In this document: positions 1 to 64,000 of the stretch, piece by piece
Position numbering within the stretch: the stretch's first letter is position 1
Layout of the letters: every line of letters begins with the position of its first letter
Origin: Desulfosediminicola ganghwensis
GTDB taxonomy: Bacteria > Desulfobacterota > Desulfobulbia > Desulfobulbales > Desulfocapsaceae
Direction of reading: 5' to 3'
Assembly (NCBI RefSeq): GCF_005116675.2
Contig: NZ_CP050699.1
Coordinates: forward strand, 1,201,001 to 1,265,000
DNA: 64,000 nucleotides
Notes under the pieces: generated by a model
What the model was told of the DNA's origin: nothing
The model's input: the letters and a program-made list of their open reading frames with translations, nothing else
Database searches by the model: none
Program-made: the position numbers and the translations under genes

Positions 1-839
1 ATTACCCCTGGCTGATCCAGCAGAGCCGGGGTGTGGAACTGGTGTTGTTGCCGGATGTGGGGGAAACCGGGGGTAACGGCACTTTACTCGGCTGGTCAAT
101 GGGAGATCTCGAAAAACTGGTGACCAGCAGAACCAGGGTTATTGCCATCAGCCATGTACAGTTTGCCAGTGGTTTTGCTGCCGACCTGGTTGAGCTGGGA
201 GCGTTTTGTAAGGAGCGGGATATCGATCTGGTGGTCGATTGCGCCCAGAGTTTTGGCTGTCTGCCGGTCTACCCCGAAGAATGTAATATCGCTGCCATCG
301 CCACCTCGGGCTGGAAGTGGCTGATGGGCCCTTTTGGCGCGGGCCTGATGTACACCTCGCCAGAGTTTCGTGCCAAGTTACGTATCACCATGGGTGGTCC
401 GTCGATGATGGAGCAGGGGCTCGATTATCTTGATCTGAGTTGGCAACCTCACAAGGATGGCAGGATGTTCGAATTCTCAGCCTCGCCCTTTGATCATATG
501 GCGGCGCTGGCGGAAGTAATGGAGAATGTTTTTGCCAGAAACTCCATGGAGCAGGTGCGTGACGAGGTGTTTCGCCTGCAGGACCTTTTTGTGGCAGAGT
601 TGTTGTCTCTGGGCGTTACCGGGAGGGAAGCGAAAGTGCTGATGCCGACTCAAAAGCATCGATCGGGTATCGTGCCGATCCAGGTTGCAGCAGACCCGCA
701 GGCCGTCATGGCCAAGTTGCAGAGCGAGGGGGTGACGTTCACCGGGCCTACAGGCGTTCTGCGCCTGGCACCTCATTTTTATATGAGTGATGCGCAGATC
801 GTAAAAGCGGCTCATGTTTTCAAAAACGTTGTCGGCTGA
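1..839 (+). CDS. class V aminotransferase (PLP), 5' end outside the window
   Basis: The reading frame is open from base 3 to the TGA at 839, so the N-terminus lies before the window. The visible part carries fold-type I PLP-enzyme motifs: an aspartate in VVDCAQSFG (about base 234) that should contact the pyridine nitrogen, and SGWKWLMGPFGAG (about 306-345), whose lysine is the expected Schiff-base residue. The C-terminal small domain is complete. Class V enzymes include cysteine desulfurases, kynureninases, phosphoserine and serine-glyoxylate transaminases. Nothing visible picks the substrate, and no catalytic-Cys loop of a desulfurase can be recognised in this part. No downstream gene is coupled to it: the next CDS starts about 170 bases later with its own ribosome site. 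The family call is solid and the substrate is unknown. Confidence 0.85.
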   Translation, partial: YPWLIQQSRGVELVLLPDVGETGGNGTLLGWSMGDLEKLVTSRTRVIAISHVQFASGFAADLVELGAFCKERDIDLVVDCAQSFGCLPVYPEECNIAAIATSGWKWLMGPFGAGLMYTSPEFRAKLRITMGGPSMMEQGLDYLDLSWQPHKDGRMFEFSASPFDHMAALAEVMENVFARNSMEQVRDEVFRLQDLFVAELLSLGVTGREAKVLMPTQKHRSGIVPIQVAADPQAVMAKLQSEGVTFTGPTGVLRLAPHFYMSDAQIVKAAHVFKNVVG

Positions 840-1009
840 GGGGCGAAATGTACGGAAGACTCCATATAATAGAGAATTGGAGTTGCAGGGTAGAGAGAAA
901 ATAGAGCGTGTGATACGGTTATAGTTTGTTATGACATTGTCCGGTTCAGGCCATTCATCCGTTAAAATTACTTGTGATAACGAATTCAGACGCACAACAG
1001 GAGGCGCAT

Positions 1010-1873
1010 GTGAAACTCAGACACCTGGTTGTATGTATTTCATTATTGGCTCTGGCTGTGACTGCAGACGCTAAAGACAAGAACCCTTTTCTCCAGAACC
1101 TGCCGTTTGAAAGCGGTAAAATTCAGTACGCAATATCGGGAATGGAAGAGGGCACCGAGATTCTGTACGTTCGCGGCTACGGTGAACAGACGGCTACGTA
1201 TCGCCAAACCATAACCAGTATGATGGGGATGAAGGTCGAGAACAAGACCCTTGAAATCACAGACCCGGAGTGGGTTTACAGTTACGATCTGAATGAAGAG
1301 AGCGGGGTGAAGAGTGTCAACCCCATCAGGCTCATGGTGGAGGAGTACGAGAAGCTGAGCGGAGCAGAACAAAACACGGTGCAGCAGAACTCAGAGCGGT
1401 TTGGCATGAGCGTCGTCAATGGTCTGGGCGGCAGTGTCGAGCAGTTCGCGGCGCGTATTCTCGGCTATGATTGTGACAAATCAAGCGCCATGGGGGTCAC
1501 GGTATACTCCATACGCGGCTCGTCATTGCCTCTCAAGACCGAGTCAGACCTGATGGGCATGAAGATGGACATGGTGGCAACCTCGCTTGACAAGGGAAGG
1601 GTGGATGGCAAATATTTTAAACATCCGGCCGGGATTGAGGCCATCTACGATAAAGAATCGGAAATGATGGCGAGACATATGGCCCAGCAGACCATCGCCT
1701 GGTTGAAAGATCCATACGGTTCATCTTCACCACAGATGAGAATGATGCAGTCTGGTCCGACACAGCACGCCGGTGGTCGTATGCACCATGTGGCCGAGGA
1801 CGAACAACCGTCTATGGATGAGGCCATGAAGCTCCTCAAGGGCATGTTTGGCGATCAGCCGCAGCCAGAGTGA
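1010..1873 (+). CDS. secreted Met-rich protein of unknown function
   Basis: I place the start at GTG 1010 because AGGAGG lies at 999-1004, five bases upstream. The next residues (MKLRHLVVCISLLALAVTADA) form a classic Sec signal peptide: a basic start, a hydrophobic core and an AxA-type cleavage site. An in-frame ATG at 974 exists but would bury that signal. The mature protein (about 265 aa) has no transmembrane segment. It is rich in methionine clusters (SMMGMK, LMGMKMDM, MMARHM, MRMMQ) and has a His/Met-rich tail near residues 245-270, which could bind a soft metal such as copper. That is inference only. It is probably periplasmic. I do not recognise the family with confidence; DUF4412-like proteins have a similar look. 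Confidence 0.75.
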   Translation: MKLRHLVVCISLLALAVTADAKDKNPFLQNLPFESGKIQYAISGMEEGTEILYVRGYGEQTATYRQTITSMMGMKVENKTLEITDPEWVYSYDLNEESGVKSVNPIRLMVEEYEKLSGAEQNTVQQNSERFGMSVVNGLGGSVEQFAARILGYDCDKSSAMGVTVYSIRGSSLPLKTESDLMGMKMDMVATSLDKGRVDGKYFKHPAGIEAIYDKESEMMARHMAQQTIAWLKDPYGSSSPQMRMMQSGPTQHAGGRMHHVAEDEQPSMDEAMKLLKGMFGDQPQPE

Positions 1874-2129
1874 AACTATCTTCTTGGAATTGCTGGAGGC
1901 TTTGTGAATTCAGGTGTTCGGCCCTATACTTTGGCCTGATCTGTGCTACAATATTTAGTGCACGATCTATGAAGATACAGTGGTTCGGATTGAAGGTTTA
2001 TGCTGACGGTGACCGCAGCAGAAAAGGGCGTCAGCAGGAAAAACGCAAAAGAGTTTGAAGGTCGGTCGTTGAAATTCCGTGAGTTTTGCTGATTTGGCGA
2101 GAAAGTAGAAAAAAAGGGTGAAAAAGTCG
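1874..2129. other. intergenic region before the tRNA cluster
   Basis: No gene is supported here. Short open frames on both strands lack ribosome sites and protein-like composition. The stretch ends at the tRNA-Asn promoter. Confidence 0.5.
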
Positions 2130-2158
2130 TTGACACTACCCCCCCATTCGTCTATATT
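2130..2158 (+). promoter_or_regulatory. sigma-70 type promoter of tRNA-Asn
   Basis: A TTGACA -35 box (2130-2135) and a TATATT -10 box (2153-2158) are separated by exactly 17 bases, about 55 bases before the mature tRNA. This is a near-consensus promoter, as expected for stable RNA. The tRNA-Pro that follows 55 bases after tRNA-Asn is probably co-transcribed. Confidence 0.8.
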
Positions 2159-2213
2159 CTCGCCTCATCCGGTTGCGACGGGCAAAACGAATTGTCGCTG
2201 GCGGATAGTTTAA

Positions 2214-2289
2214 TCCTCGGTAGCTCAGTTGGTAGAGCAGGTGGCTGTTAACCACCCTGTCGGCGGTTCGAGTCCGTCCCGGGGAGCCA
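2214..2289 (+). tRNA. tRNA-Asn (GTT)
   Basis: The 76-base cloverleaf has acceptor stem TCCTCGG/CCGGGGA, the D-loop AGCTCAGTTGGTAGAGC, an anticodon arm with loop CTGTTAA (anticodon GTT), the T-arm GGTTCGAGTCC, and an encoded CCA. A copy differing at one variable-loop base lies at 60064-60139. Confidence 0.97.
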
Positions 2290-2343
2290 ACAAATACCTA
2301 GCCCGGTTGATTGTTTGAGATCGGGCTGTTTTTTTGATAGAGT

Positions 2344-2421
2344 CGGGGCGTAGCGCAGCCTGGTTAGCGCGCCTGCCTTGGGAGCAGGAGGCCGTAGGTT
2401 CGAATCCTACCGCCCCGACCA
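2344..2421 (+). tRNA. tRNA-Pro (TGG), integration target of the island
   Basis: The cloverleaf has acceptor stem CGGGGCG/CGCCCCG, anticodon loop CTTGGGA (anticodon TGG), T-arm GGTTCGAATCC and an encoded CCA. Its 3' half from base 2377 is repeated at 32549-32597, so the island uses this gene as attB and restores it on integration. The 5' half is present only here, so this is the functional copy. Confidence 0.97.
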
Positions 2422-2425
2422 TCGA
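2377..2425 (+). repeat. attL core repeat (tRNA-Pro 3' end)
   Basis: This 49-bp stretch is identical to 32549-32597. It runs from the anticodon loop through CCA and four bases beyond. Identity stops on both sides (C versus A on the left, T versus A on the right). Confidence 0.95.
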
Positions 2426-2429
2426 TTTC

Positions 2430-2464
2430 AAGCACTTACGGCAATATGCTGTAAGTGCTTTTTT
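2430..2464 (+). terminator. rho-independent terminator after tRNA-Pro
   Basis: Stem 2430-2442 with 2448-2460 (AAGCACTTAC with GTAAGTGCTT plus a G-T and two GC pairs), loop AATAT, then a T run. It lies inside the island, so the element brought its own terminator for the tRNA. Confidence 0.85.
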
Positions 2465-2466
2465 CG

Positions 2467-2490
2467 TTTTTGCAGACTTTTTGCAAACAA
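2467..2490 (+). promoter_or_regulatory. candidate integrase arm sites, left end
   Basis: Two tandem copies of TTTTTGCA separated by GAC and followed by AAC. Similar TTTGCA-type boxes flank the integrase start (32369-32395), and a related pair lies outside the right repeat (about 32639-32664). The placement next to the att cores suggests arm-type binding sites for the P4-type integrase. This is inference. Confidence 0.4.
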
Positions 2491-2561
2491 ATGGTGGTCT
2501 ATTTAAAGTGACTTCCAGGTCTTAAACGAAAAGTTCAAATCCTCTGGAATCTAGCATATAA

Positions 2562-2599
2562 AACATTGGGCTTCAGCTAATTGGCTGAAGCCCAATGTT
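2562..2599. terminator. strong inverted repeat, possible bidirectional terminator
   Basis: Perfect 16-bp arms (2562-2577 and 2584-2599; AACATTGGGCTTCAGC and its complement) around a 6-base loop. The T runs on either side are weak. It closes the minus-strand cluster at 2.6-3.5 kb. Confidence 0.55.
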
Positions 2600-3121
2600 C
2601 ATTTCTTGTGTATTCTTCACGCGCTATAGGTTTCGAACCATATTTCCAACAGTGTTGAGGCTCTCGTAAAAGAAAAACCGGAGTTTCATGATTCAACTGA
2701 TCGAGGAGGGGACGGGCATTGGTTATCCCTTGGTAAAAAAATCCCTTAGCTACAAGTTTTGTGATTGCTGAGAAGCGGTTTGTAATGCTTACGTCAATTT
2801 TGTAGCTGGTCTTGGCACTTCTACTCGCTGCCGGGGGCGCCTTCACTGAAAGTGATGTTCTTTTCCTCTGTAAGTCTCCAAATTTTGAAAATGTTTTTTC
2901 ACCACCCCTTCCTGGATCAGAGAATCTTTTTGGGTTCTTTACGGAGCCTGACCGGATGTGGCTGGTGTAGTGGGGGGCCTTGGTGGAGTCTCTGGCAATT
3001 GACAACTCCCTCGCCGGTGTAACGCCTTTCTGAAGGTGTTGAGAATATCGTCCCAGTCCCACAAGTATCGAGCCAGGGGCTTTTGCTCTTCGGTGGGGCG
3101 CCCTGCGCTTGTTTTGCTCAA
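2577..3121 (-). other. possible small minus-strand gene(s), doubtful
   Basis: Two overlapping minus-strand frames occur here: 2939-3121 (60 aa, opening MSKTSAGRPTEEQKPLARYL) and 2577-3062 (161 aa). The first has a plausible N-terminus and the second a plausible C-terminal half, as if one gene had been frameshifted near 3000. The second frame ends inside the hairpin loop at 2578-2583. I recognise no family and see no motif. They may be decayed cargo between the att site and the small gene at 3243. Confidence 0.25.
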
Positions 3122-3242
3122 TGTCTTTCAGGGGCTAGATAGCCGCGATGTTGTAGCGGAACTTGACCGATTCGCCACCTTAACCCTGGTGGACGTCTTC
3201 GGTGATCCGGACATTGCTGAGGTGTTGAGGTCAGTTCAGGTA

Positions 3243-3545
3243 CTACAGCTCCGACCAGTCGTTCATCTCTTCCTCCGGTTCTAGCAGGATGTACTCTCTC
3301 AGTACCACCTCCTCAGCTTCGTGGTTCTGATACCCTGCCCTCAGCAACTGCTGAATCTCCCTATGCGCCCTTTCCGCCGCCTTTTGGGCGTCGTACCTGA
3401 GTCTCCCCGCCTCCTGCAGTGCCGCTGTCTCCTTCGGACGCCATTCCTTCCAGTGCCGAAGCGCCAGGTTCCGCAGTTGCGGTATCGTCTTGCCGTATGG
3501 AGCCCCCATCGCGGCCATCGCCTGCTGCATGTTCGTTATGGCCAT
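3243..3545 (-). CDS. 100-aa charged hypothetical protein
   Basis: The start is ATG at 3545 (MAITNMQQAMAAMGAPYGKT) with a GGGAGGGG ribosome site just upstream. A longer frame to 3620 exists but lacks a ribosome site. The first 25 residues are Met/Ala/Gln rich. The rest is a predicted long charged helix (RLRYDAQKAAERAHREIQQL) and an acidic tail (LEPEEEMNDW). There is no signal peptide or membrane segment. The family is not recognised. Its position near the island's left edge suggests accessory cargo. Confidence 0.5.
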   Translation of the reverse strand: MAITNMQQAMAAMGAPYGKTIPQLRNLALRHWKEWRPKETAALQEAGRLRYDAQKAAERAHREIQQLLRAGYQNHEAEEVVLREYILLEPEEEMNDWSEL

Positions 3546-3752
3546 ATCCCCTCCCTTACTTTTATAGGCCGAGGTAGTTAACCTGTTCTTTGCTGAAAAA
3601 CGTTCTGCTAATTTCGACAAGCGATTGCCAACACCTTCAATGCTAACCTACATCTTTTGAAGACGCTGCAGGCTAGCTAGAGTGCGTCTTCTATCATTGT
3701 TTTGTATCAGATTGATTTACACCGGTCACCATTAAGCACTTTAAATGTTCAG
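3546..3752. other. short gap with no recognised feature
   Basis: I see no gene. It separates two minus-strand genes and probably contains the promoter of the 100-aa gene. Confidence 0.4.
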
Positions 3753-4313
3753 TTACAAAACAAAATCTCCCATCTGGTAAAGTTTGTGCACTAAGCGAGC
3801 CTCATGCATGGCATCATCAGCACCACGGTGAGCTTCGACATATGGTTCTCCTGGAAAAAAATGCGCCCATGCTTCTTCAAATTTTGGCCACTTGTATTTC
3901 CCATGACTAGGGTGGCGTGAGGGTAATCCGCAGATAGGTGTCGCTAGTTTCATAGGGCATTCCAACTCTTTCGGAATGGATATGCTCCTTGAAGACAAAA
4001 AATCAAAATCAAAATTTTTGTTATATGCGGTGACTCCTAACGGATAACTATTAAGAGTATTTTGGATAACTTCTAATAGGTCTTGGAGTAATGGAGCATT
4101 TAATACATCGTCAATGCGCATGTCGCTGTTTTGAAAAATCCATGCATTGAAGGGATTTGATCGAAAAGGCTCTTCTACACACAAACTGTCAAAAACTACT
4201 CGCCTTCCTCCAGTGTTGAGATCCAACTCAACAATCCCAACTTCGCAGATAGTTCCACCGTCATTCAAAAATCCTGTGGTTTCTATATCTACTACAGCGA
4301 TTTGTTTGGACAT
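3753..4313 (-). CDS. DEDDh-family 3'-5' exonuclease
   Basis: This 186-aa protein has the three motifs of the DnaQ/RNase T superfamily: ExoI VVDIETTGF near residue 7 with the DxE pair, ExoII TAYNKNFDFDFL near residue 95, and ExoIII HRGADDAMHEARLV near residue 160 with the DEDDh-type histidine and aspartate. These residues bind two metal ions and cleave single-stranded DNA or RNA 3' ends. The length fits stand-alone exonucleases rather than a polymerase III subunit. It is transcribed away from the defence operon, about 560 bases upstream of it, and lies inside the island. It could be an accessory defence nuclease or satellite DNA-processing enzyme. The fold is clear and the role is inference. 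Confidence 0.85.
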   Translation of the reverse strand: MSKQIAVVDIETTGFLNDGGTICEVGIVELDLNTGGRRVVFDSLCVEEPFRSNPFNAWIFQNSDMRIDDVLNAPLLQDLLEVIQNTLNSYPLGVTAYNKNFDFDFLSSRSISIPKELECPMKLATPICGLPSRHPSHGKYKWPKFEEAWAHFFPGEPYVEAHRGADDAMHEARLVHKLYQMGDFVL

Positions 4314-4777
4314 ATATTCGTTCCCTTATGATTTTGAATGTGCTGATTATTTGATGTGTTGTTAGCACGCTTGGCGACCGTAAAGTTCGCGCCCTTATCA
4401 CTCATTTATTACTTGATTACTCAATAATCGTTGCGTGAACGATAATAGATGACATCCCTGGTGGCCAATTGCCTGATTGTCTTGGTCATAGGGAGACCTT
4501 AGTTGATTACCTCTTCACATCCATTAACTTGGCAATGATGTCTTCCGGGCGATGACGCTTCTTGGTCATGACCTGAGCCCTTATCAATATCAGGTTCAAG
4601 CTATATTTAACACTACAGCACATGAATCCCAAAAGTCTGACGGACTCATAGGGGGGATATTGTGCAAGCAGTTAAATAAATATAGAAAGCAATATCTTAA
4701 TCGTCACGACTGCATTTGTGTAGTATTTTCGTGTTAGGCACAGCGATATAGTTCTCTGAAGTTACAGTACAATTCAA
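4314..4777. other. gap between the exonuclease and defence operon
   Basis: The only feature I can support is a short IS3 orfA relic (4507-4569). The rest shows no gene. The 3' part before 4777 forms the upstream region of the defence operon. Confidence 0.5.
4507..4569 (-). pseudogene. relic of an IS3-family OrfA N-terminus
   Basis: The 20-codon frame MTKKRHRPEDIIAKLMDVKR strongly resembles the first residues of IS3-group OrfA proteins (MTKKxRxxPEQIIAKL...), then stops. No orfB or terminal repeat remains. It marks past insertion-sequence activity upstream of the defence operon. Confidence 0.55.
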
Positions 4778-4813
4778 TTGACTGCGGCGGTGGGAGTAGT
4801 AGGATAATCCCAC
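4778..4813 (+). promoter_or_regulatory. candidate promoter/operator of the defence operon
   Basis: TTGACT (4778-4783) and TAGGAT (4800-4805) are 16 bases apart, about 70 bases before the first start codon. The -10 region sits between inverted GTGGGA (4790-4795) and TCCCAC (4808-4813), which could be an operator for a repressor. The boxes are only moderate matches. Confidence 0.4.
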
Positions 4814-4876
4814 GCAAAATGTATTGTTAGATGGGGTAATTAGAGCGCAAACGTCAACGGCAGGCTGCCTGAATAT

Positions 4877-7714
4877 ATGGAAAATCAAGTACATTATGCA
4901 CCCGGAGCGCGGGTGGTTATAAGAGATGCCGAATGGCTGGTAAGAAAAGTCGACCGTACCTCGACGGGTGGTCAGGCGATTACTGTGGTGGGTATATCCG
5001 AGCTTGTAAAGGATAAGGAAGCTATTTTTTTGAGCCGTATTGATACAGATATCGAAATCCTTGATCCTGTCGATACCAAATTGGTGCAAGACACCTCCAG
5101 TGCCTACCAGGCTTCAATGCTCTATATGGAAAGCTTGTTGCGCCGTAAGGCACCTACCGATGCCAGTCTTTATGCAGGGCATAAAGCGGCTATGGATCTT
5201 GTTCCGTATCAGCTCGACCCTGCAATACAGGCGTTAAAGCAACCACGGCAACGTATTCTTATCGCAGATGCTGTTGGTCTTGGTAAGACGCTGGCCAGCG
5301 GGATTTTGATGAGCGAGCTGATTCGGCGCGGACGCGGCAAGCGTATCCTGGTGCTGGTGGTAAAGTCCATGCTCACCCAGTTCCAGAAGGAGATGTGGAG
5401 TCGCTTTACCATCCCACTGGTGCGTCTCGACTCTGTCGGTATTAATCGGGTACGCAATAGAATCCCGACCAACCACAACCCTTTCTACTATTACGACAAA
5501 GCCATTGTCTCTATTGATACCCTGAAACAGGATACCGAGTACAGAACTCACCTCGAAAATGCCTACTGGGATATCATTGTAATCGACGAAGCACACAATG
5601 TTGCTGAGCGTGGCAACGGCAAGTCGCAAAGGGCCAAGTTGGCCAATTTGCTTGCCGACAGGTCTGACACCCTTATCATGCTCTCGGCAACCCCCCATGA
5701 CGGCAAGGCGAGAAGCTTCGCCAGCCTCATGAACATGCTTGACCCCACCGCAATTGCCAACCCGGAAGATTACGGGCCTGAAGACATTAAAGGGCTCTAT
5801 ATCCGGCGCTTTAAAAAGGACATTCAGGACCAGGTACAAAACGCCTTCAAGCCCCGTGAGATCAGCAAAGCCTACTGCCAGGCCTCACCTCTTGAAGAGC
5901 AGGCATTTGATGTGTTTGCCCGGCTCAAGTTCGCAAGACTCGATCAGCGCAAAGGGGCTGGGCAACTTTTTAAGACCACTCTTGAAAAAGCGCTGCTCTC
6001 GTCTCCTGCAGCTTGCCTGCAAACCATCAATAACAGGCTCAAGCGGCTTGAAAACGATTCAGGTAGAGAAGCATATAAGGATATTGAGAGCCTCACCGAG
6101 CTTGCCGAACAGGTTGAGGCTATAACTCCCGATCAGTTTGCCAAATACCAGAAGCTAGTTGCCGTCATCAAAGACAAGAAAAAAGGCTTTGGCTGGAGCG
6201 GCAAAAAGAAAGATGATCGCCTGGTTATTTTCACAGAGCGAATTGAGACTCTTCGTTTTCTCGAGGCAAACCTTACGGGGGAATTGGGGCTAAAAGAAGA
6301 TCAGGTCGAGATTCTCCACGGCTCAATGGCCGACATCGAACAACAGCGCATCGTGGAGGATTTCGGCAAGGAAGAGGCAAAAGTCCGGTTGCTGATCGCG
6401 TCCGATGTTGCCTCCGAAGGTATCAACCTGCATTATCTCAGCCACAGGCTCATCCATTTCGATATCCCTTGGTCGCTCATGGTGTTCCAGCAGCGTAACG
6501 GCCGTGTGGACCGTTATGGCCAGGAAAAGGCTCCCCAGATTCTCTACCTCGTCAACCAGAGTGAAAACCCGAAGATCAAGGGCGATATGCGTATACTTGA
6601 GCTTCTTATCACCAAGGATGAGGAAGCGGTGAAAAATATCGGTGATCCTTCCGCCTTGATGGGGGTCTATGATATCGATGCAGAAGAGAAGATCACCGCA
6701 GATGCCATGGAGCGAGGCCTGAGTGAAAACGAGTTCGGACAGGAGCTGGAAGCTGATGATCCGCTCTCGTTATTTTTTGAAGATGCAGATAAACAGGATG
6801 AACAGAACGACAGCGCGGTGGATGCAATTCGTTCTATGTCGAGTCTTTACCAGAACGATTACCACTACCTGAAAAGCGCAGTTAACTACCTGCGGGAGAA
6901 AGATAAGCTGCAAATCAGCTTTGATGACGACAATCAGGAAATCGAACTTTTTGCCGGGGAGGATCTGAAACGCAGACTCAAATATGTTCTGCCGCGCGAG
7001 GTATGGCCTGAGAAAGATAATTTTATTCTTTCTGCACAAACAAACACAATTCAAAACGAAATCAAGCGCAGCCGAAAAGACGAAAACGCCTGGCCGAATG
7101 TCCACTATCTCTGGGAGCAGAATCCGCTGGTCGAGTGGATTAACGACAAGGTCGTGGCAGGATTCGGCAGGCATGAAGCTCCCGTACTGACTCTTCCAGG
7201 TAGGCTGGCTGCCGGAGAGGTCGTGGTACTGCTCTCAGCACTGATCCCCAACCGTAAGGGACAACCGCTGCTGCATTACTGGCTGGGGGTGAACTTTAAT
7301 CAGGGTATTTTTCAAGAGATTGAGCGGCTTGCACCGCTTCTGGCCCGCACGGGTTTTGGCACCAGAGAATTTCCCAATCCGGATCAGGAGGTGGATCTCG
7401 ATAATCTCAAAAGGTTGCTTCCTGAAGCTGTCAAACAGACAAAAGCCTTTATGACCACTGAACGGGCAAGCTTTGAGGAAGATATCAATACTAAACTGCA
7501 AACACACCTCGACGCACTGGAGAAGCTGAAAGGCAAACAATACCGCCAGCTGGACCTCTTTTTCGAAGAAAAACGTCAGCTCAGCAAAAAAGAAGAGAAA
7601 AAACGCGAGATCGATCGCAAGTTCGACGAATTTATGCGCTGGGTGGAAGACAGCATGACCACTGAGGATAACCCGTTTATCCAGGTTATTGCCGTACTGA
7701 AGGGAGATTCCTGA
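4877..7714 (+). CDS. DrmD-like SNF2-family helicase/translocase
   Basis: This 945-aa SF2 protein belongs to the Swi2/Snf2 (RapA-like) group. Visible motifs are Walker A DAVGLGKT (131-138), DEAH (about 237-240), LSATPHDGK (about 272), motif V SDVASEGINL (about 508) and motif VI QQRNGRVDRYGQ (about 538-549). The region after about 620 is acidic and then helical, ending in a Lys/Glu-rich coil. Such proteins move on double-stranded DNA using ATP. A SNF2 ATPase directly before a large adenine methylase is the opening of class 1 DISARM (drmD-drmMI). The stop codon overlaps the next start by one base (TGATG), so translation is coupled. The ribosome site before ATG 4877 is weak. The call as DrmD rests on motifs plus neighbour, not on alignment. 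Confidence 0.8.
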   Translation: MENQVHYAPGARVVIRDAEWLVRKVDRTSTGGQAITVVGISELVKDKEAIFLSRIDTDIEILDPVDTKLVQDTSSAYQASMLYMESLLRRKAPTDASLYAGHKAAMDLVPYQLDPAIQALKQPRQRILIADAVGLGKTLASGILMSELIRRGRGKRILVLVVKSMLTQFQKEMWSRFTIPLVRLDSVGINRVRNRIPTNHNPFYYYDKAIVSIDTLKQDTEYRTHLENAYWDIIVIDEAHNVAERGNGKSQRAKLANLLADRSDTLIMLSATPHDGKARSFASLMNMLDPTAIANPEDYGPEDIKGLYIRRFKKDIQDQVQNAFKPREISKAYCQASPLEEQAFDVFARLKFARLDQRKGAGQLFKTTLEKALLSSPAACLQTINNRLKRLENDSGREAYKDIESLTELAEQVEAITPDQFAKYQKLVAVIKDKKKGFGWSGKKKDDRLVIFTERIETLRFLEANLTGELGLKEDQVEILHGSMADIEQQRIVEDFGKEEAKVRLLIASDVASEGINLHYLSHRLIHFDIPWSLMVFQQRNGRVDRYGQEKAPQILYLVNQSENPKIKGDMRILELLITKDEEAVKNIGDPSALMGVYDIDAEEKITADAMERGLSENEFGQELEADDPLSLFFEDADKQDEQNDSAVDAIRSMSSLYQNDYHYLKSAVNYLREKDKLQISFDDDNQEIELFAGEDLKRRLKYVLPREVWPEKDNFILSAQTNTIQNEIKRSRKDENAWPNVHYLWEQNPLVEWINDKVVAGFGRHEAPVLTLPGRLAAGEVVVLLSALIPNRKGQPLLHYWLGVNFNQGIFQEIERLAPLLARTGFGTREFPNPDQEVDLDNLKRLLPEAVKQTKAFMTTERASFEEDINTKLQTHLDALEKLKGKQYRQLDLFFEEKRQLSKKEEKKREIDRKFDEFMRWVEDSMTTEDNPFIQVIAVLKGDS

Positions 7715-10700
7715 TGACTATCGATATTACTGGTATCAGCAACGAAAACGAGTTCTATACCCATCACTATCTCTCGGCAATTTTAGAGAATGACCTGAAA
7801 TCGGTCTTTGCAGGGTGGAAGCAAAGAGAAGAGGAAGAAGCGATTAAGCAGCCCTACAAACAGCTGCAGTCTCTTCGTCAGCCCTATTTTTCCATGCGCG
7901 CCAGCCTGGCGAAGGTAAAAAGAACCGCAGACAGGCTTACCGTGCAGCGCGAGTTTATAGCAGCTTTGCTGGATGCTTTGGGCTATCGGTTTGAGCCGCA
8001 GTTTGCCGATACCGAAAACGGTGCCATTCTGCCGTTGATAGGCGGGGTAAAAAGAGCGGATGGTTCTCCCGAGCTATGGATTGTCGAGGCTGTGGATATT
8101 CACGGTGAAGAACTTGACCCGTTTGAGCTTTCTTTTTTCCCTGAGCAGTATCCGGCCACAACAGAAGACAAAGATCGGATCGAAGACCTTCTTGAAGAAG
8201 TGATTACCAAAGTAATCTTCAGTCGAAGCGAACCGCCTCGCTGGGTGATTCTGATAAGCTCTAGCCAGCTCCTGCTGCTGGATCGAACCAAATGGCATGA
8301 GAAGCGCATCCTGCGTTTTGACTTCCGCGAAATTCTTGATCGCAAGGAACCCTCCACCCTTCAGGCAATGGCTGCCCTGCTGCATCGTGAGTCAATTTGC
8401 CCGCAGGACGGTACGCCGCTGCTCGACACCCTTGATGAAAACTCCCATAAGCATGCCTTCGCAGTTTCTGAAGATCTGAAATATTCGCTGCGTGAGGCTA
8501 TCGAGTTGCTGGGCAATGAAGCGCTCTGGTACTTAAAAGAAACAAGAAAGGAAAAAGTTTTCGGGCTCGATCGTGCCAACCAGCTCAGCCGTGAATGTCT
8601 GCGCTATATGTACCGCATGCTTTTTCTCTTTTATATCGAGGCACGGCCTGAGCTTGGCTATCTGCCGACAGAGTCGGAGGAATACCGTAAAGGCTACAGC
8701 CTCGAGTCGCTGCGCGATCTCGAGATGGTACCGCTTACTACCGAGGAATCACGTAACGGCTATTACCTTTATGAGTCGATCGCAACACTCTTCAAGCTGC
8801 TCTACGATGGCTTTCAGCCCAAGCAGCTTGATATGTATGCTGATTCCATCCACCATACCTTTCGGATGGCCCCACTCAGATCGCATCTTTTCGATCCGGC
8901 CCAGACGAAGATCCTGAATAAGGTCAAATTCCGCAACCATGTTTGGCAGAGAATCATCGAGCTGATGTCGCTCTCCCGTCCCAAGAAAGGCAAAAAAAAT
9001 AGACGCGGCCGCATTTCCTATTCCCAGCTTGGCATCAACCAGCTGGGTGCAGTCTATGAAGCGCTGCTCTCCTATCAGGGGTTCTTTGCCGAGACCGATC
9101 TCTATGAGGTGAAAAAGGCGGGTGATACTCACGATGTACTTGCCACCGCCTATTTCGTACAGGCGGAGGATTTGGAGCAATACACGGAGGATGAGCGGGT
9201 CTTCAATAAGGACGGTAGCCTGATGGTCTACTCCAAAGGCACCTTCATCTACCGACTTGCCGGGCGAGACCGGGAAAAATCCGCTTCCTACTACACCCCA
9301 GAGGTGCTCACCCAATGTCTGGTGAAATATGCCTTAAAGGAGCTGCTCAAAGATAAAACCGCAGACGGTATCTTACAGATCACCGTCTGCGAGCCCGCCA
9401 TGGGCAGTGCGGCGTTTTTAAACGAGACGGTCAACCAGCTTTCCCGCGCCTATCTCGATCTTAAGCAAAAAGAACTCGGCACCACCATCCCCCATGAGGA
9501 GTACCCGCAGGAACTTCAGAAGGTGAAGATGTATATCGCCGACAATAATGTCTATGGCGTTGATCTGAACCCTGTGGCGGTGGAGCTGGCGGAAGTCTCC
9601 CTTTGGCTCAATACTATTTACAAAGGGGCTTATGTGCCCTGGTTTGGTACCCAGCTGGTCTGTGGTAATTCTCTGGTGGGCGCGCGACGGCAGGTCTATA
9701 GCTCAAACCTGCTGAAAAAACGACAGCGTGGCGACAATCTCTGGGTCGATGAAGTCCCCGAGCGGGTAATGCCGGGTGAGGAACGCCAGCCTGACACAGT
9801 CTACCATTTCCTGCTGCCGGATAAATCCATGGCCAACTATACCGATAAGGTGGTCAAACAGCTGGCAGGAGAGCAGATAAAAGCAATCAATGAATGGCGC
9901 AAGGAGTTTACCGAGCCGTTCCAGCAGTATGAAATCGACCAGCTGGAAAAACTCTCGGCAGAAGTAGATAAGCTCTATAAACGCCATGTACAGATGCAGC
10001 GGGATATCTGCCGCCGCACCACCGATCCGCTTAAAGTCTATGGCCAGAATGAGATCGATTCTGAGCTGCGATTAACCACCACCGAAGCAAAGGACCGGAT
10101 TTATAATCAGGAGGTGCTTGCCAAAGATGTACGCAACTCCAGCCCCTATCGTCGGTTGAAACTGGTGATGGATTATTGGTGTGCGCTGTGGTTTTGGCCT
10201 ATCGAAAAGGCGGATCTGTTGCCGAGCCGTGCCGAGTTTATGTTTGATATGAGCCTACTGCTTGAAGGGAATCTATTTGAGGCTGAGCAGACCGATGCTG
10301 GTGGGCAGATGCGGCTTTATCCGGATACCAGACCGAAACAGATGTCTATTAATCTGGTGGACGAGCTGGGTTATGTGAATGTGGATAAGCTGTGCCGGGA
10401 GAATGACAGGCTGGGATTGGTGCAGGAGCTGGCTGGGCGATATCGGTTTCATCATTGGGAGCTGCATTTTGCTTCGATGTTTGCTGATCGGGGTGGCTTT
10501 GATCTTATTCTGGGGAATCCACCGTGGTTAAAGGTGGAGTGGAATGAAGGTGGGGTGATGGGTGACAAGGATCCGCTTTCAGTATTGCGGAAACTGTCTG
10601 CCTCGAAAATGGCGGAAAAGCGGCAGGAGGTTATAGGGAAATATGGTTTGCTCAGTGGATATCTTGCTGGCTATGAAGAGTCATCGGCTACCCAGAATTT

Positions 10701-12447
10701 TCTGAATGGTTTTCAGAACTATCCACAATTGAAACGAATGCAGACCAATTTGTATAAATGTTTTCTACCACAGGCATGGGCAATTGGCGCAGGAAGAGGT
10801 GTGGCTGGATTTCTTCATCCAGAAGGGATTTATGATGATCCGAAAGGAGGAAGTTTTCGACAGGAGGTATACCAGAGACTTCGGTATCACTTTCAGTTCC
10901 AGAATGAACTAAGTCTTTTTGCAGAGGTGGACCATCATGCGAAATTTAGCGTGAACATCTTTACCAACACAGCAGATGAAGACAACCTTACTCTTGATGT
11001 CTCATTTGCTCATCTTGCCAATCTGTATATTCCCTCAACTGTAGACGCCTGTTTTGACTATCAAAGCCAAGCACCGGTTCCTGGCATAAAAGATAATGAA
11101 AATAAATGGAATATTGCAGGGCATCGTGAGCGGATCATTCATTGCTCAGAACAAGAGCTGGAACTTTTTGCTAAACTTTATGACTCTGAGGGAACACAAG
11201 CTCTACAGGCTCGTCTTCCTGCCGTGCACTCAAACCAGATTGTTGAGGTTTTGAGAAAGTTTGCTGCTCAACCAAAAAGATTAGGAGATCTGCAGGGGGG
11301 GTATTACTCAACTGAAATGTGGCATGAAACGAATGCCCAAAAAGACGGTACGATCAGTCGACATACTAGCTTTCCGGAGGATGCCACACAGTGGATTCTG
11401 TCTGGGCCACATTTTTTTGTCGGGAACCCGTTCAATAAAACGCCAAGGGCTGAATGCACACAGAACTCTCATTACGATATTTTAGATTTAACAACGTTAC
11501 CCGATGATTATCTGCCAAGAACCAATTATGTGCCTGATTGTGATGCAGCTGAGTATCGAAGGCGGACGCATAAATTTCAAAAATCAGAGCTCCCTGTAAC
11601 TGATTTTTATCGGCTTTGTTGCAGAAGGCAACTTAGTCAGTCGGGCGAGCGCACATTAATTTCATCTATATTTCCTAAAAAAACAGCACATATTCACCCC
11701 GTTATATCGTTAACTTTCAAGGATGAGAATGTGCTGGTTGAGTATGCAGTCTTGTGCTACTCACTGGTGTTCGACTTTTTTATCAAGACTACAGGTCGCA
11801 GTGATCTTTATGAATCAACTTTGCGACTGATGCCGTTATTACAAGAGTCATCAAGCTCTTTAGTGGTAAGGGGGCTTGGTCTTTCTTGTTTGAATTCACA
11901 TTACGAAGAGCTTTGGCAAAATTCTTGGAGGGCCGGATACAAATCCGACTGTTGGGCTAAAAACGACCCTCGCCTCCCCAACGCCTTTTTCACCGACCTC
12001 ACCCCTACCTGGAACCGCAACTGCGCCTTGCGCACGGACTACGCACGTCGCCAAGCCCTCGTCGAGATCGATGTCCTCACCGCTATGGCTTTGGACCTCA
12101 CCCTCGACGAACTCAAAACCATCTACCGCGTCCAGTTCCCGGTAATGCGCCAATACGAATCCGACACCTGGTACGACCGCAACGGCCGCATAGTCTTCAC
12201 CTGTTCCAAAGGCCTCCCCGGCGTAGGTTACCCCCGCAACAAAACTAAAACAGAACCCATAGGCTGGAATGATATAAAAGACATGCAATCCGGCACCGTT
12301 GAACGCACCATCATCGACGACACCCAACCCGGCGGCCCGAAAGAACGCACCATCGTCTACGAGGCCCCGTTTGACCGTTGTGACCGCGAAAAAGATTATG
12401 AGATTGTTTGGGCATCATTTGTAAAAAGATTAAAAACCTCCAAATAG
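7714..12447 (+). CDS. DrmMI/type IIG-like N6-adenine DNA methyltransferase
   Basis: This 1577-aa protein has a gamma-class adenine methylase core: SAM-binding motif I CEPAMGSAAFL (about 559-569), VYGVDLNPVAVELAEVSLW (about 613-631) and catalytic motif IV NPPW (about 935-938). About 550 residues precede the core. They could be a degenerate nuclease or specificity region, and I see no clear PD-(D/E)XK. The 600 residues after NPPW should hold target recognition. The gene is a composition mosaic: 7.7-10.5 kb is balanced, about 10.55-11.93 kb (the presumed recognition domain) is AT-richer, and about 11.94-12.33 kb uses mostly C-ending codons, which suggests domain exchange. In DISARM, the methylase marks self DNA. 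It overlaps the SNF2 gene by one base; 32 bases separate it from the next gene. A stand-alone type IIG enzyme is the alternative. Confidence 0.85.
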   Translation: MTIDITGISNENEFYTHHYLSAILENDLKSVFAGWKQREEEEAIKQPYKQLQSLRQPYFSMRASLAKVKRTADRLTVQREFIAALLDALGYRFEPQFADTENGAILPLIGGVKRADGSPELWIVEAVDIHGEELDPFELSFFPEQYPATTEDKDRIEDLLEEVITKVIFSRSEPPRWVILISSSQLLLLDRTKWHEKRILRFDFREILDRKEPSTLQAMAALLHRESICPQDGTPLLDTLDENSHKHAFAVSEDLKYSLREAIELLGNEALWYLKETRKEKVFGLDRANQLSRECLRYMYRMLFLFYIEARPELGYLPTESEEYRKGYSLESLRDLEMVPLTTEESRNGYYLYESIATLFKLLYDGFQPKQLDMYADSIHHTFRMAPLRSHLFDPAQTKILNKVKFRNHVWQRIIELMSLSRPKKGKKNRRGRISYSQLGINQLGAVYEALLSYQGFFAETDLYEVKKAGDTHDVLATAYFVQAEDLEQYTEDERVFNKDGSLMVYSKGTFIYRLAGRDREKSASYYTPEVLTQCLVKYALKELLKDKTADGILQITVCEPAMGSAAFLNETVNQLSRAYLDLKQKELGTTIPHEEYPQELQKVKMYIADNNVYGVDLNPVAVELAEVSLWLNTIYKGAYVPWFGTQLVCGNSLVGARRQVYSSNLLKKRQRGDNLWVDEVPERVMPGEERQPDTVYHFLLPDKSMANYTDKVVKQLAGEQIKAINEWRKEFTEPFQQYEIDQLEKLSAEVDKLYKRHVQMQRDICRRTTDPLKVYGQNEIDSELRLTTTEAKDRIYNQEVLAKDVRNSSPYRRLKLVMDYWCALWFWPIEKADLLPSRAEFMFDMSLLLEGNLFEAEQTDAGGQMRLYPDTRPKQMSINLVDELGYVNVDKLCRENDRLGLVQELAGRYRFHHWELHFASMFADRGGFDLILGNPPWLKVEWNEGGVMGDKDPLSVLRKLSASKMAEKRQEVIGKYGLLSGYLAGYEESSATQNFLNGFQNYPQLKRMQTNLYKCFLPQAWAIGAGRGVAGFLHPEGIYDDPKGGSFRQEVYQRLRYHFQFQNELSLFAEVDHHAKFSVNIFTNTADEDNLTLDVSFAHLANLYIPSTVDACFDYQSQAPVPGIKDNENKWNIAGHRERIIHCSEQELELFAKLYDSEGTQALQARLPAVHSNQIVEVLRKFAAQPKRLGDLQGGYYSTEMWHETNAQKDGTISRHTSFPEDATQWILSGPHFFVGNPFNKTPRAECTQNSHYDILDLTTLPDDYLPRTNYVPDCDAAEYRRRTHKFQKSELPVTDFYRLCCRRQLSQSGERTLISSIFPKKTAHIHPVISLTFKDENVLVEYAVLCYSLVFDFFIKTTGRSDLYESTLRLMPLLQESSSSLVVRGLGLSCLNSHYEELWQNSWRAGYKSDCWAKNDPRLPNAFFTDLTPTWNRNCALRTDYARRQALVEIDVLTAMALDLTLDELKTIYRVQFPVMRQYESDTWYDRNGRIVFTCSKGLPGVGYPRNKTKTEPIGWNDIKDMQSGTVERTIIDDTQPGGPKERTIVYEAPFDRCDREKDYEIVWASFVKRLKTSK

Positions 12448-12479
12448 TATTGAAATGAATGAGTATTGATTAGGGCGAT

Positions 12480-13382
12480 ATGTCAAAAAAATCAGCTGAG
12501 AAACCACAATTACCAAAATTTTCGCAATGGTTGAATGTAGACCCCACTGTGAATGGAAAGAAATATCTACATGTTTTGCTGACTGAACTATCTGGTGTTC
12601 CGGATGAGTTTTGGCAGGAGCTTGTGGCATATATCGACCATGCGCATCAGGGAGCGAGAAACGTTTTACGGGCACCGCTTGGTGATAGTCTAAGCCCGGT
12701 TCATTATGGGAAGAAAATAGATCCCGCATTTGGGTACCCCCATAAATTTGACATTATTGCTTTGCAAGGTTTTTTTGGAGAGATTCTCACTGGAATTATT
12801 GCCGAACATATCGATTTATTGGATGACGTCGATTGGGAGGTACCAGTTTATCTGTTTCGAGCCCATACAACTGCATTTCAACAGTTAGAAGAAATAAAAA
12901 ATACAGGTGAATGGGGAAAGAGAATAATGGGGAGAACCGGCGATGATGGACTGGCTTTTGCCCGTGATGAAGAGGGCAACATTGTTAGCTGGATGGCTTG
13001 TGAAGCAAAATGCACAAGGGGACATAGTGCCGCATTGATTAATGACAACCATGAAAAGCTATCGAAATCTGCGGTTAAAAAACCTGTAGATTTGTTACGA
13101 ACTATAAAGGCATTAGAGGATTATGCCGATGATGATTATGCAAAAGAGTGGATAGACGCTTTACGAAAACTCTATTTTGAAAACGGTAGTGTGAAACGTT
13201 ATGATTTTAGCGTCTATGTATGTGGGAGAAAGCCTGTAAGAGAAACAACATGGATACCGACTGATAAACCTCACACGAGCTATGCAGCTAAGAGAAAACT
13301 CAATGCTGCAGAAATCCAGATCTTAGAGGTCGTAGATAAGATAAAACGAATTTACAAAAAACTGGGGGAGATCCATGACTGA
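12480..13382 (+). CDS. HamA/AbpA-like (DUF1837) predicted nuclease
   Basis: The 300-aa protein carries a probable PD-(D/E)XK site: E101 in GFFGEILTGI, D155/D156 in GRTGDDGLAF, and E175/K177 in ACEAKCTRGH. This arrangement, and the 3' overlap with a Ski2-like helicase, fit HamA (DUF1837) of Hachiman and AbpA of AbpAB. HamA is known as a DNA nuclease held in check by HamB. The C-terminus is helical and basic. It has no signal or membrane segment. Its 3' end overlaps the helicase start by 8 bases. Its codon use is AT-richer than the methylase before it, which suggests separate origin. The nuclease call is good. The HamA assignment is inference from motif and context. Confidence 0.7.
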   Translation: MSKKSAEKPQLPKFSQWLNVDPTVNGKKYLHVLLTELSGVPDEFWQELVAYIDHAHQGARNVLRAPLGDSLSPVHYGKKIDPAFGYPHKFDIIALQGFFGEILTGIIAEHIDLLDDVDWEVPVYLFRAHTTAFQQLEEIKNTGEWGKRIMGRTGDDGLAFARDEEGNIVSWMACEAKCTRGHSAALINDNHEKLSKSAVKKPVDLLRTIKALEDYADDDYAKEWIDALRKLYFENGSVKRYDFSVYVCGRKPVRETTWIPTDKPHTSYAAKRKLNAAEIQILEVVDKIKRIYKKLGEIHD

Positions 13383-16300
13383 TTTATCTCCAGAGCTTCT
13401 CGAATTGATTCATGCAAAAGGGGAACGGCTGGCCGGTGATAAGATGGCCAGGTCTATAGCTAGGCTCTATAGCCATCAAACACGATATCAGGAGAGTAGT
13501 GTTGGACTACTGTCCTGGAAAGCTGGTGAAGCAAAGCAAAGATTACAAGATGCAGAACAGTTGTTGGAGGCAGGATTACTCTTAAGAGAAACCGACCAGA
13601 ACCAAAGTAAAAGGTATTTACGCAGAGCTGCTGAAATTTATGAGTGGTTGGGGGGAGTACAGGAAAATCCATCCGACGTAAATCTATACTTTTTTGCAGC
13701 TGCTTCATATCAGTTAGCAGGGTACTCGGCTAGAGCGCTTGGAGTTCTGAGTAAGGACCAGAGTAGAGGTGGGTATTCCAGAGCAATTTTTTATTTTTTA
13801 AAGGGTGATTATAAGAATCTTCAAAAAACAGTAATACTGGGTGTAAGGAATTTACAAGAGGCAGCAGAGCAGGCAGAAGATGTACAACTGAAATACGGTA
13901 TTGATCTATCAATTGATGTTTTGAGGTGCTTTGGCATTTTCTGTTCCTGGCTTAGATGGGGTGAAGAAGATCGTATTGAACGGATTTTCGACGATATAGC
14001 GAGAATAAGTAAAGCTATGTTGTATGGTGATGATACGCATTCATGGCTGCTTGCAAGACTAATTCATATTATTTTTAGAGATAATCATGAAAAATCACTC
14101 AGAAGATCGGTGCAGGTACTGATTGGTACCGTAAATGAAACAGGACAAAAGGCGTTTGAAAGGTATGTCCAGAGATCGTTCAACTCAAATACAACCATAA
14201 CTTGGCCGTCACAGTTAGCTGGTATTCAAGAGTTGTCAGCCAAAAATTCATTCGCACTATGCACTCCAACTGGATCTGGGAAGACAAGGATCGCCGAACT
14301 GGCAATACTTCAAAGTCTCTTTTCAACGAAATTTACTAGTCTTAGCGATACATCACCCATAGTTCTGTATCTCGTCCCTTCTCGCGCTCTTGCAATGGAG
14401 GTTGAAGCTACTATTGCCGATGTATTTAGAAGAGTTGGAATCGCTGATGTTTCTGTTTCATCAATGTATGGGGGAAATGATTGGGGCCCTTCTGATGCGT
14501 CAACAAATATTGAAAACTCCTGTGTATTGATCTCGACCCATGAAAAGGCTGAGGCATTGTTGAGGTTCTTGGGCTCTGGGATTGTTCAACGAATATGTTG
14601 TTTGATCGTTGATGAAGCCCACACCGTTGCGTTTGATGATAATATTGAAACGTTGAAAACGTCGAAAAATCGATCGCTCCACCTTGAGTCACTTGTCGGG
14701 AGAATATTTTCGTTAGTTGATCGTGACAAACTGCGTGTAGTTGCCTTATCTGCCGTTGCATCCAATGCAAAAGCAAACCTTGCCCAGTGGGTAACGGGAG
14801 AAAAAGAGAGTGCTGCGATTGCCACCCGATACCGTAGTACCCGACAATTAGTTGGTCGATTACTGTGCAACAGTAATGGTCGGACGAAAATCGAGTATGA
14901 CATGTTGGATGGCCAAAGGCTTGTTGTGCAAGGAAGTTCTGAGGAAGAACGGCCATATATTGTCAATCCATTCCCCCAACATCCCCCTACTGGAAATGCA
15001 TTTGCAGCGAGTGCAAGTTTAGAGGTGAAGATGCGTGCACACCTGTTGTGGAGTGCTATGCATCTTGCAGCAAAGAAAGAAGAGGGTGATAGCTTTCATG
15101 CTGTACTCGTATCAATAACAGCTAATCCTGAGCATTATGCAAAATCGTTTTTAGACTTATTGAGCAGGGACTGGAAAGATGTTGATAAACCAATATTTTT
15201 TCTCCAACCAGAAGAAGGGAAAAAGAAAAAATTATACGAAGACTGTTTAGCAACATGTGCAGATTGTTTTGGTGAAACATCCAGGGAGTATAAGCTGTTA
15301 ACTTATGGAGTGGTATTGCATCATGGCAAAATGCCTTCCGTAATGTCGAATATGCTTATTAAGCTCATTCAAAAAAAGATAATAAATATCGTTGTAGCTA
15401 CTTCGACTATATCAGAAGGTGTTAATTTACCTTTTGAGACAGTACTCTTGCCAACCCTTCATCGTTATCCTGGTACGCTTTCTGTAAAAGAATTTGCAAA
15501 TTTAATCGGTCGAGCAGGTAGGCCGGGAACATCTATTGAGGGAAGGTGTTTAGTCCTATTCAACCCGTCATCTAGCAGCGTATCACATTTTCGAAGTTTA
15601 GAGGCATATGAAGAGTGTGTTGAAGAACTCGTTGGCTCAGTAGGCGAATTAGATGATTCTGATGAAGATACAAAGTATGGGCCACTTGCAGAGCTGATCA
15701 GATATATTTGGGAGCAATGGAAACTGCTAAGTAAATCTGGAGAGGTGGATTTGTTCTTTGAATGGCTCGAAACCGCAGTTTTTGAGAATGATGCTCCAGA
15801 AACTGAGAATTATGCCCTGTTGGCTTTAGATTCATTTGATGAGTTTTTACTTGCTGCTATATGCGAGCATGAAAATGATGATATGGATGAGGATCTTGAA
15901 ACTCATCTTGCAGATTTATGGAAGCAGACTTTTTCATATTACTCAACCTCATTTAATGATGTTTTTCAGGAATGCGTGACCGTCAGAGGTAAGGCCATTG
16001 TAGAGAATGTTTATCCTGACCCTAAAGAGCGTAGATGGTTATATAACACATCATTACCCCCTCGAGATGGTAAAATAATTCTTAAAAAGCTTGATGATAT
16101 TATAAAATTACTAGAATCTGCAAAAGATTATGTTGAATGGGATTCGGAGGAAAGGATCTCTTTCTTTCTTGCTTTAATGGATGAAGTTCGGGAAATACCG
16201 TCTTTTCACTTTGAAGACGCAGGGAACTTTACACGTGCTGATGTGCTTGGATGGTGGATGAAAGGGTATGGGCACACTCTTAATAGGCAACCGGCGGTTG

Positions 16301-16893
16301 CTAGTATCTCTCGTTGGTATAAATATGGCTCTGTAAACTTCGCGTATTTATTCAATTGGGGCGTTGGGTCTATTGTCGGCACTTTACTTGGTGATGTCGA
16401 TTCAGATAACGGAACCCTACAACGTTGGGAGAATGCTGGTTATCCTTGGGCTGTTTTATGGATTAAAGATATGATTTCCTGGGGGGTGCTTGATCCTGTC
16501 GCGGCTTGGTTGATGAACGAAAGAAGAGTAATAACCAGGGATGATGCAATAGAGGAAGCACAGAAATATTGGGATGAACATGAATCGAACATTGATGATT
16601 CGCTTCTGGATCCTCGTTTAATTAGGAAGTGGTTTATTTCAGAGAAAAAAGAAAAGAAAAAAATCAGAAAGAAAAGGACAGGTATTCCTATAGAACAGAT
16701 AGTAAAAATAGATTTGTTGCCTAATGATAAATGGAGAGTTCTGCCGATCGTTGTTGGGGATAAAATCCTATGGAATGATTCAGCTTGCTATCCCCTAGTT
16801 AAGTCAGATATCCCGGCAGATTGGGAGAAAATTGCTAAACGGGAATTTATTTTGAATGTTAAGAAACGGCAAATATCTGTTCTCAAGAAGTAA
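13375..16893 (+). CDS. HamB/AbpB-like Ski2-type SF2 helicase
   Basis: The 1172-aa protein starts at ATG 13375 after a GGGGGAG ribosome site. An N-terminal all-helical region (1-280, TPR-like feel) precedes a Ski2-type helicase core: Walker A TPTGSGKTRIAE (about 298-309), DEAH in IVDEAHTV (about 412), motif III LSAVAS, motif V TSTISEGVNLPFE (about 677) and motif VI LIGRAGRPG (about 709). The C-terminal 400 residues are acidic and then Lys-rich. In Hachiman the helicase surveys DNA and releases HamA when it meets damaged or phage DNA. The pair here has the same gene order and overlap. A 74-base gap follows. The helicase class is certain and the HamB role is likely. Confidence 0.78.
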   Translation: MTDLSPELLELIHAKGERLAGDKMARSIARLYSHQTRYQESSVGLLSWKAGEAKQRLQDAEQLLEAGLLLRETDQNQSKRYLRRAAEIYEWLGGVQENPSDVNLYFFAAASYQLAGYSARALGVLSKDQSRGGYSRAIFYFLKGDYKNLQKTVILGVRNLQEAAEQAEDVQLKYGIDLSIDVLRCFGIFCSWLRWGEEDRIERIFDDIARISKAMLYGDDTHSWLLARLIHIIFRDNHEKSLRRSVQVLIGTVNETGQKAFERYVQRSFNSNTTITWPSQLAGIQELSAKNSFALCTPTGSGKTRIAELAILQSLFSTKFTSLSDTSPIVLYLVPSRALAMEVEATIADVFRRVGIADVSVSSMYGGNDWGPSDASTNIENSCVLISTHEKAEALLRFLGSGIVQRICCLIVDEAHTVAFDDNIETLKTSKNRSLHLESLVGRIFSLVDRDKLRVVALSAVASNAKANLAQWVTGEKESAAIATRYRSTRQLVGRLLCNSNGRTKIEYDMLDGQRLVVQGSSEEERPYIVNPFPQHPPTGNAFAASASLEVKMRAHLLWSAMHLAAKKEEGDSFHAVLVSITANPEHYAKSFLDLLSRDWKDVDKPIFFLQPEEGKKKKLYEDCLATCADCFGETSREYKLLTYGVVLHHGKMPSVMSNMLIKLIQKKIINIVVATSTISEGVNLPFETVLLPTLHRYPGTLSVKEFANLIGRAGRPGTSIEGRCLVLFNPSSSSVSHFRSLEAYEECVEELVGSVGELDDSDEDTKYGPLAELIRYIWEQWKLLSKSGEVDLFFEWLETAVFENDAPETENYALLALDSFDEFLLAAICEHENDDMDEDLETHLADLWKQTFSYYSTSFNDVFQECVTVRGKAIVENVYPDPKERRWLYNTSLPPRDGKIILKKLDDIIKLLESAKDYVEWDSEERISFFLALMDEVREIPSFHFEDAGNFTRADVLGWWMKGYGHTLNRQPAVASISRWYKYGSVNFAYLFNWGVGSIVGTLLGDVDSDNGTLQRWENAGYPWAVLWIKDMISWGVLDPVAAWLMNERRVITRDDAIEEAQKYWDEHESNIDDSLLDPRLIRKWFISEKKEKKKIRKKRTGIPIEQIVKIDLLPNDKWRVLPIVVGDKILWNDSACYPLVKSDIPADWEKIAKREFILNVKKRQISVLKK

Positions 16894-16967
16894 ATAAATA
16901 TCAATGCACTGTTATCGAACTGCCTGCATGAGTCGATTGCAAAGATGGTAAAAGGAAGAGTAAACAT

Positions 16968-19900
16968 ATGATCCCTTCAGTACTGGCCCAACATGTTGAG
17001 CAGGGGGTAAAGGATTTTCTGCGCACCACCTTTCCTGTAACGACTCCGCATTTCGATGAAGTACTTGAGCGTTTGCTCGAAGAGCCAGGAAACGTGTTTA
17101 AAGGGCCGTATCTGGATATACAGCTGCCTTTTCAGCAGGGTAAGGGCGGTGTTGGGTATTTCCCTGACCTGCCAATGAAATATCCTCCGTATCTCCATCA
17201 GGAAAAGGCGTTTGATCGGTTGTCCGGAGAAGATCCCAAGGCCACTATTGTTGCTACAGGTACAGGTTCAGGTAAGACCGAGAGTTTCCTTTATCCTATT
17301 CTCGATTACTGCTACAGGCATCGTAATGAGCCGGGTATCAAGGCCATTCTCATATATCCGATGAATGCGCTGGCATCAGATCAGGCGGGACGACTGGCGA
17401 GTCTTATTTTTAACAGTAAGGCGAAAGGGCATGTTACCGCCGGTATCTATGTTGGACAGCAGGAGAAAGAGCCTACCAAAGTGATGCAGGAGGAGAGGCT
17501 GATTTCAGATAAGAGTACAATGCGTCTCTCTCCACCGGATATTCTGCTTACAAACTATAAAATGCTCGATTACCTGCTGCTCCGGCAGGAAGATAAAAAA
17601 CTCTGGGAACATAATACACCTGACAGTCTCAGGTTTTTGGTTGTCGATGAACTCCATACCTTTGACGGGGCGCAAGGCGCTGACCTGGGTTGTCTGATAC
17701 GTCGTTTGAAAGCAAGGCTTGCGATAGAAGAAAAATACTTATGCTGTGTGGGCACCTCTGCTACTTTAGGTGATGGCGGCGTGCTGGATGAACTGCTTGA
17801 CTACAGTTCCGCTGTATTTGGTGAGGAGTTTACGAGAGCCTCTGTAGTAACTGAATTCAGGCGATCTGCCGGTGAGTTTTTGGCCGATGGTTTGATAGCT
17901 CGTTCGGATGTTATACCTGCAGCACGGGTGGACATGCTAGATCCTGAATCGTATGAATCCTATGAAGAATATATCAGGGCCCAGCATGAGCTGTGGCTCG
18001 ATGAGGAGATTAAAGGCGACTTTGCAGAAAATGGTTGGCGGATCAAGCTAGGCGAGCAGCTAAAGCAACACCTATTTTTTCACAACCTTATCAGGATCCT
18101 TAAAGGCGGTGTAAGCAGCTACGAAGAGATTTTCCTGCAGTTTGAAAAGATTAATAAAGAATTTCGGGATGGGGACAGAAAATATCAGCAGAATTTGCTG
18201 AACAGTTTGCTGGCTCTCATCTCTGAAGCCCGGGCAATCGTATTGAGCTATTCTTCTGATGGTAGTACAGAGGAACAGTACATGCCTTTTTTGAATGTGC
18301 GTCTTCAGCTTTGGCTCAGGGAATTGCGACGCATGGTATGCGAAGTTGCAGAGCAGCCTGTTCTGCGTTTTGCCGATGACCTCAATGATGAACAATTAAA
18401 TATCCATCTACCGCTGGTTCATTGCCGTGAATGCGGCAGTATGGGGTGGACCGGGCTGAAGAAACAGAATAACACGGCAGTGATGGGGGAACTGAAGAGT
18501 TTCTATCAGGCCTTTTTTAAGCATGACCCAAAAGTTGTATTTATTTTTCCAGAGAAAAATGATGTTCGGGAGCAGGCTCCGCGGGTTGGCATGTATTATT
18601 TCTGCCCGAGATGTCTTCATGTAACTGCAGAATCACGCTCCGGTGGTTGCGGCCATTGTGATCATACGTCGTTGCTGCTGGTCTATATGCCGGATACGAG
18701 AGTAAAAAGGAAAGATAAACAAGCAAGTGTCAATGACTGCCCATATTGCAACAGTCGAAACAGCCTAACTTTGCTTGGTTCTCGTGCAGCCAGCCTGACC
18801 AGTGTAATGATTGTGCAGCTTTTTTCATCGACGTACAACGATGACAAGAAGCTATTGACCTTTTCCGATAATGTACAGGATGCAGCACATCGGGCTGGAT
18901 TCTTTAACGGCAGGACATATCGATTTAACTTCAGGGCTGCCCTTCAGCAGTTTATTTTGGCCGGAGGGGATGGCCTCCCGTTAGCATCTGTCCCTGATGC
19001 TTTCATAGAATACTGGAAAAAGTGGGTTGATCAAAACCAGTATATATCCACTTTTCTTGCCCCGAATATGGAGTGGTTTAAAGATTATGAAGTGCTGCAG
19101 CAAACCGGGACATTGCCTAGCGGATCAAAACTGATTGAGGATATAGATCTCAGAATCGGTTGGGAGATCAACTGTGAGTATGGCTACCAGGCCAGGATTG
19201 GTCGAACATTGGAAAAAACTGGTTCTTCAGTCGTCCACCTTGATCAGGATTTGCTGGATAGGGTTGTTACGCGCCTGCTACCAATTCTACAAAACGAATT
19301 TGGGCCACTACGCACATTGAAAGAGGAAATGCTTGGGCGGTTTATTCTGGGCTTTCTTGTGAACTTAAAGAACCAGGGTGGCATTTTTCAGCCTTCTCTC
19401 AGGTCGTATGTGGTTGATTACGGTAATACCTACCTCTTGAACAGAATAAACTGGCTACCGAATTTCGGGAGAAATTCACGATCCCCATCTTTTCTTACCA
19501 CAAAGTCACAAACTCGATTTGACACACTCCACAGCACCGGGAAAACGCACAGGACATGGTACCTGAACTGGGCGGATAAATCTTTTGCAGAATTAATTAC
19601 CCTTGTGTCAGGAGGCGAAACTGTCTCCAGAGACATTTATAAACCGGTACTGGATGCACTGGTTGAGGAGAAAATTCTAGTAGAGCTTGAGTCCAAAAAG
19701 GACAAAATTTGGGGAATCTCAACAGATGCGCTAAAGGTTTCTCTGCGTGTGAGCCAATATCGGTGCAGTGAGTGCGGGCACAATCTCTCAGTTGCTGAAG
19801 AAGAGGAATCGTATTTTGAAGATGGTAATTGTCTGCGTTTTTATTGCCCTGGTACATACAGCAGACTTTCAAATGGCGTTGATTATTATGGCAAACTCTA

Positions 19901-22900
19901 TGCAACTGGAGATGTTGCCAGGATCTTTGCCCGGGAGCATACCGGACTTTTGGCAAGAGATGTCCGAGAACAGTTGGAAATAGATTTCAAAACTGAAGAA
20001 GACGAGCGGAAGCCCTGGTATCCTAATCTGCTTTCTTGCACCCCGACCCTGGAGATGGGTATTGATATCGGTAGCCTTTCATCACTTGTGCTCTGTTCGG
20101 TACCTCCACGGCAGGCAAATTATGTGCAGCGTATTGGCCGGGCAGGTCGACGCGATGGTAATGCCCTGAATCTTACGGTCGCCAATGCTCGGCCTCATGA
20201 TCTGTATTTCTTTGCCGATCCGAAAGAGATGCTGGCCGGACATGTTGAATCGCCGGGCATCTTTCTTGATGCATCTGCTGTGCTTGAGCGACAGGTCACA
20301 GCTTTTGGTTTTGACCGGTGGGTTGCTCTTTCGGATATCGCTCTTGTTCCTAAAACTTTGGGCAAGGTCCTGGGTAATCTGGACAAAGTGGACCCCAGTA
20401 AGTTCCCCCATAATTTCATAAAGTTTATAGAAACACATCAGGTTGATCTTTTTCAGCAATTCCTGGCCCTGTTTGTTGGTAGGTCACAATTAAGCGATGA
20501 GTCTGTAGAAAGGCTGAAACGTTTTGTTGAGGGAGACAGTAAAGGGGAAAGCGGACTTCGCCTTGCGATTATGAATGGTTTGCATGCCAGAAAACTGGAA
20601 CGGGACTCGCTGCAAAAAAAGACCCGTACGCTTACCAAAAAGATCAAGGCGAAAAAGGGTGGTCCAAAGGATATGAACTATGAGGAGGAACTTCGGGATC
20701 TCGAGATAGAAAAATCGGCTCTTCAGTCTCTTGTAAGAAATATCAAGAACCGGGACACCTTTAATTTTTTTACCGATGAGGGATTGTTGCCGAACTATGC
20801 TTTTCCTGAGGTCGGCGTCATGTTGCGTTCATTAATCTACCGGAGAAAAAGTAAGGTTCAGACTGGTGAGAGTAATTACGAGACCTGGCATTATGACTAC
20901 GAGCGTCCGGCAGTGGCAGCCATTCAGGAACTGGCCCCGGCAAACACCTTTTACGCAGGAGGACGGCGTGTAACGATCGATCAGGTTGACATGGCTGTAT
21001 CAGAAGTGGAAGCCTGGAGATTCTGTAATAACTGTGCGCATAAAGAACAGGTTGGTACTGCAGAAGAAAGGGAGAGTTGCGTTGTCTGTGGAAGCCCGAT
21101 GTGGTCCGACAGTGGTCAGAAAAGGCAGATGTTGAAGTTGAGGCAAGTGTTTGCCTCGACAGCGGATAACAAGAGCCGGATCAGTGATGACAGCGATGAT
21201 CGTGATCCGGTCTTTTATAACAAGCAGATGTTGGTGGAGTTTGACGGTAAACATGTGCTTGATGCGTTTAAGATTGATGCGGATTTTCCTTTTGGTTTTG
21301 ATTTCATTTCAAAGGTTGATTTTTGTGAAATCAACTTTGGTGAAGTGAGCGAGATTGGCAGCAAAGACACCATTGCAGGTAAAGAAGCAGTTCGCAAAGG
21401 TTTCTCTCTGTGCAAGGTGTGTGGAAAGTTGCAGGAGAAGCCGGAAGAGCCCGTGCATGATTTATCCTGTACTGCTCGTGACAAGACTTCTGAGAAGAAC
21501 CTGATAGAGTGCATATATCTTTACAGGCAATTTACCTCTGAGGCGATCAGGATACTGCTGCCAGTTTCTATAATTGATGAATCTGAGCGTAAGCTGCAAT
21601 CACTTATTGCTGCAATTCAATTTGGTTTAAAGCTCAAGTTTAAAGGGAAGATCGATCATCTGCAGTCGACGGTGGCAGAGGAACCTTTGCCTGATTCGGC
21701 CTTGAAACGAAAATACCTTGTTATATACGACAGCGTACCTGGTGGTACAGGGTACCTGAAGCAGTTGATGCGCTCAGATTCACAGCTGATGGAAATTTTC
21801 GATATTGCTTTAAAGGCGTTACGTGCGTGTAACTGTAACCAGGTTGAAGGTAAGGATGGCTGTTATCGTTGTCTCTATGTGTATAAAAACAGCTTTTATA
21901 TGCCTGAGACTTCAAGAGATACGGCGATTGACCTTCTCTCTGAAATATTGGGCTATCGTGAGCAGCTCGTTCGAACAAAGAGCCTTTCATCAATTTCCTT
22001 CAATTCGTTCCTGGAATCTGAGCTTGAAGTCAGGTTCATAGGGGCATTAAAACTCTATGTAAAGGATGCTGAAGGGACCTTTAAAAATGATTTGTTGAAT
22101 GGCAATAAACCAGGCTATTTCTTTAGTTTTCAAGATAAGGCCTATTATGTAGAGCCTCAGGTTGAGTTAGGCTCTGCGGATGGTGTGGCCATAGCATCAA
22201 GGGCAGATTTTGTCATTCGGCCTGCACGATCTGGGCAGGGAGGAAAGCCGATAGCTGTTTTCCTTGATGGATTTGCTTATCATCGCGACAGAGTCGGCCA
22301 GGATATGGCGCAACGAATGGCCATAGTTCAGAGTGGTAAATTTCATGCATGGTCCCTGACATGGTACGACGTTGAAAACAAGTTTGAATCAAAGGGTGCC
22401 TACTGGCAGAAGATGTTGGAAATCAGTTCATTGCCCATGGGCAGCAAGTATGATGTGCTGTTGCAAAGTTTTGGTGTCACTGGCTTTAAAGGGTTGGAGC
22501 AGCTTAACAGTTTTGAATTGTTATTTAAATTTTTAGAGAACCCGGATAGCGACCTCTGGGCGAAGTATGGGTTTACCCTGGCTACTCTTTTTAGTGATCA
22601 TGCAAGATTCAATAAGCCTGGCGCTTTGGAGGAGTGGACGACGGAACTTGAGACTCGTTTCCCATATACGATTTCTGACGTTGTCAAAGAAAGTGAATGC
22701 CCATGTCTTTATGGTCATCGTGAATATGAGACTGACGTAGACGGCAAGAAGATAATGAGCCTGTTGATGGTTGCAGAGCAGGCAGCTATCAAACCACCGC
22801 AAAATATGAATGGTGTTCGTCTGGGGTGTTGGCTGGATGATAGTGAGAAGATAAGGACAGATGAAGAGTTTCGTTCTTTCTGGAATGGGTATTTAGCTCT

Positions 22901-23336
22901 TTATAACATATTTCAATTTCTTGGTTATTCCTATTTCGTGACCCGGGAGGGTGTTGCGGATTCGGTGTATGGTGAATTGAAATTGGCTGTATCTGCCTCA
23001 TTTACTGAAAGGACTTCAGAACTGTCCGCTGCAGATGATCCCGAATGGAGCGAAGTAAAGGAGCTGACGGATGATTCACTGCATGAACTACTTAACCTGT
23101 TGAGGGGCGCTGGTTGGCCAATACCGGTCGTGGGATATGAGTTGGAAGGCGAAGATGGAGAAATTATGGCCTCTGCCGAGCTTGCCTGGGAAGATGCATC
23201 AATAGCATTTCTCGAGGAGAGTGAATTGGAGTTTCAACCAAATTTCACCAAGAAAGGGTGGGGCACCTACTCCATAGTTGAGGTGTTGGAGAATCCTGAG
23301 AAGCATTCAAATTTATATACGGATAAAAAGGACTAA
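16968..23336 (+). CDS. giant DUF1998 helicase with probable Vsr-like nuclease domain (DruE/MrfA-type)
   Basis: At 2122 aa this is the largest protein in the window. Its SF2 core is of the Hrq1/MrfA type: Walker A TGTGSGKTES (about 97-106), a DELH variant Walker B (about 227), VGTSATLG (about 260), motif V LEMGIDIGSL (about 1028) and motif VI QRIGRAGRR (about 1053). Long insertions between the two RecA lobes carry several CxxC zinc knuckles. The DUF1998 signature CNCNQVEGKDGCYRCL lies at about 1620. A further 480 residues follow. Within them ADFVI (about 1745) and IAVFLDGFAYH (about 1762) followed by spaced D, R, G and LTW match the pattern of Vsr/DUF559-type endonucleases. Druantia DruE has similar size and DUF1998. 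DISARM splits helicase (DrmA) and DUF1998 (DrmB) into two proteins, so this may fuse both roles. Confidence 0.8.
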   Translation: MIPSVLAQHVEQGVKDFLRTTFPVTTPHFDEVLERLLEEPGNVFKGPYLDIQLPFQQGKGGVGYFPDLPMKYPPYLHQEKAFDRLSGEDPKATIVATGTGSGKTESFLYPILDYCYRHRNEPGIKAILIYPMNALASDQAGRLASLIFNSKAKGHVTAGIYVGQQEKEPTKVMQEERLISDKSTMRLSPPDILLTNYKMLDYLLLRQEDKKLWEHNTPDSLRFLVVDELHTFDGAQGADLGCLIRRLKARLAIEEKYLCCVGTSATLGDGGVLDELLDYSSAVFGEEFTRASVVTEFRRSAGEFLADGLIARSDVIPAARVDMLDPESYESYEEYIRAQHELWLDEEIKGDFAENGWRIKLGEQLKQHLFFHNLIRILKGGVSSYEEIFLQFEKINKEFRDGDRKYQQNLLNSLLALISEARAIVLSYSSDGSTEEQYMPFLNVRLQLWLRELRRMVCEVAEQPVLRFADDLNDEQLNIHLPLVHCRECGSMGWTGLKKQNNTAVMGELKSFYQAFFKHDPKVVFIFPEKNDVREQAPRVGMYYFCPRCLHVTAESRSGGCGHCDHTSLLLVYMPDTRVKRKDKQASVNDCPYCNSRNSLTLLGSRAASLTSVMIVQLFSSTYNDDKKLLTFSDNVQDAAHRAGFFNGRTYRFNFRAALQQFILAGGDGLPLASVPDAFIEYWKKWVDQNQYISTFLAPNMEWFKDYEVLQQTGTLPSGSKLIEDIDLRIGWEINCEYGYQARIGRTLEKTGSSVVHLDQDLLDRVVTRLLPILQNEFGPLRTLKEEMLGRFILGFLVNLKNQGGIFQPSLRSYVVDYGNTYLLNRINWLPNFGRNSRSPSFLTTKSQTRFDTLHSTGKTHRTWYLNWADKSFAELITLVSGGETVSRDIYKPVLDALVEEKILVELESKKDKIWGISTDALKVSLRVSQYRCSECGHNLSVAEEEESYFEDGNCLRFYCPGTYSRLSNGVDYYGKLYATGDVARIFAREHTGLLARDVREQLEIDFKTEEDERKPWYPNLLSCTPTLEMGIDIGSLSSLVLCSVPPRQANYVQRIGRAGRRDGNALNLTVANARPHDLYFFADPKEMLAGHVESPGIFLDASAVLERQVTAFGFDRWVALSDIALVPKTLGKVLGNLDKVDPSKFPHNFIKFIETHQVDLFQQFLALFVGRSQLSDESVERLKRFVEGDSKGESGLRLAIMNGLHARKLERDSLQKKTRTLTKKIKAKKGGPKDMNYEEELRDLEIEKSALQSLVRNIKNRDTFNFFTDEGLLPNYAFPEVGVMLRSLIYRRKSKVQTGESNYETWHYDYERPAVAAIQELAPANTFYAGGRRVTIDQVDMAVSEVEAWRFCNNCAHKEQVGTAEERESCVVCGSPMWSDSGQKRQMLKLRQVFASTADNKSRISDDSDDRDPVFYNKQMLVEFDGKHVLDAFKIDADFPFGFDFISKVDFCEINFGEVSEIGSKDTIAGKEAVRKGFSLCKVCGKLQEKPEEPVHDLSCTARDKTSEKNLIECIYLYRQFTSEAIRILLPVSIIDESERKLQSLIAAIQFGLKLKFKGKIDHLQSTVAEEPLPDSALKRKYLVIYDSVPGGTGYLKQLMRSDSQLMEIFDIALKALRACNCNQVEGKDGCYRCLYVYKNSFYMPETSRDTAIDLLSEILGYREQLVRTKSLSSISFNSFLESELEVRFIGALKLYVKDAEGTFKNDLLNGNKPGYFFSFQDKAYYVEPQVELGSADGVAIASRADFVIRPARSGQGGKPIAVFLDGFAYHRDRVGQDMAQRMAIVQSGKFHAWSLTWYDVENKFESKGAYWQKMLEISSLPMGSKYDVLLQSFGVTGFKGLEQLNSFELLFKFLENPDSDLWAKYGFTLATLFSDHARFNKPGALEEWTTELETRFPYTISDVVKESECPCLYGHREYETDVDGKKIMSLLMVAEQAAIKPPQNMNGVRLGCWLDDSEKIRTDEEFRSFWNGYLALYNIFQFLGYSYFVTREGVADSVYGELKLAVSASFTERTSELSAADDPEWSEVKELTDDSLHELLNLLRGAGWPIPVVGYELEGEDGEIMASAELAWEDASIAFLEESELEFQPNFTKKGWGTYSIVEVLENPEKHSNLYTDKKD

Positions 23337-23341
23337 AACAG

Positions 23342-25513
23342 ATGGCATCAGCGAATGCAGCAAAGGTAGCGATAGCATCGGAATTTTTGAATGCCTTTTC
23401 GAATATTCCGAAAAAGCAGCAGGGCAAGGTTATGGAATTTATTGCAAAGTTTCGGGCAAACCCGCTTGCTCCCTCTATCAACTATGAAAAGATCGCATCT
23501 TTCAAGGATCAGACTTTACGTTCTGTACGGATTGATAAAGTGTATCGCGGGATAGTAAAAAAACCTGATACGAGTAACGTATTTCTGCTGCTTTGGGTTG
23601 ATCATCATGACAAAGCCTATCAGTGGGCGGAGAATAAGAAATGTACGATTAACCCGGAAACTGGAAGTCTTCAGGTATATGAGGTTGATGAAGTCAGTCT
23701 GCAGGAAGCTGATAGTACTAAATACCACAAGCATGATAGTGATTCAGGTGAACAGCCATTATTTGAAGAATATCGTGATCGTCAGTTGCTGAAACTCGGT
23801 GTCCCTGAAGAATTAATCGTACTTGTTCGTAAGATCATAACAGAAGATCAACTTGATAATGCAGCCAGGCAGCTTCCGGCAGAAGCAAGCGAAGCTTTGT
23901 TCGCTCTTGCAATGGGGTACTCGTTGGAAGAGGTTTATCAAGAGATTGGCCGGTCTGAAGCTGAAGAATTTACAGTCGATACTGAAGATTACGCGAAAGC
24001 ACTGGAAAACGCGGATACCAAGCGGCGTTTCTTTGTAGTTGAAGACGATTTGATATTGCAGGAAATCCTTGATGCACCTTTGGAAAAATGGCGTGTATTT
24101 CTCCATCCATCACAGCGCAATCTCGTAGAGCGGGACTGGAATGGTCCGGTACGTGTTTTAGGCGGTGCGGGTACGGGTAAGACGGTTGTTGCCATGCATA
24201 GGGCAAAGTGGCTTGCACAGGAGCGATTCATTCGCAATGAAGAAAAAATCCTTCTGACCACGTTTACTCGAAATTTGGCAGCCGATATCAAAGAAAATCT
24301 TGGAAAAATCTGTTCCGATGACACCATGAAACGGATCGAGGTGATCAACCTTGATCGTTGGGTAGCCCATTTTTTGAGAAAGCACGATTATAATTATGAA
24401 ATTGATTACGGGAAAAAATCCGCCCCACTCTGGGAAAAAGCCTTAAGCCTTGCTCCTGAAGAACTTGGTTTGGGTGATCAGTTTTATAGAGAGGAGTGGG
24501 AGCGCATTATCCAACCATATCGGATCAGTACATTCGCTGAGTACGCAAAAGTTTCTCGAGTAGGGCGTGGAACCCGGTTGAATAGGAAAGAGAGAAAACT
24601 GATTTGGCCGGTGTTTGAAGAATATCGATTGTTGATGAATGAGAAAGGTCTGCGTGAGAATGTCGATGCTATAGGTGATGCCAGGGCGTTACTGAAGGAT
24701 AAAGGTGATATCCTTCCATATAAGGCTGTGATTGTTGATGAAGCCCAGGATATGAGCGGACAGGCATTTGAGTTAATTCGACAGATGGTCCCCGGTGGTA
24801 ATCAGAAAAACGATATCTTTATTGTGGGTGACGCCCATCAGCGCATTTATCGGCATAAGGTTGTTTTGGGACAGTGCGGTATCAACATCGTCGGCAGGGG
24901 TAGGCGGCTCAAAATCAACTATCGAACTACTGATGAAAACCGCAAGTGGGCAGTTAACCTTTTAAAAGGCGTGAGCTTTGATGATCTGGATGGCGGGCTT
25001 GATGATCAAAGAGGGTACAAATCCCTGGTATACGGAGAAGCACCAGTTGTGAAAGTATTTACCTCATTTCAGGAGGAAATTGAATTCATCAATAACTATC
25101 TGGAAAGAGTTGAAGCTGAAGGTGGCGCTTTGAATGAGGTATGCCTGGTTGCCAGGACTCATGAGTTACTGAAGCAATATGAAGGTGTACTGACAGCCAA
25201 GAGTCGAGAGACATTCTTTATACATCGGAGCGAAGCCGAAAATCGCAAAATTCCAGGGATTCGATTGGCAACAATGCATCGTGTGAAAGGGTTGGAATTT
25301 GACCGGGTTGTTATTGCGGGTGTTAATGATGGAATGGTCCCTTTTACAAGGATGAGTGAAGGAACCTCTGATAAGGTTGTTGAGAGAGAAAGTGAGATAC
25401 AAGAGAGAGCTTTGCTCTATGTTGCGGCTACGCGTGCTAAACGCGAGGTTGTTGTGACGAGTTTTGGCAAGGTGAGTAAGTTTCTCGGGCCGCAGCAACT
25501 TTGTAAGGGGTAG
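23342..25513 (+). CDS. UvrD/Rep-like SF1 helicase with RelE/ParE-like N-terminal domain
   Basis: The 723-aa protein begins five bases after the giant helicase. Residues 1-115 resemble a RelE/HigB/ParE toxin fold: a helical start, then DQTLRSVRIDKVYRGIVKK, then LLLWVDHHDKAYQWAE. The helicase core has Walker A GGAGTGKTVVAMHR (about 275-288), VDEAQDMSG (about 465), an arginine-rich motif near YRTTDENR, ATMHRVKGLEFDRVV (about 643) and LYVAATRAKREV (about 692). SF1A enzymes of this kind unwind 3'-5' on single-stranded DNA. The toxin-like domain is a recurrent N-terminal extension of such helicases and may bind nucleic acid or a partner rather than act as an RNase. It closes the operon. Confidence 0.8.
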   Translation: MASANAAKVAIASEFLNAFSNIPKKQQGKVMEFIAKFRANPLAPSINYEKIASFKDQTLRSVRIDKVYRGIVKKPDTSNVFLLLWVDHHDKAYQWAENKKCTINPETGSLQVYEVDEVSLQEADSTKYHKHDSDSGEQPLFEEYRDRQLLKLGVPEELIVLVRKIITEDQLDNAARQLPAEASEALFALAMGYSLEEVYQEIGRSEAEEFTVDTEDYAKALENADTKRRFFVVEDDLILQEILDAPLEKWRVFLHPSQRNLVERDWNGPVRVLGGAGTGKTVVAMHRAKWLAQERFIRNEEKILLTTFTRNLAADIKENLGKICSDDTMKRIEVINLDRWVAHFLRKHDYNYEIDYGKKSAPLWEKALSLAPEELGLGDQFYREEWERIIQPYRISTFAEYAKVSRVGRGTRLNRKERKLIWPVFEEYRLLMNEKGLRENVDAIGDARALLKDKGDILPYKAVIVDEAQDMSGQAFELIRQMVPGGNQKNDIFIVGDAHQRIYRHKVVLGQCGINIVGRGRRLKINYRTTDENRKWAVNLLKGVSFDDLDGGLDDQRGYKSLVYGEAPVVKVFTSFQEEIEFINNYLERVEAEGGALNEVCLVARTHELLKQYEGVLTAKSRETFFIHRSEAENRKIPGIRLATMHRVKGLEFDRVVIAGVNDGMVPFTRMSEGTSDKVVERESEIQERALLYVAATRAKREVVVTSFGKVSKFLGPQQLCKG

Positions 25514-25901
25514 TTTTACGATTGGTTGAGTGATAAGAAGAGTATCGGACATGTCCTCCACATTCTTATGGATTGATCATGACTCGAAAGCTCGGGAACG
25601 CACGTTTTGAATCTACATTTAGGGGAGTTTGATGTATTAGTGATTCATCATTCTAGCTCGGATAATTCACGGGGCAGGCTATTTCATGTGCAAGGCATCA
25701 ATGGTGAAGCTGAAGTAGCCTACTGCAACTCCCAGATAATGCCGCACATGATCCTGTCAGGCTCGGTCGAAGGGTGAAAGCGCCAAATCTATACCCACCG
25801 GTACAAACGGTAATTGTAAAATATCTAGTAATTTCGATCTATTGTTACGAAATTAAAAGATAAAATAAGAATCATGCAGTTGTTTTTATGACGTTTTCGG
25901 G
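25514..25901. other. gap between defence operon and satellite genes
   Basis: This 388-base AT-rich stretch separates convergent gene blocks. The only structure I see is an imperfect inverted repeat TAATTTCG...CGAAATTA (about 25829-25854). No gene is supported. Confidence 0.45.
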
Positions 25902-26477
25902 CTAGCCCTTAGGTAGGCCTTTACTTGTTCCGTCTATCGAACTGATGATGTCATTGATCACCTGCTTTGTCGTGTCTCCTAGTTCAATCTCTCGTTTTTC
26001 TTGCCATGCTGAAACATTGACATGGCGACCAATAAGTTCCAAGACCTTAAGTTTGTCTGGCCATCGTATTTTCTTTAATTGGCCAATTGATGAGCGGCGA
26101 GCAGGCCCAGTTCCTTTAAAAATTTCCTTAAATTCGACATTAGAGACATTCTTTCGCCAAACGTCCGGCCATTCTTTAATAGGCTTCACTATCCCTTGGT
26201 CGGTAAGAATGTCGGCAACATCCATTTCCAGAATTTCAACCAGTCTCATAAGCTCAAGCTCTGCGTCCATCTGGACCTTTTCACAACGATTTTTTTTGGC
26301 TATTTGAATGGCGTTGAAAACGTGAGGTTTGGACTGACTATTACTGACCCAAACGTATGCTTTGTTATCTGCTGTGCTCTTTGCATAGCCAGCAACTATG
26401 GCTGCTCTTTTCGGATTGAGGTCCACCAAATATTCATTTACGAACCTCTGTTCTCTTGCATTTAATTTCGGATTCAT
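25902..26477 (-). CDS. terS: phage terminase small subunit (TerS-like)
   Basis: The 191-aa protein opens with LNAREQRFVNEYLVDLN and RAAIVAGYAKSTADNKAY, the N-terminal helix-turn-helix of Terminase_2 small subunits, followed by a helical middle with VEILEMDVADI and LTDQGIV. Such proteins bind the packaging site of phage DNA and bring in the large subunit. No large terminase gene is present, so it would have to use a helper phage's motor, as in PICI-type satellites. The start ATG at 26477 follows a GGGAGGAAA ribosome site. It is the last gene of the minus-strand satellite block. Confidence 0.85.
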   Translation of the reverse strand: MNPKLNAREQRFVNEYLVDLNPKRAAIVAGYAKSTADNKAYVWVSNSQSKPHVFNAIQIAKKNRCEKVQMDAELELMRLVEILEMDVADILTDQGIVKPIKEWPDVWRKNVSNVEFKEIFKGTGPARRSSIGQLKKIRWPDKLKVLELIGRHVNVSAWQEKREIELGDTTKQVINDIISSIDGTSKGLPKG

Positions 26478-26818
26478 TCCAATTTCCTCCCGGTAGAAGT
26501 AGTAATGCGAAAAGACTAAAATTCTATGTTTAAGTGTGATTCTAGCCAGCCTGGGTCCCTATGACATTGCCTTGCACTTGTGTTTTAGTTTCACCCACCT
26601 CTGGTCGCCACTTTTAGATTCATTCCAGGTGATTAAGTCTGGATCGAGATCTTTTTGTCGCGTTATTCCGAAGGCTTGCCGGGCGCCTTGAGAAGTCGTG
26701 CCATAAATCAAACAGTATAGTGTGGATGGCTAATTTGTTTGAAATGTTGCATAACCAGGCCTTGGTCCCCCGGATGATCTGGAATAGTGAGAGTGACACC
26801 GTTTCTTCTCGTTCATTC
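26478..26818. other. gap between dnaB-like and terS genes
   Basis: This 341-base stretch has no convincing coding frame on either strand; a short minus-strand frame overlapping the helicase end is a shadow. It likely holds the promoter of the terminase gene. Confidence 0.45.
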
Positions 26819-28111
26819 TTAGGATGAAGGCGTGAACTCCGAATAACTGAACCGGTTTGTGCCCAATTTGACATTTCCAGTCGGTCCGGAACGATTCTTG
26901 GAAACGATGAACTCAGCTTCCCCTTTGCGCGGATTATTTTGACCTGTGTTGTAAACCTCATCCCGATAGATGAAGGTGACAATGTTGGCATCCTGTTCGA
27001 TGGCGCCAGAATCCCTCAGGTCTGCCAAGGTGGGCCGTTTGTCCGTCCTGCTTTCAACACCTCTATTGAGTTGCGAAAGTGCTATAACAGGTATTTTTAG
27101 ATCCATAGCAAGGCATTTGAGGCCCCTGCTCAACGAGGCAACTTCCTGTTCGCGTGTATTGCCTTCTCCCCGCATAAGTCCCAGATAATCAACGATGACG
27201 AGACCTAAGCCATGCCTCATATGAAGGCTTTTGGTTGTAGCGGTAATCTGATGTATGGAGAGTCCTGGTTGGTCGTACAGAAAGAGAGGAACTGTCCGGA
27301 GCTCATTGGCTGCATGTTTAATCCTCTCGCGTTCCTTTGACGAAATGTGCCCGCTACGGATTCTTGTCAGCGAAACCGACGAGGCCCTGGAAAAGAGCTT
27401 TTCTGTTAGTTCTCCCCTTGCCATCTCCATGCTGAAGAAACAGACTGGCGCTCCTGAACGAGCAACATTTTCAGCTATATTTAGCGCTAGGGTAGTTTTC
27501 CCCATAGAAGGTCTTGCAGCCAAAATAATTAGATTGGTTGCAACAAGTCCACCAATGAGATTGTCAATGTTTGTATAGCCTGTAGGCAATCCAGGTAGGC
27601 CACCACCGTTGTCGGTTCGCTGAAAGATGTTTTGCAGGTCTTCCGTAATAGTGTCAGCTAGTAAAGTGGCTTTGCTTCCCTTCTGGACAGTTCGCAGAAT
27701 CGCCGGGGAAAAGTCTTCAATGACGGTGGCTATGTTTTGACCAGCTAAAATTGCGTTTTTTGCTTGATCAAGATCCTGCAAAAAACTTCTGGTAGAGGAA
27801 AGCCGTTTAACAGTGTGGCAATGCGAAAGACTGGGAATGAATGCCCATGAAGTAAGAGAAGCTATATGCTCTGCATCGTCTGCTTTAAGCTTTCCCGATT
27901 CACGCAAAGCATTTAGCAAGGAAACCATATCAACTTCATTGCCTGTCGTGAATGTTTGTTTGATTGCCTGGAAAAAGCGCCTGTATCGGCTTAGCGTGAA
28001 ATCATCGTGGATGAGGATATCGAGCGTTTCAGGAACCAATACCGGCTTCAGAAGCAATGAACCAATAGCTCCCCGTTCAGCCTCTTCGCATTGTAGAGCC
28101 TTCTGGATCAT
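26819..28111 (-). CDS. DnaB-like replicative helicase of the satellite
   Basis: The 430-aa protein matches the RecA-type DnaB family. An N-terminal helical domain (EEAERGAIGSLLLKPVLVPE) is followed by Walker A ARPSMGKTTLALN (about 206), FFSMEMARGELTEKL, Walker B IVDYLGLM, LSQLNRGVESR and a C-terminal IVSKNRSGPTG. Chromosomal DnaB is about 450-470 aa, so this is a compact phage-type version. It forms a hexamer that unwinds DNA at the fork, here presumably at the island's own origin after excision. The start overlaps the stop of the DUF4373-like gene (ATGA), and GGAGG lies upstream. It suggests autonomous replication. Confidence 0.9.
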   Translation of the reverse strand: MIQKALQCEEAERGAIGSLLLKPVLVPETLDILIHDDFTLSRYRRFFQAIKQTFTTGNEVDMVSLLNALRESGKLKADDAEHIASLTSWAFIPSLSHCHTVKRLSSTRSFLQDLDQAKNAILAGQNIATVIEDFSPAILRTVQKGSKATLLADTITEDLQNIFQRTDNGGGLPGLPTGYTNIDNLIGGLVATNLIILAARPSMGKTTLALNIAENVARSGAPVCFFSMEMARGELTEKLFSRASSVSLTRIRSGHISSKERERIKHAANELRTVPLFLYDQPGLSIHQITATTKSLHMRHGLGLVIVDYLGLMRGEGNTREQEVASLSRGLKCLAMDLKIPVIALSQLNRGVESRTDKRPTLADLRDSGAIEQDANIVTFIYRDEVYNTGQNNPRKGEAEFIVSKNRSGPTGNVKLGTNRFSYSEFTPSS

Positions 28112-29022
28112 ATTCCTGCCTCCACCGTCTGGAATGAGTCACAGTTTTCAGGGTTGAAGTCAGGTTTGCTGAGATTGGGGCATGGTTTGGGATGGTTGTA
28201 ATTGCATCGGGTGCAGTCGTTACTAGTGGTCATGCATATTTGTTCTTCATCCTCCCAGCGGCGACCGCCAATCCATCCTTGTGCCATTTTTGGGGTCTGG
28301 CCTTTTGCAATGAGGGTTTGTCGTTTTATTGCTTCACGCTCCGCACCTATAAGAATGTCCTCGATTAGATCAGGCTGATAGACGGTAAGGAAAGCGTCTG
28401 CTGCCTCTGCCTTGCCTTTGCGATAATCGAAAGTTTTCCAAAACAGGTTAAAGTCCCATAGGATTTGTCCGGTTAGTTTCTTCTCTTTTTTCGAAAGGTA
28501 GAAATCTTCATACACATCATCTGTATCGGAAGATGCAGTATTAGTTTTATCTATACTTTCCTTTAGTTTACTTTGTTGCATTCTCGCTCCAGAGTTCCCC
28601 GTAATCTCTATACTGGTTGAGTTTTCTGCCCGAGAACTATCGTTTTCAGAACGAGAATTCGGTTTTTCAGGCAGGGGGGTTCTCCGCTTGAGGTAGACTG
28701 GTTCAAGGTTTTTGACAAAATTATCACACCAGATGATTTTGTTATCATAAAGCTGTGGGTCAATTGCTTGCAATTCGGAGAGAAAATCCAATATCTGCAT
28801 GGTTTTTTCTCCGGAAACTTTCCACAGTGCCGCGAGGTAATAGAGGTCTGCCGGTTCTTGGATGCTGTAACTGTGTCCATGAGTTCGGCCCAGAAGCTCA
28901 AGGAGTTTGAACCAAGCGGCGTAGCCGTCATTACCGAAACTGTTTTGTAGTGAGTAGAGAGTCTTCCCATGGTGTACGTCGTGTGGGAAATATTCGACAG
29001 TTTCTTTTCTGGGTCTAGCCAC
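28108..29022 (-). CDS. DUF4373/Lin1244-like phage replication protein
   Basis: I set the start at GTG 29022 because AAGGAGG lies six bases upstream and the protein then begins MARPRKETVEYFPHDVHHGK, the conserved opening of the DUF4373 (Lin1244/Lin1753) domain. The domain runs to about residue 110 (GYAAWFKLLELLGRTHGHSY). A low-complexity linker and a second helical part follow. The C-terminal tail has a Cys cluster (CTRCNYNHPKPCP). These proteins sit next to DnaB- or DnaC-type genes in phages and are thought to act in replication start or helicase loading. The stop overlaps the dnaB-like start. Length after start correction is 304 aa. Confidence 0.75.
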   Translation of the reverse strand: MARPRKETVEYFPHDVHHGKTLYSLQNSFGNDGYAAWFKLLELLGRTHGHSYSIQEPADLYYLAALWKVSGEKTMQILDFLSELQAIDPQLYDNKIIWCDNFVKNLEPVYLKRRTPLPEKPNSRSENDSSRAENSTSIEITGNSGARMQQSKLKESIDKTNTASSDTDDVYEDFYLSKKEKKLTGQILWDFNLFWKTFDYRKGKAEAADAFLTVYQPDLIEDILIGAEREAIKRQTLIAKGQTPKMAQGWIGGRRWEDEEQICMTTSNDCTRCNYNHPKPCPNLSKPDFNPENCDSFQTVEAGI

Positions 29023-29326
29023 ACTGTACCTCCTTTTCGAGAGTCTCATCTTTCTCAGCAGCAATTGGTGGAATGCAGATAGTGAGGGTAACGGTATCAA
29101 GGTCGGTTTCTACTTTGAAGCCCCAAGTGCTGCCATGTCGCTTGAGTTTGTTGGCTACGTCCTTTGTTTTTGTTATCCCAAGTGTTGTTTCGCAATAACT
29201 GATGGGCAGGCACCCATTAGAAGTACTGCTCAGCAAATATGCCAAGAGAGTTCTTTCGTCTCCTGACAGTTTCATTTGAAGGGTATGGAGACGGATCATT
29301 ACTATTGTAGGGATATTCACAATCAT
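29015..29326 (-). CDS. 103-aa hypothetical protein in the satellite operon
   Basis: This small gene overlaps the next start by 8 bases and its own start overlaps the preceding stop, so it is part of a tightly coupled operon. The sequence has a helix-rich middle (LSGDERTLLAYLLSSTSNGC, then ISYCETTLGITKTKDVANKL) that reads like a winged-helix region, which suggests DNA binding. No family is recognised. The context suggests a replication accessory or regulator. Confidence 0.6.
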   Translation of the reverse strand: MIVNIPTIVMIRLHTLQMKLSGDERTLLAYLLSSTSNGCLPISYCETTLGITKTKDVANKLKRHGSTWGFKVETDLDTVTLTICIPPIAAEKDETLEKEVQCG

Positions 29327-29544
29327 TAGACGCCCTCCTTGTTTACCATGCTGGGGGCTTGGCTCCTTTCCCTAATGTTGTATGTCTTCTTAATGCGATG
29401 AAGTAGTCCCAGAATTTCAGTATACTTGTCAGTTTCGGAGTATTGAGATGTTAGGTGAGGTGCTTTGTTTTTTTTCTGTAATTCCGAGGCGGCCTCTAAG
29501 CTACCAGGCTTGTTCGCTGGGGCCGCTTTAGCGGTGTTTCGCAT
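29326..29544 (-). CDS. 72-aa hypothetical protein in the satellite operon
   Basis: I choose ATG 29544 (MRNTAKAAPANKPGSLEAAS) because GGAGG lies eight bases upstream. A longer frame to 29580 has no ribosome site. The product is basic and Ala/Lys rich at its N-terminus, with a helical second half. There is no recognised domain. Start and stop both abut or overlap neighbours. Confidence 0.5.
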   Translation of the reverse strand: MRNTAKAAPANKPGSLEAASELQKKNKAPHLTSQYSETDKYTEILGLLHRIKKTYNIRERSQAPSMVNKEGV

Positions 29545-29545
29545 G

Positions 29546-29848
29546 TTACACCTCCAACCTATCCAGCAGAAACTGCACACTGCTGGATTTTGGCAGAATA
29601 GTGTTTCTTCCTAACTTGAACGCTCCGCTAGGCCCCTTATCCTGGGACAGCAGATTGGCTATGTATCTGGAGGAGTATGCTCCGGCTGAGAACTCGCCGA
29701 ACTTTTTGAGGGGAACAATTTCCCCAGGCCACGCTTCAGCATGTTTCAGGATCGTGTCTATTGCTTTTCTACGTTTTCTTTCCTGGTCTTCTTTTGTTGA
29801 ATTACTTGGGCTTGCATAGTCCACCACTTGTACGTTTAGGGTGTTCAT
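29546..29848 (-). CDS. 100-aa putative DNA-binding protein (excisionase/AlpA-like?)
   Basis: The second half (FSAGAYSSRYIANLLSQDKG, then FKLGRNTILPKSSSVQFLL) has the spacing of an excisionase or MerR-type winged helix, where a helix-turn-helix is followed by a short wing. It is the first gene of the replication block and starts after a promoter-sized gap, which fits an AlpA/Xis-type regulator of the satellite. The assignment is an inference. No search was run. Confidence 0.5.
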   Translation of the reverse strand: MNTLNVQVVDYASPSNSTKEDQERKRRKAIDTILKHAEAWPGEIVPLKKFGEFSAGAYSSRYIANLLSQDKGPSGAFKLGRNTILPKSSSVQFLLDRLEV

Positions 29849-30130
29849 AATTCTCCATGATGATCTAAGTCAGAAGTTCAGGTGTCGACCCCTGAACTAT
29901 GAATCGCATGCGACCTCATTTAGGCCAACTCTATCATCAAAAAAGAGTCTGTCAATTTTAAAAATCACGTTAATACGGTGATATATGTGGAAATTGTGTG
30001 GGTCGGGCAGATGTGAGATGAGGAAATCTGATATGATCAAGAAAGATGCGGAAATGACAATAGTACAACGAGATAAAAGTGAATGTTCATGTGGAAAATT
30101 TTAGGGACGTAATGGTAGGTGATAGGGAAA
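29849..30130. other. control region between early and replication genes
   Basis: This 282-base AT-rich gap lies between two minus-strand genes. It is the natural place for the promoter and operators of the satellite replication operon. I cannot define single boxes with confidence. Confidence 0.4.
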
Positions 30131-31021
30131 TTATTTTTTTTTTGATTTATTAGAAGTACGCTTGAAGATAAAGTCTCTCAAGTCATTAGCAGTGACTGTA
30201 GGGATTTTTTTGGCTCCGAGCGGTTTGTAATTTATCCTAAGCCCTTCTTTTTTGTAATTCCTCATCTGTCTAGGGCTGACCTTTTTTTGGCCTAGGGAGG
30301 CCCATGCAGCTATAATTTCTATCCATCCGGTGTACTCTTTATTGTGTTGTTCTGATGAATTTTCATGAGCAATTGTACTCTTGGGCATAAGGTGAGGGAA
30401 TTCTAATTCAAAATCAGGCCACCAAGGAATGTGTTGGGTGATGTCGCTATTTACTGCCCATTGGAAGTAAAACTCTTTATATTCTAGTCTTTTATCGTTT
30501 TCTACTATCGCTTCGGTTCCTTCTGATGTTATCCATTCCTCAACAATGATATTGAAAATTCTCTCACTTTCTTCATAATACTTTAGCCAGCGTTTACAGT
30601 TTTTCATGATGTCCTGGTCTATGAAGTTGTTCAAGCAAAAGGAAGGTACCACATTAGATTTTGTCAGCATGATGAAGTCATTCCTGGCTGAAAGAAGACA
30701 GTTCTCAGCTTCTTTCCTATTTGACTTTATCTCATTCTCAAGCTGTTCTTTGCTGTAAAAAGAGTACAAATCATGAATGTACTCAGATCCAAGCTTATTG
30801 ATATGCTTGAGCTCAGCAAAATTCAGCAATCCTCTCCATTTAATTTCAGCTGGAGTTACGTCCAAGCCAGAAAATAGTAGTATAGCCATGAAAGGGTTCC
30901 ATTTTTTTTTCAAGAGCCATTTGTAGGGTGGAGGGCTATGCCATTCCCCGTTTTCATATGCGGTTAAGCACTTATTTACATTTTCTTTATGTAGAGAGCC
31001 TGCTTTGGTTTTCATCGTCAT
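30131..31021 (-). CDS. 296-aa hypothetical protein next to the integrase
   Basis: The gene is AT-rich compared with the defence operon. The N-terminal part is Lys/Trp rich (HSPPPYKWLLKKKWNPFMAI) and the middle is helical with many charged residues. The C-terminal 50 residues (SPRQMRNYKKEGLRINYKPL) resemble a small DNA-binding or excisionase-like fold and end in a Lys-rich tail. No catalytic motif is visible. Its place next to the integrase suggests a role in excision or regulation. Family not recognised. Confidence 0.6.
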   Translation of the reverse strand: MTMKTKAGSLHKENVNKCLTAYENGEWHSPPPYKWLLKKKWNPFMAILLFSGLDVTPAEIKWRGLLNFAELKHINKLGSEYIHDLYSFYSKEQLENEIKSNRKEAENCLLSARNDFIMLTKSNVVPSFCLNNFIDQDIMKNCKRWLKYYEESERIFNIIVEEWITSEGTEAIVENDKRLEYKEFYFQWAVNSDITQHIPWWPDFELEFPHLMPKSTIAHENSSEQHNKEYTGWIEIIAAWASLGQKKVSPRQMRNYKKEGLRINYKPLGAKKIPTVTANDLRDFIFKRTSNKSKKK

Positions 31022-31077
31022 AGGTATTTATCCTGAAAATTCGTTACAATTTAACTGGGCCAGGAGTATAAATTTGG

Positions 31078-32337
31078 TCACGCAGTTTTCAACTCGATGA
31101 TTTTGGCAGTTTTCTCTTTGCCTAAAATGCGGTCAATTTCGTTGGCAAGTTTGTTGAGCGCATCAGCTTTTTCTTGCAAGTAGTCATATCTGTCGTAGAC
31201 GCCCTGAATTCCTCCCTGCGCATGATTCAGAACCCTCTCACGGATGTGGTGCTTTATATTCAAGCGACTCATGATTGTTCGAGCCGTTCTCCTCAGATCA
31301 TGTGCCGTCCAGTCGGTCACGCCAGAGGCTTGTTGGACTTTCTTTCTGGCTTCCTTGGTGGATTTGGCATGTCCGCTATTGGCCCCTTTGTTCAGGTTGT
31401 ACCTGGAGGGGAACACAAACTCACTCTCTTTCATCCAGAGCATTTTCTTGGTAAAGCCAACACCTTCTTTCCTATCTCTCAAAATTGACAATACTTGGTG
31501 AGATAAGGGAAGGAGGTGGTCATTCCCGTTTTTGGTGTCTTTGAGGGTCCATACACCAGAATTCAGGTCCAAGTGTTCCCATTTCATGGCCAATATCTCT
31601 CCTGGGCGTTGTGCTGTGAGAATGCCAATTTTGAGTATATCTCTTGGGTTGGGTCGGAGCCTTTCGAAGTGAGGCCATAGACAACGGATTTCGTCATCAG
31701 TGAGAAACCGTTTTCTGGCAGGCTCAGAACCTCCGGGTTTGTCGAGCCATTGCATTGGGTGGATGTTTATCCAACCGTTGGCTAGCGCGACCTTAAACAT
31801 CACTCTAAGCAATGTATGGAGTCTGTTTGCTGATATGGGGGCTTTTGCTGCCACCTTGTTCAGGAGAGAGGAAATGTGGATGGGTGTAATATCCTCAACT
31901 TTCATGTCGCCAAGGGCAGGGGATATGATCTTTGTCCATCGGCGATTTTCTTCGTATTCCGTACTAGCTACTTTCTTTTTGGCTTTTCTATTGAGGGTCG
32001 CTTGATATTCTTCCCAGAGGTCAGAAACAGTGGGGGCTGACCTCCTGATAACTTGCTCTTGCATAGGGTCATGGCCTTCATGAATTCTAGCCATGGTGTC
32101 TGCTGCAAGCTTCCTGGCATCCTTCAGACTGAGTTTTGGGTAGGTGCCCAAAGTAAATCTCTTCACCTTGTTGGATTCAGTTTTGTACATGATGAACCAA
32201 GTTCTTTTGTCCTTCGGGCTGATCCTTAGCCCAAAAGATCCTTCACCATGCTTGCGACCTTGCTCGAAGTACTCAACTGTTTTTGGTTCTGCCTTAAGGT
32301 TCTTGATCGTTAAGGGGGTGAAGTTTATTTTCGGCAC
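31078..32337 (-). CDS. int: P4-type tyrosine integrase
   Basis: The start is GTG 32337, preceded by GAAGGAG; the protein then reads VPKINFTPLTIKNLKAEPKT, typical of the Arm-DNA-binding DUF4102 domain (1-95). A core-binding helical domain follows. The catalytic domain shows the first Arg in TAQRPGEILAMKW, HDLRRTARTIMS with the His and second Arg, and the tyrosine in NHAQGGIQGVYDRYDY. These are the residues of site-specific recombinases that insert into tRNA genes. It sits 210 bases from the right attachment repeat and is read inward. The 419-aa length is normal. It should catalyse integration and excision at the tRNA-Pro sites. Confidence 0.93.
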   Translation of the reverse strand: MPKINFTPLTIKNLKAEPKTVEYFEQGRKHGEGSFGLRISPKDKRTWFIMYKTESNKVKRFTLGTYPKLSLKDARKLAADTMARIHEGHDPMQEQVIRRSAPTVSDLWEEYQATLNRKAKKKVASTEYEENRRWTKIISPALGDMKVEDITPIHISSLLNKVAAKAPISANRLHTLLRVMFKVALANGWINIHPMQWLDKPGGSEPARKRFLTDDEIRCLWPHFERLRPNPRDILKIGILTAQRPGEILAMKWEHLDLNSGVWTLKDTKNGNDHLLPLSHQVLSILRDRKEGVGFTKKMLWMKESEFVFPSRYNLNKGANSGHAKSTKEARKKVQQASGVTDWTAHDLRRTARTIMSRLNIKHHIRERVLNHAQGGIQGVYDRYDYLQEKADALNKLANEIDRILGKEKTAKIIELKTA

Positions 32338-32368
32338 CTGTTTCTCCTTCAGGTTCGGGAAAGGAAAA

Positions 32369-32395
32369 TTTGCATGCAAACATTTTGCAAACTTT
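32369..32395. promoter_or_regulatory. candidate integrase arm sites, right end
   Basis: TTTGCATGCAAAC followed by TTTTGCAAAC lies just before the integrase start. The TTTGCA motif recurs at the left end (2467-2490). It may serve both arm binding and autoregulation. Inference. Confidence 0.4.
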
Positions 32396-32548
32396 TTATA
32401 GGTTATTGAGGATGAGAACAAGTGATGCTATATGAAGTAGCTTTAACACTAAAATGGTGCTAAAGCAATGAAAATAGGATTTATTTATATTGCTTTGTGA
32501 CGGTAAATGAAATTGTGTGAAATTGGCAAAAATGATAGCAGTAACTGA

Positions 32549-32597
32549 CTTGGGAGCAGGAGGCCGTAGGTTCGAATCCTACCGCCCCGACCATCGA
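32549..32597 (+). repeat. attR core repeat (tRNA-Pro 3' fragment)
   Basis: Forty-nine bases identical to 2377-2425. The 5' half of the tRNA is missing here, so this copy is not a functional tRNA. Confidence 0.95.
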
Positions 32598-32606
32598 ATA
32601 TAAAAA

Positions 32607-32637
32607 GGGTTCCAGCTTTTAGCTGGAACCCTTTTTT
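32607..32637 (+). terminator. rho-independent terminator, displaced from tRNA-Pro
   Basis: Stem GGGTTCCAGC/GCTGGAACCC (32607-32616 with 32622-32631), loop TTTTA, then six T. It is probably the terminator that followed tRNA-Pro before the island inserted. Confidence 0.85.
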
Positions 32638-33018
32638 CGTTTGTGCAGAATTTGTGCAAACAACTGCCAGTCTATCCGAATTGACTTCTGATCCTGTAGG
32701 GCGTACCAGATACTACAGTCATTTAGTCTCTATCGCCATAACCTCAGCAGTCCTTACTCTTTTACCTTTCAGCCACCATCTTCTAACGATTTAATGGACA
32801 TCTAAGGCCAGCTGATGGCCAAATTCTTTGGTGTTACTTCTGAGAACACGTTTCCTGGTTAAAGATCCCATGATTTTCTTAGCGAAATTCTGTGGTCTGA
32901 CTTCCCAGGTTTTATTGAATTTGGGTGTTACGTCCGTTGGCAAAAGAGGATCTGTGATCACCGGATAGCCAAAATTCAAGACCTGACTACGCTCATGTTG
33001 TGACCACGCTCATGCTGT
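32638..33018. other. gap right of the island
   Basis: It contains a segment (about 32638-32690) resembling the sequence just inside the left attachment site, and copy 1 of the ~80-bp repeat. A 62-codon minus-strand frame at 32791-32979 partly overlaps that repeat. I do not call it a gene. Confidence 0.5.
32905..32986. repeat. ~80-bp dispersed repeat, copy 1
   Basis: It shares the core TTGAATTTGGGTGTTACGT and GTTGGCAAAA with copies at 38381-38459 and 48703-48781. The right end reads CAAGACCTGAC, the inverse of the left end of copy 3, so the unit has imperfect terminal inverted repeats. The flank TGACCACGCTCATG follows it and also follows copy 2. Confidence 0.7.
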
Positions 33019-33315
33019 GTGATCACCGGCACCTCAATTGGAGTTCTTGCCGCCTATCGAGGGGCCACCGTCATCCATGCCTAGGTATACGATCAGCAGG
33101 TTATGCGCCGCCTATCCTTATCCTTTGGGGTCCATGCCGATTATATCCACATGGATCTTGGCAACGGCACCGCCTTGCAGTCGTCAATCTGCAGTCTTGT
33201 AGCAGAAAACCGTTTTCACGAAGACGACCTGTTCGTCATTCTCGCAGGCAGTTTCGGTCCCCGCCAGGGAGCGACCTATATCGGGATCAGCTACAACAGC
33301 GAACTTCAAACTTAA
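33019..33315 (+). pseudogene. pyruvate kinase C-terminal domain fragment
   Basis: The frame reads ITGTSIGVLAAYRGATVIHA, hits TAG at 33082, then continues VYDQQVMRRLSLSFGVHADY and VILAGSFGPRQGATYIGI. This is the C-terminal regulatory domain of pyruvate kinase (compare AAYR, MRRLALxxGV and VxxAGSFGxxxGxT). The catalytic barrel and most of the gene are missing, so it is a relic. It probably arose by deletion or by insertion of mobile DNA. Confidence 0.7.
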
Positions 33316-34181
33316 ATGTCGCTGACAATATTTTTTCTGATTCCCGCTCATCTACGGCTTGAAAATGTGAGGAGAGAGGTGTGAGGTGAGGCGTAGCAGA
33401 TTGACAAATGCCACCCCTTGAAATGGATTCATTTTATCGAGTTGAAGGGAACATTTTTGTAGGTTTAGGCTTTTATTCCTCCCCCTAACTCCTTGCTTCT
33501 CACGCCTTGATTCGTGAAGCTGAGCTTTTGGGGGAAAGCATATATTTTAGAGAATATATGCTGATGAATTGAGAGAGTTAGAAAAAAAGAACTCGTGCTA
33601 CGCTGAGTACTGTCTTGCATGGCAAAAGGGCATTCTGACTCTTTCTGCCCTCAAAAGGAAATATTGAATTACAACCAAACGATACTGTCTCACTATCAAG
33701 AACTACTCTTCACGTGCTTGTTTCGAACGTAATGTAACTCCCAGCCTATAAAGACTGACAAAACACTGTTTACTGATCTTTTTGTATACTATTCGACATA
33801 ACACCAATTGATGTCACTGGCGATTTGACAAACCAACTAAATGTAGTTGTACGATATCGTAGTACACAATATGCAAGGTTAGGAGAGTCTAACGATTATT
33901 GAAGTTGCGTAATATACCCATACTCCTATATCACGGATATTTGCGTATTATAGGAACTCCCAGGAGTTGCCTGATTAACGCTTGCAACTTGAAAATCAAT
34001 CGCCTACTATGCAATAAATGAATGACATTATAACAAGATAAGCAGTTTGTTGCACAATCCGAAAAGAAATATACCACAACGGGTAGCTACCCGTTGTGGT
34101 AGTCGTATTTACTTAAAATGATGCAGAAATCCCCAAAAAGGGAGTACTCCTATATTACACGTTATGTGATCAGTACAGTAC
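33316..34181. other. 866-base gap with a 28-bp perfect palindrome
   Basis: No gene is supported. At 34073-34100 there is a perfect palindrome with 14-bp arms (ACCACAACGGGTAG and its complement, no loop). CACGTTATGT at about 34158 resembles the right core of an attC. A complete attC cannot be traced. Confidence 0.5.
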
Positions 34182-34904
34182 ATGGAATCAACCAGATCAT
34201 TAAAAATGAAATTAGTCAAACATTCTAAATGGTTGTTTTTAAGCTGCTCTTTACTAGGCATTTTTTGGTATTTCTATCCATGTATCTTGTTTGTTTGGCT
34301 ATGGCATTTCAACTATAATGATGAATTTCGTAGTTATGTTAACTGTGTGCCAGAAGAACAATATGTTAATACAGTATTCCGCAATCCTGATACGTATGAA
34401 AAATTTTATGATGTCAAAATTAATTTGTTTGAATTTGGAGCAGATCAAATAGAGAGAAGTGAGAAGATAATTCAGCTAAAAATGCCGAAAGGTAAAGCTA
34501 TTATATTTCATAGTCCCTACCTATTGCAAGGCTCACAAAAAACTATAGCAGGGCAGTCTATAAATTACTTTGATCTCCAGGATCGTTTAAATATTATTAA
34601 CCAGACATCAGGCGACATTTCCATCTTTAACAACAGGAACAGAAATGTAGAAATTCTTCAAAATATAATCTTGAAATCGATTGGAATAACCAAGGGTGGT
34701 TATAGTAAAATCTTATTAGTAAAAAATGATTATTTTGATACAATTTGTAAAATATCCATAAAATCTGATAATGGATATATGTGCTTTGTATACATTTTTC
34801 AAGATGATATTGAGTTGCCTGTAAGTGTTGTAATGAAAGATTATGAAAATGTTAATGAAGTTGAAAATGACTTAATTAAATTAATTCGTTTGTTTAAAGC
34901 GTAA
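34182..34904 (+). CDS. membrane-anchored hypothetical protein (integron cassette gene)
   Basis: The 240-aa protein has one N-terminal transmembrane segment (WLFLSCSLLGIFWYFYPCIL, residues 18-37) and a soluble remainder, probably outside the membrane. The gene is strongly AT-rich, unlike the chromosome at either end of the window. It is followed 15 bases later by an attC-like site, as expected for a gene cassette. An internal ATG at 34206 is a possible alternative start. No family is recognised. Confidence 0.65.
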   Translation: MESTRSLKMKLVKHSKWLFLSCSLLGIFWYFYPCILFVWLWHFNYNDEFRSYVNCVPEEQYVNTVFRNPDTYEKFYDVKINLFEFGADQIERSEKIIQLKMPKGKAIIFHSPYLLQGSQKTIAGQSINYFDLQDRLNIINQTSGDISIFNNRNRNVEILQNIILKSIGITKGGYSKILLVKNDYFDTICKISIKSDNGYMCFVYIFQDDIELPVSVVMKDYENVNEVENDLIKLIRLFKA

Positions 34905-34918
34905 AAAAAACAAAGGTA

Positions 34919-34980
34919 ACATAACAATTCGTTAGAGAGGGACGCGCAAAAGGCGCGCGCCCCTCAACTCCACGTTGAAC
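34919..34980. repeat. attC-like site 1, interrupted by an IS
   Basis: Left arm ATAAC-AATTC-GTTAGAG, inner inverted repeat built on GACGCGC/GGCGCGC, right arm CTCAAC-TCCAC-GTTG. It is nearly identical to site 2 (37472-37533) over the middle 30 bases. The right core is cut by the IS1182-type element. Rejoining the flanks gives CACGTTGTGC. Confidence 0.75.
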
Positions 34981-36812
34981 CTGTAGAAAAAGGTATTGGT
35001 CATAGCAATATCAGGCATTTAGGGTTATATTTAGCTTCATTCGATGGTAATCAACCCCTTAACCCTGCCGAAAGTCGGAAGCCATGGCCAAATACAAGCC
35101 GTATTCATACGCTCAGGGGATGTTCATACCAGTATTCTTCAATGAGCAGATACAAAAAGGGACTTTCGAGTACACCCTGAACTATCTGGTCGATCACGAA
35201 CTCGACCTTTCCATCTTTGATGCCAGGTTCACCAACGACGAAACTGGTGCCCCAGCCTATGACCCACGGATTTTGCTGAAGATTATCCTGTTTGCCTATT
35301 CACGAGGTATTACTTCTAGTCGTGCAATTTCCGAGTGCTGTGAGAAATACATCCTTTTCATGGCCCTTTCAGCCAATACCAGACCCCACTTCACAACAAT
35401 TGCCAGTTTCGTCTCCAGTATGGACAAAGAGGTTGTCTCTCTCTTTCTTCAAGTACTGCTGATCTGTGACCAGCAGAACCTTATTGGCCGAGAGATGTTT
35501 GCTATTGATGGCTGCAAACTCCCAAGCAATGCCTCTAAGGAATGGAGTGGCACCAAAGCCGATTTGACCAAAAAGGTTGAAAAGATAGAGCGAGCTCTGC
35601 ACAGAATGATCATCCGTCACAAGTCCATGGATCTTGAGAAGATAGAGCCGGAAGTTCGGGATCATGAAGAGAAATATAAGAAGAAACTACAAAAAAGTGC
35701 TGCCAAGATAAGGGATTGGCTGAAAGACCATGATGACCGACGTGGCAGTGGCGGCAAACCGGTTAAATCAAACATTACCGATAATGACTCTGCCAAGATG
35801 GCTACATCGAAAGGGGTAATACAGGGGTATGTCGGTGTTGCCTCAGTGGACAAGAAGTACCAAGTCATTGTTGGAGCAGAAGCCTATGGGCAGGGCAGTG
35901 AGTCCAATCTCCTTATACCTTCGCTGAAGTCGATACAGTCTAACTTGGAACAGATAGGCGACCAAGATGTATTTGGTAAGGCCAAAGTTGTAGCGGATAG
36001 CGGTTATCATTCCGAGAAGAATCTCGAGTACCTCTATACAGAGAATATAGATGGGTATGTTGCGGATACTCGTTTCCGCAAACGAGATCCTCGCTTTGCC
36101 ACAGCAGAGCGCTATAAAGATCTCCCCGCTTATCACTTTGCGACCAGGGCCGGTGGAAAGCGACTCTTTCGGCCTGAACATTTTACTTTCGCTGATGATT
36201 TGAGCCACGCTATTTGTCCGGCCGGCAAGAAACTCTACCGCAATGGCTGCAACGCCAAGGTGAAAGATTATCAGGCCTACAAGTTCAAAGGAGCTAAGCG
36301 AGACTGCCTCCCATGTCAATTGCGACGTGAGTGTTTACGCAAGCCAGAGAAAACCGAGGCCCGCCAGCTAGCTTACTTTCCGGGGAAAAAGCGTAACGGT
36401 AATGAGCGATTCACAGAGAAGATGAAACGAAAGATTGATTCAACCATTGGTCGAGCAATCTATGGCATGCGACTCGCTGTTGGTGAGTCACCCTTTGGCC
36501 ATATACGGTCAACCATGAAACTTGATCGATTCAGTCTTCGAGGAAAACGAAAAGTGAATGCGCAGTGGAACCTGTTCTGCATGGTCCATAACCTGAAAAA
36601 GATCCACTCGTATGGAGCGGTAGTAGGCAGCTGACAGGTAGATCGTAGAGGAGAATAGTCCCAAGAAGGTTCACAAATGGACTGAGGGCAAATAGAGCAG
36701 GGTAAAGAACAAGTGGAATCGAAATAGGCGGCTAGGAAAGTAGATTTTTGGAACCCTCCTGAAATCGGTTGAGGGAATCTTCGGGATTTTGAACTGCATT
36801 TTTCTACAGGCT
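34977..36812. mobile_element. IS1182-family insertion sequence
   Basis: The ends carry an inverted repeat, CCTGTAGAAAAAGG on the left (from 34980) and CCTGTAGAAAAATG read from the right (ending 36810). CGTTG flanks both sides (34972-34976 and 36813-36817), so a 5-bp duplication is possible and sets these limits. The single gene is a full-length transposase. Confidence 0.75.
35084..36634 (+). CDS. IS1182-family DDE transposase
   Basis: The 516-aa protein has the layout of IS1182 (IS4/IS5-related DDE) transposases. An N-terminal helical region (FSRAI/SRAISECCEKYILFM area) is followed by FAIDGCKLPSNASKEWSG with the first Asp, a long charged coiled region, VVADSGYHSEKNLEYL with the second Asp, a Cys-rich patch (CLPCQLRRECLRKPE), and the C-terminal YGMRLAVGESPFGHIRSTMK containing the Glu. 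The reading frame is intact, so the element may be active. It lies within the element's inverted repeats. Confidence 0.9.
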   Translation: MAKYKPYSYAQGMFIPVFFNEQIQKGTFEYTLNYLVDHELDLSIFDARFTNDETGAPAYDPRILLKIILFAYSRGITSSRAISECCEKYILFMALSANTRPHFTTIASFVSSMDKEVVSLFLQVLLICDQQNLIGREMFAIDGCKLPSNASKEWSGTKADLTKKVEKIERALHRMIIRHKSMDLEKIEPEVRDHEEKYKKKLQKSAAKIRDWLKDHDDRRGSGGKPVKSNITDNDSAKMATSKGVIQGYVGVASVDKKYQVIVGAEAYGQGSESNLLIPSLKSIQSNLEQIGDQDVFGKAKVVADSGYHSEKNLEYLYTENIDGYVADTRFRKRDPRFATAERYKDLPAYHFATRAGGKRLFRPEHFTFADDLSHAICPAGKKLYRNGCNAKVKDYQAYKFKGAKRDCLPCQLRRECLRKPEKTEARQLAYFPGKKRNGNERFTEKMKRKIDSTIGRAIYGMRLAVGESPFGHIRSTMKLDRFSLRGKRKVNAQWNLFCMVHNLKKIHSYGAVVGS

Positions 36813-36830
36813 CGTTGTGCTACCAAAAAC

Positions 36831-37466
36831 ATGAAACACATAATGTTCGATATAGATGGTACTTTGTTGGAATCAACTGAAATTGATTCCATTTGTTTTG
36901 AAGCGGCTGTTGTGTCAGTAACAAAAATACCCATCAGAAAAGATTGGCATTCTTATCACAATATTACTGATTCTGGAATATTAAACGAGTATTTCAAAGA
37001 TAATAACATTCAAAATCAAGAAAATACAAAACTAAGAATTAAAGAGAAATTCATTTCAAACCTCAAGCAAGCACTATCTGTAAATTCAATTACGGAAGTT
37101 CCAGGGGCGAAAATATTACTAAGAAATTTGCTATGTAAAAACAACATTTCTCTCTCTATTGCAACTGGCGGGTGGCTAGATAGTGCAGTTTTAAAATTAA
37201 ATTCAGCCGGAATATCAATAGAAGAGATACCTATAGCTACTTCCGATGATCATTACAAGCGCATCAAGATAATGCAAATTGCTAAATCTAGATCAGTCGG
37301 TAATGTGAATTGTGCTTGTACGTATTTTGGAGATGGTGTTTGGGATAAAATGGCTAGTCAAGAACTAAAATACAAATTCATAGCTGTTGGCAATAAGGTA
37401 AATCATTCTGTAAAAGTTGATAATTTTTTAAACTTACAAGAAATATATAGGCTACTAAATATATAA
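36831..37466 (+). CDS. HAD-superfamily hydrolase (integron cassette gene)
   Basis: The 211-aa product starts MKHIMFDIDGTLLES, the HAD motif I with nucleophile and acid aspartates (DxD). Motif II is SIATGGW, a lysine follows in HYKRIK, and YFGDGVWDKMA supplies the metal-binding motif IV aspartates. A helical cap lies between motifs I and II, as in phosphoglycolate phosphatase-like enzymes. The substrate is unknown. The ATG at 36831 is chosen because it lies just downstream of the attC junction. The gene is AT-rich and is followed six bases later by attC site 2. Confidence 0.85.
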   Translation: MKHIMFDIDGTLLESTEIDSICFEAAVVSVTKIPIRKDWHSYHNITDSGILNEYFKDNNIQNQENTKLRIKEKFISNLKQALSVNSITEVPGAKILLRNLLCKNNISLSIATGGWLDSAVLKLNSAGISIEEIPIATSDDHYKRIKIMQIAKSRSVGNVNCACTYFGDGVWDKMASQELKYKFIAVGNKVNHSVKVDNFLNLQEIYRLLNI

Positions 37467-37471
37467 TAATT

Positions 37472-37533
37472 GCACAACAAAGCGTTAGAGAGGGACGCGC
37501 AAAAGGCGCGCACCCCACAACTTCACGTTATCG
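37472..37533. repeat. attC-like site 2
   Basis: Left arm GCACAAC-AAAGC-GTTAGAG, inner stem GACGCGC/GGCGCGC, right arm CACAAC-TTCAC-GTTATCG. It is 62 bases, the same length as site 1, and the two share GAGAGGGACGCGCAAAAGGC. Confidence 0.8.
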
Positions 37534-37551
37534 ACTTAAAGGAATGATCTA

Positions 37552-37998
37552 ATGGCACGCATAGGCATATTAACTTGTTCAAATTGCACTCAAGATGCGA
37601 ATTGCGCTTCTGTTGTATGTTTAAGAGACCTGCGTAAGCGAAAAGGTCTATTTGAACAATATAAAGAAGATGAAAGATTAGACCTGATCGGCATAATTAA
37701 TTGCGCTGGTTGTCCAACTAATGCTGCAACTGAAAAAATTCTTAAAAGAACAAAAGCACTTACTGAATATAGACTGAACGCATTACATTTTTCATACTGC
37801 ATGACAGCTTTATGTCCTTTTCTGAAAAAATATGAAGCTGTAATCCAAGCTCAAAACCCAGATTTAAAAATTGTCCATGGTACGCATCGTCCAGGAGACA
37901 ATAATCTATTCAAAAGACAAATTAAAGAAATGGTATGTCCTCAAATCATCATTCCTCAAGATATGAATGATGTAATAACTGGCCGTTTTAAAATATAA
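37552..37998 (+). CDS. CGGC-domain metal-binding protein (integron cassette gene)
   Basis: The 148-aa protein has Cys clusters CSNCTQDANC near residue 9, NCAGC near residue 50 and CMTALC near residue 83. These fit the small CGGC-domain proteins of anaerobes, thought to bind a metal through these cysteines. GTHRPG near residue 106 is a further conserved loop. The start ATG 37552 lies 19 bases after attC site 2, and a half attC follows the stop, so this is a cassette. Role unknown. Confidence 0.75.
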   Translation: MARIGILTCSNCTQDANCASVVCLRDLRKRKGLFEQYKEDERLDLIGIINCAGCPTNAATEKILKRTKALTEYRLNALHFSYCMTALCPFLKKYEAVIQAQNPDLKIVHGTHRPGDNNLFKRQIKEMVCPQIIIPQDMNDVITGRFKI

Positions 37999-38003
37999 TA
38001 TTT

Positions 38004-38065
38004 CTATAACAAGGCGTTACCTTTAGGCGAATAAAGTCAAGCATCAGTGCATAGCTGTTCGCCTA
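38004..38065. repeat. truncated attC-like site 3
   Basis: The left arm CTATAAC-AAGGC-GTTACCT is followed by a stem TTAGGCGAA (38023-38031) matched by TTCGCCTA (38058-38065). The expected right arm with GTTATAG is absent, so the site is cut off here. Confidence 0.5.
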
Positions 38066-38475
38066 CTTCTCCCATATTTTTCTTCAGATCCGGTTACTCC
38101 AGTTCCCAACCGGCAACGTTACCATGCTTCGGTCCTGGCCCAATGAGGGGGCGGGACATCCATACTTCATCGACCATGTTGTGAACTCCCGGCCCCAGTG
38201 ACGTGTGTAGAGATGATGATTTCCCATAAGGAATCACAAACGAGTTGCGGTCATCTGTGAATCAATTGAGGGCAGACCACGGATATTGAGAAACAACCTT
38301 TGATGACCAAGATTGTTTTACTCCTGTTTCTTTCCCTTCGAATCAAGAAGAGCCCTGGATTCAAAGGGAAGAGCGGTGTCTGGTCTTGAATTTGGGTGTT
38401 ACGTCTGTTGGCAAAATAGTATCTGCGACCACCGGATAATTAAAATCCAATACCCTGACCACGCTCATGCAGGAT
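38066..38475. other. gap with a gene fragment and repeat copy 2
   Basis: On the minus strand (about 38094-38225) a frame ends LGPGVHNMVDEVWMSRPLIG and then GPGPKHGNVAGWELE before a stop. It looks like the C-terminal end of a lost gene but I cannot name it. Repeat copy 2 lies at 38381-38459. No intact gene is present. Confidence 0.4.
38381..38459. repeat. ~80-bp dispersed repeat, copy 2
   Basis: It matches copies 1 and 3 over most of its length (for example GGTCTTGAATTTGGGTGTT and GTTGGCAAAATAGTATCTGC) and is followed by ACCACGCTCATG, as copy 1 is. Confidence 0.7.
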
Positions 38476-39381
38476 TTATTTCTCCGGGAGTGAATCAACT
38501 ACTTTCATTATCTCCTTTCTCAGCCATTTATGGGGTTCATCATACTGATAGGACTGATGCCAAATCATATTCATTTTTCCCGGCGAAAATTGAAATGGTA
38601 GTGGAGAATATGCAAAATCCCTCATCTCGGTGAGTCTCATCAGAGATGGCAGAGTTGCAAGCATGCCTGTTCCTCTCAAATAGCATGCAACACTAGAAAA
38701 ATTTGGAGCAGTAATTTCAACTTTGCGACATAGTCCCTGGCTAACTAAAAAATCATCTAATCCTCCCTTAAAATTCTGGAGAAAAGAAAGCCCTATGTGT
38801 CCAGAGTCTAGGTAATCCTGTATATCTCCAGGGGCATCCCGCATAGATGGATCATAATAAACGACTGTGGTCATGTTGAAGAGAGGCCTTTGCATTATGT
38901 CGGCTGAGTTGGGGCTAAATCCGACAATGGCTAGATCGCACTTCTTCTCACGTAATAGTTCAACCGTGGGTATTTGAGGCGAAATAACTTTAAGGGTGAA
39001 ACGCTTAAGTTTCCCTTTAACCTGTGCATAGAAACGGGGCATGAGTAAACTGCTCTGGAAATCGTTGGCAGCGATAACGAGATCCATTTCACATTCAGCG
39101 GGCGAAAAGGTGGGTGTTTGAACAAGCCCTTTCAGGTCACCGAGAACTCTCTCAACTTTTTCCGCCATCTGTGCAGCATACGCTGTCGGGGATATGGTTC
39201 TTCCAGCCCGTATAAAAAGGGGATCTCCCACAATCTCACGTAGTTTCTCCACAGTATGACTCACGGCAGACTGAGTAATACCAAGTTTATCAGCTGCGCC
39301 AGTGATAGTACCGACTTCCATTACAGTGAGAAATACACGCAGGCTTTTTCCATCAAGAGACAACCAATCGATTTTATTCAT
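38476..39381 (-). CDS. LysR-family transcriptional regulator
   Basis: The protein begins MNKIDWLSLDGKSLRVFLTV, and the helix-turn-helix follows (EVGTITGAADKLGITQSAVS, then LREIVGDPLFIRAGRTISPT), typical of LysR regulators. The rest is the periplasmic-binding-like effector domain (about residues 90-300). I start at ATG 39381. ATG 39390 is equally possible, and a longer frame to 39504 would overlap the divergent gene. It faces a small DUF4405-like membrane gene across a 100-base gap, so it may control that gene and itself. No effector can be deduced. Confidence 0.85.
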   Translation of the reverse strand: MNKIDWLSLDGKSLRVFLTVMEVGTITGAADKLGITQSAVSHTVEKLREIVGDPLFIRAGRTISPTAYAAQMAEKVERVLGDLKGLVQTPTFSPAECEMDLVIAANDFQSSLLMPRFYAQVKGKLKRFTLKVISPQIPTVELLREKKCDLAIVGFSPNSADIMQRPLFNMTTVVYYDPSMRDAPGDIQDYLDSGHIGLSFLQNFKGGLDDFLVSQGLCRKVEITAPNFSSVACYLRGTGMLATLPSLMRLTEMRDFAYSPLPFQFSPGKMNMIWHQSYQYDEPHKWLRKEIMKVVDSLPEK

Positions 39382-39482
39382 GAGTAACATGAAAACACAT
39401 CTATTGGTTAGATGCAACAGGTCGTGCATAATATGATCACAACAACACGGCATCGATAATTCAAAATAGAGGGAATACCAAA

Positions 39483-39824
39483 ATGCTGCGACAATTTGTA
39501 TCAATCACACTTGTAATATCATTTATTGCGCTTGGCCTTTCAGGAATACTGATGATCATCCTGAACAGCTTTACCTTTCAACTGCAGATGCACCCTGTGC
39601 ATAAAATATTCGGGGTCATCATGGTTCTCGCAGGTTGTCTTCACGTATACCTGAATTTAGCGCCCATCAAGAACTACCTGAAAAACAAGAAAACACTTGT
39701 TCTCGGTGTGACCCTGTCATTTGTTCTCATCTTCCTTTGTATCATTGGTTTAAACAAACCGATGGATACTACAAGCGTTGAAAAGATTGAACAGTTGATG
39801 TTGCAGATGGGGTCCAGGCAGTAA
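39483..39824 (+). CDS. DUF4405-like small membrane protein (possible b-type heme)
   Basis: The 113-aa protein has three predicted membrane helices: FVSITLVISFIALGLSGILM (about 5-24), IFGVIMVLAGCLHVYLN (about 42-58) and LGVTLSFVLIFLCIIGL (about 74-90). Histidines in MHPVHKIFG and CLHVYL could coordinate heme, as suggested for DUF4405 and cytochrome b561-like proteins. It starts 100 bases from the divergent LysR gene. The ribosome site GAGGGAA precedes the ATG. Role unknown, perhaps in a membrane redox step. Confidence 0.7.
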   Translation: MLRQFVSITLVISFIALGLSGILMIILNSFTFQLQMHPVHKIFGVIMVLAGCLHVYLNLAPIKNYLKNKKTLVLGVTLSFVLIFLCIIGLNKPMDTTSVEKIEQLMLQMGSRQ

Positions 39825-40611
39825 GTCGGGCTTGGTTTGCACCATCGTGCCCCTGCCCATTAACAATGATTGGAATTCAAGTATAAGATATTATATTGAA
39901 AAGAAATTTGTGTAAAGTTGCTGTTGAGTATCTGGAAGATTCAAAAGGGAACACCGTTGAAGCCACTGCTGTCTCATAAATAATAATGCGATTACGAATG
40001 CATAAGACCTGACTCCACCTTCAACTACCACATTTTCTTTATTGGATAACTTTTGCCCACCCAACCTTAAAATTACCCTTATTCATTTAACACCACAAAA
40101 TAATTAACGATACAAGATCGTAATGTTACGATAATGCGGCTCACTGCGACTATGTGGCACGAGATTTGTGTATTATGAATCTGACGGTTGTGAATTACCT
40201 CACCCCCAAAAAAGCTGAACTGATATGTGGGGAGAGAGTTTTGGTGAGTGGGCTTACAACATTTGTGGCTCCGGACCAGCGTTTGGACATGGACCTTGGT
40301 TTTCCCTTTGTTATTCTGGGTGAGCATTGTTTTCGCTATTTATGCAATTGCAAAATCGTTACTTGTTTGGCAAACAGGAGTCGGCAGGAAGATAGTGCCC
40401 TGGAGCTATTGAGGAAGCGATTTACTTCTGGTGACACCAGCGAAAAAGAATTTACCGGTCAAAAAGCCGATCTCAGTATACGGTGACACCAGCGTTCCGA
40501 TTAAAGAGTTGCAGGTAAAGCTCGCTTCCTTGCCGAACTGGGCAAATCGCCGATATTTAATTCAAATTATACCACCGCTACTTGACGAAAGCATACTGCT
40601 TTGGTAGCTTA

Positions 40612-40640
40612 GAAATAGTGCCACAATGTGGCACTATTTC
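40612..40640. repeat. perfect inverted repeat
   Basis: Arms GAAATAGTGCCACA and TGTGGCACTATTTC with a single-base spacer. No T run follows. It may be an operator or the end of a lost element. Confidence 0.5.
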
Positions 40641-40689
40641 GGTCGGCGGTCTTATCCCTTAACTGCCCAAGTTAATCACTTCCGCTGCC

Positions 40690-40716
40690 TCCCCCTGCTG
40701 GTATCCTGGCAGGGGG
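40690..40716 (+). terminator. terminator-like hairpin
   Basis: Stem CCCCCTGC/GCAGGGGG with a ten-base loop, followed by ATTTCTTTT. There is no intact gene directly upstream on the plus strand. Confidence 0.45.
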
Positions 40717-41917
40717 ATTTCTTTTGGGTATGGTATGATTTTTACCAGTTCCTGGGGCGGTTGAGAAGAATAAGCCCGTAAAAGGCTCCTGGCTACTTGT
40801 AGCCTGTCATTTTAGCAGTAGCTAAATACTCAGATGTTTGCAGTGGTAATATAAGACCGCGAGAGCTGTCTCCAGAAATTGGATATCGACGAATCTGCAA
40901 TTTAGCTTTCACGTCTGATGAATACTTTATTTTCAAAACAAAAGCACAAGCTATCATTTTGGCCTGATTTGTGCGTGATCTAATCATATGCGCTATCCTG
41001 GGGTATGGCGGTCCCGGACGACTTTCTTGAATTTAGCGCAAGTCACCACTGTTCTAAAACTGGAATGACCGCTGTTTCAGTGAATCGTGGGCGATTTCAG
41101 CAGGGGCCTGCATGCACAGGAAGCACCTCAAGCTAGAGGGGAAGACTAGACGGCTTATCTTTGTCCTGTCAAGGAACCAAGTTAATTTGCAGTGAGCTGA
41201 AAATACCCAGCAGCGCAGGGTCGAAATGGTTACCGGCATCCAGTTCCAATACACGAATGGCTTCCTCGGTATGTGTGGCTTTGCGATAAGGTCGGTCTGT
41301 TGTCAAGGCGTCAAAGGCGTCAGCAATTGCGATGATCCTCGCCTGTAGTGGGATCTGTTCTCCAGCCAGGCCATCCGGATAGCCGCTGCCGTCAAACCAT
41401 TCGTGATGATGAAGCACTCCTGGAACCACCTCTTGCATCTCGTCGACATATTGAAGAATATTTGCCCCAATCCGGGGATGGTTATTCATTACCCGTTTTT
41501 CTTCTGCTGTCAGTTTTCCACCCTTTTTCAGGATGTTGTCATCAATGCCTATCTTCCCTATATCATGCAAGGTGGCAGCAAGGCACAGAGTCTGTTTTTC
41601 CTCTGCCGTCAGATCAAGAGAGTCTGCCAAGAGGAGCGAATATTTCTGCACACGCCTGGTATGGCCTCCGGTGTATGGATCACGGCTGTTGATTGCTTCT
41701 GCCAACGCTTCTGCTGTGTGTAGAAAAGTCGAATGCAGTCGAGCATGCAGGCTGGCGTTCTCCATTGATACAGCTGCCTGACTGCCTATACAGCAAAATA
41801 TTTCAAGTTCTATTTGGGAAAAACTTTCGCTTCTCCCGGCAACTCCCAATAATCCATATGTCTCGCCCTGTACTTCGAGAGGAGCAAAAAGCATCTCAAG
41901 TAATTGAGGACAGTCCC

Positions 41918-43481
41918 GAATGGCGCTAGTTTAAGCGTGTTTTATAGGTGAAAAGCAACTGAATATATTGGCAAAAATTGGTATAATTTGCTATGCGAAA
42001 CCAACACCAAATCATGCCAATGTTGCCCGGTTTTCACCTTCCCAAACGAGGTAGAAAACCTCATAGCCAACAACAAAAATTTGCTCGAAAAATCACTTCC
42101 CTCAGACAGAACTCTTTTAAACAGATAGGAGAGATTTTTGGGCAATTCATTCCCACGAAATTGCTCAAACAGGATCCTTCGGGAAAGATGAGCAGACGAC
42201 GTTTGTTTACCAAGGAAAACACTTTTTGGTCCTTCTTAGGCCAAGTCCTTGATGCAGACGGTGGATGTAGAGAAGCTGTAAAAAAGTTGCAATCATATGC
42301 ATCTAACCACGGCCTTCGGCTTCCATCATCATCTACCGCTTCATATTGCTGTGCACGTAAGAAATTAGATGAAAATCTGCTTGTTGAGGTGTTTCAACAT
42401 ACTGCTAAATGGTCCGGAGCACGACGTGCATCTCATTCATTAAATGATCGCCAGGTAATTGTTGTTGATGGGACAGGTGTTACAATGGCGGATACAGCAG
42501 AAAATCAAGAGCTTTGGCCACAGTCATCGAACCAGAAACCAGGATGCGGCTTCCCCTCAGCACGAATATGCGCATACTTTTCATTGCAAACCGGAACAAT
42601 GCTCAGCTATGCCATCGGTAATAAAAAGAGTAACGAACTTCCATTGTTCCGTAAGCAGTGGTCCACCTTTGAGGCTGGTGATATCTTTCTTGGTGATAAA
42701 GGTTTTTGTAGTTACTTCGATTTAGCCGAGCTGAAAAAACGCTGTGTTGATAGTGTGATAACACTTGCTCGTAGAAAACCAGTCGGTAGGAAAAACTGCA
42801 TTAAAGAATTCGCTCCTGATGATCTACTGATTGAATGGAAAAAACCAGTATACAGGGAAATGGTGTCGTATTCGCGGAAAACCTGGGAGGACCTTCCCGA
42901 CAAACTCGTTATGAGACAAATCAAAGTAAAGGTGACTCAATCAGGGTTTAGAACAAAAGAATTTCATATTGTTACCACGCTAATCGATCAAGATCAGTAC
43001 CTGAAAGACGAAATTGCAGCGTTATACCTTAAGCGTTGGGATGTCGAACTTTTCTTTCGTGATATCAAGACAACGATGGGATTTGATATCCTCCGGTGCC
43101 AATCGCCTGAAATGATAAAGAAAGAAATTTTAATGTACTTCATAGCGTACAACTGCATCCGGCGCATAATGTTACAAGCGACACAGCTGGTAGACATTGA
43201 TATCCGGTCTATCAGTTTCAAAGGAAGTCTACAGGCTATTAGAAGTTGGGAACCACGGTTGGGGTCCTCTAGGTTGAGCACAAATGAAAGACAAAACATG
43301 CTCTCAGATTTATCCTTTGTCGTGGCTCGTTGCAAAGTTTTCGACAGGCCTGGACGAAGCGATCCGCGGTGTCTTAAGCGAAGACCAAAACCTTATCAGT
43401 TACTCAACAAACCTAGAAGTGAAATGGTCGAAATACAGCATCGGAGCAGATATGAAAAAAAGGCTTAAACTAGCGCCATTC
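41918..43481. mobile_element. IS4-family insertion sequence, 1564 bp
   Basis: Perfect 19-bp terminal inverted repeats (GAATGGCGCTAGTTTAAGC at 41918-41936 and its complement at 43463-43481). An 11-bp target duplication AGGACAGTCCC lies on both sides (41907-41917 and 43482-43492). The single gene is intact, and the perfect ends and duplication indicate a recent insertion. Confidence 0.95.
41993..43468 (+). CDS. IS4-family DDE transposase
   Basis: The 491-aa protein has the IS4 hallmark Y-(2)-R-(3)-E-(6)-K as YLKRWDVELFFRDIK (about residue 346). The first catalytic Asp lies in VVDGTGVTMADT (about 156) and the second in IFLGDKGFCSYFDL (about 235). The N-terminus is basic and helical and the C-terminus basic. 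Length and frame are intact. An alternative start at the second Met (42014) is possible. Confidence 0.93.
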   Translation: MRNQHQIMPMLPGFHLPKRGRKPHSQQQKFARKITSLRQNSFKQIGEIFGQFIPTKLLKQDPSGKMSRRRLFTKENTFWSFLGQVLDADGGCREAVKKLQSYASNHGLRLPSSSTASYCCARKKLDENLLVEVFQHTAKWSGARRASHSLNDRQVIVVDGTGVTMADTAENQELWPQSSNQKPGCGFPSARICAYFSLQTGTMLSYAIGNKKSNELPLFRKQWSTFEAGDIFLGDKGFCSYFDLAELKKRCVDSVITLARRKPVGRKNCIKEFAPDDLLIEWKKPVYREMVSYSRKTWEDLPDKLVMRQIKVKVTQSGFRTKEFHIVTTLIDQDQYLKDEIAALYLKRWDVELFFRDIKTTMGFDILRCQSPEMIKKEILMYFIAYNCIRRIMLQATQLVDIDIRSISFKGSLQAIRSWEPRLGSSRLSTNERQNMLSDLSFVVARCKVFDRPGRSDPRCLKRRPKPYQLLNKPRSEMVEIQHRSRYEKKA

Positions 43482-43823
43482 AGGACAGTCCCGCTGTAAT
43501 AACTGCTTGCCCGGTTTGGTGATGAGTTCTTCAAGGATGATAACGCTTCCTTTGTGGACTATGCAGTGATCAAATGGTTGAATATTGTCGATTCTTGTCA
43601 GCAGTAGCTCTTCATGGTCAAATCCGATGTAATTATGTACAGATAATGACTGTTTATGTTCATCCAGCAACAGGATGAGTACCTTGGGTGACCCCATAAG
43701 TTGGGATGTTTTTCGCAGAAGCATTTCCTCTACACGGGAGATGTCCAGAGTTGAATTGATGGCTTTCGATAGATCATGCAACGTTCGTATGGACTGAGTG
43801 ACTATTTTGTTGTCGGCATTCAT

Positions 43824-44267
43824 CTGCTTTCCCCATCCTGGGTCTTGATCAAATAGAGATCTTGATCTTGGCTGCCTGATGCGATGAACCTGAGCAGTGC
43901 TCCATACTCCTGTGCAAAATTTTACCAAACTATCATGAAATTTCGCAGCAGGAACATGCTCTCTTGAAAGCTTATTAGAGAAAAACACCAAAACAGAACT
44001 CTACTGATTGATTTGATGAAAAGAATTGACGAATAAGCAATAGAGCCAGAAAATTTGGGTACACTAAAGTTAAGCTCTTGCCTTTATGGTGGTAGCGAGA
44101 CAAAGCTCTCGAGTACCATGAAGCTGTAAGGAATTGTTGAATTCTAACTATATATTCTCCAGTTAGGTAGGTAGTGGGCATCCTGAAACTATCATGATTA
44201 TGTTTTGTCTCAATGTACTACTTCGCCTAGTGGTACGGATAGGGGTAAACCTAAAAAGGAGGGTGTC
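43824..44267. other. gap upstream of the split HD-GYP gene
   Basis: It holds the divergent promoter space of the HD-GYP gene and the secreted-protein gene. I see no further gene. The ribosome site AAAGGAGG of the next gene lies at its right end. Confidence 0.45.
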
Positions 44268-44972
44268 GTGAATAAAAATAATTCCAGCTTCGCATATTCA
44301 ATTTTTTACTTAGCTTTTTGTATTATTTTCGTACCATTTTTAGCTCAGGCTCGAGATTTTCACAAATCTCCGCGGGATTTTCTGTTCGGCAATCATCTTG
44401 ACACACACCAAGAGACCAGATTAACACTTGCCAGGGATGGCTCCCCAGAAAGCCTGTCAGGGTTATTGTATATCATTTTCACTGAAGAGATCGACACCGT
44501 TTCAGGACTGCCAATAGCCAGGCATCCAAGAGGTGCTGCTCAAGGTGAAGATTGTAATGAGGATGCAATTGATTGCGTAGTAGGGTGGCAGATTGATGGT
44601 CTGCCGGCAGTTGCTAAATTTCTTTTTTCCACAGGCATAAACGGTGAAGATCATCCTGTGTGGCTGGTAAACCGCGCCGATATTGTCCAGCCGGGCAGTT
44701 TTACCCACTTTCACTGGATAGGTCAGGATAGTACTGATCCAGGAAGCGTTACTGTCCCAAACGAATGTGATGCAGATACCGCAAGAGAGTTAGAGGACTC
44801 GGCTGAAGATAAATATTGTCCAGGCTGGTTTTTGGAGATCAAGGCATTGCGTGAATTCGTTTTTGATCATGGAGGTGAGAAGGTAGTCGTAAGACCTGGT
44901 ATTGACAACACCACCCATCTGAACCTGGTGACGAATTATGATGAAGTACCGGGTATAACCCGTTCTCGATAA
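44268..44972 (+). CDS. secreted protein of unknown function
   Basis: I choose GTG 44268 because AAAGGAGG lies about seven bases upstream and the protein then begins with a clean Sec signal peptide (NKNNSSFAYSIFYLAFCIIF, then VPFLAQA). The frame further upstream lacks these. The mature part (about 205 aa) has two Cys pairs (EDCNEDAIDCVVG; NECDAD...KYCPGW), likely disulfide-forming in the periplasm, and an HFHWIG patch that could bind metal. There is no membrane anchor. The family is not recognised and the operon context is empty. Confidence 0.7.
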   Translation: MNKNNSSFAYSIFYLAFCIIFVPFLAQARDFHKSPRDFLFGNHLDTHQETRLTLARDGSPESLSGLLYIIFTEEIDTVSGLPIARHPRGAAQGEDCNEDAIDCVVGWQIDGLPAVAKFLFSTGINGEDHPVWLVNRADIVQPGSFTHFHWIGQDSTDPGSVTVPNECDADTARELEDSAEDKYCPGWFLEIKALREFVFDHGGEKVVVRPGIDNTTHLNLVTNYDEVPGITRSR

Positions 44973-45503
44973 TCAAAGAGAGGACAGGTAAAGATAACAA
45001 GGATTCTCGCAAAGAACATGCTAGATTTTCCTAACAAAAAATGTTTCCAGTAGCTATCTTTAATTTATTAGATGGCGGCAAATTGTAGATAGCTACTGTG
45101 CATCACCGATCCCGAAGCTTTGGGTCGGTGATCGATCTCAAGCATCCTGGTCACCTGAGGAGCATCAGGAAACATATTTACTTCCCTCATTGGCCAATAA
45201 CCTTAGATTGGCGAAAAACATCTCCATACCCGCTTGCATGGTTGTGTCGTGCTATATTGCAGCGGCCCTGACAATTAAAGTTCTCATTTATTCAGAGGCA
45301 TTGTACTTATGGCCCCTCACCAAGGATTTGCCGAGATAACCTTAGATACGAGTTGACATCCTATGCCCATTGTCGTTCGCATTCCGTTTTTAAACTACAT
45401 TGATTGGCGAGAAGCTACTTGGATTCAGTTGCAATCTTTCTGTATAACATGTGTTTTGAGATGTCATACAGATCTATACAATTATTTGTTAAATCTGAAT
45501 AAA
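44973..45503. other. 530-base gap with hairpins
   Basis: GTAGCTATCT (45050-45059) pairs with AGATAGCTAC (45087-45096), and ATCACCGATCCC (45102-45113) pairs with GGGTCGGTGAT (45122-45132) with one bulge. The first could terminate the secreted-protein gene. No gene is seen. Confidence 0.45.
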
Positions 45504-45805
45504 ATGAAAACACATGTCATTCTGCTAATAATTCTGCTCATTTCAACACCCTGTTTTCAAAAGAAATGAAAGAATATAATTTTGTAATGTCATTAGATGA
45601 TGAATTCATTGTCAGAGAAACCGATGATCTAAATGTTGATGTGCAAAAAGAACTAACCTTAAAATTTGCAGATGTAAAAATTACTCCAAAACAAGATAAT
45701 AGTTTTAGCATGATATTGTACTTTAAGTGCGACACTAAAGATCTTGCTCAATTTGATTCTTTGTCAAAAATCAAAAAATCAGTTAAGCGATCGTCTGAAA
45801 AATAG
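45504..45805 (+). pseudogene. small secreted/lipoprotein gene with a probable frameshift
   Basis: ATG 45504 begins MKTHVILLIILLISTPC, a signal peptide with a lipobox-like end, and stops at 45569. A second frame, from about 45555, continues without a break to 45805 (KEYNFVMSLDDEFIVRETDD and on). A one-base change near CTGTTTTCAAAAG would join them into one about 100-aa protein. Two overlapping genes (ATGA) are the alternative. Family unknown; AT-rich. Confidence 0.45.
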
Positions 45806-45974
45806 GCTCCTCGACGTTTTGAGTGGAAAACCGCAAAAACAGTGACATGGCGTCGCGTCATAGCCCAAAAATCTCGAATACAGCCAGTTACCAGCACAAA
45901 GCAAAAATCTTCTTCCAGGCTGGCTAGAACATTCGAGCGTAAGTTAGTAAATTCGCAAAACCCCGTGCCCTCGC

Positions 45975-46334
45975 ATGTTTTGCTCTCTCAATCAACCCTC
46001 TTGCCAGATTGAGAAGGGATTGATTGAGGGAGTAAAACATGCCTTAATCCACAGGAAATGTCGAAGAACCGAAAAATATTTGCCATATGTTTTTGAAAAA
46101 GAAATTAAATTGATAGACGTTAACTGGAAAGGGCAATATGGCAGTTATTGCATCCTTACTGACTCTGCGCTGGCGAACGCTAAATCAATACCACCAAATC
46201 AATTCAAATATCTTACAAGAGGAATGGTGCGCCTTTCAGAAGACTCAGCTCTTGGTTTTAGTTTAATGACTAACGAAATTAATACTGAGAAATATCAGGA
46301 AATGTTGTCTCATATAAAAAGCTGGATAAAATAA
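45975..46334 (+). CDS. hypothetical protein before an attC site
   Basis: The 119-aa frame has no recognised domain. The best part begins near residue 18 (GVKHALIHRKCRRTEKYLPY) and ends NTEKYQEMLSHIKSWIK. The N-terminus is uncertain: the first ATG lacks a ribosome site. It ends eight bases before an attC-like site, so it is likely a cassette gene. Confidence 0.5.
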   Translation: MFCSLNQPSCQIEKGLIEGVKHALIHRKCRRTEKYLPYVFEKEIKLIDVNWKGQYGSYCILTDSALANAKSIPPNQFKYLTRGMVRLSEDSALGFSLMTNEINTEKYQEMLSHIKSWIK

Positions 46335-46341
46335 TATATTG

Positions 46342-46391
46342 ATTTAACAAACCGTTTCAAGAGGCGCGCGCCCCTGAACTCATCGTTCGAT
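46342..46391. repeat. attC-like site 4
   Basis: Left core ATTTAAC fits RYYYAAC exactly, followed by AAACC and GTTTCAA. The inner stem is GGCGCG/CGCGCC. The right arm is TGAAC-TCATC-GTTCGAT. At 50 bases it is short, but it shares GGCGCGCGCCCCT with site 1. Confidence 0.7.
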
Positions 46392-46494
46392 CGCATAAAA
46401 AAAAAATAGGTGCAGAAAATAGAAATTAAAAATAAGCAGTGAGATATTAAAAAGGCGTAAAATCTAATAGATCAAAACCTTTTGAGAATCACTC

Positions 46495-46761
46495 ATGACA
46501 AAAACACTCAGAATAGTACTTGATGTACTAAAACCACATCAACCAAATGCTTTGGAATTTTCTTCTGCTCTTGCTGATCTGGGGGAAGATTATAGAGTGA
46601 AATTAACAGTCACTGAGGTGGATAAAAAAACGGAAAGCACAATTGTAACTATTGAAGGCGCTGATATAAATTTTGAGAATATTAAAAATGCTATCGAAAA
46701 AATGGGGGCATCTGTTCATAGTATTGATGAAGTAGAAGTGTGTGGAACTAAGTCAACATAA
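46495..46761 (+). CDS. DUF211-like small protein
   Basis: The 88-aa protein resembles DUF211 proteins (MTH889-like), a ferredoxin-like fold: MTKTLRIVLDVLKPHQPNAL opening, STIVTIEGADINFENIKNAI and GASVHSIDEVEVCG at the end. DUF211 genes are often beside VIT/CCC1-type membrane genes, and such a gene follows here. A role in metal handling is inferred from that pairing only. Confidence 0.75.
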   Translation: MTKTLRIVLDVLKPHQPNALEFSSALADLGEDYRVKLTVTEVDKKTESTIVTIEGADINFENIKNAIEKMGASVHSIDEVEVCGTKST

Positions 46762-46824
46762 CTTTCTCATTAGTCTTCTACATGGCCTTTGATAGCGCGA
46801 ATGTCGTATCTAATTAAGTTATTC
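46757..46824. repeat. attC-like or regulatory hairpin between DUF211 and VIT-like genes
   Basis: CATAACTTTCTCATTAG pairs with CTAATTAAGTTAT, and CTACAT with ATGTCG partly, leaving unpaired bases as in attC bottom-strand folds. The right core is GTTATTC. Because the flanking genes form a known functional pair, a regulatory hairpin is an alternative. Confidence 0.45.
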
Positions 46825-46841
46825 TGTGTCGTTCACATCAC

Positions 46842-47426
46842 ATGATCTTTAATAAAAAACAACTGCTACTGCATGTCCTTCGTGCCAGAAGTATTGCACG
46901 GCGCTATTTATTTACCAATGGTTTTGACGGTTCATTAACCATGCTGGGCATGGTGACTGGTTTCTATGTAGCTGAGATGAAAGACCTGTCGGTGGCAATC
47001 AGTGCTTGCCTGGGCGCAACAGTTGCTCTGTTTATAAGCGGATTAAGTAGCGCCTACTTGAGTGAGAAAGCAGAGCGTGAAAAAGAATTACGTGAGCTGG
47101 AACAGGCCTTGTTGGTCAACCTGAAAGAGAGTGACTACGGGCATGCAAGCCGATATCTACCAATACTTGTGGCTCTGGTTAATGGACTCGCACCATTGGT
47201 GCTATCTCTGGTGATACTCTTACCTTTATTTTTTGCAGAACAACTCCGTTCGCTTCCTTCATCACCTTTTTTAAACTCTATTTTTGTAGCACTGATATGT
47301 ATCTTTTCTCTTGGGGTATTTATAGGTAAAATCAGTAAACAATTTTGGTTATGGTCCGGGTTGAGGACATTGATAACCGCCATAGTAACGGTGATAATTA
47401 TTCTTCTTTTTGGCCTCTCTATTTGA
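46842..47426 (+). CDS. VIT/CCC1-like (TIGR00267-type) membrane protein
   Basis: The 194-aa protein starts LLHVLRARSIARRYLFTNGF and has a helix VAISACLGATVALFISGLSS followed by AYLSEKAEREKELRELEQAL, the pattern of the vacuolar iron transporter/CCC1 family. Two or three further helices follow (VALVNGLAPLVLSLVILLPL, SIFVALICIFSLGVFIGKIS and the C-terminal TAIVTVIIILLFGLSI). Family members move Fe2+ or Mn2+ across membranes. Its neighbour DUF211 is a usual partner. Substrate unproven. Confidence 0.75.
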   Translation: MIFNKKQLLLHVLRARSIARRYLFTNGFDGSLTMLGMVTGFYVAEMKDLSVAISACLGATVALFISGLSSAYLSEKAEREKELRELEQALLVNLKESDYGHASRYLPILVALVNGLAPLVLSLVILLPLFFAEQLRSLPSSPFLNSIFVALICIFSLGVFIGKISKQFWLWSGLRTLITAIVTVIIILLFGLSI

Positions 47427-47591
47427 AATTACCAAAAAATTATCAGATCTATTGAATTCATAGAAAGCGAGGAAGCAAACGACAAAATCTGGATGAGTAC
47501 AATAAGTGCAACAGACCAGGAGGCGCGCAGTTGATTCCCGTAATAGTTTGGTGGCTAGCGGGTGATGGAAACGTTATAGATAAAGACGACC

Positions 47592-47981
47592 ATGAGCTTT
47601 ACTGTAGATCTGATACTAACTGATGTACCCAGAGATAACGGGACTGCGTGGAGATACATAGAGGCACTCCGGGACGAGTATTACGAAGACAAGTCTGGTG
47701 CTCACGAAAAGCTTAAAAAGTTGCATGCAGTGCTTATCCAAAAGTATCCCTGTTTATGTAGCTACGCCGATGATGACCCGGAGATGGATAATAGCCCTTG
47801 GGCAGATGGTCCAATCATGGATAACTTCGCAAGTAAAATGGGAATGCTCGCCATTGTTTACTCTAGAGCCAACGAGGTTTTTCCGTTGATCTTAGAAAAG
47901 GCATTGGCACTGGATATCATCGTTGCAGATGGTCAGAGCGAGAAAATATACCGGCCTGGTGAAGAGCAAGAACCAAATTAA
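47592..47981 (+). CDS. small hypothetical protein, cassette-type
   Basis: The 129-aa acidic protein has the block YADDDPEMDNSPWADGPIMD, which I associate with small proteins often found in mobile or cassette regions. There is no signal or membrane segment. The start lies soon after an AACGTTATAG that resembles an attC right core. The function is unknown. Confidence 0.6.
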   Translation: MSFTVDLILTDVPRDNGTAWRYIEALRDEYYEDKSGAHEKLKKLHAVLIQKYPCLCSYADDDPEMDNSPWADGPIMDNFASKMGMLAIVYSRANEVFPLILEKALALDIIVADGQSEKIYRPGEEQEPN

Positions 47982-48165
47982 AAGCCTTGGTGAAAATTTT
48001 GGTAGTTACCTATAACAAAACAATTACAATAAGGTAGGCAAACGCGTCCCACTTTTTGTCTTCGCAAAAACTGCGCCCCATTTGTCTGCTAGTGAATTGA
48101 GCGCTAGCAAAATTGAAAATTCAATCTGTCTTTATATGTAAAATCAGAAATGATAGAGGGGAGAA

Positions 48166-48672
48166 ATGAAAAAACTCAGCTCGAAGGGTCAAAAGTGGTT
48201 GAAGTGTTTACACATATACTCTGGAACTGTTTGGGTTGGATGTGCAACCACTTTGGCTATTATGCAGTTTTTCGTGAATCCATCGACCGGACCTGAGCTC
48301 TATGGAATTGTCGCAACTCTAGATTTCATCGATCTATTTATTCTGGTGCCAGGAGCAATTGGAACTTTTGTAACTGCGTTGGTTTATTCAATCTGGACAC
48401 ACTGGGGTTGGTTTAAACATAACTGGATTACAGTGAAGTGGATTATTTGCATTTTTGGGCTGGTATTTGGAACATTTGCATTGGGGCCTTGGACCAGTGA
48501 AATGGCTGTGATAGCAAAAGAGAGGGGCCTTGATGCATTAGCTGACACCCAATATTTATCAAATAAACAAAACTCAATGATATTTGGTACCATCCAGGCT
48601 TTGACAGTAATATTTGCTGTTTTTATTTCAACACTAAAACCCTGGAAAAAAAAAGGTATTACCCAAAATTAA
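48166..48672 (+). CDS. DUF2269-like four-helix membrane protein
   Basis: The 168-aa protein has about four membrane helices: HIYSGTVWVGCATTLAIMQF (about 16-35), FIDLFILVPGAIGTFVTALV (about 58-77), WIICIFGLVFGTFALGPW (about 92-109) and TIQALTVIFAVFISTL (about 146-161). The layout fits DUF2269-type integral membrane proteins. A GAGGGGAG ribosome site precedes ATG 48166. Function unknown. Confidence 0.65.
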   Translation: MKKLSSKGQKWLKCLHIYSGTVWVGCATTLAIMQFFVNPSTGPELYGIVATLDFIDLFILVPGAIGTFVTALVYSIWTHWGWFKHNWITVKWIICIFGLVFGTFALGPWTSEMAVIAKERGLDALADTQYLSNKQNSMIFGTIQALTVIFAVFISTLKPWKKKGITQN

Positions 48673-48702
48673 TTTGCTACTACTACTAAGGCAAGAGTGG
48701 AG

Positions 48703-48781
48703 TCAGGTCTTGAAGTTGGGTGTTGCGTCTGTTGGCAAAATAGTATCTGCGTTCATCGGACAGGCAAAATTTGAGACCTGA
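48703..48781. repeat. ~80-bp dispersed repeat, copy 3
   Basis: TCAGGTCTTGAA at the left and TTGAGACCTGA at the right form terminal inverted repeats. The core (GTTGGCAAAATAGTATCTGCG) is identical to copy 2. It lies between the cassette zone and the chromosomal acyl-CoA genes. Confidence 0.72.
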
Positions 48782-48876
48782 GTTTAGGCATTTATTCGGG
48801 ATTGCAACACGAATAAATGCCGAAACACGGTGACAAATTTGTCCCCAGTTACCCCCGAAAAGGTTGGAGTTCAATA

Positions 48877-51066
48877 CTATGCGAGTGTATTGTCTTCTGA
48901 ACCTATTTGGCCGTTGGCCCTTATGGCTGAAAGCACAACTTTTTGGAGTATCATCTCTTTTCCCAGCCCAGGCTTATCGAGCTGCATTCTTTTCAGATAT
49001 GATTTCGCCAGCTTGGGGACCGGCTTGAAGATTTCTGCAATAAGACATTTTGCAACAGCAGTTTTTTTCTTTGCCGCCAGTTGTTTCAGTGATCCACCAA
49101 TGGCTATCTCTTCATCGGTCAGGTCTGTTCCAAATGGAAATGGCGCAAAGTGACCTTCATCCCTGAAGGGTTTGAGCAACGATTCAATTTTTTCTGGATA
49201 ATTCTGTTTATACTCGGGTGCCAGCTCAAAGTCTGCCGCCAGTTTGCCATTAAGTTTTGCTTCCCTGATCAGCTCATCCTGAAAACGTGAATCTGTGATC
49301 TTCAGCATCTCCTCAATAGTTTGTGAATCAGATTTCCCCCTGATATCGGCAATACCATATTCAGTGACAATGATATCTCTGAGATGCTGCGGTATCGAGG
49401 TATGTCCATAGGAGTAGACTATATTCGATTTAACCTTTTTCCTGCACATTCTGGTACTTCGTATCATCATGACCAATCTGCCATCTGGAAGGGCATGGGC
49501 CATGGAAACAAAATTATACTGACCGCCTATACCGCTGACCACGCGTCCGCACTCCAGGCTATCTGAGGTTATGGCCCCAAAAACATTTGCCATCATGCCG
49601 GTGTTGACAAAGCGGCCATCTTTTCTCTGCAGGGTACGGAGTTCTTCGTCGCCATAGAGTTGATTTACTTTTTCCACGCCAGACATGCCAAACTGCATCC
49701 GCTCTTCTTCACTCATGGAGTTAAGCGCCTCATAGAAGGCACGGGGGCCGATAAAGAATGCTCCAAGGATGACCTTTCCGTGCCTGAGCCGTTTGCCAAG
49801 TAGGGCTTTTATGGCTTTGAGGTTTTCCTGACGGTTAAAATCTGCCTGGATACTGATGTCATGACCAACAATAGAACCATTTGCGAATTCCACTCCCTCT
49901 TTCAAGATCCCGTATTCGGATAGCATGGTAAAATCTTTTTCGGTCAGGGAAGGGGAGATACCTTCAATTTCTATCAACAGTTCAATAATGTTGTCTGGTA
50001 TTTTATCAGCAGCGAGTTTACCGGAGTTTATCAATTTCATAAGGGGTATGCTGTCATACACCTTTCGCTTTAACACCCCACTTCTATAGAGTTGGTAGAA
50101 GGCGTCCACCAGCATCTCAGATGACCCGTAAAGCCCTTGTCTAAAGGTACCGGTCCCACCGATGTTTTTGATCAGTTCCGGGTATTTCTCCGTTATTCCG
50201 GTGGATTTTAACACCTGGTTGTATTCTTTATTTTCATTCTGGCGCATACTCAAACCTGCGGCTATTGCATCACCAAGTGCGCCTATCCCAACCTGCAGGG
50301 TTCCACCATCTTTAATGAGCGTGCTGACATGGAGACCAATGGCGTGATCTCTGAGGCTTACTGAATCTTTCGGTGGTCCAAATAACGGGTAGTTAAATTC
50401 CGGGCCCTGGAGCAGTATGTCATATTGCTCCCCATCAACAATTGCATCACCGTACATAAAGGGTAATTGTGTGTTCACTTCGCCGATGATAGCAACCTTC
50501 TTGCCCGCTTCTCTCTGCTTGCGAAGTTCCTTTATAGCCTCAATGCAAATATCGGTATTACAGCTCATGGAGTAGAGCAGTTTCCCGTTAATTTCCCGGC
50601 TGGTAATAAGCTGGCCAAACACATTGCAGCCAAAATCGATAGCATCACGAATTACATGGGTATAGTTAGAACTCAGGTGGTTTCTTTGTGCTGCCGGAGT
50701 ATTGAGGTAACCACCTGCTTTGCTGAAAAATTCAAATATTTCAACATTATCGGGGAGGAGTCCTGATCGGAAATCCTTCATGTAATCAAATTCAGGAGTC
50801 CCCTCAAATATTCGGTCTACAAGAGGGGATAAAAATCTTTTCTCGATCTCACCTTTCACTTGTGGGCGTTCCAAAGCAAGGGCGGTGACTATGTTCAGCT
50901 TTATTGAAGGGTCTTCTTTGGCTCTTCTGTAGAGTTCGTTGATAAATAGAATTGGTTTACCAAGGGCCAGAGTCATGGCGAAACTGATCTCTTTCCCCAC
51001 AAAGTTGATTACATCGTCAACACTTTGCTCGACATCACTACAAATCACTCCGGTTTTTCCATTCAT
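48877..51066 (-). CDS. acetyl-CoA hydrolase/transferase family CoA-transferase
   Basis: The 729-aa protein belongs to the AcetylCoA_hyd family, larger than the usual 430-550 aa because of an N-terminal extension. The CoA-binding loop appears as KDGGTLQVGIGALGDAIAAG (about 255-274), and the C-terminal domain has SGIGGQYNFVSMAHALPDGR and IVTEYGIADIRGKSD (about 590). Such enzymes move CoA between acyl groups and acetate or related acids in the cytoplasm. The ATG at 51066 follows GGAGG; a GTG one codon earlier is also possible. It lies in a neighbourhood of fatty-acid type genes. Specific substrates cannot be read from sequence. Confidence 0.85.
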   Translation of the reverse strand: MNGKTGVICSDVEQSVDDVINFVGKEISFAMTLALGKPILFINELYRRAKEDPSIKLNIVTALALERPQVKGEIEKRFLSPLVDRIFEGTPEFDYMKDFRSGLLPDNVEIFEFFSKAGGYLNTPAAQRNHLSSNYTHVIRDAIDFGCNVFGQLITSREINGKLLYSMSCNTDICIEAIKELRKQREAGKKVAIIGEVNTQLPFMYGDAIVDGEQYDILLQGPEFNYPLFGPPKDSVSLRDHAIGLHVSTLIKDGGTLQVGIGALGDAIAAGLSMRQNENKEYNQVLKSTGITEKYPELIKNIGGTGTFRQGLYGSSEMLVDAFYQLYRSGVLKRKVYDSIPLMKLINSGKLAADKIPDNIIELLIEIEGISPSLTEKDFTMLSEYGILKEGVEFANGSIVGHDISIQADFNRQENLKAIKALLGKRLRHGKVILGAFFIGPRAFYEALNSMSEEERMQFGMSGVEKVNQLYGDEELRTLQRKDGRFVNTGMMANVFGAITSDSLECGRVVSGIGGQYNFVSMAHALPDGRLVMMIRSTRMCRKKVKSNIVYSYGHTSIPQHLRDIIVTEYGIADIRGKSDSQTIEEMLKITDSRFQDELIREAKLNGKLAADFELAPEYKQNYPEKIESLLKPFRDEGHFAPFPFGTDLTDEEIAIGGSLKQLAAKKKTAVAKCLIAEIFKPVPKLAKSYLKRMQLDKPGLGKEMILQKVVLSAIRANGQIGSEDNTLA

Positions 51067-51806
51067 CACACCCTCCTGCCATTGATGGTATTGCTAGGTG
51101 AGTCAGATAGCACCGGGCGACCATTCATATCCCGGCACTGAGTTCTTTTTTCGCAAGCCAGTCACAAGGGGACAAGCGCCCTCTCATCTCTCCGGTTGAT
51201 CGGGGGGAAAAGATTCTCTCAAGAGAGATTTCCTGTCTTTGTGAAAGGTGAAGTTGAAGCTATGAAACGTAGCCGACTGAGAGTGATTCTGGAGAAGCAG
51301 AACACCGCGGGCATTGGTAGATGTAGGTTGGTTTGGTTTGATGAGTTTCATAATGAGCCCTTTATTTCTGAGTACGATCATCTTGAAAATCGAACTCAGC
51401 AATATTAGCCGAAGCTTTGCCCTTACACAATGTTTATGTTTACGTAATAGTTAAATAAAGGAGGTGGTTGAATAGTTCGCTCGCCAAAGCCTCCCGGTCG
51501 CAAACAAGCTGGCAAAGTACAGTTGGATTTTGATCACCCATTAAGCGGGTCCTGGAATTATTTTGATTGGGATTTTTTTGGCTTTTCATTAATTATCCAT
51601 AATAACGGTTTGTTGAGATGCTTAATTCATCAATTCATCTTTGGATTCGGACAAGAGAGTTACCTTCAATTTCCCAGTCCAGGATTTAATAACCCTTCTG
51701 GTTATAGTATGTTGGCGAGTACAAAAAGCGTGGTTCATCCAATTTGATTATGGTAATGTTTTGCTATTACTAATACGTAAACGTTAACAAGGCTAAAGGG
51801 GGACAG
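51067..51806. other. 740-base intergenic region with operator-like sites
   Basis: TTATGTTTACGTAA (51435-51448) is a close match, inverted, to the operator upstream of both crotonase genes. A ribosome-like AAAGGAGG at about 51458 is followed only by a 20-codon frame, perhaps the start of a lost gene. The 60-72 codon frames on both strands look spurious. Confidence 0.45.
51774..51788. promoter_or_regulatory. operator-like site upstream of crotonase 1
   Basis: TACGTAAACGTTAAC lies about 20 bases before the start codon. It resembles TTACGTGAACGTAAAC (60486-60501), upstream of crotonase 2. The shape recalls sites of LiuR-type MerR regulators of acyl-CoA pathways, which is inference. Confidence 0.5.
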
Positions 51807-52526
51807 ATGGAAATCGTTCAATGGGAAAGGCAGGGACACGTTGCTGTGATCACCATGTGTAATGGAGCAAATCGACAGAATTTGGCATTTGCAGAGCGGA
51901 TGAGCCAATGTTTTGATCAAATATTGGATGAACAATCGATTCAAGCCATAGTACTGACATCTTCTGATGAAAAGAACTTTTCCCAGGGGATTGATGTGGA
52001 ATGGCTGATGCAGAAATTTGCCGCAAAGGACTACGATACAATAAAAACCTTCATGTATGCGATGAACACAGTTTTCACACGTCTTCTTCTTATGCCGCTG
52101 CCTGTTGTTGCGGCCATTAATGGTCATGCCTATGGCAATGGGGCTATTATCTCCTGCGCCTGTGATTTCAGGTTCATGAGAAACGATAAAGGCTTCTTCT
52201 GTTTCCCGGAGGTGGATGTAAATATTCCGTTTCTGCCCGGTATGATTGCCTTTGTGAAGAAAGCTATCCCGGAGGCTCTTTTTAATGAAATGCTGCTAAC
52301 AGGAAAGCGGGTTACGGCAAAAGAACTCGAACTGCACAACGTGATAATCAGCTCCAGCGAAAATCAGGATGAACTTTTAACACAAGCGATGAACTTTGCC
52401 GGGACTTTTAACAAACAGCGACCCATATTTGGTGAGTTGAAAAAACGCAAACATAAAGAGGTGGTTCGTGTCATCGAAGAAGAGGATCCGGAATTCATCG
52501 AACCACTGAACTTAATGATGAAATAG
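51807..52526 (+). CDS. enoyl-CoA hydratase/isomerase (crotonase) family protein 1
   Basis: The 239-aa protein has the crotonase fold: SSDEKNFSQGIDVEWL (first oxyanion-hole region), then PVVAAINGHAYGNGAIISCA with the second oxyanion glycine, and FPEVDVNIPFLPGMIAF in the region of the catalytic Glu/Asp. Substitutions around the active site (G-to-N in HAYGNGA, PEVDVNIPF) suggest an isomerase or specialised member rather than a standard hydratase. A ribosome site (AAAGGGGG) precedes the ATG. It would act on an acyl-CoA in the cytoplasm. Confidence 0.85.
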   Translation: MEIVQWERQGHVAVITMCNGANRQNLAFAERMSQCFDQILDEQSIQAIVLTSSDEKNFSQGIDVEWLMQKFAAKDYDTIKTFMYAMNTVFTRLLLMPLPVVAAINGHAYGNGAIISCACDFRFMRNDKGFFCFPEVDVNIPFLPGMIAFVKKAIPEALFNEMLLTGKRVTAKELELHNVIISSSENQDELLTQAMNFAGTFNKQRPIFGELKKRKHKEVVRVIEEEDPEFIEPLNLMMK

Positions 52527-53215
52527 CCCTGTCCTGAGCGCCTTTTCGGGAAAGACCTCAATTTCTCAAAAGGTAAACATTCTGAGTATCAGGACTAGAG
52601 CGTGTATGGCTCAGAATGTGTTGCGGGAATACTCCTGCAACACATTCAAGATCCAATGCATAACCCTCAGCAGTAAAAAAGGGAGGCTTACTCTGCTCCC
52701 TCTTCGTTACTCCTTGTGTTAACAGAATTCAAACTACACGGCATGCTCTGTTATCATGTCAGGAGGGTGAGTATTGCAATTGTCTGGGATGCCATTTCTC
52801 TTGCTGTAACCGCTTCTGGACATGTGCCCGGTACTGGCTACTGCTCCAGTATCTTAATGCATTGCCATCACATGCTTTTTACCTTGAAGCGCACCTTTCT
52901 GTTCTTGGTAACAAAGATAGCTCATAAACAACTCAGTTCTGTTTCCAAATATGTACATCCTTAACTCCAGCGATAACCATGTGTTATTGAAATCAGACGA
53001 TGATATGGTATAAATCCGTAAATTGAATAGCCGATATGCGAGCTGATGGAAAAGCTTATAGATAACAGCATAATCCGCCGAGCCTGTTTAAGTGCAATGC
53101 CGGTTGATCTTTTTTTTAGTAAAAAAAATACGAATCTCATGAGTTACGAAGTTTCCGGTGGAATGCCCCTTCGTGCTGTATAAATTGATCATGGAAGATA
53201 AGGAGGGGAATATCG
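52527..53215. other. 690-base gap with competing hairpins
   Basis: It contains two overlapping inverted repeats at 52577-52647 (see the separate entry) and a terminator-like GGGAG/CTCCC hairpin near 52682-52703. No gene is supported. The 82-codon frame at 52716 has no ribosome site. Confidence 0.5.
52577..52647 (+). promoter_or_regulatory. mutually exclusive hairpins after crotonase 1
   Basis: ACATTCTGAG (52577-52586) can pair with CTCAGAATGT (52610-52619). The same GAATGT bases can instead start a longer stem (52614-52628 with 52633-52647, GAATGTGTTGCGGGA and its near complement). The two folds cannot coexist, an attenuator-like design. The function is unknown. Confidence 0.4.
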
Positions 53216-54049
53216 ATGGCCCGAAAAAATAGCTTTTGCCATACCGGAGGATTGGCTGGACTCATAACAGACAAGGCCAAAGCCTGCGGGGCCGATTTAG
53301 CGGGTATTGTAAATCTCGAAGAACTGAGACGTTCACCTTCTTATACAATAATTCCCAGGATTGGTTACTTCGGTGATGGCGATAAGGAAAACCAAAGAAC
53401 GATTGTGCGGGATTCGGTGCAATGGCCGGAAGCAGCAAGATCAGCAATAGTGATAGCTATATATCATCCTGCTGAGAAACCTGAATTGGACTGGTGGGTT
53501 AGCAAAAACGGTTCCGTTGGAAATACTGAAGGGAATAGACTGCTCATCCGGGCAATGTCAAGTTTGGTGGAATGGCTTGAAACCGAGCAGCACATCGATT
53601 GCTTCAAAGTTCCCTATAATGTCGAACGTGGCGGTGTATTTATGAAAGATGCGGCTGTGTTGTGCGGGTTGGGTTGTATTGGGAAAAATAATATGCTGAT
53701 CACGCCAGAGTATGGTCCCAGAGTAAGGTTGCGGGTCATCCTGTCGGCAGAAGACATACCCTCCACCGGTGGTCTGGACTTTGATCACTGCGGGGAGTGC
53801 AGCATGCCGTGTCGCAAGGCATGTCCCCAGGGAGCATTTTCGCAACAGGTTTACTTTTCAGATACCTTGGGTGTTGAATCGCTACCCGGCAGAAGTGGTG
53901 TATACGATAGAATATGCTGCAATTTGCAAATGGTTGAAAATGAGTCAAAAGCAGAATCGACAGGCGCTGATGAGCATGCAAACGGCGCAATGGAGCTGGT
54001 TCAATACTGTCGTAAATGCGAGCTGATTTGCCCGGTCGGTTCTGCCTGA
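53216..54049 (+). CDS. epoxyqueuosine reductase-like [4Fe-4S] protein
   Basis: The 277-aa protein has the QueG-type layout: an N-terminal cobalamin-domain-like part (GADLAGIVNLEEL), the middle NVERGGVFMKDAAVLCGLGC and GKNNMLITPEYGPRVRLR, then ferredoxin clusters CGECSMPCRKACPQGAF and a final CRKCELICPVG. QueG is usually 350-380 aa, so this is a shorter homologue. QueG reduces epoxyqueuosine in tRNA. Short homologues in anaerobes may have other reductive roles. A ribosome site AAGGAGGGG precedes the ATG. Not linked to tRNA genes. Confidence 0.75.
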   Translation: MARKNSFCHTGGLAGLITDKAKACGADLAGIVNLEELRRSPSYTIIPRIGYFGDGDKENQRTIVRDSVQWPEAARSAIVIAIYHPAEKPELDWWVSKNGSVGNTEGNRLLIRAMSSLVEWLETEQHIDCFKVPYNVERGGVFMKDAAVLCGLGCIGKNNMLITPEYGPRVRLRVILSAEDIPSTGGLDFDHCGECSMPCRKACPQGAFSQQVYFSDTLGVESLPGRSGVYDRICCNLQMVENESKAESTGADEHANGAMELVQYCRKCELICPVGSA

Positions 54050-54155
54050 ATACTACCTGCGGAAAGGATTCAGGCCAGAACGACTACAGATGCATCTTTT
54101 CCGTCTTCGCGGCAACACTGCTTACCGATGAGTGGATTCGGGGCATGGGTTGCCG

Positions 54156-54953
54156 CTACCGGTTTTCGAGCATCGCTTTGATTTGCTCACGGCTATCAAC
54201 AAGCATGTTGCGATTGGCATCGAACACTTCGAGAGTGAGGGTGTCGTCGTATCCGACGCCCTGCAGGCTCCGCACCAATTCATCAAAATTGACAGATCCT
54301 TCTCCAATAGCCAGGTGGTCGTCCCGTCTGCCGTGATTGTCACTGAAATGAAGATGGCCGATGCGGGCGCCATGCAGTTGAACGAATTTTTGCAGACGAC
54401 TTTTCTGGTGGTCATGGATATTGGCGTGTCCGGTATCCAGCGTTAGTTTGACAGAAGGGAATAGCCTGAAGATTTCTTCAAAGTCTTCAGGTTCCACGCC
54501 CAGCAGGTTACGTGAAAACATGTTTTCGAGACAGATAGATATCTTCAAGTGCTGGCTGACGGTGACCATTTCGGACAAAAAATCAAAGAAATGCCCTTTG
54601 ACTGTTTCCAGAATGAAGGAGCCCATGCCAATAACCATGCTGGGATGAAGGACAACCTTCTTCACGCCCATTTCGGCCGCAACGTCGAGGGAACGGAGCA
54701 TTTCTGTAAATGATGCCTGACGGAGGCTTGCTGTGAGGTCGGCAGTTGTCACGAAGGTGGGCAGGTGACAGACTAATCCCAGCCCGGAATCTTTCAGAGC
54801 CCGGGAGATGGCTGCCTTGTTCGATGCCACGATACTGTGATGTGCCATGGGGGGATCCATGGCAAGCTCGAGATAGTCGAACCCCAACCGTGAAATTATC
54901 TCGATTTCTTCCAGTATCGGTCTGACTGGAAAATTCATGGCACCATATTGCAT
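54156..54953 (-). CDS. sugar phosphate isomerase/epimerase (xylose isomerase-like TIM barrel)
   Basis: The start at ATG 54953 follows GAGGTG. Motifs of the AP-endonuclease-2/xylose-isomerase-like barrel are present: LGFDYLELAMDPP, GVKKVVLHPSM, ICLENMFSR, LTLDTGHANIH, GHLHFSDNHG and TLTLEVFDANRN. His, Asp and Glu residues in these loops would bind a divalent metal. Substrate unknown. A longer frame to 54998 lacks a ribosome site. It runs toward the QueG-like gene and does not overlap it. Confidence 0.82.
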   Translation of the reverse strand: MQYGAMNFPVRPILEEIEIISRLGFDYLELAMDPPMAHHSIVASNKAAISRALKDSGLGLVCHLPTFVTTADLTASLRQASFTEMLRSLDVAAEMGVKKVVLHPSMVIGMGSFILETVKGHFFDFLSEMVTVSQHLKISICLENMFSRNLLGVEPEDFEEIFRLFPSVKLTLDTGHANIHDHQKSRLQKFVQLHGARIGHLHFSDNHGRRDDHLAIGEGSVNFDELVRSLQGVGYDDTLTLEVFDANRNMLVDSREQIKAMLENR

Positions 54954-55400
54954 GTAACACCTCAGCTGAAAGTGAGAATGTCTCTGAAAGAATAGCACGC
55001 ATAGAAGAATTTAATCCATCTGAGCGTTTAGTCCCAGCTATATATAGTAAAGCAAAGATGGCCTGTTAGAAAATCCGACTAGCTTCTTGCCACCCCAGGG
55101 TAAGATTTGTCAGGGGCAAGAGCAGTGCACAGGTTTTCAATCATCCATTGGATATCTCTCCCTATCTCTACGCAATAAAGTCTATAAAAGTGTAGACTGC
55201 TCGGCAGAGTGAACCTCCCCCCATTTTAACGGACACGTTGAATACGTATCATCTGCTCTGCAGGGGAGTGTTTCGGCCAACCATTCCTTCCTCCTTGTTG
55301 ATGCAGGAAATGCCCGGCAATATCACTGGTCGGTTAATTCACTGTAATTGTTTTGATTAAAAATGCATTTGAGAAAATTCTTGCCATACATTTCAGGCTA
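54954..55400. other. gap between epimerase and TetR genes
   Basis: No gene is seen. It forms the divergent upstream region of the epimerase and the TetR gene and ends in the TetR palindrome. Confidence 0.45.
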
Positions 55401-55418
55401 TGTTAACAGCTGTTAACA
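55401..55418. promoter_or_regulatory. TetR operator palindrome
   Basis: TGTTAACAGCTGTTAACA is a perfect 18-bp palindrome (20 bp with flanking A/T) directly upstream of the regulator. GTTAAC half sites at the same spacing recur at 56062-56077 before the acyl-CoA dehydrogenase gene, which indicates a shared binding site. Confidence 0.72.
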
Positions 55419-55993
55419 TGATTGGAACAAAGCAAACAATTCTCCATGCGGCTTGCGACATTTATCTGCTTGAAGGCTATAAGGGCATGAGCATGCGCAA
55501 GGTCGCAGAGAAGGCGGCCATCTCGGCCACCGCCATCTATCGTCATTTCGAGAACAAGGAGGCCCTGCACCACCAGGTGTTGCGGGAAGGTTTCAGAACC
55601 TTCGATTCCTACCTGCAGCCGGCCCTGCTCGGCACAACCGGGATGGAACGTCTCGATCTCGCAGCCAGGCGTTTTTTCGCTTTTGCCACCGAGCAGCGGA
55701 AATATCATGAGATACTCTTTCTGACCATGGATCACACCGTCGAGCATAAGGTCAAAGGGGTACTGGCCAAAGACGCGACCGTAAGCCAGAAATTCATGGT
55801 GGAACGAATTCAGGAGTGCATGGCTGAGGGCAGCCTGCGCCGCGATGATCCGGAGGAGGTCGCCATGTTGCTGCTCTGCACCTGTAACGGCTTTTTCGCG
55901 CAGTATGTTTCAAAAAAGGTCGTTGATGTGCCGACGATAATGAAGGAAAAATATTGGCGGATGTATCAGCGCCTGCTGCATGGCTTGAAATAA
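55418..55993 (+). CDS. TetR-family transcriptional repressor
   Basis: The 191-aa product (from ATG 55418) begins MIGTKQTILHAACDIYLLEG and has the TetR helix-turn-helix MRKVAEKAAISATAIYRHFE at about residues 25-44. The C-terminal ligand domain is typical in length. ATG 55400 would lie inside the operator and give 197 aa; either start is possible. It very likely represses itself and the acyl-CoA dehydrogenase 140 bases downstream, and an acyl-CoA is a plausible ligand. Confidence 0.87.
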   Translation: MIGTKQTILHAACDIYLLEGYKGMSMRKVAEKAAISATAIYRHFENKEALHHQVLREGFRTFDSYLQPALLGTTGMERLDLAARRFFAFATEQRKYHEILFLTMDHTVEHKVKGVLAKDATVSQKFMVERIQECMAEGSLRRDDPEEVAMLLLCTCNGFFAQYVSKKVVDVPTIMKEKYWRMYQRLLHGLK

Positions 55994-56061
55994 CAAGGAT
56001 AAAGCGAAAATCGGTTCCATGCCGGAGCAGAGGCATGCTGATTTTTTTTTTAGCCCACAAA

Positions 56062-56077
56062 GTTAACGCTTGTTAAC
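56062..56077. promoter_or_regulatory. second TetR operator, upstream of acyl-CoA dehydrogenase
   Basis: GTTAACGCTTGTTAAC has the same GTTAAC-N4-GTTAAC layout as the palindrome at 55401-55418. It lies about 60 bases before the start codon. Confidence 0.65.
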
Positions 56078-56135
56078 CAGTTTATATCAGCGGCTTGTTC
56101 ATCAGTATCATCTATAACCTGAAGGAGGTATTGCC

Positions 56136-57905
56136 ATGTTGCTCAATAGCGGGAATGCAAAAACCAACCAGGACTCAGCGCAGGATGAGAGTATCCAGGT
56201 AACCAGAAACCTGCTCCTGAACCCTAAAACTGTGTCCTACGAGCATCTTGACAGCGAATCCAGGCAACTGGTGCTGAAGACCATCGAGTTTTTTGAGACC
56301 AAGGGCAAGGAGCAGCTCAAGCACGACGATCACGAACGGGTCTGGTACGCCGACTTCCTCGAATTCTCGCATCGGGAGCAACTCTTTGCCACATTTCTTA
56401 CTCCTGCCAAGTTCGGTGATGGAGCAAAACGTTGGGATACGTCCAGGAATTGCGCCATCAACGAGGTTTTGGGCTTTTACGGTTTGAGTTATTGGTACAC
56501 CTGGCAGGTGACTATTCTTGGTCTTGGCCCCATCTGGATGAGTAACAACGAGGAGATTCAACATAAAACTGCGCGCCTCCTGGGAGAGGGTGAGATTTTT
56601 GCTTTCGGCCTCTCGGAAAAAGAGCATGGTGCAGATATCTACACCAGCGACGTCGGGCTTACCCCACAGTCTGATTCGGGCTGGCTGGCGAATGGTTCGA
56701 AATATTATATCGGCAACGCCAACGAGGCGGCCCTGGTTTCAACGTTCGGCAAGTTCAATGATTCCGGCGACTATGTCTTTTTCGCAGTCAACTCCCAGCA
56801 CGAGAACTACGAACTCGTAAAAAATGTCATAAATTCGCAAAATTACGTCGCAGAATACAAGCTGAACGACTACCCCATCAGCGAGAATGACATTCTGGCC
56901 AGGGGGCGGGATGCCTGGGATATGGCGCTCAATACTGTCAACGTCGGCAAATTCAACCTCGGCTGGGCCTCAATAGGCATCTGTAGCCACGCCTTCCACG
57001 AGGCAATCAACCACGCTGCCAACCGCCATCTTTTCGACCATTACGTCACCGATTTCGTCCATGTTCAGCAGCTTTTTATTGATGCATATGCGCGGCTTAC
57101 GGCCATGAAGCTTTTTGCTCTCAGGGCCATCGACTACATGCGCGTCGCAGGTACCGAGGACCGGCGCTATTTGCTCTTTACGCCAATGGTCAAGATGAAG
57201 GTGACGACCCAGGGCGAAGATGTCGTCAACGCACTGTGGGACGTTATTGCCGCCAAAGGTTTTGAAAAGGATATGTACTTTGAGATGGCTGCCAGAGATA
57301 TCAGGGCGCTCCCTAAACTTGAGGGTACCGTTCATGTAAACATGGCGCTTATTATTAAATTCATGGCCAATTATTTTTTCAAGCCGGGCAGCTATAGCGA
57401 AACGCCGCGGCAAACTGCGCCGGTAAATGACGATTTTCTTTTCAGGCAGGGGGCGACCAAGGGCCTGGGCAAAACACGCTTTCACGATTATCGCACGATT
57501 TACAAAGAGTTCAACTCGCCCAACGTCAAAATTTTCAAAAAGCAAATCAGGCTGTTAAAGATCCTGCTGGTTGTCGGCAAGCCCAGCAAGCAACAGATCA
57601 AGGATTTTGATTTTCTGCTCAACCTCGGCGAACTGTTCACCCTCGTGGTGTATGGCCAGTTGATCCTCGAAAACGCCAAGTTGATGAAGATTGACCCGGC
57701 ACTCATCGACCAGATTTTCGAGGTCATGATCCGGGACTTCTCGAAATTTGCCCTGCAACTCTATACCAAAGGCTCCACCAGCTTCATCCAGCAGAAGATC
57801 TGTACCAGGATGGTAAAACGCCCGGCAGTGAACCCGAAGCAGCTGCAGCACATCTGGGAAACGTATGTGTATAGCATGAAAGACCAGTACGAGATGAATC
57901 CATGA
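56136..57905 (+). CDS. acyl-CoA dehydrogenase family protein
   Basis: The 589-aa protein has FAD-site motifs FAFGLSEKEHGADIYTSDVG (about 155-174) and WLANGSKYYIGNA (about 186), and a long helical C-terminal domain. Length is that of the larger ACAD members (ACAD9/FadE-like rather than 380-aa short-chain forms). It would oxidise an acyl-CoA to the enoyl-CoA and pass electrons to an ETF. AAGGAGGT precedes the ATG. Control by the upstream TetR protein is indicated by the shared operator. The crotonases nearby could take the next step. Confidence 0.88.
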   Translation: MLLNSGNAKTNQDSAQDESIQVTRNLLLNPKTVSYEHLDSESRQLVLKTIEFFETKGKEQLKHDDHERVWYADFLEFSHREQLFATFLTPAKFGDGAKRWDTSRNCAINEVLGFYGLSYWYTWQVTILGLGPIWMSNNEEIQHKTARLLGEGEIFAFGLSEKEHGADIYTSDVGLTPQSDSGWLANGSKYYIGNANEAALVSTFGKFNDSGDYVFFAVNSQHENYELVKNVINSQNYVAEYKLNDYPISENDILARGRDAWDMALNTVNVGKFNLGWASIGICSHAFHEAINHAANRHLFDHYVTDFVHVQQLFIDAYARLTAMKLFALRAIDYMRVAGTEDRRYLLFTPMVKMKVTTQGEDVVNALWDVIAAKGFEKDMYFEMAARDIRALPKLEGTVHVNMALIIKFMANYFFKPGSYSETPRQTAPVNDDFLFRQGATKGLGKTRFHDYRTIYKEFNSPNVKIFKKQIRLLKILLVVGKPSKQQIKDFDFLLNLGELFTLVVYGQLILENAKLMKIDPALIDQIFEVMIRDFSKFALQLYTKGSTSFIQQKICTRMVKRPAVNPKQLQHIWETYVYSMKDQYEMNP

Positions 57906-58200
57906 TCTACGGCATAGCCTGATAAAGTGGGGGCAGGTTATCGCCCCACCTTTGTTTGAAGCAGGTGACGATAAAAGCTGGTGCCCGCGCCATTCGAGAT
58001 CGGCCACGATTACAGTGGTCGATTATTTGTGGGAAAGAACTCTGATTGGACATTGGTTATTTTGTTTTGCAGGCCAGGTTCTTATCCACACCATCCTCAA
58101 CGCTCTCCACAAAAGCTTGACCTGGCGAGGAGCGACTGGTAGTTTCCCGGGAAAATGTTCAATGCAACTGTCCATCAGAAAGAGTTGCATGCTTATTGAC

Positions 58201-58291
58201 CTGGGGGAGTCTTCGGACTGAGAGTTTCGTTTTTCGTAGAATAACGAATCGACCCTTTGAACCTGATCCGGATAATACCGGCGGAGGGAAC
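58201..58291 (+). promoter_or_regulatory. TPP riboswitch (THI element)
   Basis: The conserved CTGAGAG (58218-58224) and ACCCTTTGAACCTGATCCGG (58252-58271) followed by ATAATACCGGCGGAGGGA (58272-58289) are the diagnostic parts of the thiamin pyrophosphate aptamer. A GC hairpin (CGCGGCA/TGCCGCG, about 58304-58320) lies between it and thiC and has no T run, so control may be at translation. Confidence 0.93.
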
Positions 58292-58362
58292 GGTCGAATC
58301 GTCCGCGGCATCCTGCCGCGCCCCGATCGAACCCTTCGATATCTTCACTATGGGGCACAACA

Positions 58363-59691
58363 ATGTATAAAACACAGATGGAACTGGCGCGTGAAGGATA
58401 CGTGACCGAGGACGTATCGATAGCAGCCGCAGAAGCCGGTCTCGACCCGGAAATACTTCGAGATCGAATCGCTGAAGGGACGGCAATAGTATGCCGGAAC
58501 AACAGGCGAACGAGCGGAAAGCCGCTGGCGGTAGGGAAGGGAATCCGAACCAGGGTCAACGCTAATATCGGCACCAGTAAAGACGATACCTCCATTGAGA
58601 ACGAACTTGCCAAGGCAAAAGCAGCAGTAGCCGCAGGTGCTGACGCTATAATGGACCTCTCCACCGGCGGACCGATCGATGAAATCCGGGCGGCAATCAT
58701 TGCCGAAACCGATATCTGTATCGGTTCCGTTCCTCTTTACCAGGCAGCATGCGACACCGTTGTTCGAAAAGGAAAAGCCATCGTCGATATGAGTGTGGAT
58801 GATATTTTTGACGGTATCAGGAAACATCTTGAGGACGGCGTCGATTTCATCACCGTTCATTGCGGTGTTACCCGGGCAACACTTGAGAAGATGGACAACG
58901 AGGGACGCATCATGGAGGTTGTCTCCCGCGGAGGCTCCTTTACCTGCGCCTGGATGCAGCACAATAATGCGGAAAATCCCCTGTATGAATACTTTGACCG
59001 CTTACTGGAATTGGTAAAGCCTTATGACGCAACTCTGTCGCTGGGTGACGGTTTCCGCCCGGGCTGTCTTGCCGATGCAACAGACAGGGCCCAGATCCAT
59101 GAGCTGTTGACCCTTGGTGAGCTGACGCAGCGTGCCTGGGATGCCGGTATACAGGTGATGATCGAGGGACCTGGCCACGTGCCGCTTGACCAGATCAAGA
59201 CCAACATCCAGTTACAGAAGAGACTCTGCCATGGTGCGCCGTTCTATGTTCTCGGTCCCCTGGTGACCGATGTCGCACCAGGCTACGATCACATAAGCTG
59301 TGCAATCGGCGGCGCTATAGCGGCAAGTGCCGGTGCGGATTTTCTCTGCTATGTAACCCCCAGCGAACATCTCTGTCTGCCGACCATAGAAGATGTGCAT
59401 GAAGGTGTTATGGCAACCCGCCTAGCGGGTCACGCTGCTGATATTGTAAAAGGTATTCCCGGTGCGATGGAGTGGGACAACAAGATGTCACGGGCCAGAA
59501 AAAATCTGGACTGGGAAAAACAGTACGAACTCGCGCTTGATCCAGATCTGGCCAGAAAACGAAGAGGTGCAACAGCAGAGCTGGCAGAAGCCCATGGTGC
59601 GTGCACTATGTGTGGTGAATTTTGCGCGTATAAAATGATGGATCAAAGGAAAGAAGCAAGCAAGGCTACGGCCTGCAAGTCAGCTCAATAA
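58363..59691 (+). CDS. thiC: phosphomethylpyrimidine synthase ThiC
   Basis: The 442-aa protein matches ThiC: TRVNANIGTS near residue 64, ADAIMDLSTGGPID, DFITVHCGVT, EGPGHVPLDQIKTN, CAIGGAIAASAGADFLCYVT and the C-terminal cluster CTMCGEFC for a radical-SAM [4Fe-4S] centre. It converts aminoimidazole ribotide to the thiamin pyrimidine. A riboswitch for TPP lies directly upstream, which supports ThiC over the related BzaF. Starts at ATG 58363. Confidence 0.96.
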   Translation: MYKTQMELAREGYVTEDVSIAAAEAGLDPEILRDRIAEGTAIVCRNNRRTSGKPLAVGKGIRTRVNANIGTSKDDTSIENELAKAKAAVAAGADAIMDLSTGGPIDEIRAAIIAETDICIGSVPLYQAACDTVVRKGKAIVDMSVDDIFDGIRKHLEDGVDFITVHCGVTRATLEKMDNEGRIMEVVSRGGSFTCAWMQHNNAENPLYEYFDRLLELVKPYDATLSLGDGFRPGCLADATDRAQIHELLTLGELTQRAWDAGIQVMIEGPGHVPLDQIKTNIQLQKRLCHGAPFYVLGPLVTDVAPGYDHISCAIGGAIAASAGADFLCYVTPSEHLCLPTIEDVHEGVMATRLAGHAADIVKGIPGAMEWDNKMSRARKNLDWEKQYELALDPDLARKRRGATAELAEAHGACTMCGEFCAYKMMDQRKEASKATACKSAQ

Positions 59692-60063
59692 CAGCGGAAG
59701 TACTAGCTTTTTAATATCATTTTCGGGACAGAGCCGAATGGAGTTCCACTGTTCGGCTCCGACCTTGGCACCAAACAATAAAGCCGCAATCTGAACAGTC
59801 TGGGGATTGGGGTTTTTGTTGTTTTTATCAGTAACCAAAACGAATCGAGTTACAGGGCGCATTTTTTTCCTATTTCCTGCCTGAAGCCAGTATGTACAGC
59901 GGTTGTTGGGGGCTACTTTGCATGCTTTGGTGTGAGAAATTGAAAAGAGAGAGTGAAAAAACTTGCAGCCATAAAAAAAATGGTGTAATTTGCCCTCCCC
60001 TGTCTGGGGGTGCAACGTTTTTTCCAGGATAAATCCACGTATTAGTGGAGTTATTTCGACTAA
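59692..60063. other. 372-base gap with the tRNA-Asn promoter
   Basis: TTGCAG (59963-59968) and TAATTT (59986-59991) with a 17-base spacer form the likely promoter of the second tRNA-Asn. A minus-strand frame overlapping the tRNA is an artefact. Confidence 0.5.
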
Positions 60064-60139
60064 TCCTCGGTAGCTCAGTTGGTAGAGCAGGTGGCTGTTA
60101 ACCACCTTGTCGGCGGTTCGAGTCCGTCCCGGGGAGCCA
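60064..60139 (+). tRNA. tRNA-Asn (GTT), second copy
   Basis: Identical to 2214-2289 except one variable-loop base (T for C). It has an encoded CCA. Confidence 0.97.
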
Positions 60140-60151
60140 GTGTCCACTCAG

Positions 60152-60175
60152 CCCGATTCCGGAATCGGGGTGTTT
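60152..60175 (+). terminator. terminator after tRNA-Asn
   Basis: Stem CCCGATTCC/GGAATCGGG (60152-60169) followed by GTGTTTTT. Confidence 0.75.
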
Positions 60176-60183
60176 TTCATATA

Positions 60184-60253
60184 GGCCAGAGGGGTTTCCC
60201 CTGGCCAGCATTGCCGAAAAGGCCGAACATCCAGAGGGTGTTCGGCCTTTTTT
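60184..60253 (+). terminator. hairpin and second terminator
   Basis: GGCCAG/CTGGCC hairpin at 60184-60206, then AGGCCGAACA (60220-60229) pairs with TGTTCGGCCT (60239-60248) before a T run. The second is a good rho-independent terminator. Confidence 0.7.
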
Positions 60254-60485
60254 GCGTTCTATCTCAGTTCTGGTTGCTGCTTTGAGTCTGGACGTTAAAG
60301 CTGTCAAACCTTCTGTGCCTGTTTCTCCTTCACTGTTTCTTTTCAGAATGCCGAAGGGTGCCGCTGAACAATAATAGCTATATTACAGCTGATTGAGCCA
60401 AAAGTTTTATTTTTAGGTTCATTGACGTTTCGAGTGAAAATTACCAGAAAATACGGGCAAATGAATTCACATTTTGATAAATATA

Positions 60486-60501
60486 TTACGTGAACGTAAA
60501 C
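60486..60501. promoter_or_regulatory. operator-like site upstream of crotonase 2
   Basis: TTACGTGAACGTAAAC lies about 33 bases before the start codon. It matches the site upstream of crotonase 1 (51774-51788). Confidence 0.5.
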
Positions 60502-60533
60502 GGGATGTTTCTAATCAATACTAGTGAGCCGCC

Positions 60534-61349
60534 ATGACCGATACCGACAGAGTACAGTTAGAAGTTCGTGATCACATAGCTTATGTGACCCTAAACAGAC
60601 CGGATAAACATAACGGCCTGGATGAAGCGATGTTGAAAGCGATCATCAGTACCGCCCGGACGATTCGTAAGGACCGGTCGATTCGTTGCGTCATCCTGAA
60701 AGGTAATGGGCCTTCTTTTTGTGCAGGCCTCGACTTTGGGTATGTGGCGAAAAATCCACTTATGGTGCCGAAATTCTTTGCCAAGCTGCCATGGACGAAA
60801 GACAACGTATTCCAGCGCGTTGCCCATGTCTGGCGGGATATGCCAATTCCGGTTATCGCCGCTGTGCATGGCAACTGCTTCGGTGGAGGCATGCAGATCA
60901 TTCTGGCCTGCGACTATCGTATTGCCACTCCGGAGGCCACACTTTCCATCCTCGAGATGAAGTGGGGGCTGATCCCCGACATGAGCGGCATGGTGACCTT
61001 GTCCCGCCTGACCAGGGTCGATATTGCCCAGGAACTGACCATGACCGGCCGTTTCTTCTCAGGAGTTGAAGGGGCGGAATATGGGCTGATCAGTAAGGTG
61101 AGTGATGAGCCGTTGGCTGAAGCGGAAGAACTTGCCCGGACAATCTGCGAAAAGAGCCCGGATGCGGTTGCAGCAAGTAAGTTCTTGCTCAAAAAGGCCT
61201 GGAAGAAGGACACCAGGATGGCGCTTTTGTGGGAACGGTTGACCCAGTTACGTCTCTTTATCGGCAAGAACCAGCGGATCGCTATGTATAACGGCATGAA
61301 CAAGGAGAAGGGGCCGAAACCTTATATGATGAGAAAGAGTTTCAGATAG
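60534..61349 (+). CDS. enoyl-CoA hydratase/isomerase (crotonase) family protein 2
   Basis: The 271-aa protein has the crotonase motifs GPSFCAGLDFGYV (first oxyanion site), IPVIAAVHGNCFGGGMQIIL (second) and SILEMKWGLIPDMSGM, whose Glu/Asp positions act in hydration or isomerisation. The C-terminal helices (PYMMRKSF) form the trimer contact. It is a standard crotonase in length. An operator-like site shared with crotonase 1 precedes it. It would act on an acyl-CoA intermediate. Confidence 0.88.
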   Translation: MTDTDRVQLEVRDHIAYVTLNRPDKHNGLDEAMLKAIISTARTIRKDRSIRCVILKGNGPSFCAGLDFGYVAKNPLMVPKFFAKLPWTKDNVFQRVAHVWRDMPIPVIAAVHGNCFGGGMQIILACDYRIATPEATLSILEMKWGLIPDMSGMVTLSRLTRVDIAQELTMTGRFFSGVEGAEYGLISKVSDEPLAEAEELARTICEKSPDAVAASKFLLKKAWKKDTRMALLWERLTQLRLFIGKNQRIAMYNGMNKEKGPKPYMMRKSFR

Positions 61350-61668
61350 AAGAGAGGTGAGGAAGGGGGAGAGGTCATCTTGTTCATTAAATGTCAAACT
61401 CGTGAACTGGCTGGACACATCCTGGCAGCAAGGCTCGATTTTGCCTGATACCTCTTTTGTAGCAAGTCTCAATACTTTCAGGAAGTATCTTCAAAATCAG
61501 AATATGAATCTACACAACTGGGTGTGAATCATGTGTGTAGAGCGAAGATATTCATTGCAGACAGAGGTATGTTCAGTCTTGCGGTATCGCTTTAACTGTC
61601 AGATGCATTCAATAATGCAGTTTGACCGTATCCTAAGTCAGAGAGGATATAATCCTCTATCATGGGGT
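61350..61668. other. intergenic region
   Basis: Two short inverted repeats (CTACACA...TGTGTAG, about 61511-61538) are present. No gene is supported. Confidence 0.45.
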
Positions 61669-62241
61669 TCACATTTCAATCCAATTGCTATCCAGTTCCA
61701 CGGATACCGCAATAGGCTTGGTAATACTATTATAAACTGGTGAATACTTCTGAGCCATCAGAAGCAGTTCCTCCTTTTTACTCTCTGAAACATCTGCATC
61801 AATTGAAAAAAACACACGAATATTTTTGTATCCAACAGGAACTTCCTCTGATATTCCAAGAAATCCGCGAAGGTCTAAATCTCCCTCAAATCTGGATTTC
61901 ACGCCTTTGATTTTAACCCCCAATGCTGCGGAATGTGCTATCAGACTTGTCGTCAAGCAACCTGACAGGGCCGCAAGAAGATACTCAACTGGATTGGCAC
62001 CCAAATTGTTTCCGCAAAGAACAGGTGGTTCATCTATTTCGAAAACTATAGGGTCTCGGGTATCATCTTCCTGACAGGCACCATAAAAACTCTTTATCGT
62101 CGCTCTATTATGAGTACCGTCGATCCATCGATTTGTTGCACAAAATTTAAACTGAGCAATTTCTGGTTTTTCTTTAATGAGCTCTATCGTACTGAATAAC
62201 TGGTCTACATTGATTCCATTGATTTTCTTTTCCTGTTTCAT
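61669..62241 (-). CDS. OsmC-family protein
   Basis: The 190-aa product (ATG 62241 after GGAGGATATTACG) has the OsmC motifs: GNNLGANPVEYLLAALSGCL with a conserved Cys, and YKNIRVFFSIDADV, then KYSPVYNSITKPIAVSVEL. A first Cys lies in PVLCGNN. OsmC/Ohr proteins use two cysteines to reduce peroxides; members with partial motifs have other roles. The neighbours give no hint. Confidence 0.85.
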   Translation of the reverse strand: MKQEKKINGINVDQLFSTIELIKEKPEIAQFKFCATNRWIDGTHNRATIKSFYGACQEDDTRDPIVFEIDEPPVLCGNNLGANPVEYLLAALSGCLTTSLIAHSAALGVKIKGVKSRFEGDLDLRGFLGISEEVPVGYKNIRVFFSIDADVSESKKEELLLMAQKYSPVYNSITKPIAVSVELDSNWIEM

Positions 62242-62702
62242 CGTAATATCCTCCAATAAGATGGATATAAGTTGTCAGTATGTACTCCTGCATTCAAATT
62301 GAAAACCACAATTGCTCAACACAATAGACTTATATAAATTTTGCAAAATGATGAGCGATTTCAGGTGGAAACAACTTGTCAGGGAGGAGTGGCCGGAATC
62401 CTTGTAATTTCTCATCATGAAGTACAAAAGTTGCAAAGTAGGCATACACAGTTTTTATCAAGCAAGATAGACTGACTGTCATTCTTACCATATCAAGACA
62501 GATAAGAACTGCCCCTAAGCCAAGCAACACTTCAATTACTTTTCGTTAGTCAAGCCGATGCGTAAGTGCTTAAATCAGGCAATAAGGCCTATAGAGCGGT
62601 CGTTGATGTTAACAAAGCCAATAGCTGGAAATACGGTTATATAGCGCAACATTTCAGAGATGACTCATATTGCCAGAAAATGAATTCGAGCATGGAAATG
62701 AG
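62242..62702. other. 461-base gap
   Basis: A 66-codon minus-strand frame (62330-62530) reads somewhat like a protein (TVYAYFATFVLHDEKLQGFR) but has no ribosome site and may be the end of a lost gene. Nothing else is seen. Confidence 0.35.
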
Positions 62703-63455
62703 TTAAAAACCAAAGTCTTCGACGCCAATCTTCTCTTGTTTAAAAACTTTAGGCTTTTCTGCCTTTTCATGAATATCCATCCGGTCGATGTATATGGCGA
62801 TTTTGCGTACCGGGCAGATCGACTCGCAACCACCGCAACCGATGCAAGCCTCTTTGTGAACTATCTCAGGCTTGGTAATACCCGGCTTATAGGGCACCAT
62901 TTTAAGGGCGCCTGTGGGACAATGTTCAGCGCACGCCCCACAGGCCTTGTCGTCTTTTTTGACAATACACTCATCTATTACCAGCTTTGCAATGCCGATT
63001 CTGGTTACTTTCTTTTCTGCCAGGGACATTGTGCCAAGTGCCTTGGTCGGGCAGATCTCAATGCATTTTCGACATTGGTAGTCACAGAAGTGGTGGATTC
63101 CATATTTGAGTACCGGTTGCATGAATCCAGCGATACCGTTTTCAAGAAAAGCCGGTCGTAGTACTCCGGAAGGACATTGACTGACACAGAGTTGACAGGC
63201 AGTGCAGCTCCTGCGGAATGCCTTGAGGGATCCGGCACCGGGTGGAATGGGCGCAGAACCTTTACCTGATGCCGATATCGTTGGTGCATTGGGTGTATCA
63301 AGTAGATTCGGTGGGGTTGGTGGGGCTCCACCTTCCGCTGCTGTCGATAATCCTGGCAGGGGAAGTGTGCAGACGACAACAAGGCCGGTATGCATCAATT
63401 TAAGAAACTGCCTTCTTCCCATTTGAGCCGTCGTACTCATATCGATTGAACTCAT
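62703..63455 (-). CDS. NapG-like periplasmic [4Fe-4S] ferredoxin with Tat signal
   Basis: The 250-aa protein has a twin-arginine signal (GRRQFLKLMHTGLVVVCTLP) followed by four [4Fe-4S] cluster motifs: CTACQLCVSQCPSGVL, CRKCIEICPTKAL, CGACAEHCPTGAL and CIGCGGCESICPVRKI. It would be exported folded and carry electrons in the periplasm. The start overlaps the end of the membrane ferredoxin gene (ATGA), so the two are coupled. NapG/NapH-type pairs move electrons from quinol to a reductase. The partner enzyme is not in view. Confidence 0.88.
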   Translation of the reverse strand: MSSIDMSTTAQMGRRQFLKLMHTGLVVVCTLPLPGLSTAAEGGAPPTPPNLLDTPNAPTISASGKGSAPIPPGAGSLKAFRRSCTACQLCVSQCPSGVLRPAFLENGIAGFMQPVLKYGIHHFCDYQCRKCIEICPTKALGTMSLAEKKVTRIGIAKLVIDECIVKKDDKACGACAEHCPTGALKMVPYKPGITKPEIVHKEACIGCGGCESICPVRKIAIYIDRMDIHEKAEKPKVFKQEKIGVEDFGF

Positions 63456-64000
63456 ACCGATTTTCTCTTTATGGGGGAGTTATAAGAAATTGCTTCATAA
63501 TTACAGACGGGCAGGCAGTTAAAGCAACAAACACAGTTACTGGAGTCCACCTGCTCTGTTTGGAGGGTGATTACCCCAGCTTTACAATGTTGCTCGCAAA
63601 GACCACAGGAAACGCATCTCTCATCATTTATGGTTACTCGAACAAGAGGTTTTATAGCAGCCAAACTCAGCACTGTGCCTACAGGACAAATGGTATTGCA
63701 CCAGAACCTTGGTCCATAAGCATAGAGAAAGTAACAAATAAGTGACAGTGAGAGCACTGCGACGAGAAGCACGGAAATCCCTGCAAAATGATAATCTTTG
63801 GCCACAACACTGTATATGCCGAACTGATTGAGCACAACAGAGAGCTGGTTATTGGCGAAGGTGAGTGGGGGGACTGCAAACGTCGTGGTCAAGCGCCCGA
63901 AAAGAGACCATGGATCAACAAGCAACAATGCCAGCGACGCCCCGGAAAATATCGATATAACGCATACGGTAAGGATGCTGTACCGTACTATCGCCGGGCC
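63452..64000 (-). CDS. NapH-like membrane polyferredoxin, 5' end outside the window
   Basis: The frame is open to the right edge at 64000, so the N-terminal part is missing. Visible are membrane helices (VCVISIFSGASLALLLV; GISVLLVAVLSLSLICYFLY), a WCNTICPVGTVL motif typical of NapH/CcoG-type proteins, then two cluster motifs CVSCGLCEQHCKAG and CVCCFNCLPVCNYEAI. It would oxidise quinol or hold an electron relay in the membrane. It is the first gene of the pair, coupled to the ferredoxin below. Confidence 0.85.
   Translation of the reverse strand, partial: GPAIVRYSILTVCVISIFSGASLALLLVDPWSLFGRLTTTFAVPPLTFANNQLSVVLNQFGIYSVVAKDYHFAGISVLLVAVLSLSLICYFLYAYGPRFWCNTICPVGTVLSLAAIKPLVRVTINDERCVSCGLCEQHCKAGVITLQTEQVDSSNCVCCFNCLPVCNYEAISYNSPIKRKSV

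Follow-up and report, generated by a model that had tools for sequence, protein, structure and literature searches.

ARMADA type II is a defence system of four genes in strict order, encoding a RapA/SNF2 helicase, a PglX-like methylase, a YprA-like helicase and a GajB-like helicase (PMC12458937, Bell et al., bioRxiv 2025). As reported in the main text of that study, the E. coli operon protects with these four genes alone, with no extra genes in the operon, and protection is non-abortive; mutation of selected ArmA, ArmB, ArmC and ArmD residues abolished or reduced it, and a Vsr-type nuclease at the C-terminus of ArmC and a RelE-like domain at the N-terminus of ArmD are described. The same main text, as distinct from the supplements, makes no mention of Hachiman and has no wording for extra genes between ArmB and ArmC. 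Embedded defences have been described as Hma-embedded candidates (HEC; Payne et al. 2024, cited in PMC12988326), and the core loci of BREX, a methylase-based system, hold embedded nuclease effectors that were proposed to be backup effectors (PMC12839542).

Here we describe an operon of Desulfosediminicola ganghwensis that resembles ARMADA type II, as the main text presents it, in its genes, their order, the residues that had been mutated and its carriage on a tRNA-integrated phage-like element, but departs from the strict order printed there in having a 4520-nt hamA–hamB insert between armB and armC. It is this placement, within an operon described as strictly ordered, that is new relative to that main text.

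Organization of the operon

The window, that is, the whole stretch of DNA analysed, is 64,000 nt long. Its + strand holds six long open reading frames encoding proteins of 945, 1577, 300, 1172, 2122 and 723 aa; the spacings between consecutive frames are −1, 32, −8, 74 and 5 nt, which confirms the co-directional arrangement and the spacing given in the first-pass annotation of this DNA. The domains named there (SNF2, adenine methylase, helicases and UvrD) were recovered as Pfam and motif matches: SNF2 and Helicase_C in gene 1, Eco57I/N6 adenine methylase with NPPW in gene 2, DEAD and Helicase_C in gene 4, DEAD, MZB (DUF1998) and Helicase_C in gene 5, and UvrD in gene 6. The features of the operon are:

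4877-7714, + strand: armA, SNF2/RapA-like helicase, 945 aa, by homology to E. coli ArmA
7714-12447, + strand: armB, PglX/type IIG-like adenine methyltransferase, 1577 aa, by homology to E. coli ArmB
12448-16967, strand not applicable: armB–armC cargo slot, 4520 nt here, by survey of junction lengths
12480-13382, + strand: hamA-like predicted nuclease, 300 aa, embedded cargo, by HamA fold match
13375-16893, + strand: hamB-like Ski2-type helicase, 1172 aa, embedded cargo, by HamB profile and structure-database match
16968-23336, + strand: armC, YprA/DUF1998 helicase with C-terminal nuclease-like region, 2122 aa, by homology to E. coli ArmC
23342-25513, + strand: armD, UvrD/GajB-like helicase with N-terminal extension, 723 aa, by homology to E. 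coli ArmD

Since the genome is a single contig of 5.65 Mb, no contig end falls inside the operon. A scan of positions 2400-18000 listed nothing terminator-like at either edge of the insert (12447-12480 and 16893-16968). We infer that a single transcript covers the six genes.

Genes 1, 2, 5 and 6 correspond to ArmA–ArmD

When compared with our reference set, the Arm proteins of E. coli strain Z1322HEC0005 (locus L003 of the survey below), the products of genes 1, 2, 5 and 6 align over nearly their full length, and by sequence they are ArmA–ArmD of ARMADA type II, in the order armA-B-C-D with two extra genes between the second and the third. Identity is 52.6% of aligned columns for ArmA, 53.8% for ArmB and 48.5% for ArmD, where the alignment takes in the N-terminal ∼100 aa; ArmC aligns end to end at 1472 bits, and its C-terminal block aligns with that of E. 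coli ArmC. All eight positions targeted by mutation in the published work are kept, namely K137 and D237 of ArmA (E. coli K136 and D236), G564 and N935 of ArmB (G605 and N971 of NPPW), K103 and D227 of ArmC (K110 and D234), which also has the MZB domain, and K280 and D466 of ArmD (K266 and D454).

Genes 3 and 4 form a divergent Hachiman pair

On profile and structural-model evidence, genes 3 and 4 are a divergent Hachiman pair. The 300-aa product of gene 3 has no Pfam family at E ≤ 1, hence no DUF1837 match, and PADLOC HamA1 (PDLC00159, DUF1837) matches it at just E 0.022; this model matches 17 of the 25 members of the HamA-like family at E ≤ 0.1. Its AF2 model (pLDDT 87.5) gave two Foldseek matches in the PDB at E ≤ 1e-3, with HamA in both, and superposes on 8vx9_A with a VIA Z of 18.8 and an rmsd of 3.8 over 242 residues, at ∼14% identity over the aligned fold. 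E175 and K177 align to E138 and K140 of HamA, and E101, D156, E175 and K177 are invariant across 25 aligned sequences, the window protein counted in. The PD-(D/E)XK fold with D...ExK that characterizes HamA is thus present by fold, whereas the curated DUF1837 sequence model does not recognize the protein. The first-pass annotation had called this protein a nuclease, a predicted function that the fold match and the four invariant residues support.

The hamB-like gene lies directly downstream with an 8-nt overlap. Its product scores 270.9 bits with PADLOC HamB1, and the top solved match of its profile is HamB itself (8vx9_B, E 1.7e-58), in keeping with the earlier view of a composite defence operon holding a Hachiman-type nuclease–helicase pair. 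Compared with HamAB of E. coli ECOR31 as described (PDB 8VX9; PMC12278908), the pair shares the HamA fold, the D...ExK active site and the HamB helicase, but its HamA-like protein has very low identity and is without a Pfam match, and the pair sits inside another defence operon. In a HamA scan of genome contigs, a HamB match stood beside HamA in 38 of 41 other loci (near-identical loci kept in the count); in five cyanobacterial loci, unlike ECOR31 Hachiman, HamA and HamB are fused in one open reading frame. The fetched flanks of the 41 loci, several of which end at contig ends, gave no match to ArmA or ArmB, and viral contigs yielded no confirmed relative of the HamA-like protein.

The operon is carried by a putative phage-satellite-like element

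As judged from the repeats and phage-like genes below, the operon is part of a phage-satellite-like element of 30.2 kb that lies in tRNA-Pro (tRNA at 2344-2421):

2377-2425, + strand: attL-like direct repeat at the 3′ end of tRNA-Pro, 49-bp exact repeat
3753-4313, − strand: exonuclease-like gene of the element (phrog_192, E 9.8e-22)
25902-26477, − strand: small terminase, phage-like (phrog_51)
26819-28111, − strand: DnaB helicase, phage-like (phrog_19)
28108-29100, − strand: replication initiation, phage-like (phrog_2562)
31078-32421, − strand: tyrosine integrase of the element (Pfam Phage_integrase and Arm-DNA-bind_3; phrog_1)
32549-32597, + strand: attR-like direct repeat at the far end of the element, exact match to 2377-2425

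The armB–armC junction is a recurrent cargo slot

ARMADA loci were surveyed in partly overlapping draws of 395, 398, 292, 257, 247 and 274 genomes, together with six genomes behind loci, plasmid records, E. coli records and viral contigs; phage records gave no ArmB match at 1e-20. Forty-six loci were placed, 13 of them without a measurable armB–armC junction (L048, L052, L054, L065, L067, L075, L108, L109, L110, L112, L113, L133 and L134; in L109 ArmC is not in view and the match to ArmD has the opposite orientation). The junction exceeds 300 nt in 20 of the 33 measured loci, the rearranged or decayed L060 and L066 retained among them, and in 20 of 34 with L125, added later as one closed junction; the window locus is included and the fragments L055, L079 and L083 are excluded. 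A gap of this length is not always a gene. At the armA–armB junction, 7 of 41 loci (one plasmid, L075 and L112, being entered twice) have a gap above 300 nt, five of these (L108, L109, L111, L114 and L115) belonging to the draw centred on L012's Nostoc genome; at the armC–armD junction 1 of 26 loci does, a figure that inserts pushing ArmD beyond the 20-kb stretch could escape. Among 24 complete deduplicated loci, gaps above 300 nt occur at B–C in 13, at A–B in 1 and at C–D in 1 (sign tests on discordant loci, 12:0 for each comparison, p 0.0005). The armB–armC junction behaves as a recurrent cargo slot, and because 20 of 34 relatives exceed 300 nt there, a lack of additional genes is of little use in defining ARMADA type II. 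Within E. coli, a 1-kb probe over the junction was at least 80% covered in 514 of 518 genomes, as a single full-length piece in 39 of 40 rows among the matches listed.

Cargo of defence or toxin–antitoxin type fills eight of the 20 long junctions: HamAB, TmtA (838 bits), the HEC-01A/B pair (447/254 bits, in L121), a PDC-M28-like protein, HigBA, ParDE, HTH-M78 and Abi_C (below Pfam's cut-off). The other 12 are without a recognized family of these kinds, four of them (L058, L059, L073 and L115) having given other families or none in HMM searches and eight (L060, L062, L066, L104, L111, L114, L132 and L137) lying outside those searches. By tree comparison, cargo differs among sister loci (TmtA, HEC-01, HigBA and ParDE); further labels on the tree, such as HEPN, lipoproteins, UPF0175-like, DUF2442-like and XisHI, are our reading of the sequences by eye, and the L136 protein of 137 aa is without a Pfam family. 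In L061, L136 and L121 the cargo has an extra ArmB tail or ArmC start next to it, which suggests that insertion at the gene ends has happened more than once (a short match of L115 to its own ArmB tail was not reproduced on repeat and is excluded from this count). Around the HamAB insert of the window there are no direct repeats of at least 12 nt and no ArmB or ArmC remnants.

HamAB occupies one of the 34 measured junctions, that of the window locus; 25 of the 33 loci in which it is absent show all four arm genes. The first-pass annotation had taken its reading to fail if the six genes never co-occurred elsewhere; this nearly holds, as among the HamA flanks and ARMADA junctions surveyed they stand together in the window genome only, yet the slot itself recurs.

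DISCUSSION

We consider it probable that the locus is an ARMADA type II operon with a divergent hamA–hamB pair as cargo in the recurrent armB–armC slot, carried by a phage-satellite-like element in tRNA-Pro, the two modules being co-expressed and layered. Other explanations have to be weighed against this. The first-pass annotation had assigned the SNF2 protein and the methylase to class 1 DISARM and the DUF1998 helicase to Druantia as DruE, so that the operon would be a hybrid of these systems with Hachiman, outside any class. The class 1 DISARM set is drmD, drmMI, drmA, drmB and drmC. Its last two genes are absent, as the annotation had noted, since Arm and Ham between them account for the whole six-gene set, and the SNF2 protein scores 351.7 bits with NCBIfam DrmD, below the 610-bit cut-off. 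Nor is the Druantia set present (in type III the partner of DruE is DruH; PMC13192584): gene 5 is ArmC-like, the other five are Arm or Ham, and the best segment of gene 5 against the DruE adjoining armC in E. coli reaches just 113 bits against 1472 for ArmC, pairwise scores that place it on the ARMADA side. The best PADLOC labels do read as a hybrid, being DrmD (DrmD/BrxHII-like for ArmA), type IIG methylase (REase_MTase_IIG PDLC03614, 1001.5 bits, residues 27-1575 of ArmB), HamB, DruE and C3a187/GajB. However, E. coli ArmA–ArmD also draw DrmD, type IIG methylase (PDLC03614 is the top model for E. coli ArmB too), DruE and GajB/C3a187 labels, which explains the DISARM and Druantia assignments, and we reject the hybrid as scarcely credible. 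As for the annotation's view that no described system combines DISARM, Hachiman and Druantia, four of the six proteins belong to one described system, ARMADA type II, and the HamAB pair stands apart.

It is also improbable that the six proteins form an obligate machine in which HamAB has become the nuclease component of ARMADA through recruitment and neither half works without the other. Such a machine would suit the tight co-directional order, the HamA/HamB overlap and the lack of a listed terminator-like site at the insert edges, but HamAB is missing at 33 of 34 ARMADA junctions, the flanks retrieved for 41 HamA loci show neither ArmA nor ArmB, and E. coli ArmABCD protects alone (PMC12458937). 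That same independence of HamAB from arm genes could instead make the pair a mere passenger, with no functional link, at a junction that tolerates insertions and is not translationally coupled. Slot contents are indeed very mixed, ranging from toxin–antitoxin genes to small open reading frames outside the family searches, and more than half (12 of 20) lack a recognized defence or toxin–antitoxin family; because the L111 cargo is an opposite-strand pair and the gaps of L114 and L132 look non-coding, with no convincing same-strand open reading frame, the slot may only tolerate insertions. We nevertheless think a passenger unlikely, given that the other eight slots do hold such families, that the other junctions of the same loci are mostly closed, and that all six reading frames of the window are open and closely spaced.

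By analogy with the E. coli systems, the ARMADA operon and its HamAB cargo would most likely act as two co-expressed autonomous modules, one of direct restriction and one a damage-triggered backup. ArmB would mark host DNA by adenine methylation, and phage DNA that lacks the mark would be processed directly by ArmA, ArmC and ArmD while the cell survives, as the E. coli ARMADA study reports; HamB would separately sense DNA ends or damage and activate HamA to degrade DNA, as in E. coli Hachiman. HamAB may then form a second, suicidal layer once ARMADA is overwhelmed or countered, and the slot may allow ARMADA elements to swap backup modules. A broader proposal, about which we are more doubtful than hopeful, is that ARMADA type II serves as a platform for defence whose slot is dedicated to the exchange of backups (Hachiman, HEC-01, TmtA, abortive-infection and toxin–antitoxin modules), co-expressed and triggered by core failure or DNA products; a complete Hachiman would here couple suicide that senses genome integrity to direct restriction within one transcript.

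As with HEC in the account cited above, small defence modules are nested in a host defence operon, but the host here is ARMADA type II and a single junction is preferred. The likeness to BREX, as described, lies in nuclease effectors inside a methylase-based core locus; the host system differs, and the cargo here is a complete two-gene system. ARMADA type II joins the operons already known as hosts of embedded defences, with one preferred junction as the site, and because of that preference the armB–armC interval can be read for candidate defence genes. Its known genes are labelled by the PADLOC 2023 models as pieces of DISARM, type IIG, Druantia and Gabija. The locus would offer a natural test of layered immunity, its operon probably combining non-abortive defence with an abortive system that senses damage.

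An ARMADA type II operon with a Hachiman-type pair inside it

Six plus-strand ORFs, armA-armB-hamA-hamB-armC-armD, occupy positions 4877-25513 of the window with joints of -1, 32, -8, 74 and 5 nt. The middle two are:

12480..13382, plus strand: hamA-like gene, 300-aa nuclease
13375..16893, plus strand: hamB-like gene, 1172-aa Ski2-type helicase

Pfam assigned SNF2/Helicase_C, Eco57I-type methylase, DEAD+MZB(DUF1998)+Helicase_C and UvrD domains to the outer genes and DEAD/Helicase_C to the 1172-aa protein, in agreement with the six-gene, one-strand operon of the first-pass annotation. That annotation had read it as a DISARM, Hachiman and Druantia hybrid, and the PADLOC labels of the genes (DrmD-, type IIG methylase-, HamB-, DruE- and C3a187/GajB-like) are consistent with this; the same kinds of labels are given to E. 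coli ArmA-D themselves.

E. coli loci carrying the ARMADA II operon served as reference, with alignments made against that of strain Z1322HEC0005. Alignments span almost the whole of each window protein, with identities (aligned columns) of 52.6% for ArmA, 53.8% for ArmB, 40.9% for ArmC and 48.5% for ArmD. All eight Arm residues mutated in published assays are kept in the window proteins, and the reference motifs sit at the residue numbers printed for the mutants; six of these mutations are reported to abolish protection and two to reduce it (PMC12458937). ArmC scored 1472 bits with E. coli ArmC versus 113 bits, in the best segment, with the adjoining E. coli DruE. The outer genes are assigned to ArmA-D rather than to DISARM and Druantia, while the Hachiman part of the hybrid reading holds by the HamA fold and HamB match described below. 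The top solved match of ArmC was a 2108-aa DEAD/DEAH helicase structure (PDB 9tu7_Y, E 4.1e-45).

A Pfam search with the 300-aa protein gave no match. At E<=1e-3 its AlphaFold2 model (pLDDT 87.5) matched two PDB entries, each a HamA from the Hachiman system of E. coli; in VIA-align, a second examination of the Foldseek candidates, HamA 8vx9_A scored Z 18.8 across 242 residues, 8vxy_A 15.3 and another Hachiman entry, 8zue_A, 13.1, with remaining matches at or below 5.0. E101, D156, E175, A176 and K177 are kept in a 25-sequence alignment, and a profile alignment placed E175 and K177 on HamA E138 and K140, whose double mutation is reported to ablate defence (PMC12278908). For the 1172-aa helicase profile, the top solved match was HamB 8vx9_B (E 1.7e-58). 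Elsewhere, a HamB-like match lies beside the HamA-like gene in 38 of 41 loci (near-identical loci included), the two being fused in one ORF of 1530-1569 aa in five cyanobacterial loci (L005, L011, L012, L017, L018), and ArmA/ArmB matches were found in 0 of the 41 across the retrieved flanking sequence, which in some loci stops at a contig end. We conclude that the middle pair is a divergent Hachiman that elsewhere stands by itself. At L024 (711-5174), a YprA-family (ArmC/DruE-like) helicase match lies on the opposite strand less than 10 kb from the HamAB pair.

The armB-armC junction is a preferred insertion slot

Similarity to ArmB was used to gather ARMADA loci out of genome draws, plasmid and E. 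coli records and viral contigs; tblastn placed 46, and the armB-armC distance was measurable in 33. Gaps exceeding 300 nt occurred at armB-armC in 20/33, at armC-armD in 1/26 and at armA-armB in 7/41; in an additional locus, L125, the armB-armC junction is closed. Among 24 complete loci, with three enterobacterial copies entered once, the corresponding counts were 13 (B-C), 1 (A-B) and 1 (C-D), and sign tests on discordant loci favoured B-C 12:0 over A-B and likewise over C-D (p 0.0005 each). Of 518 E. coli genomes, 514 cover at least 80% of a 1-kb probe spanning the armB-armC junction; this coverage may merge pieces up to about 1 kb apart, but 39 of the 40 matches listed are single full-length pieces.

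Five ARMADA loci in the set drawn around a Nostoc genome (L108, L109, L111, L114, L115) likewise have armA-armB gaps above 300 nt. In Cylindrospermopsis (L075, 2226-18899, the plasmid of L112), an ArmC/ArmD-like pair lies upstream of ArmA/ArmB, and this C-D-A-B order is another departure from the strict order printed for ARMADA; L113 has an upstream ArmD match too.

Defence or toxin-antitoxin type families were found in 8 of the 20 filled slots, the HMM family search having covered 12; the other eight filled slots are those of L060, L062, L066, L104, L111, L114, L132 and L137. Four further searched slots (L058, L059, L073, L115) held other families or none.

Cargo of the searched armB-armC slots
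window: HamAB (4520 nt)
L061: TmtA, almost full length, and a DUF932 protein
L121: DUF2971 (PDC-S31), a DUF4062 protein and a HEC-01A/B pair
L136: P-loop protein, partial PDC-M28 matches
L103: Abi_C match under the Pfam cut-off
L064: HigBA
L063: ParDE-like
L122: HTH-M78 protein and small partner
L058: no match in the family search
L059: 466-aa protein without match and a Schlafen/AlbA protein
L073: MoxR-like ATPase fragment
L115: DEAD/UvrD helicase

The L111 cargo lies on the opposite strand, and the L114 and L132 contents are apparently non-coding. Neighbours in the ArmB tree are empty or differently filled (L072/L073, L105/L103/L104, L135/L136, L061/L064), indicating quick cargo turnover. 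A diverged second ArmB C-terminal tail follows the cargo in L061 (20211-20405) and L136 (11970-12281), and a second ArmC N-terminal start precedes HEC-01 in L121 (about 2380-2457, minus strand), each with its best E-value to its own locus. These copies suggest scars of serial insertion at the armB or armC ends; no comparable scar is visible around the window HamAB.

The carrier element

An exact 49-bp direct repeat is present at 2377-2425, the tRNA-Pro 3' end, and at 32549-32597, adjoining a tyrosine integrase, with small-terminase, DnaB and replication-initiation genes in between, indicating that a 30.2-kb phage-satellite-like element carries the operon. The setting reported for ARMADA is of this kind, on elements with repeats of 16-20 nt and HUH-type replication genes (PMC12458937). 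In sister genomes extra copies of the tRNA-Pro 3' end lie near the same tRNA, some kilobases away from it (G001 C1 4573133-4580413, G002 C49 and G003 C1 near 5.2 Mb; L144-L151), twice in G001 as a 47-bp, 100% identical copy. It is as if several elements stood in tandem at one tRNA-Pro site, which looks like a shared integration hotspot. A second tRNA-Asn (60064-60139), differing by one base, lies 58 kb from the first (2214-2289), with transposases at 35084-36634 and 41993-43468 between them.

Passenger or partner

Small defences embedded in larger systems are already known, as in Hma-embedded candidates (cited in PMC12988326), BREX backup nucleases (PMC12839542) and the nuclease-protease pairs that Hachiman and other systems have acquired. 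Among the matches listed in literature searches, none described a Hachiman-containing ARMADA operon or an armB-armC slot; one review mentions ARMADA and Hachiman separately (PMC12904381), and the word 'Hachiman' is absent from the main text of PMC12458937. HamAB within ARMADA and the armB-armC slot are probably what is new here.

The first-pass annotation had proposed looking for the same six-gene order elsewhere. The arm core and HamAB each recur separately, and HamAB occupies the armB-armC junction in the window only, being absent from the other measured junctions (33 loci including the window, plus L125). The singleton status of the combination and the mixed slot cargo weigh most against a link between the two, so HamAB may be a passenger in the ARMADA operon. 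The more probable reading is that the two work as partners. E. coli ARMADA II is reported to protect directly without cell killing (PMC12458937), and Hachiman to sense damaged DNA and degrade all DNA (PMC12278908). By analogy with these systems, a partnership would have ARMADA and HamAB expressed from one transcript, with ARMADA as the direct layer of defence and HamAB as its suicidal backup.
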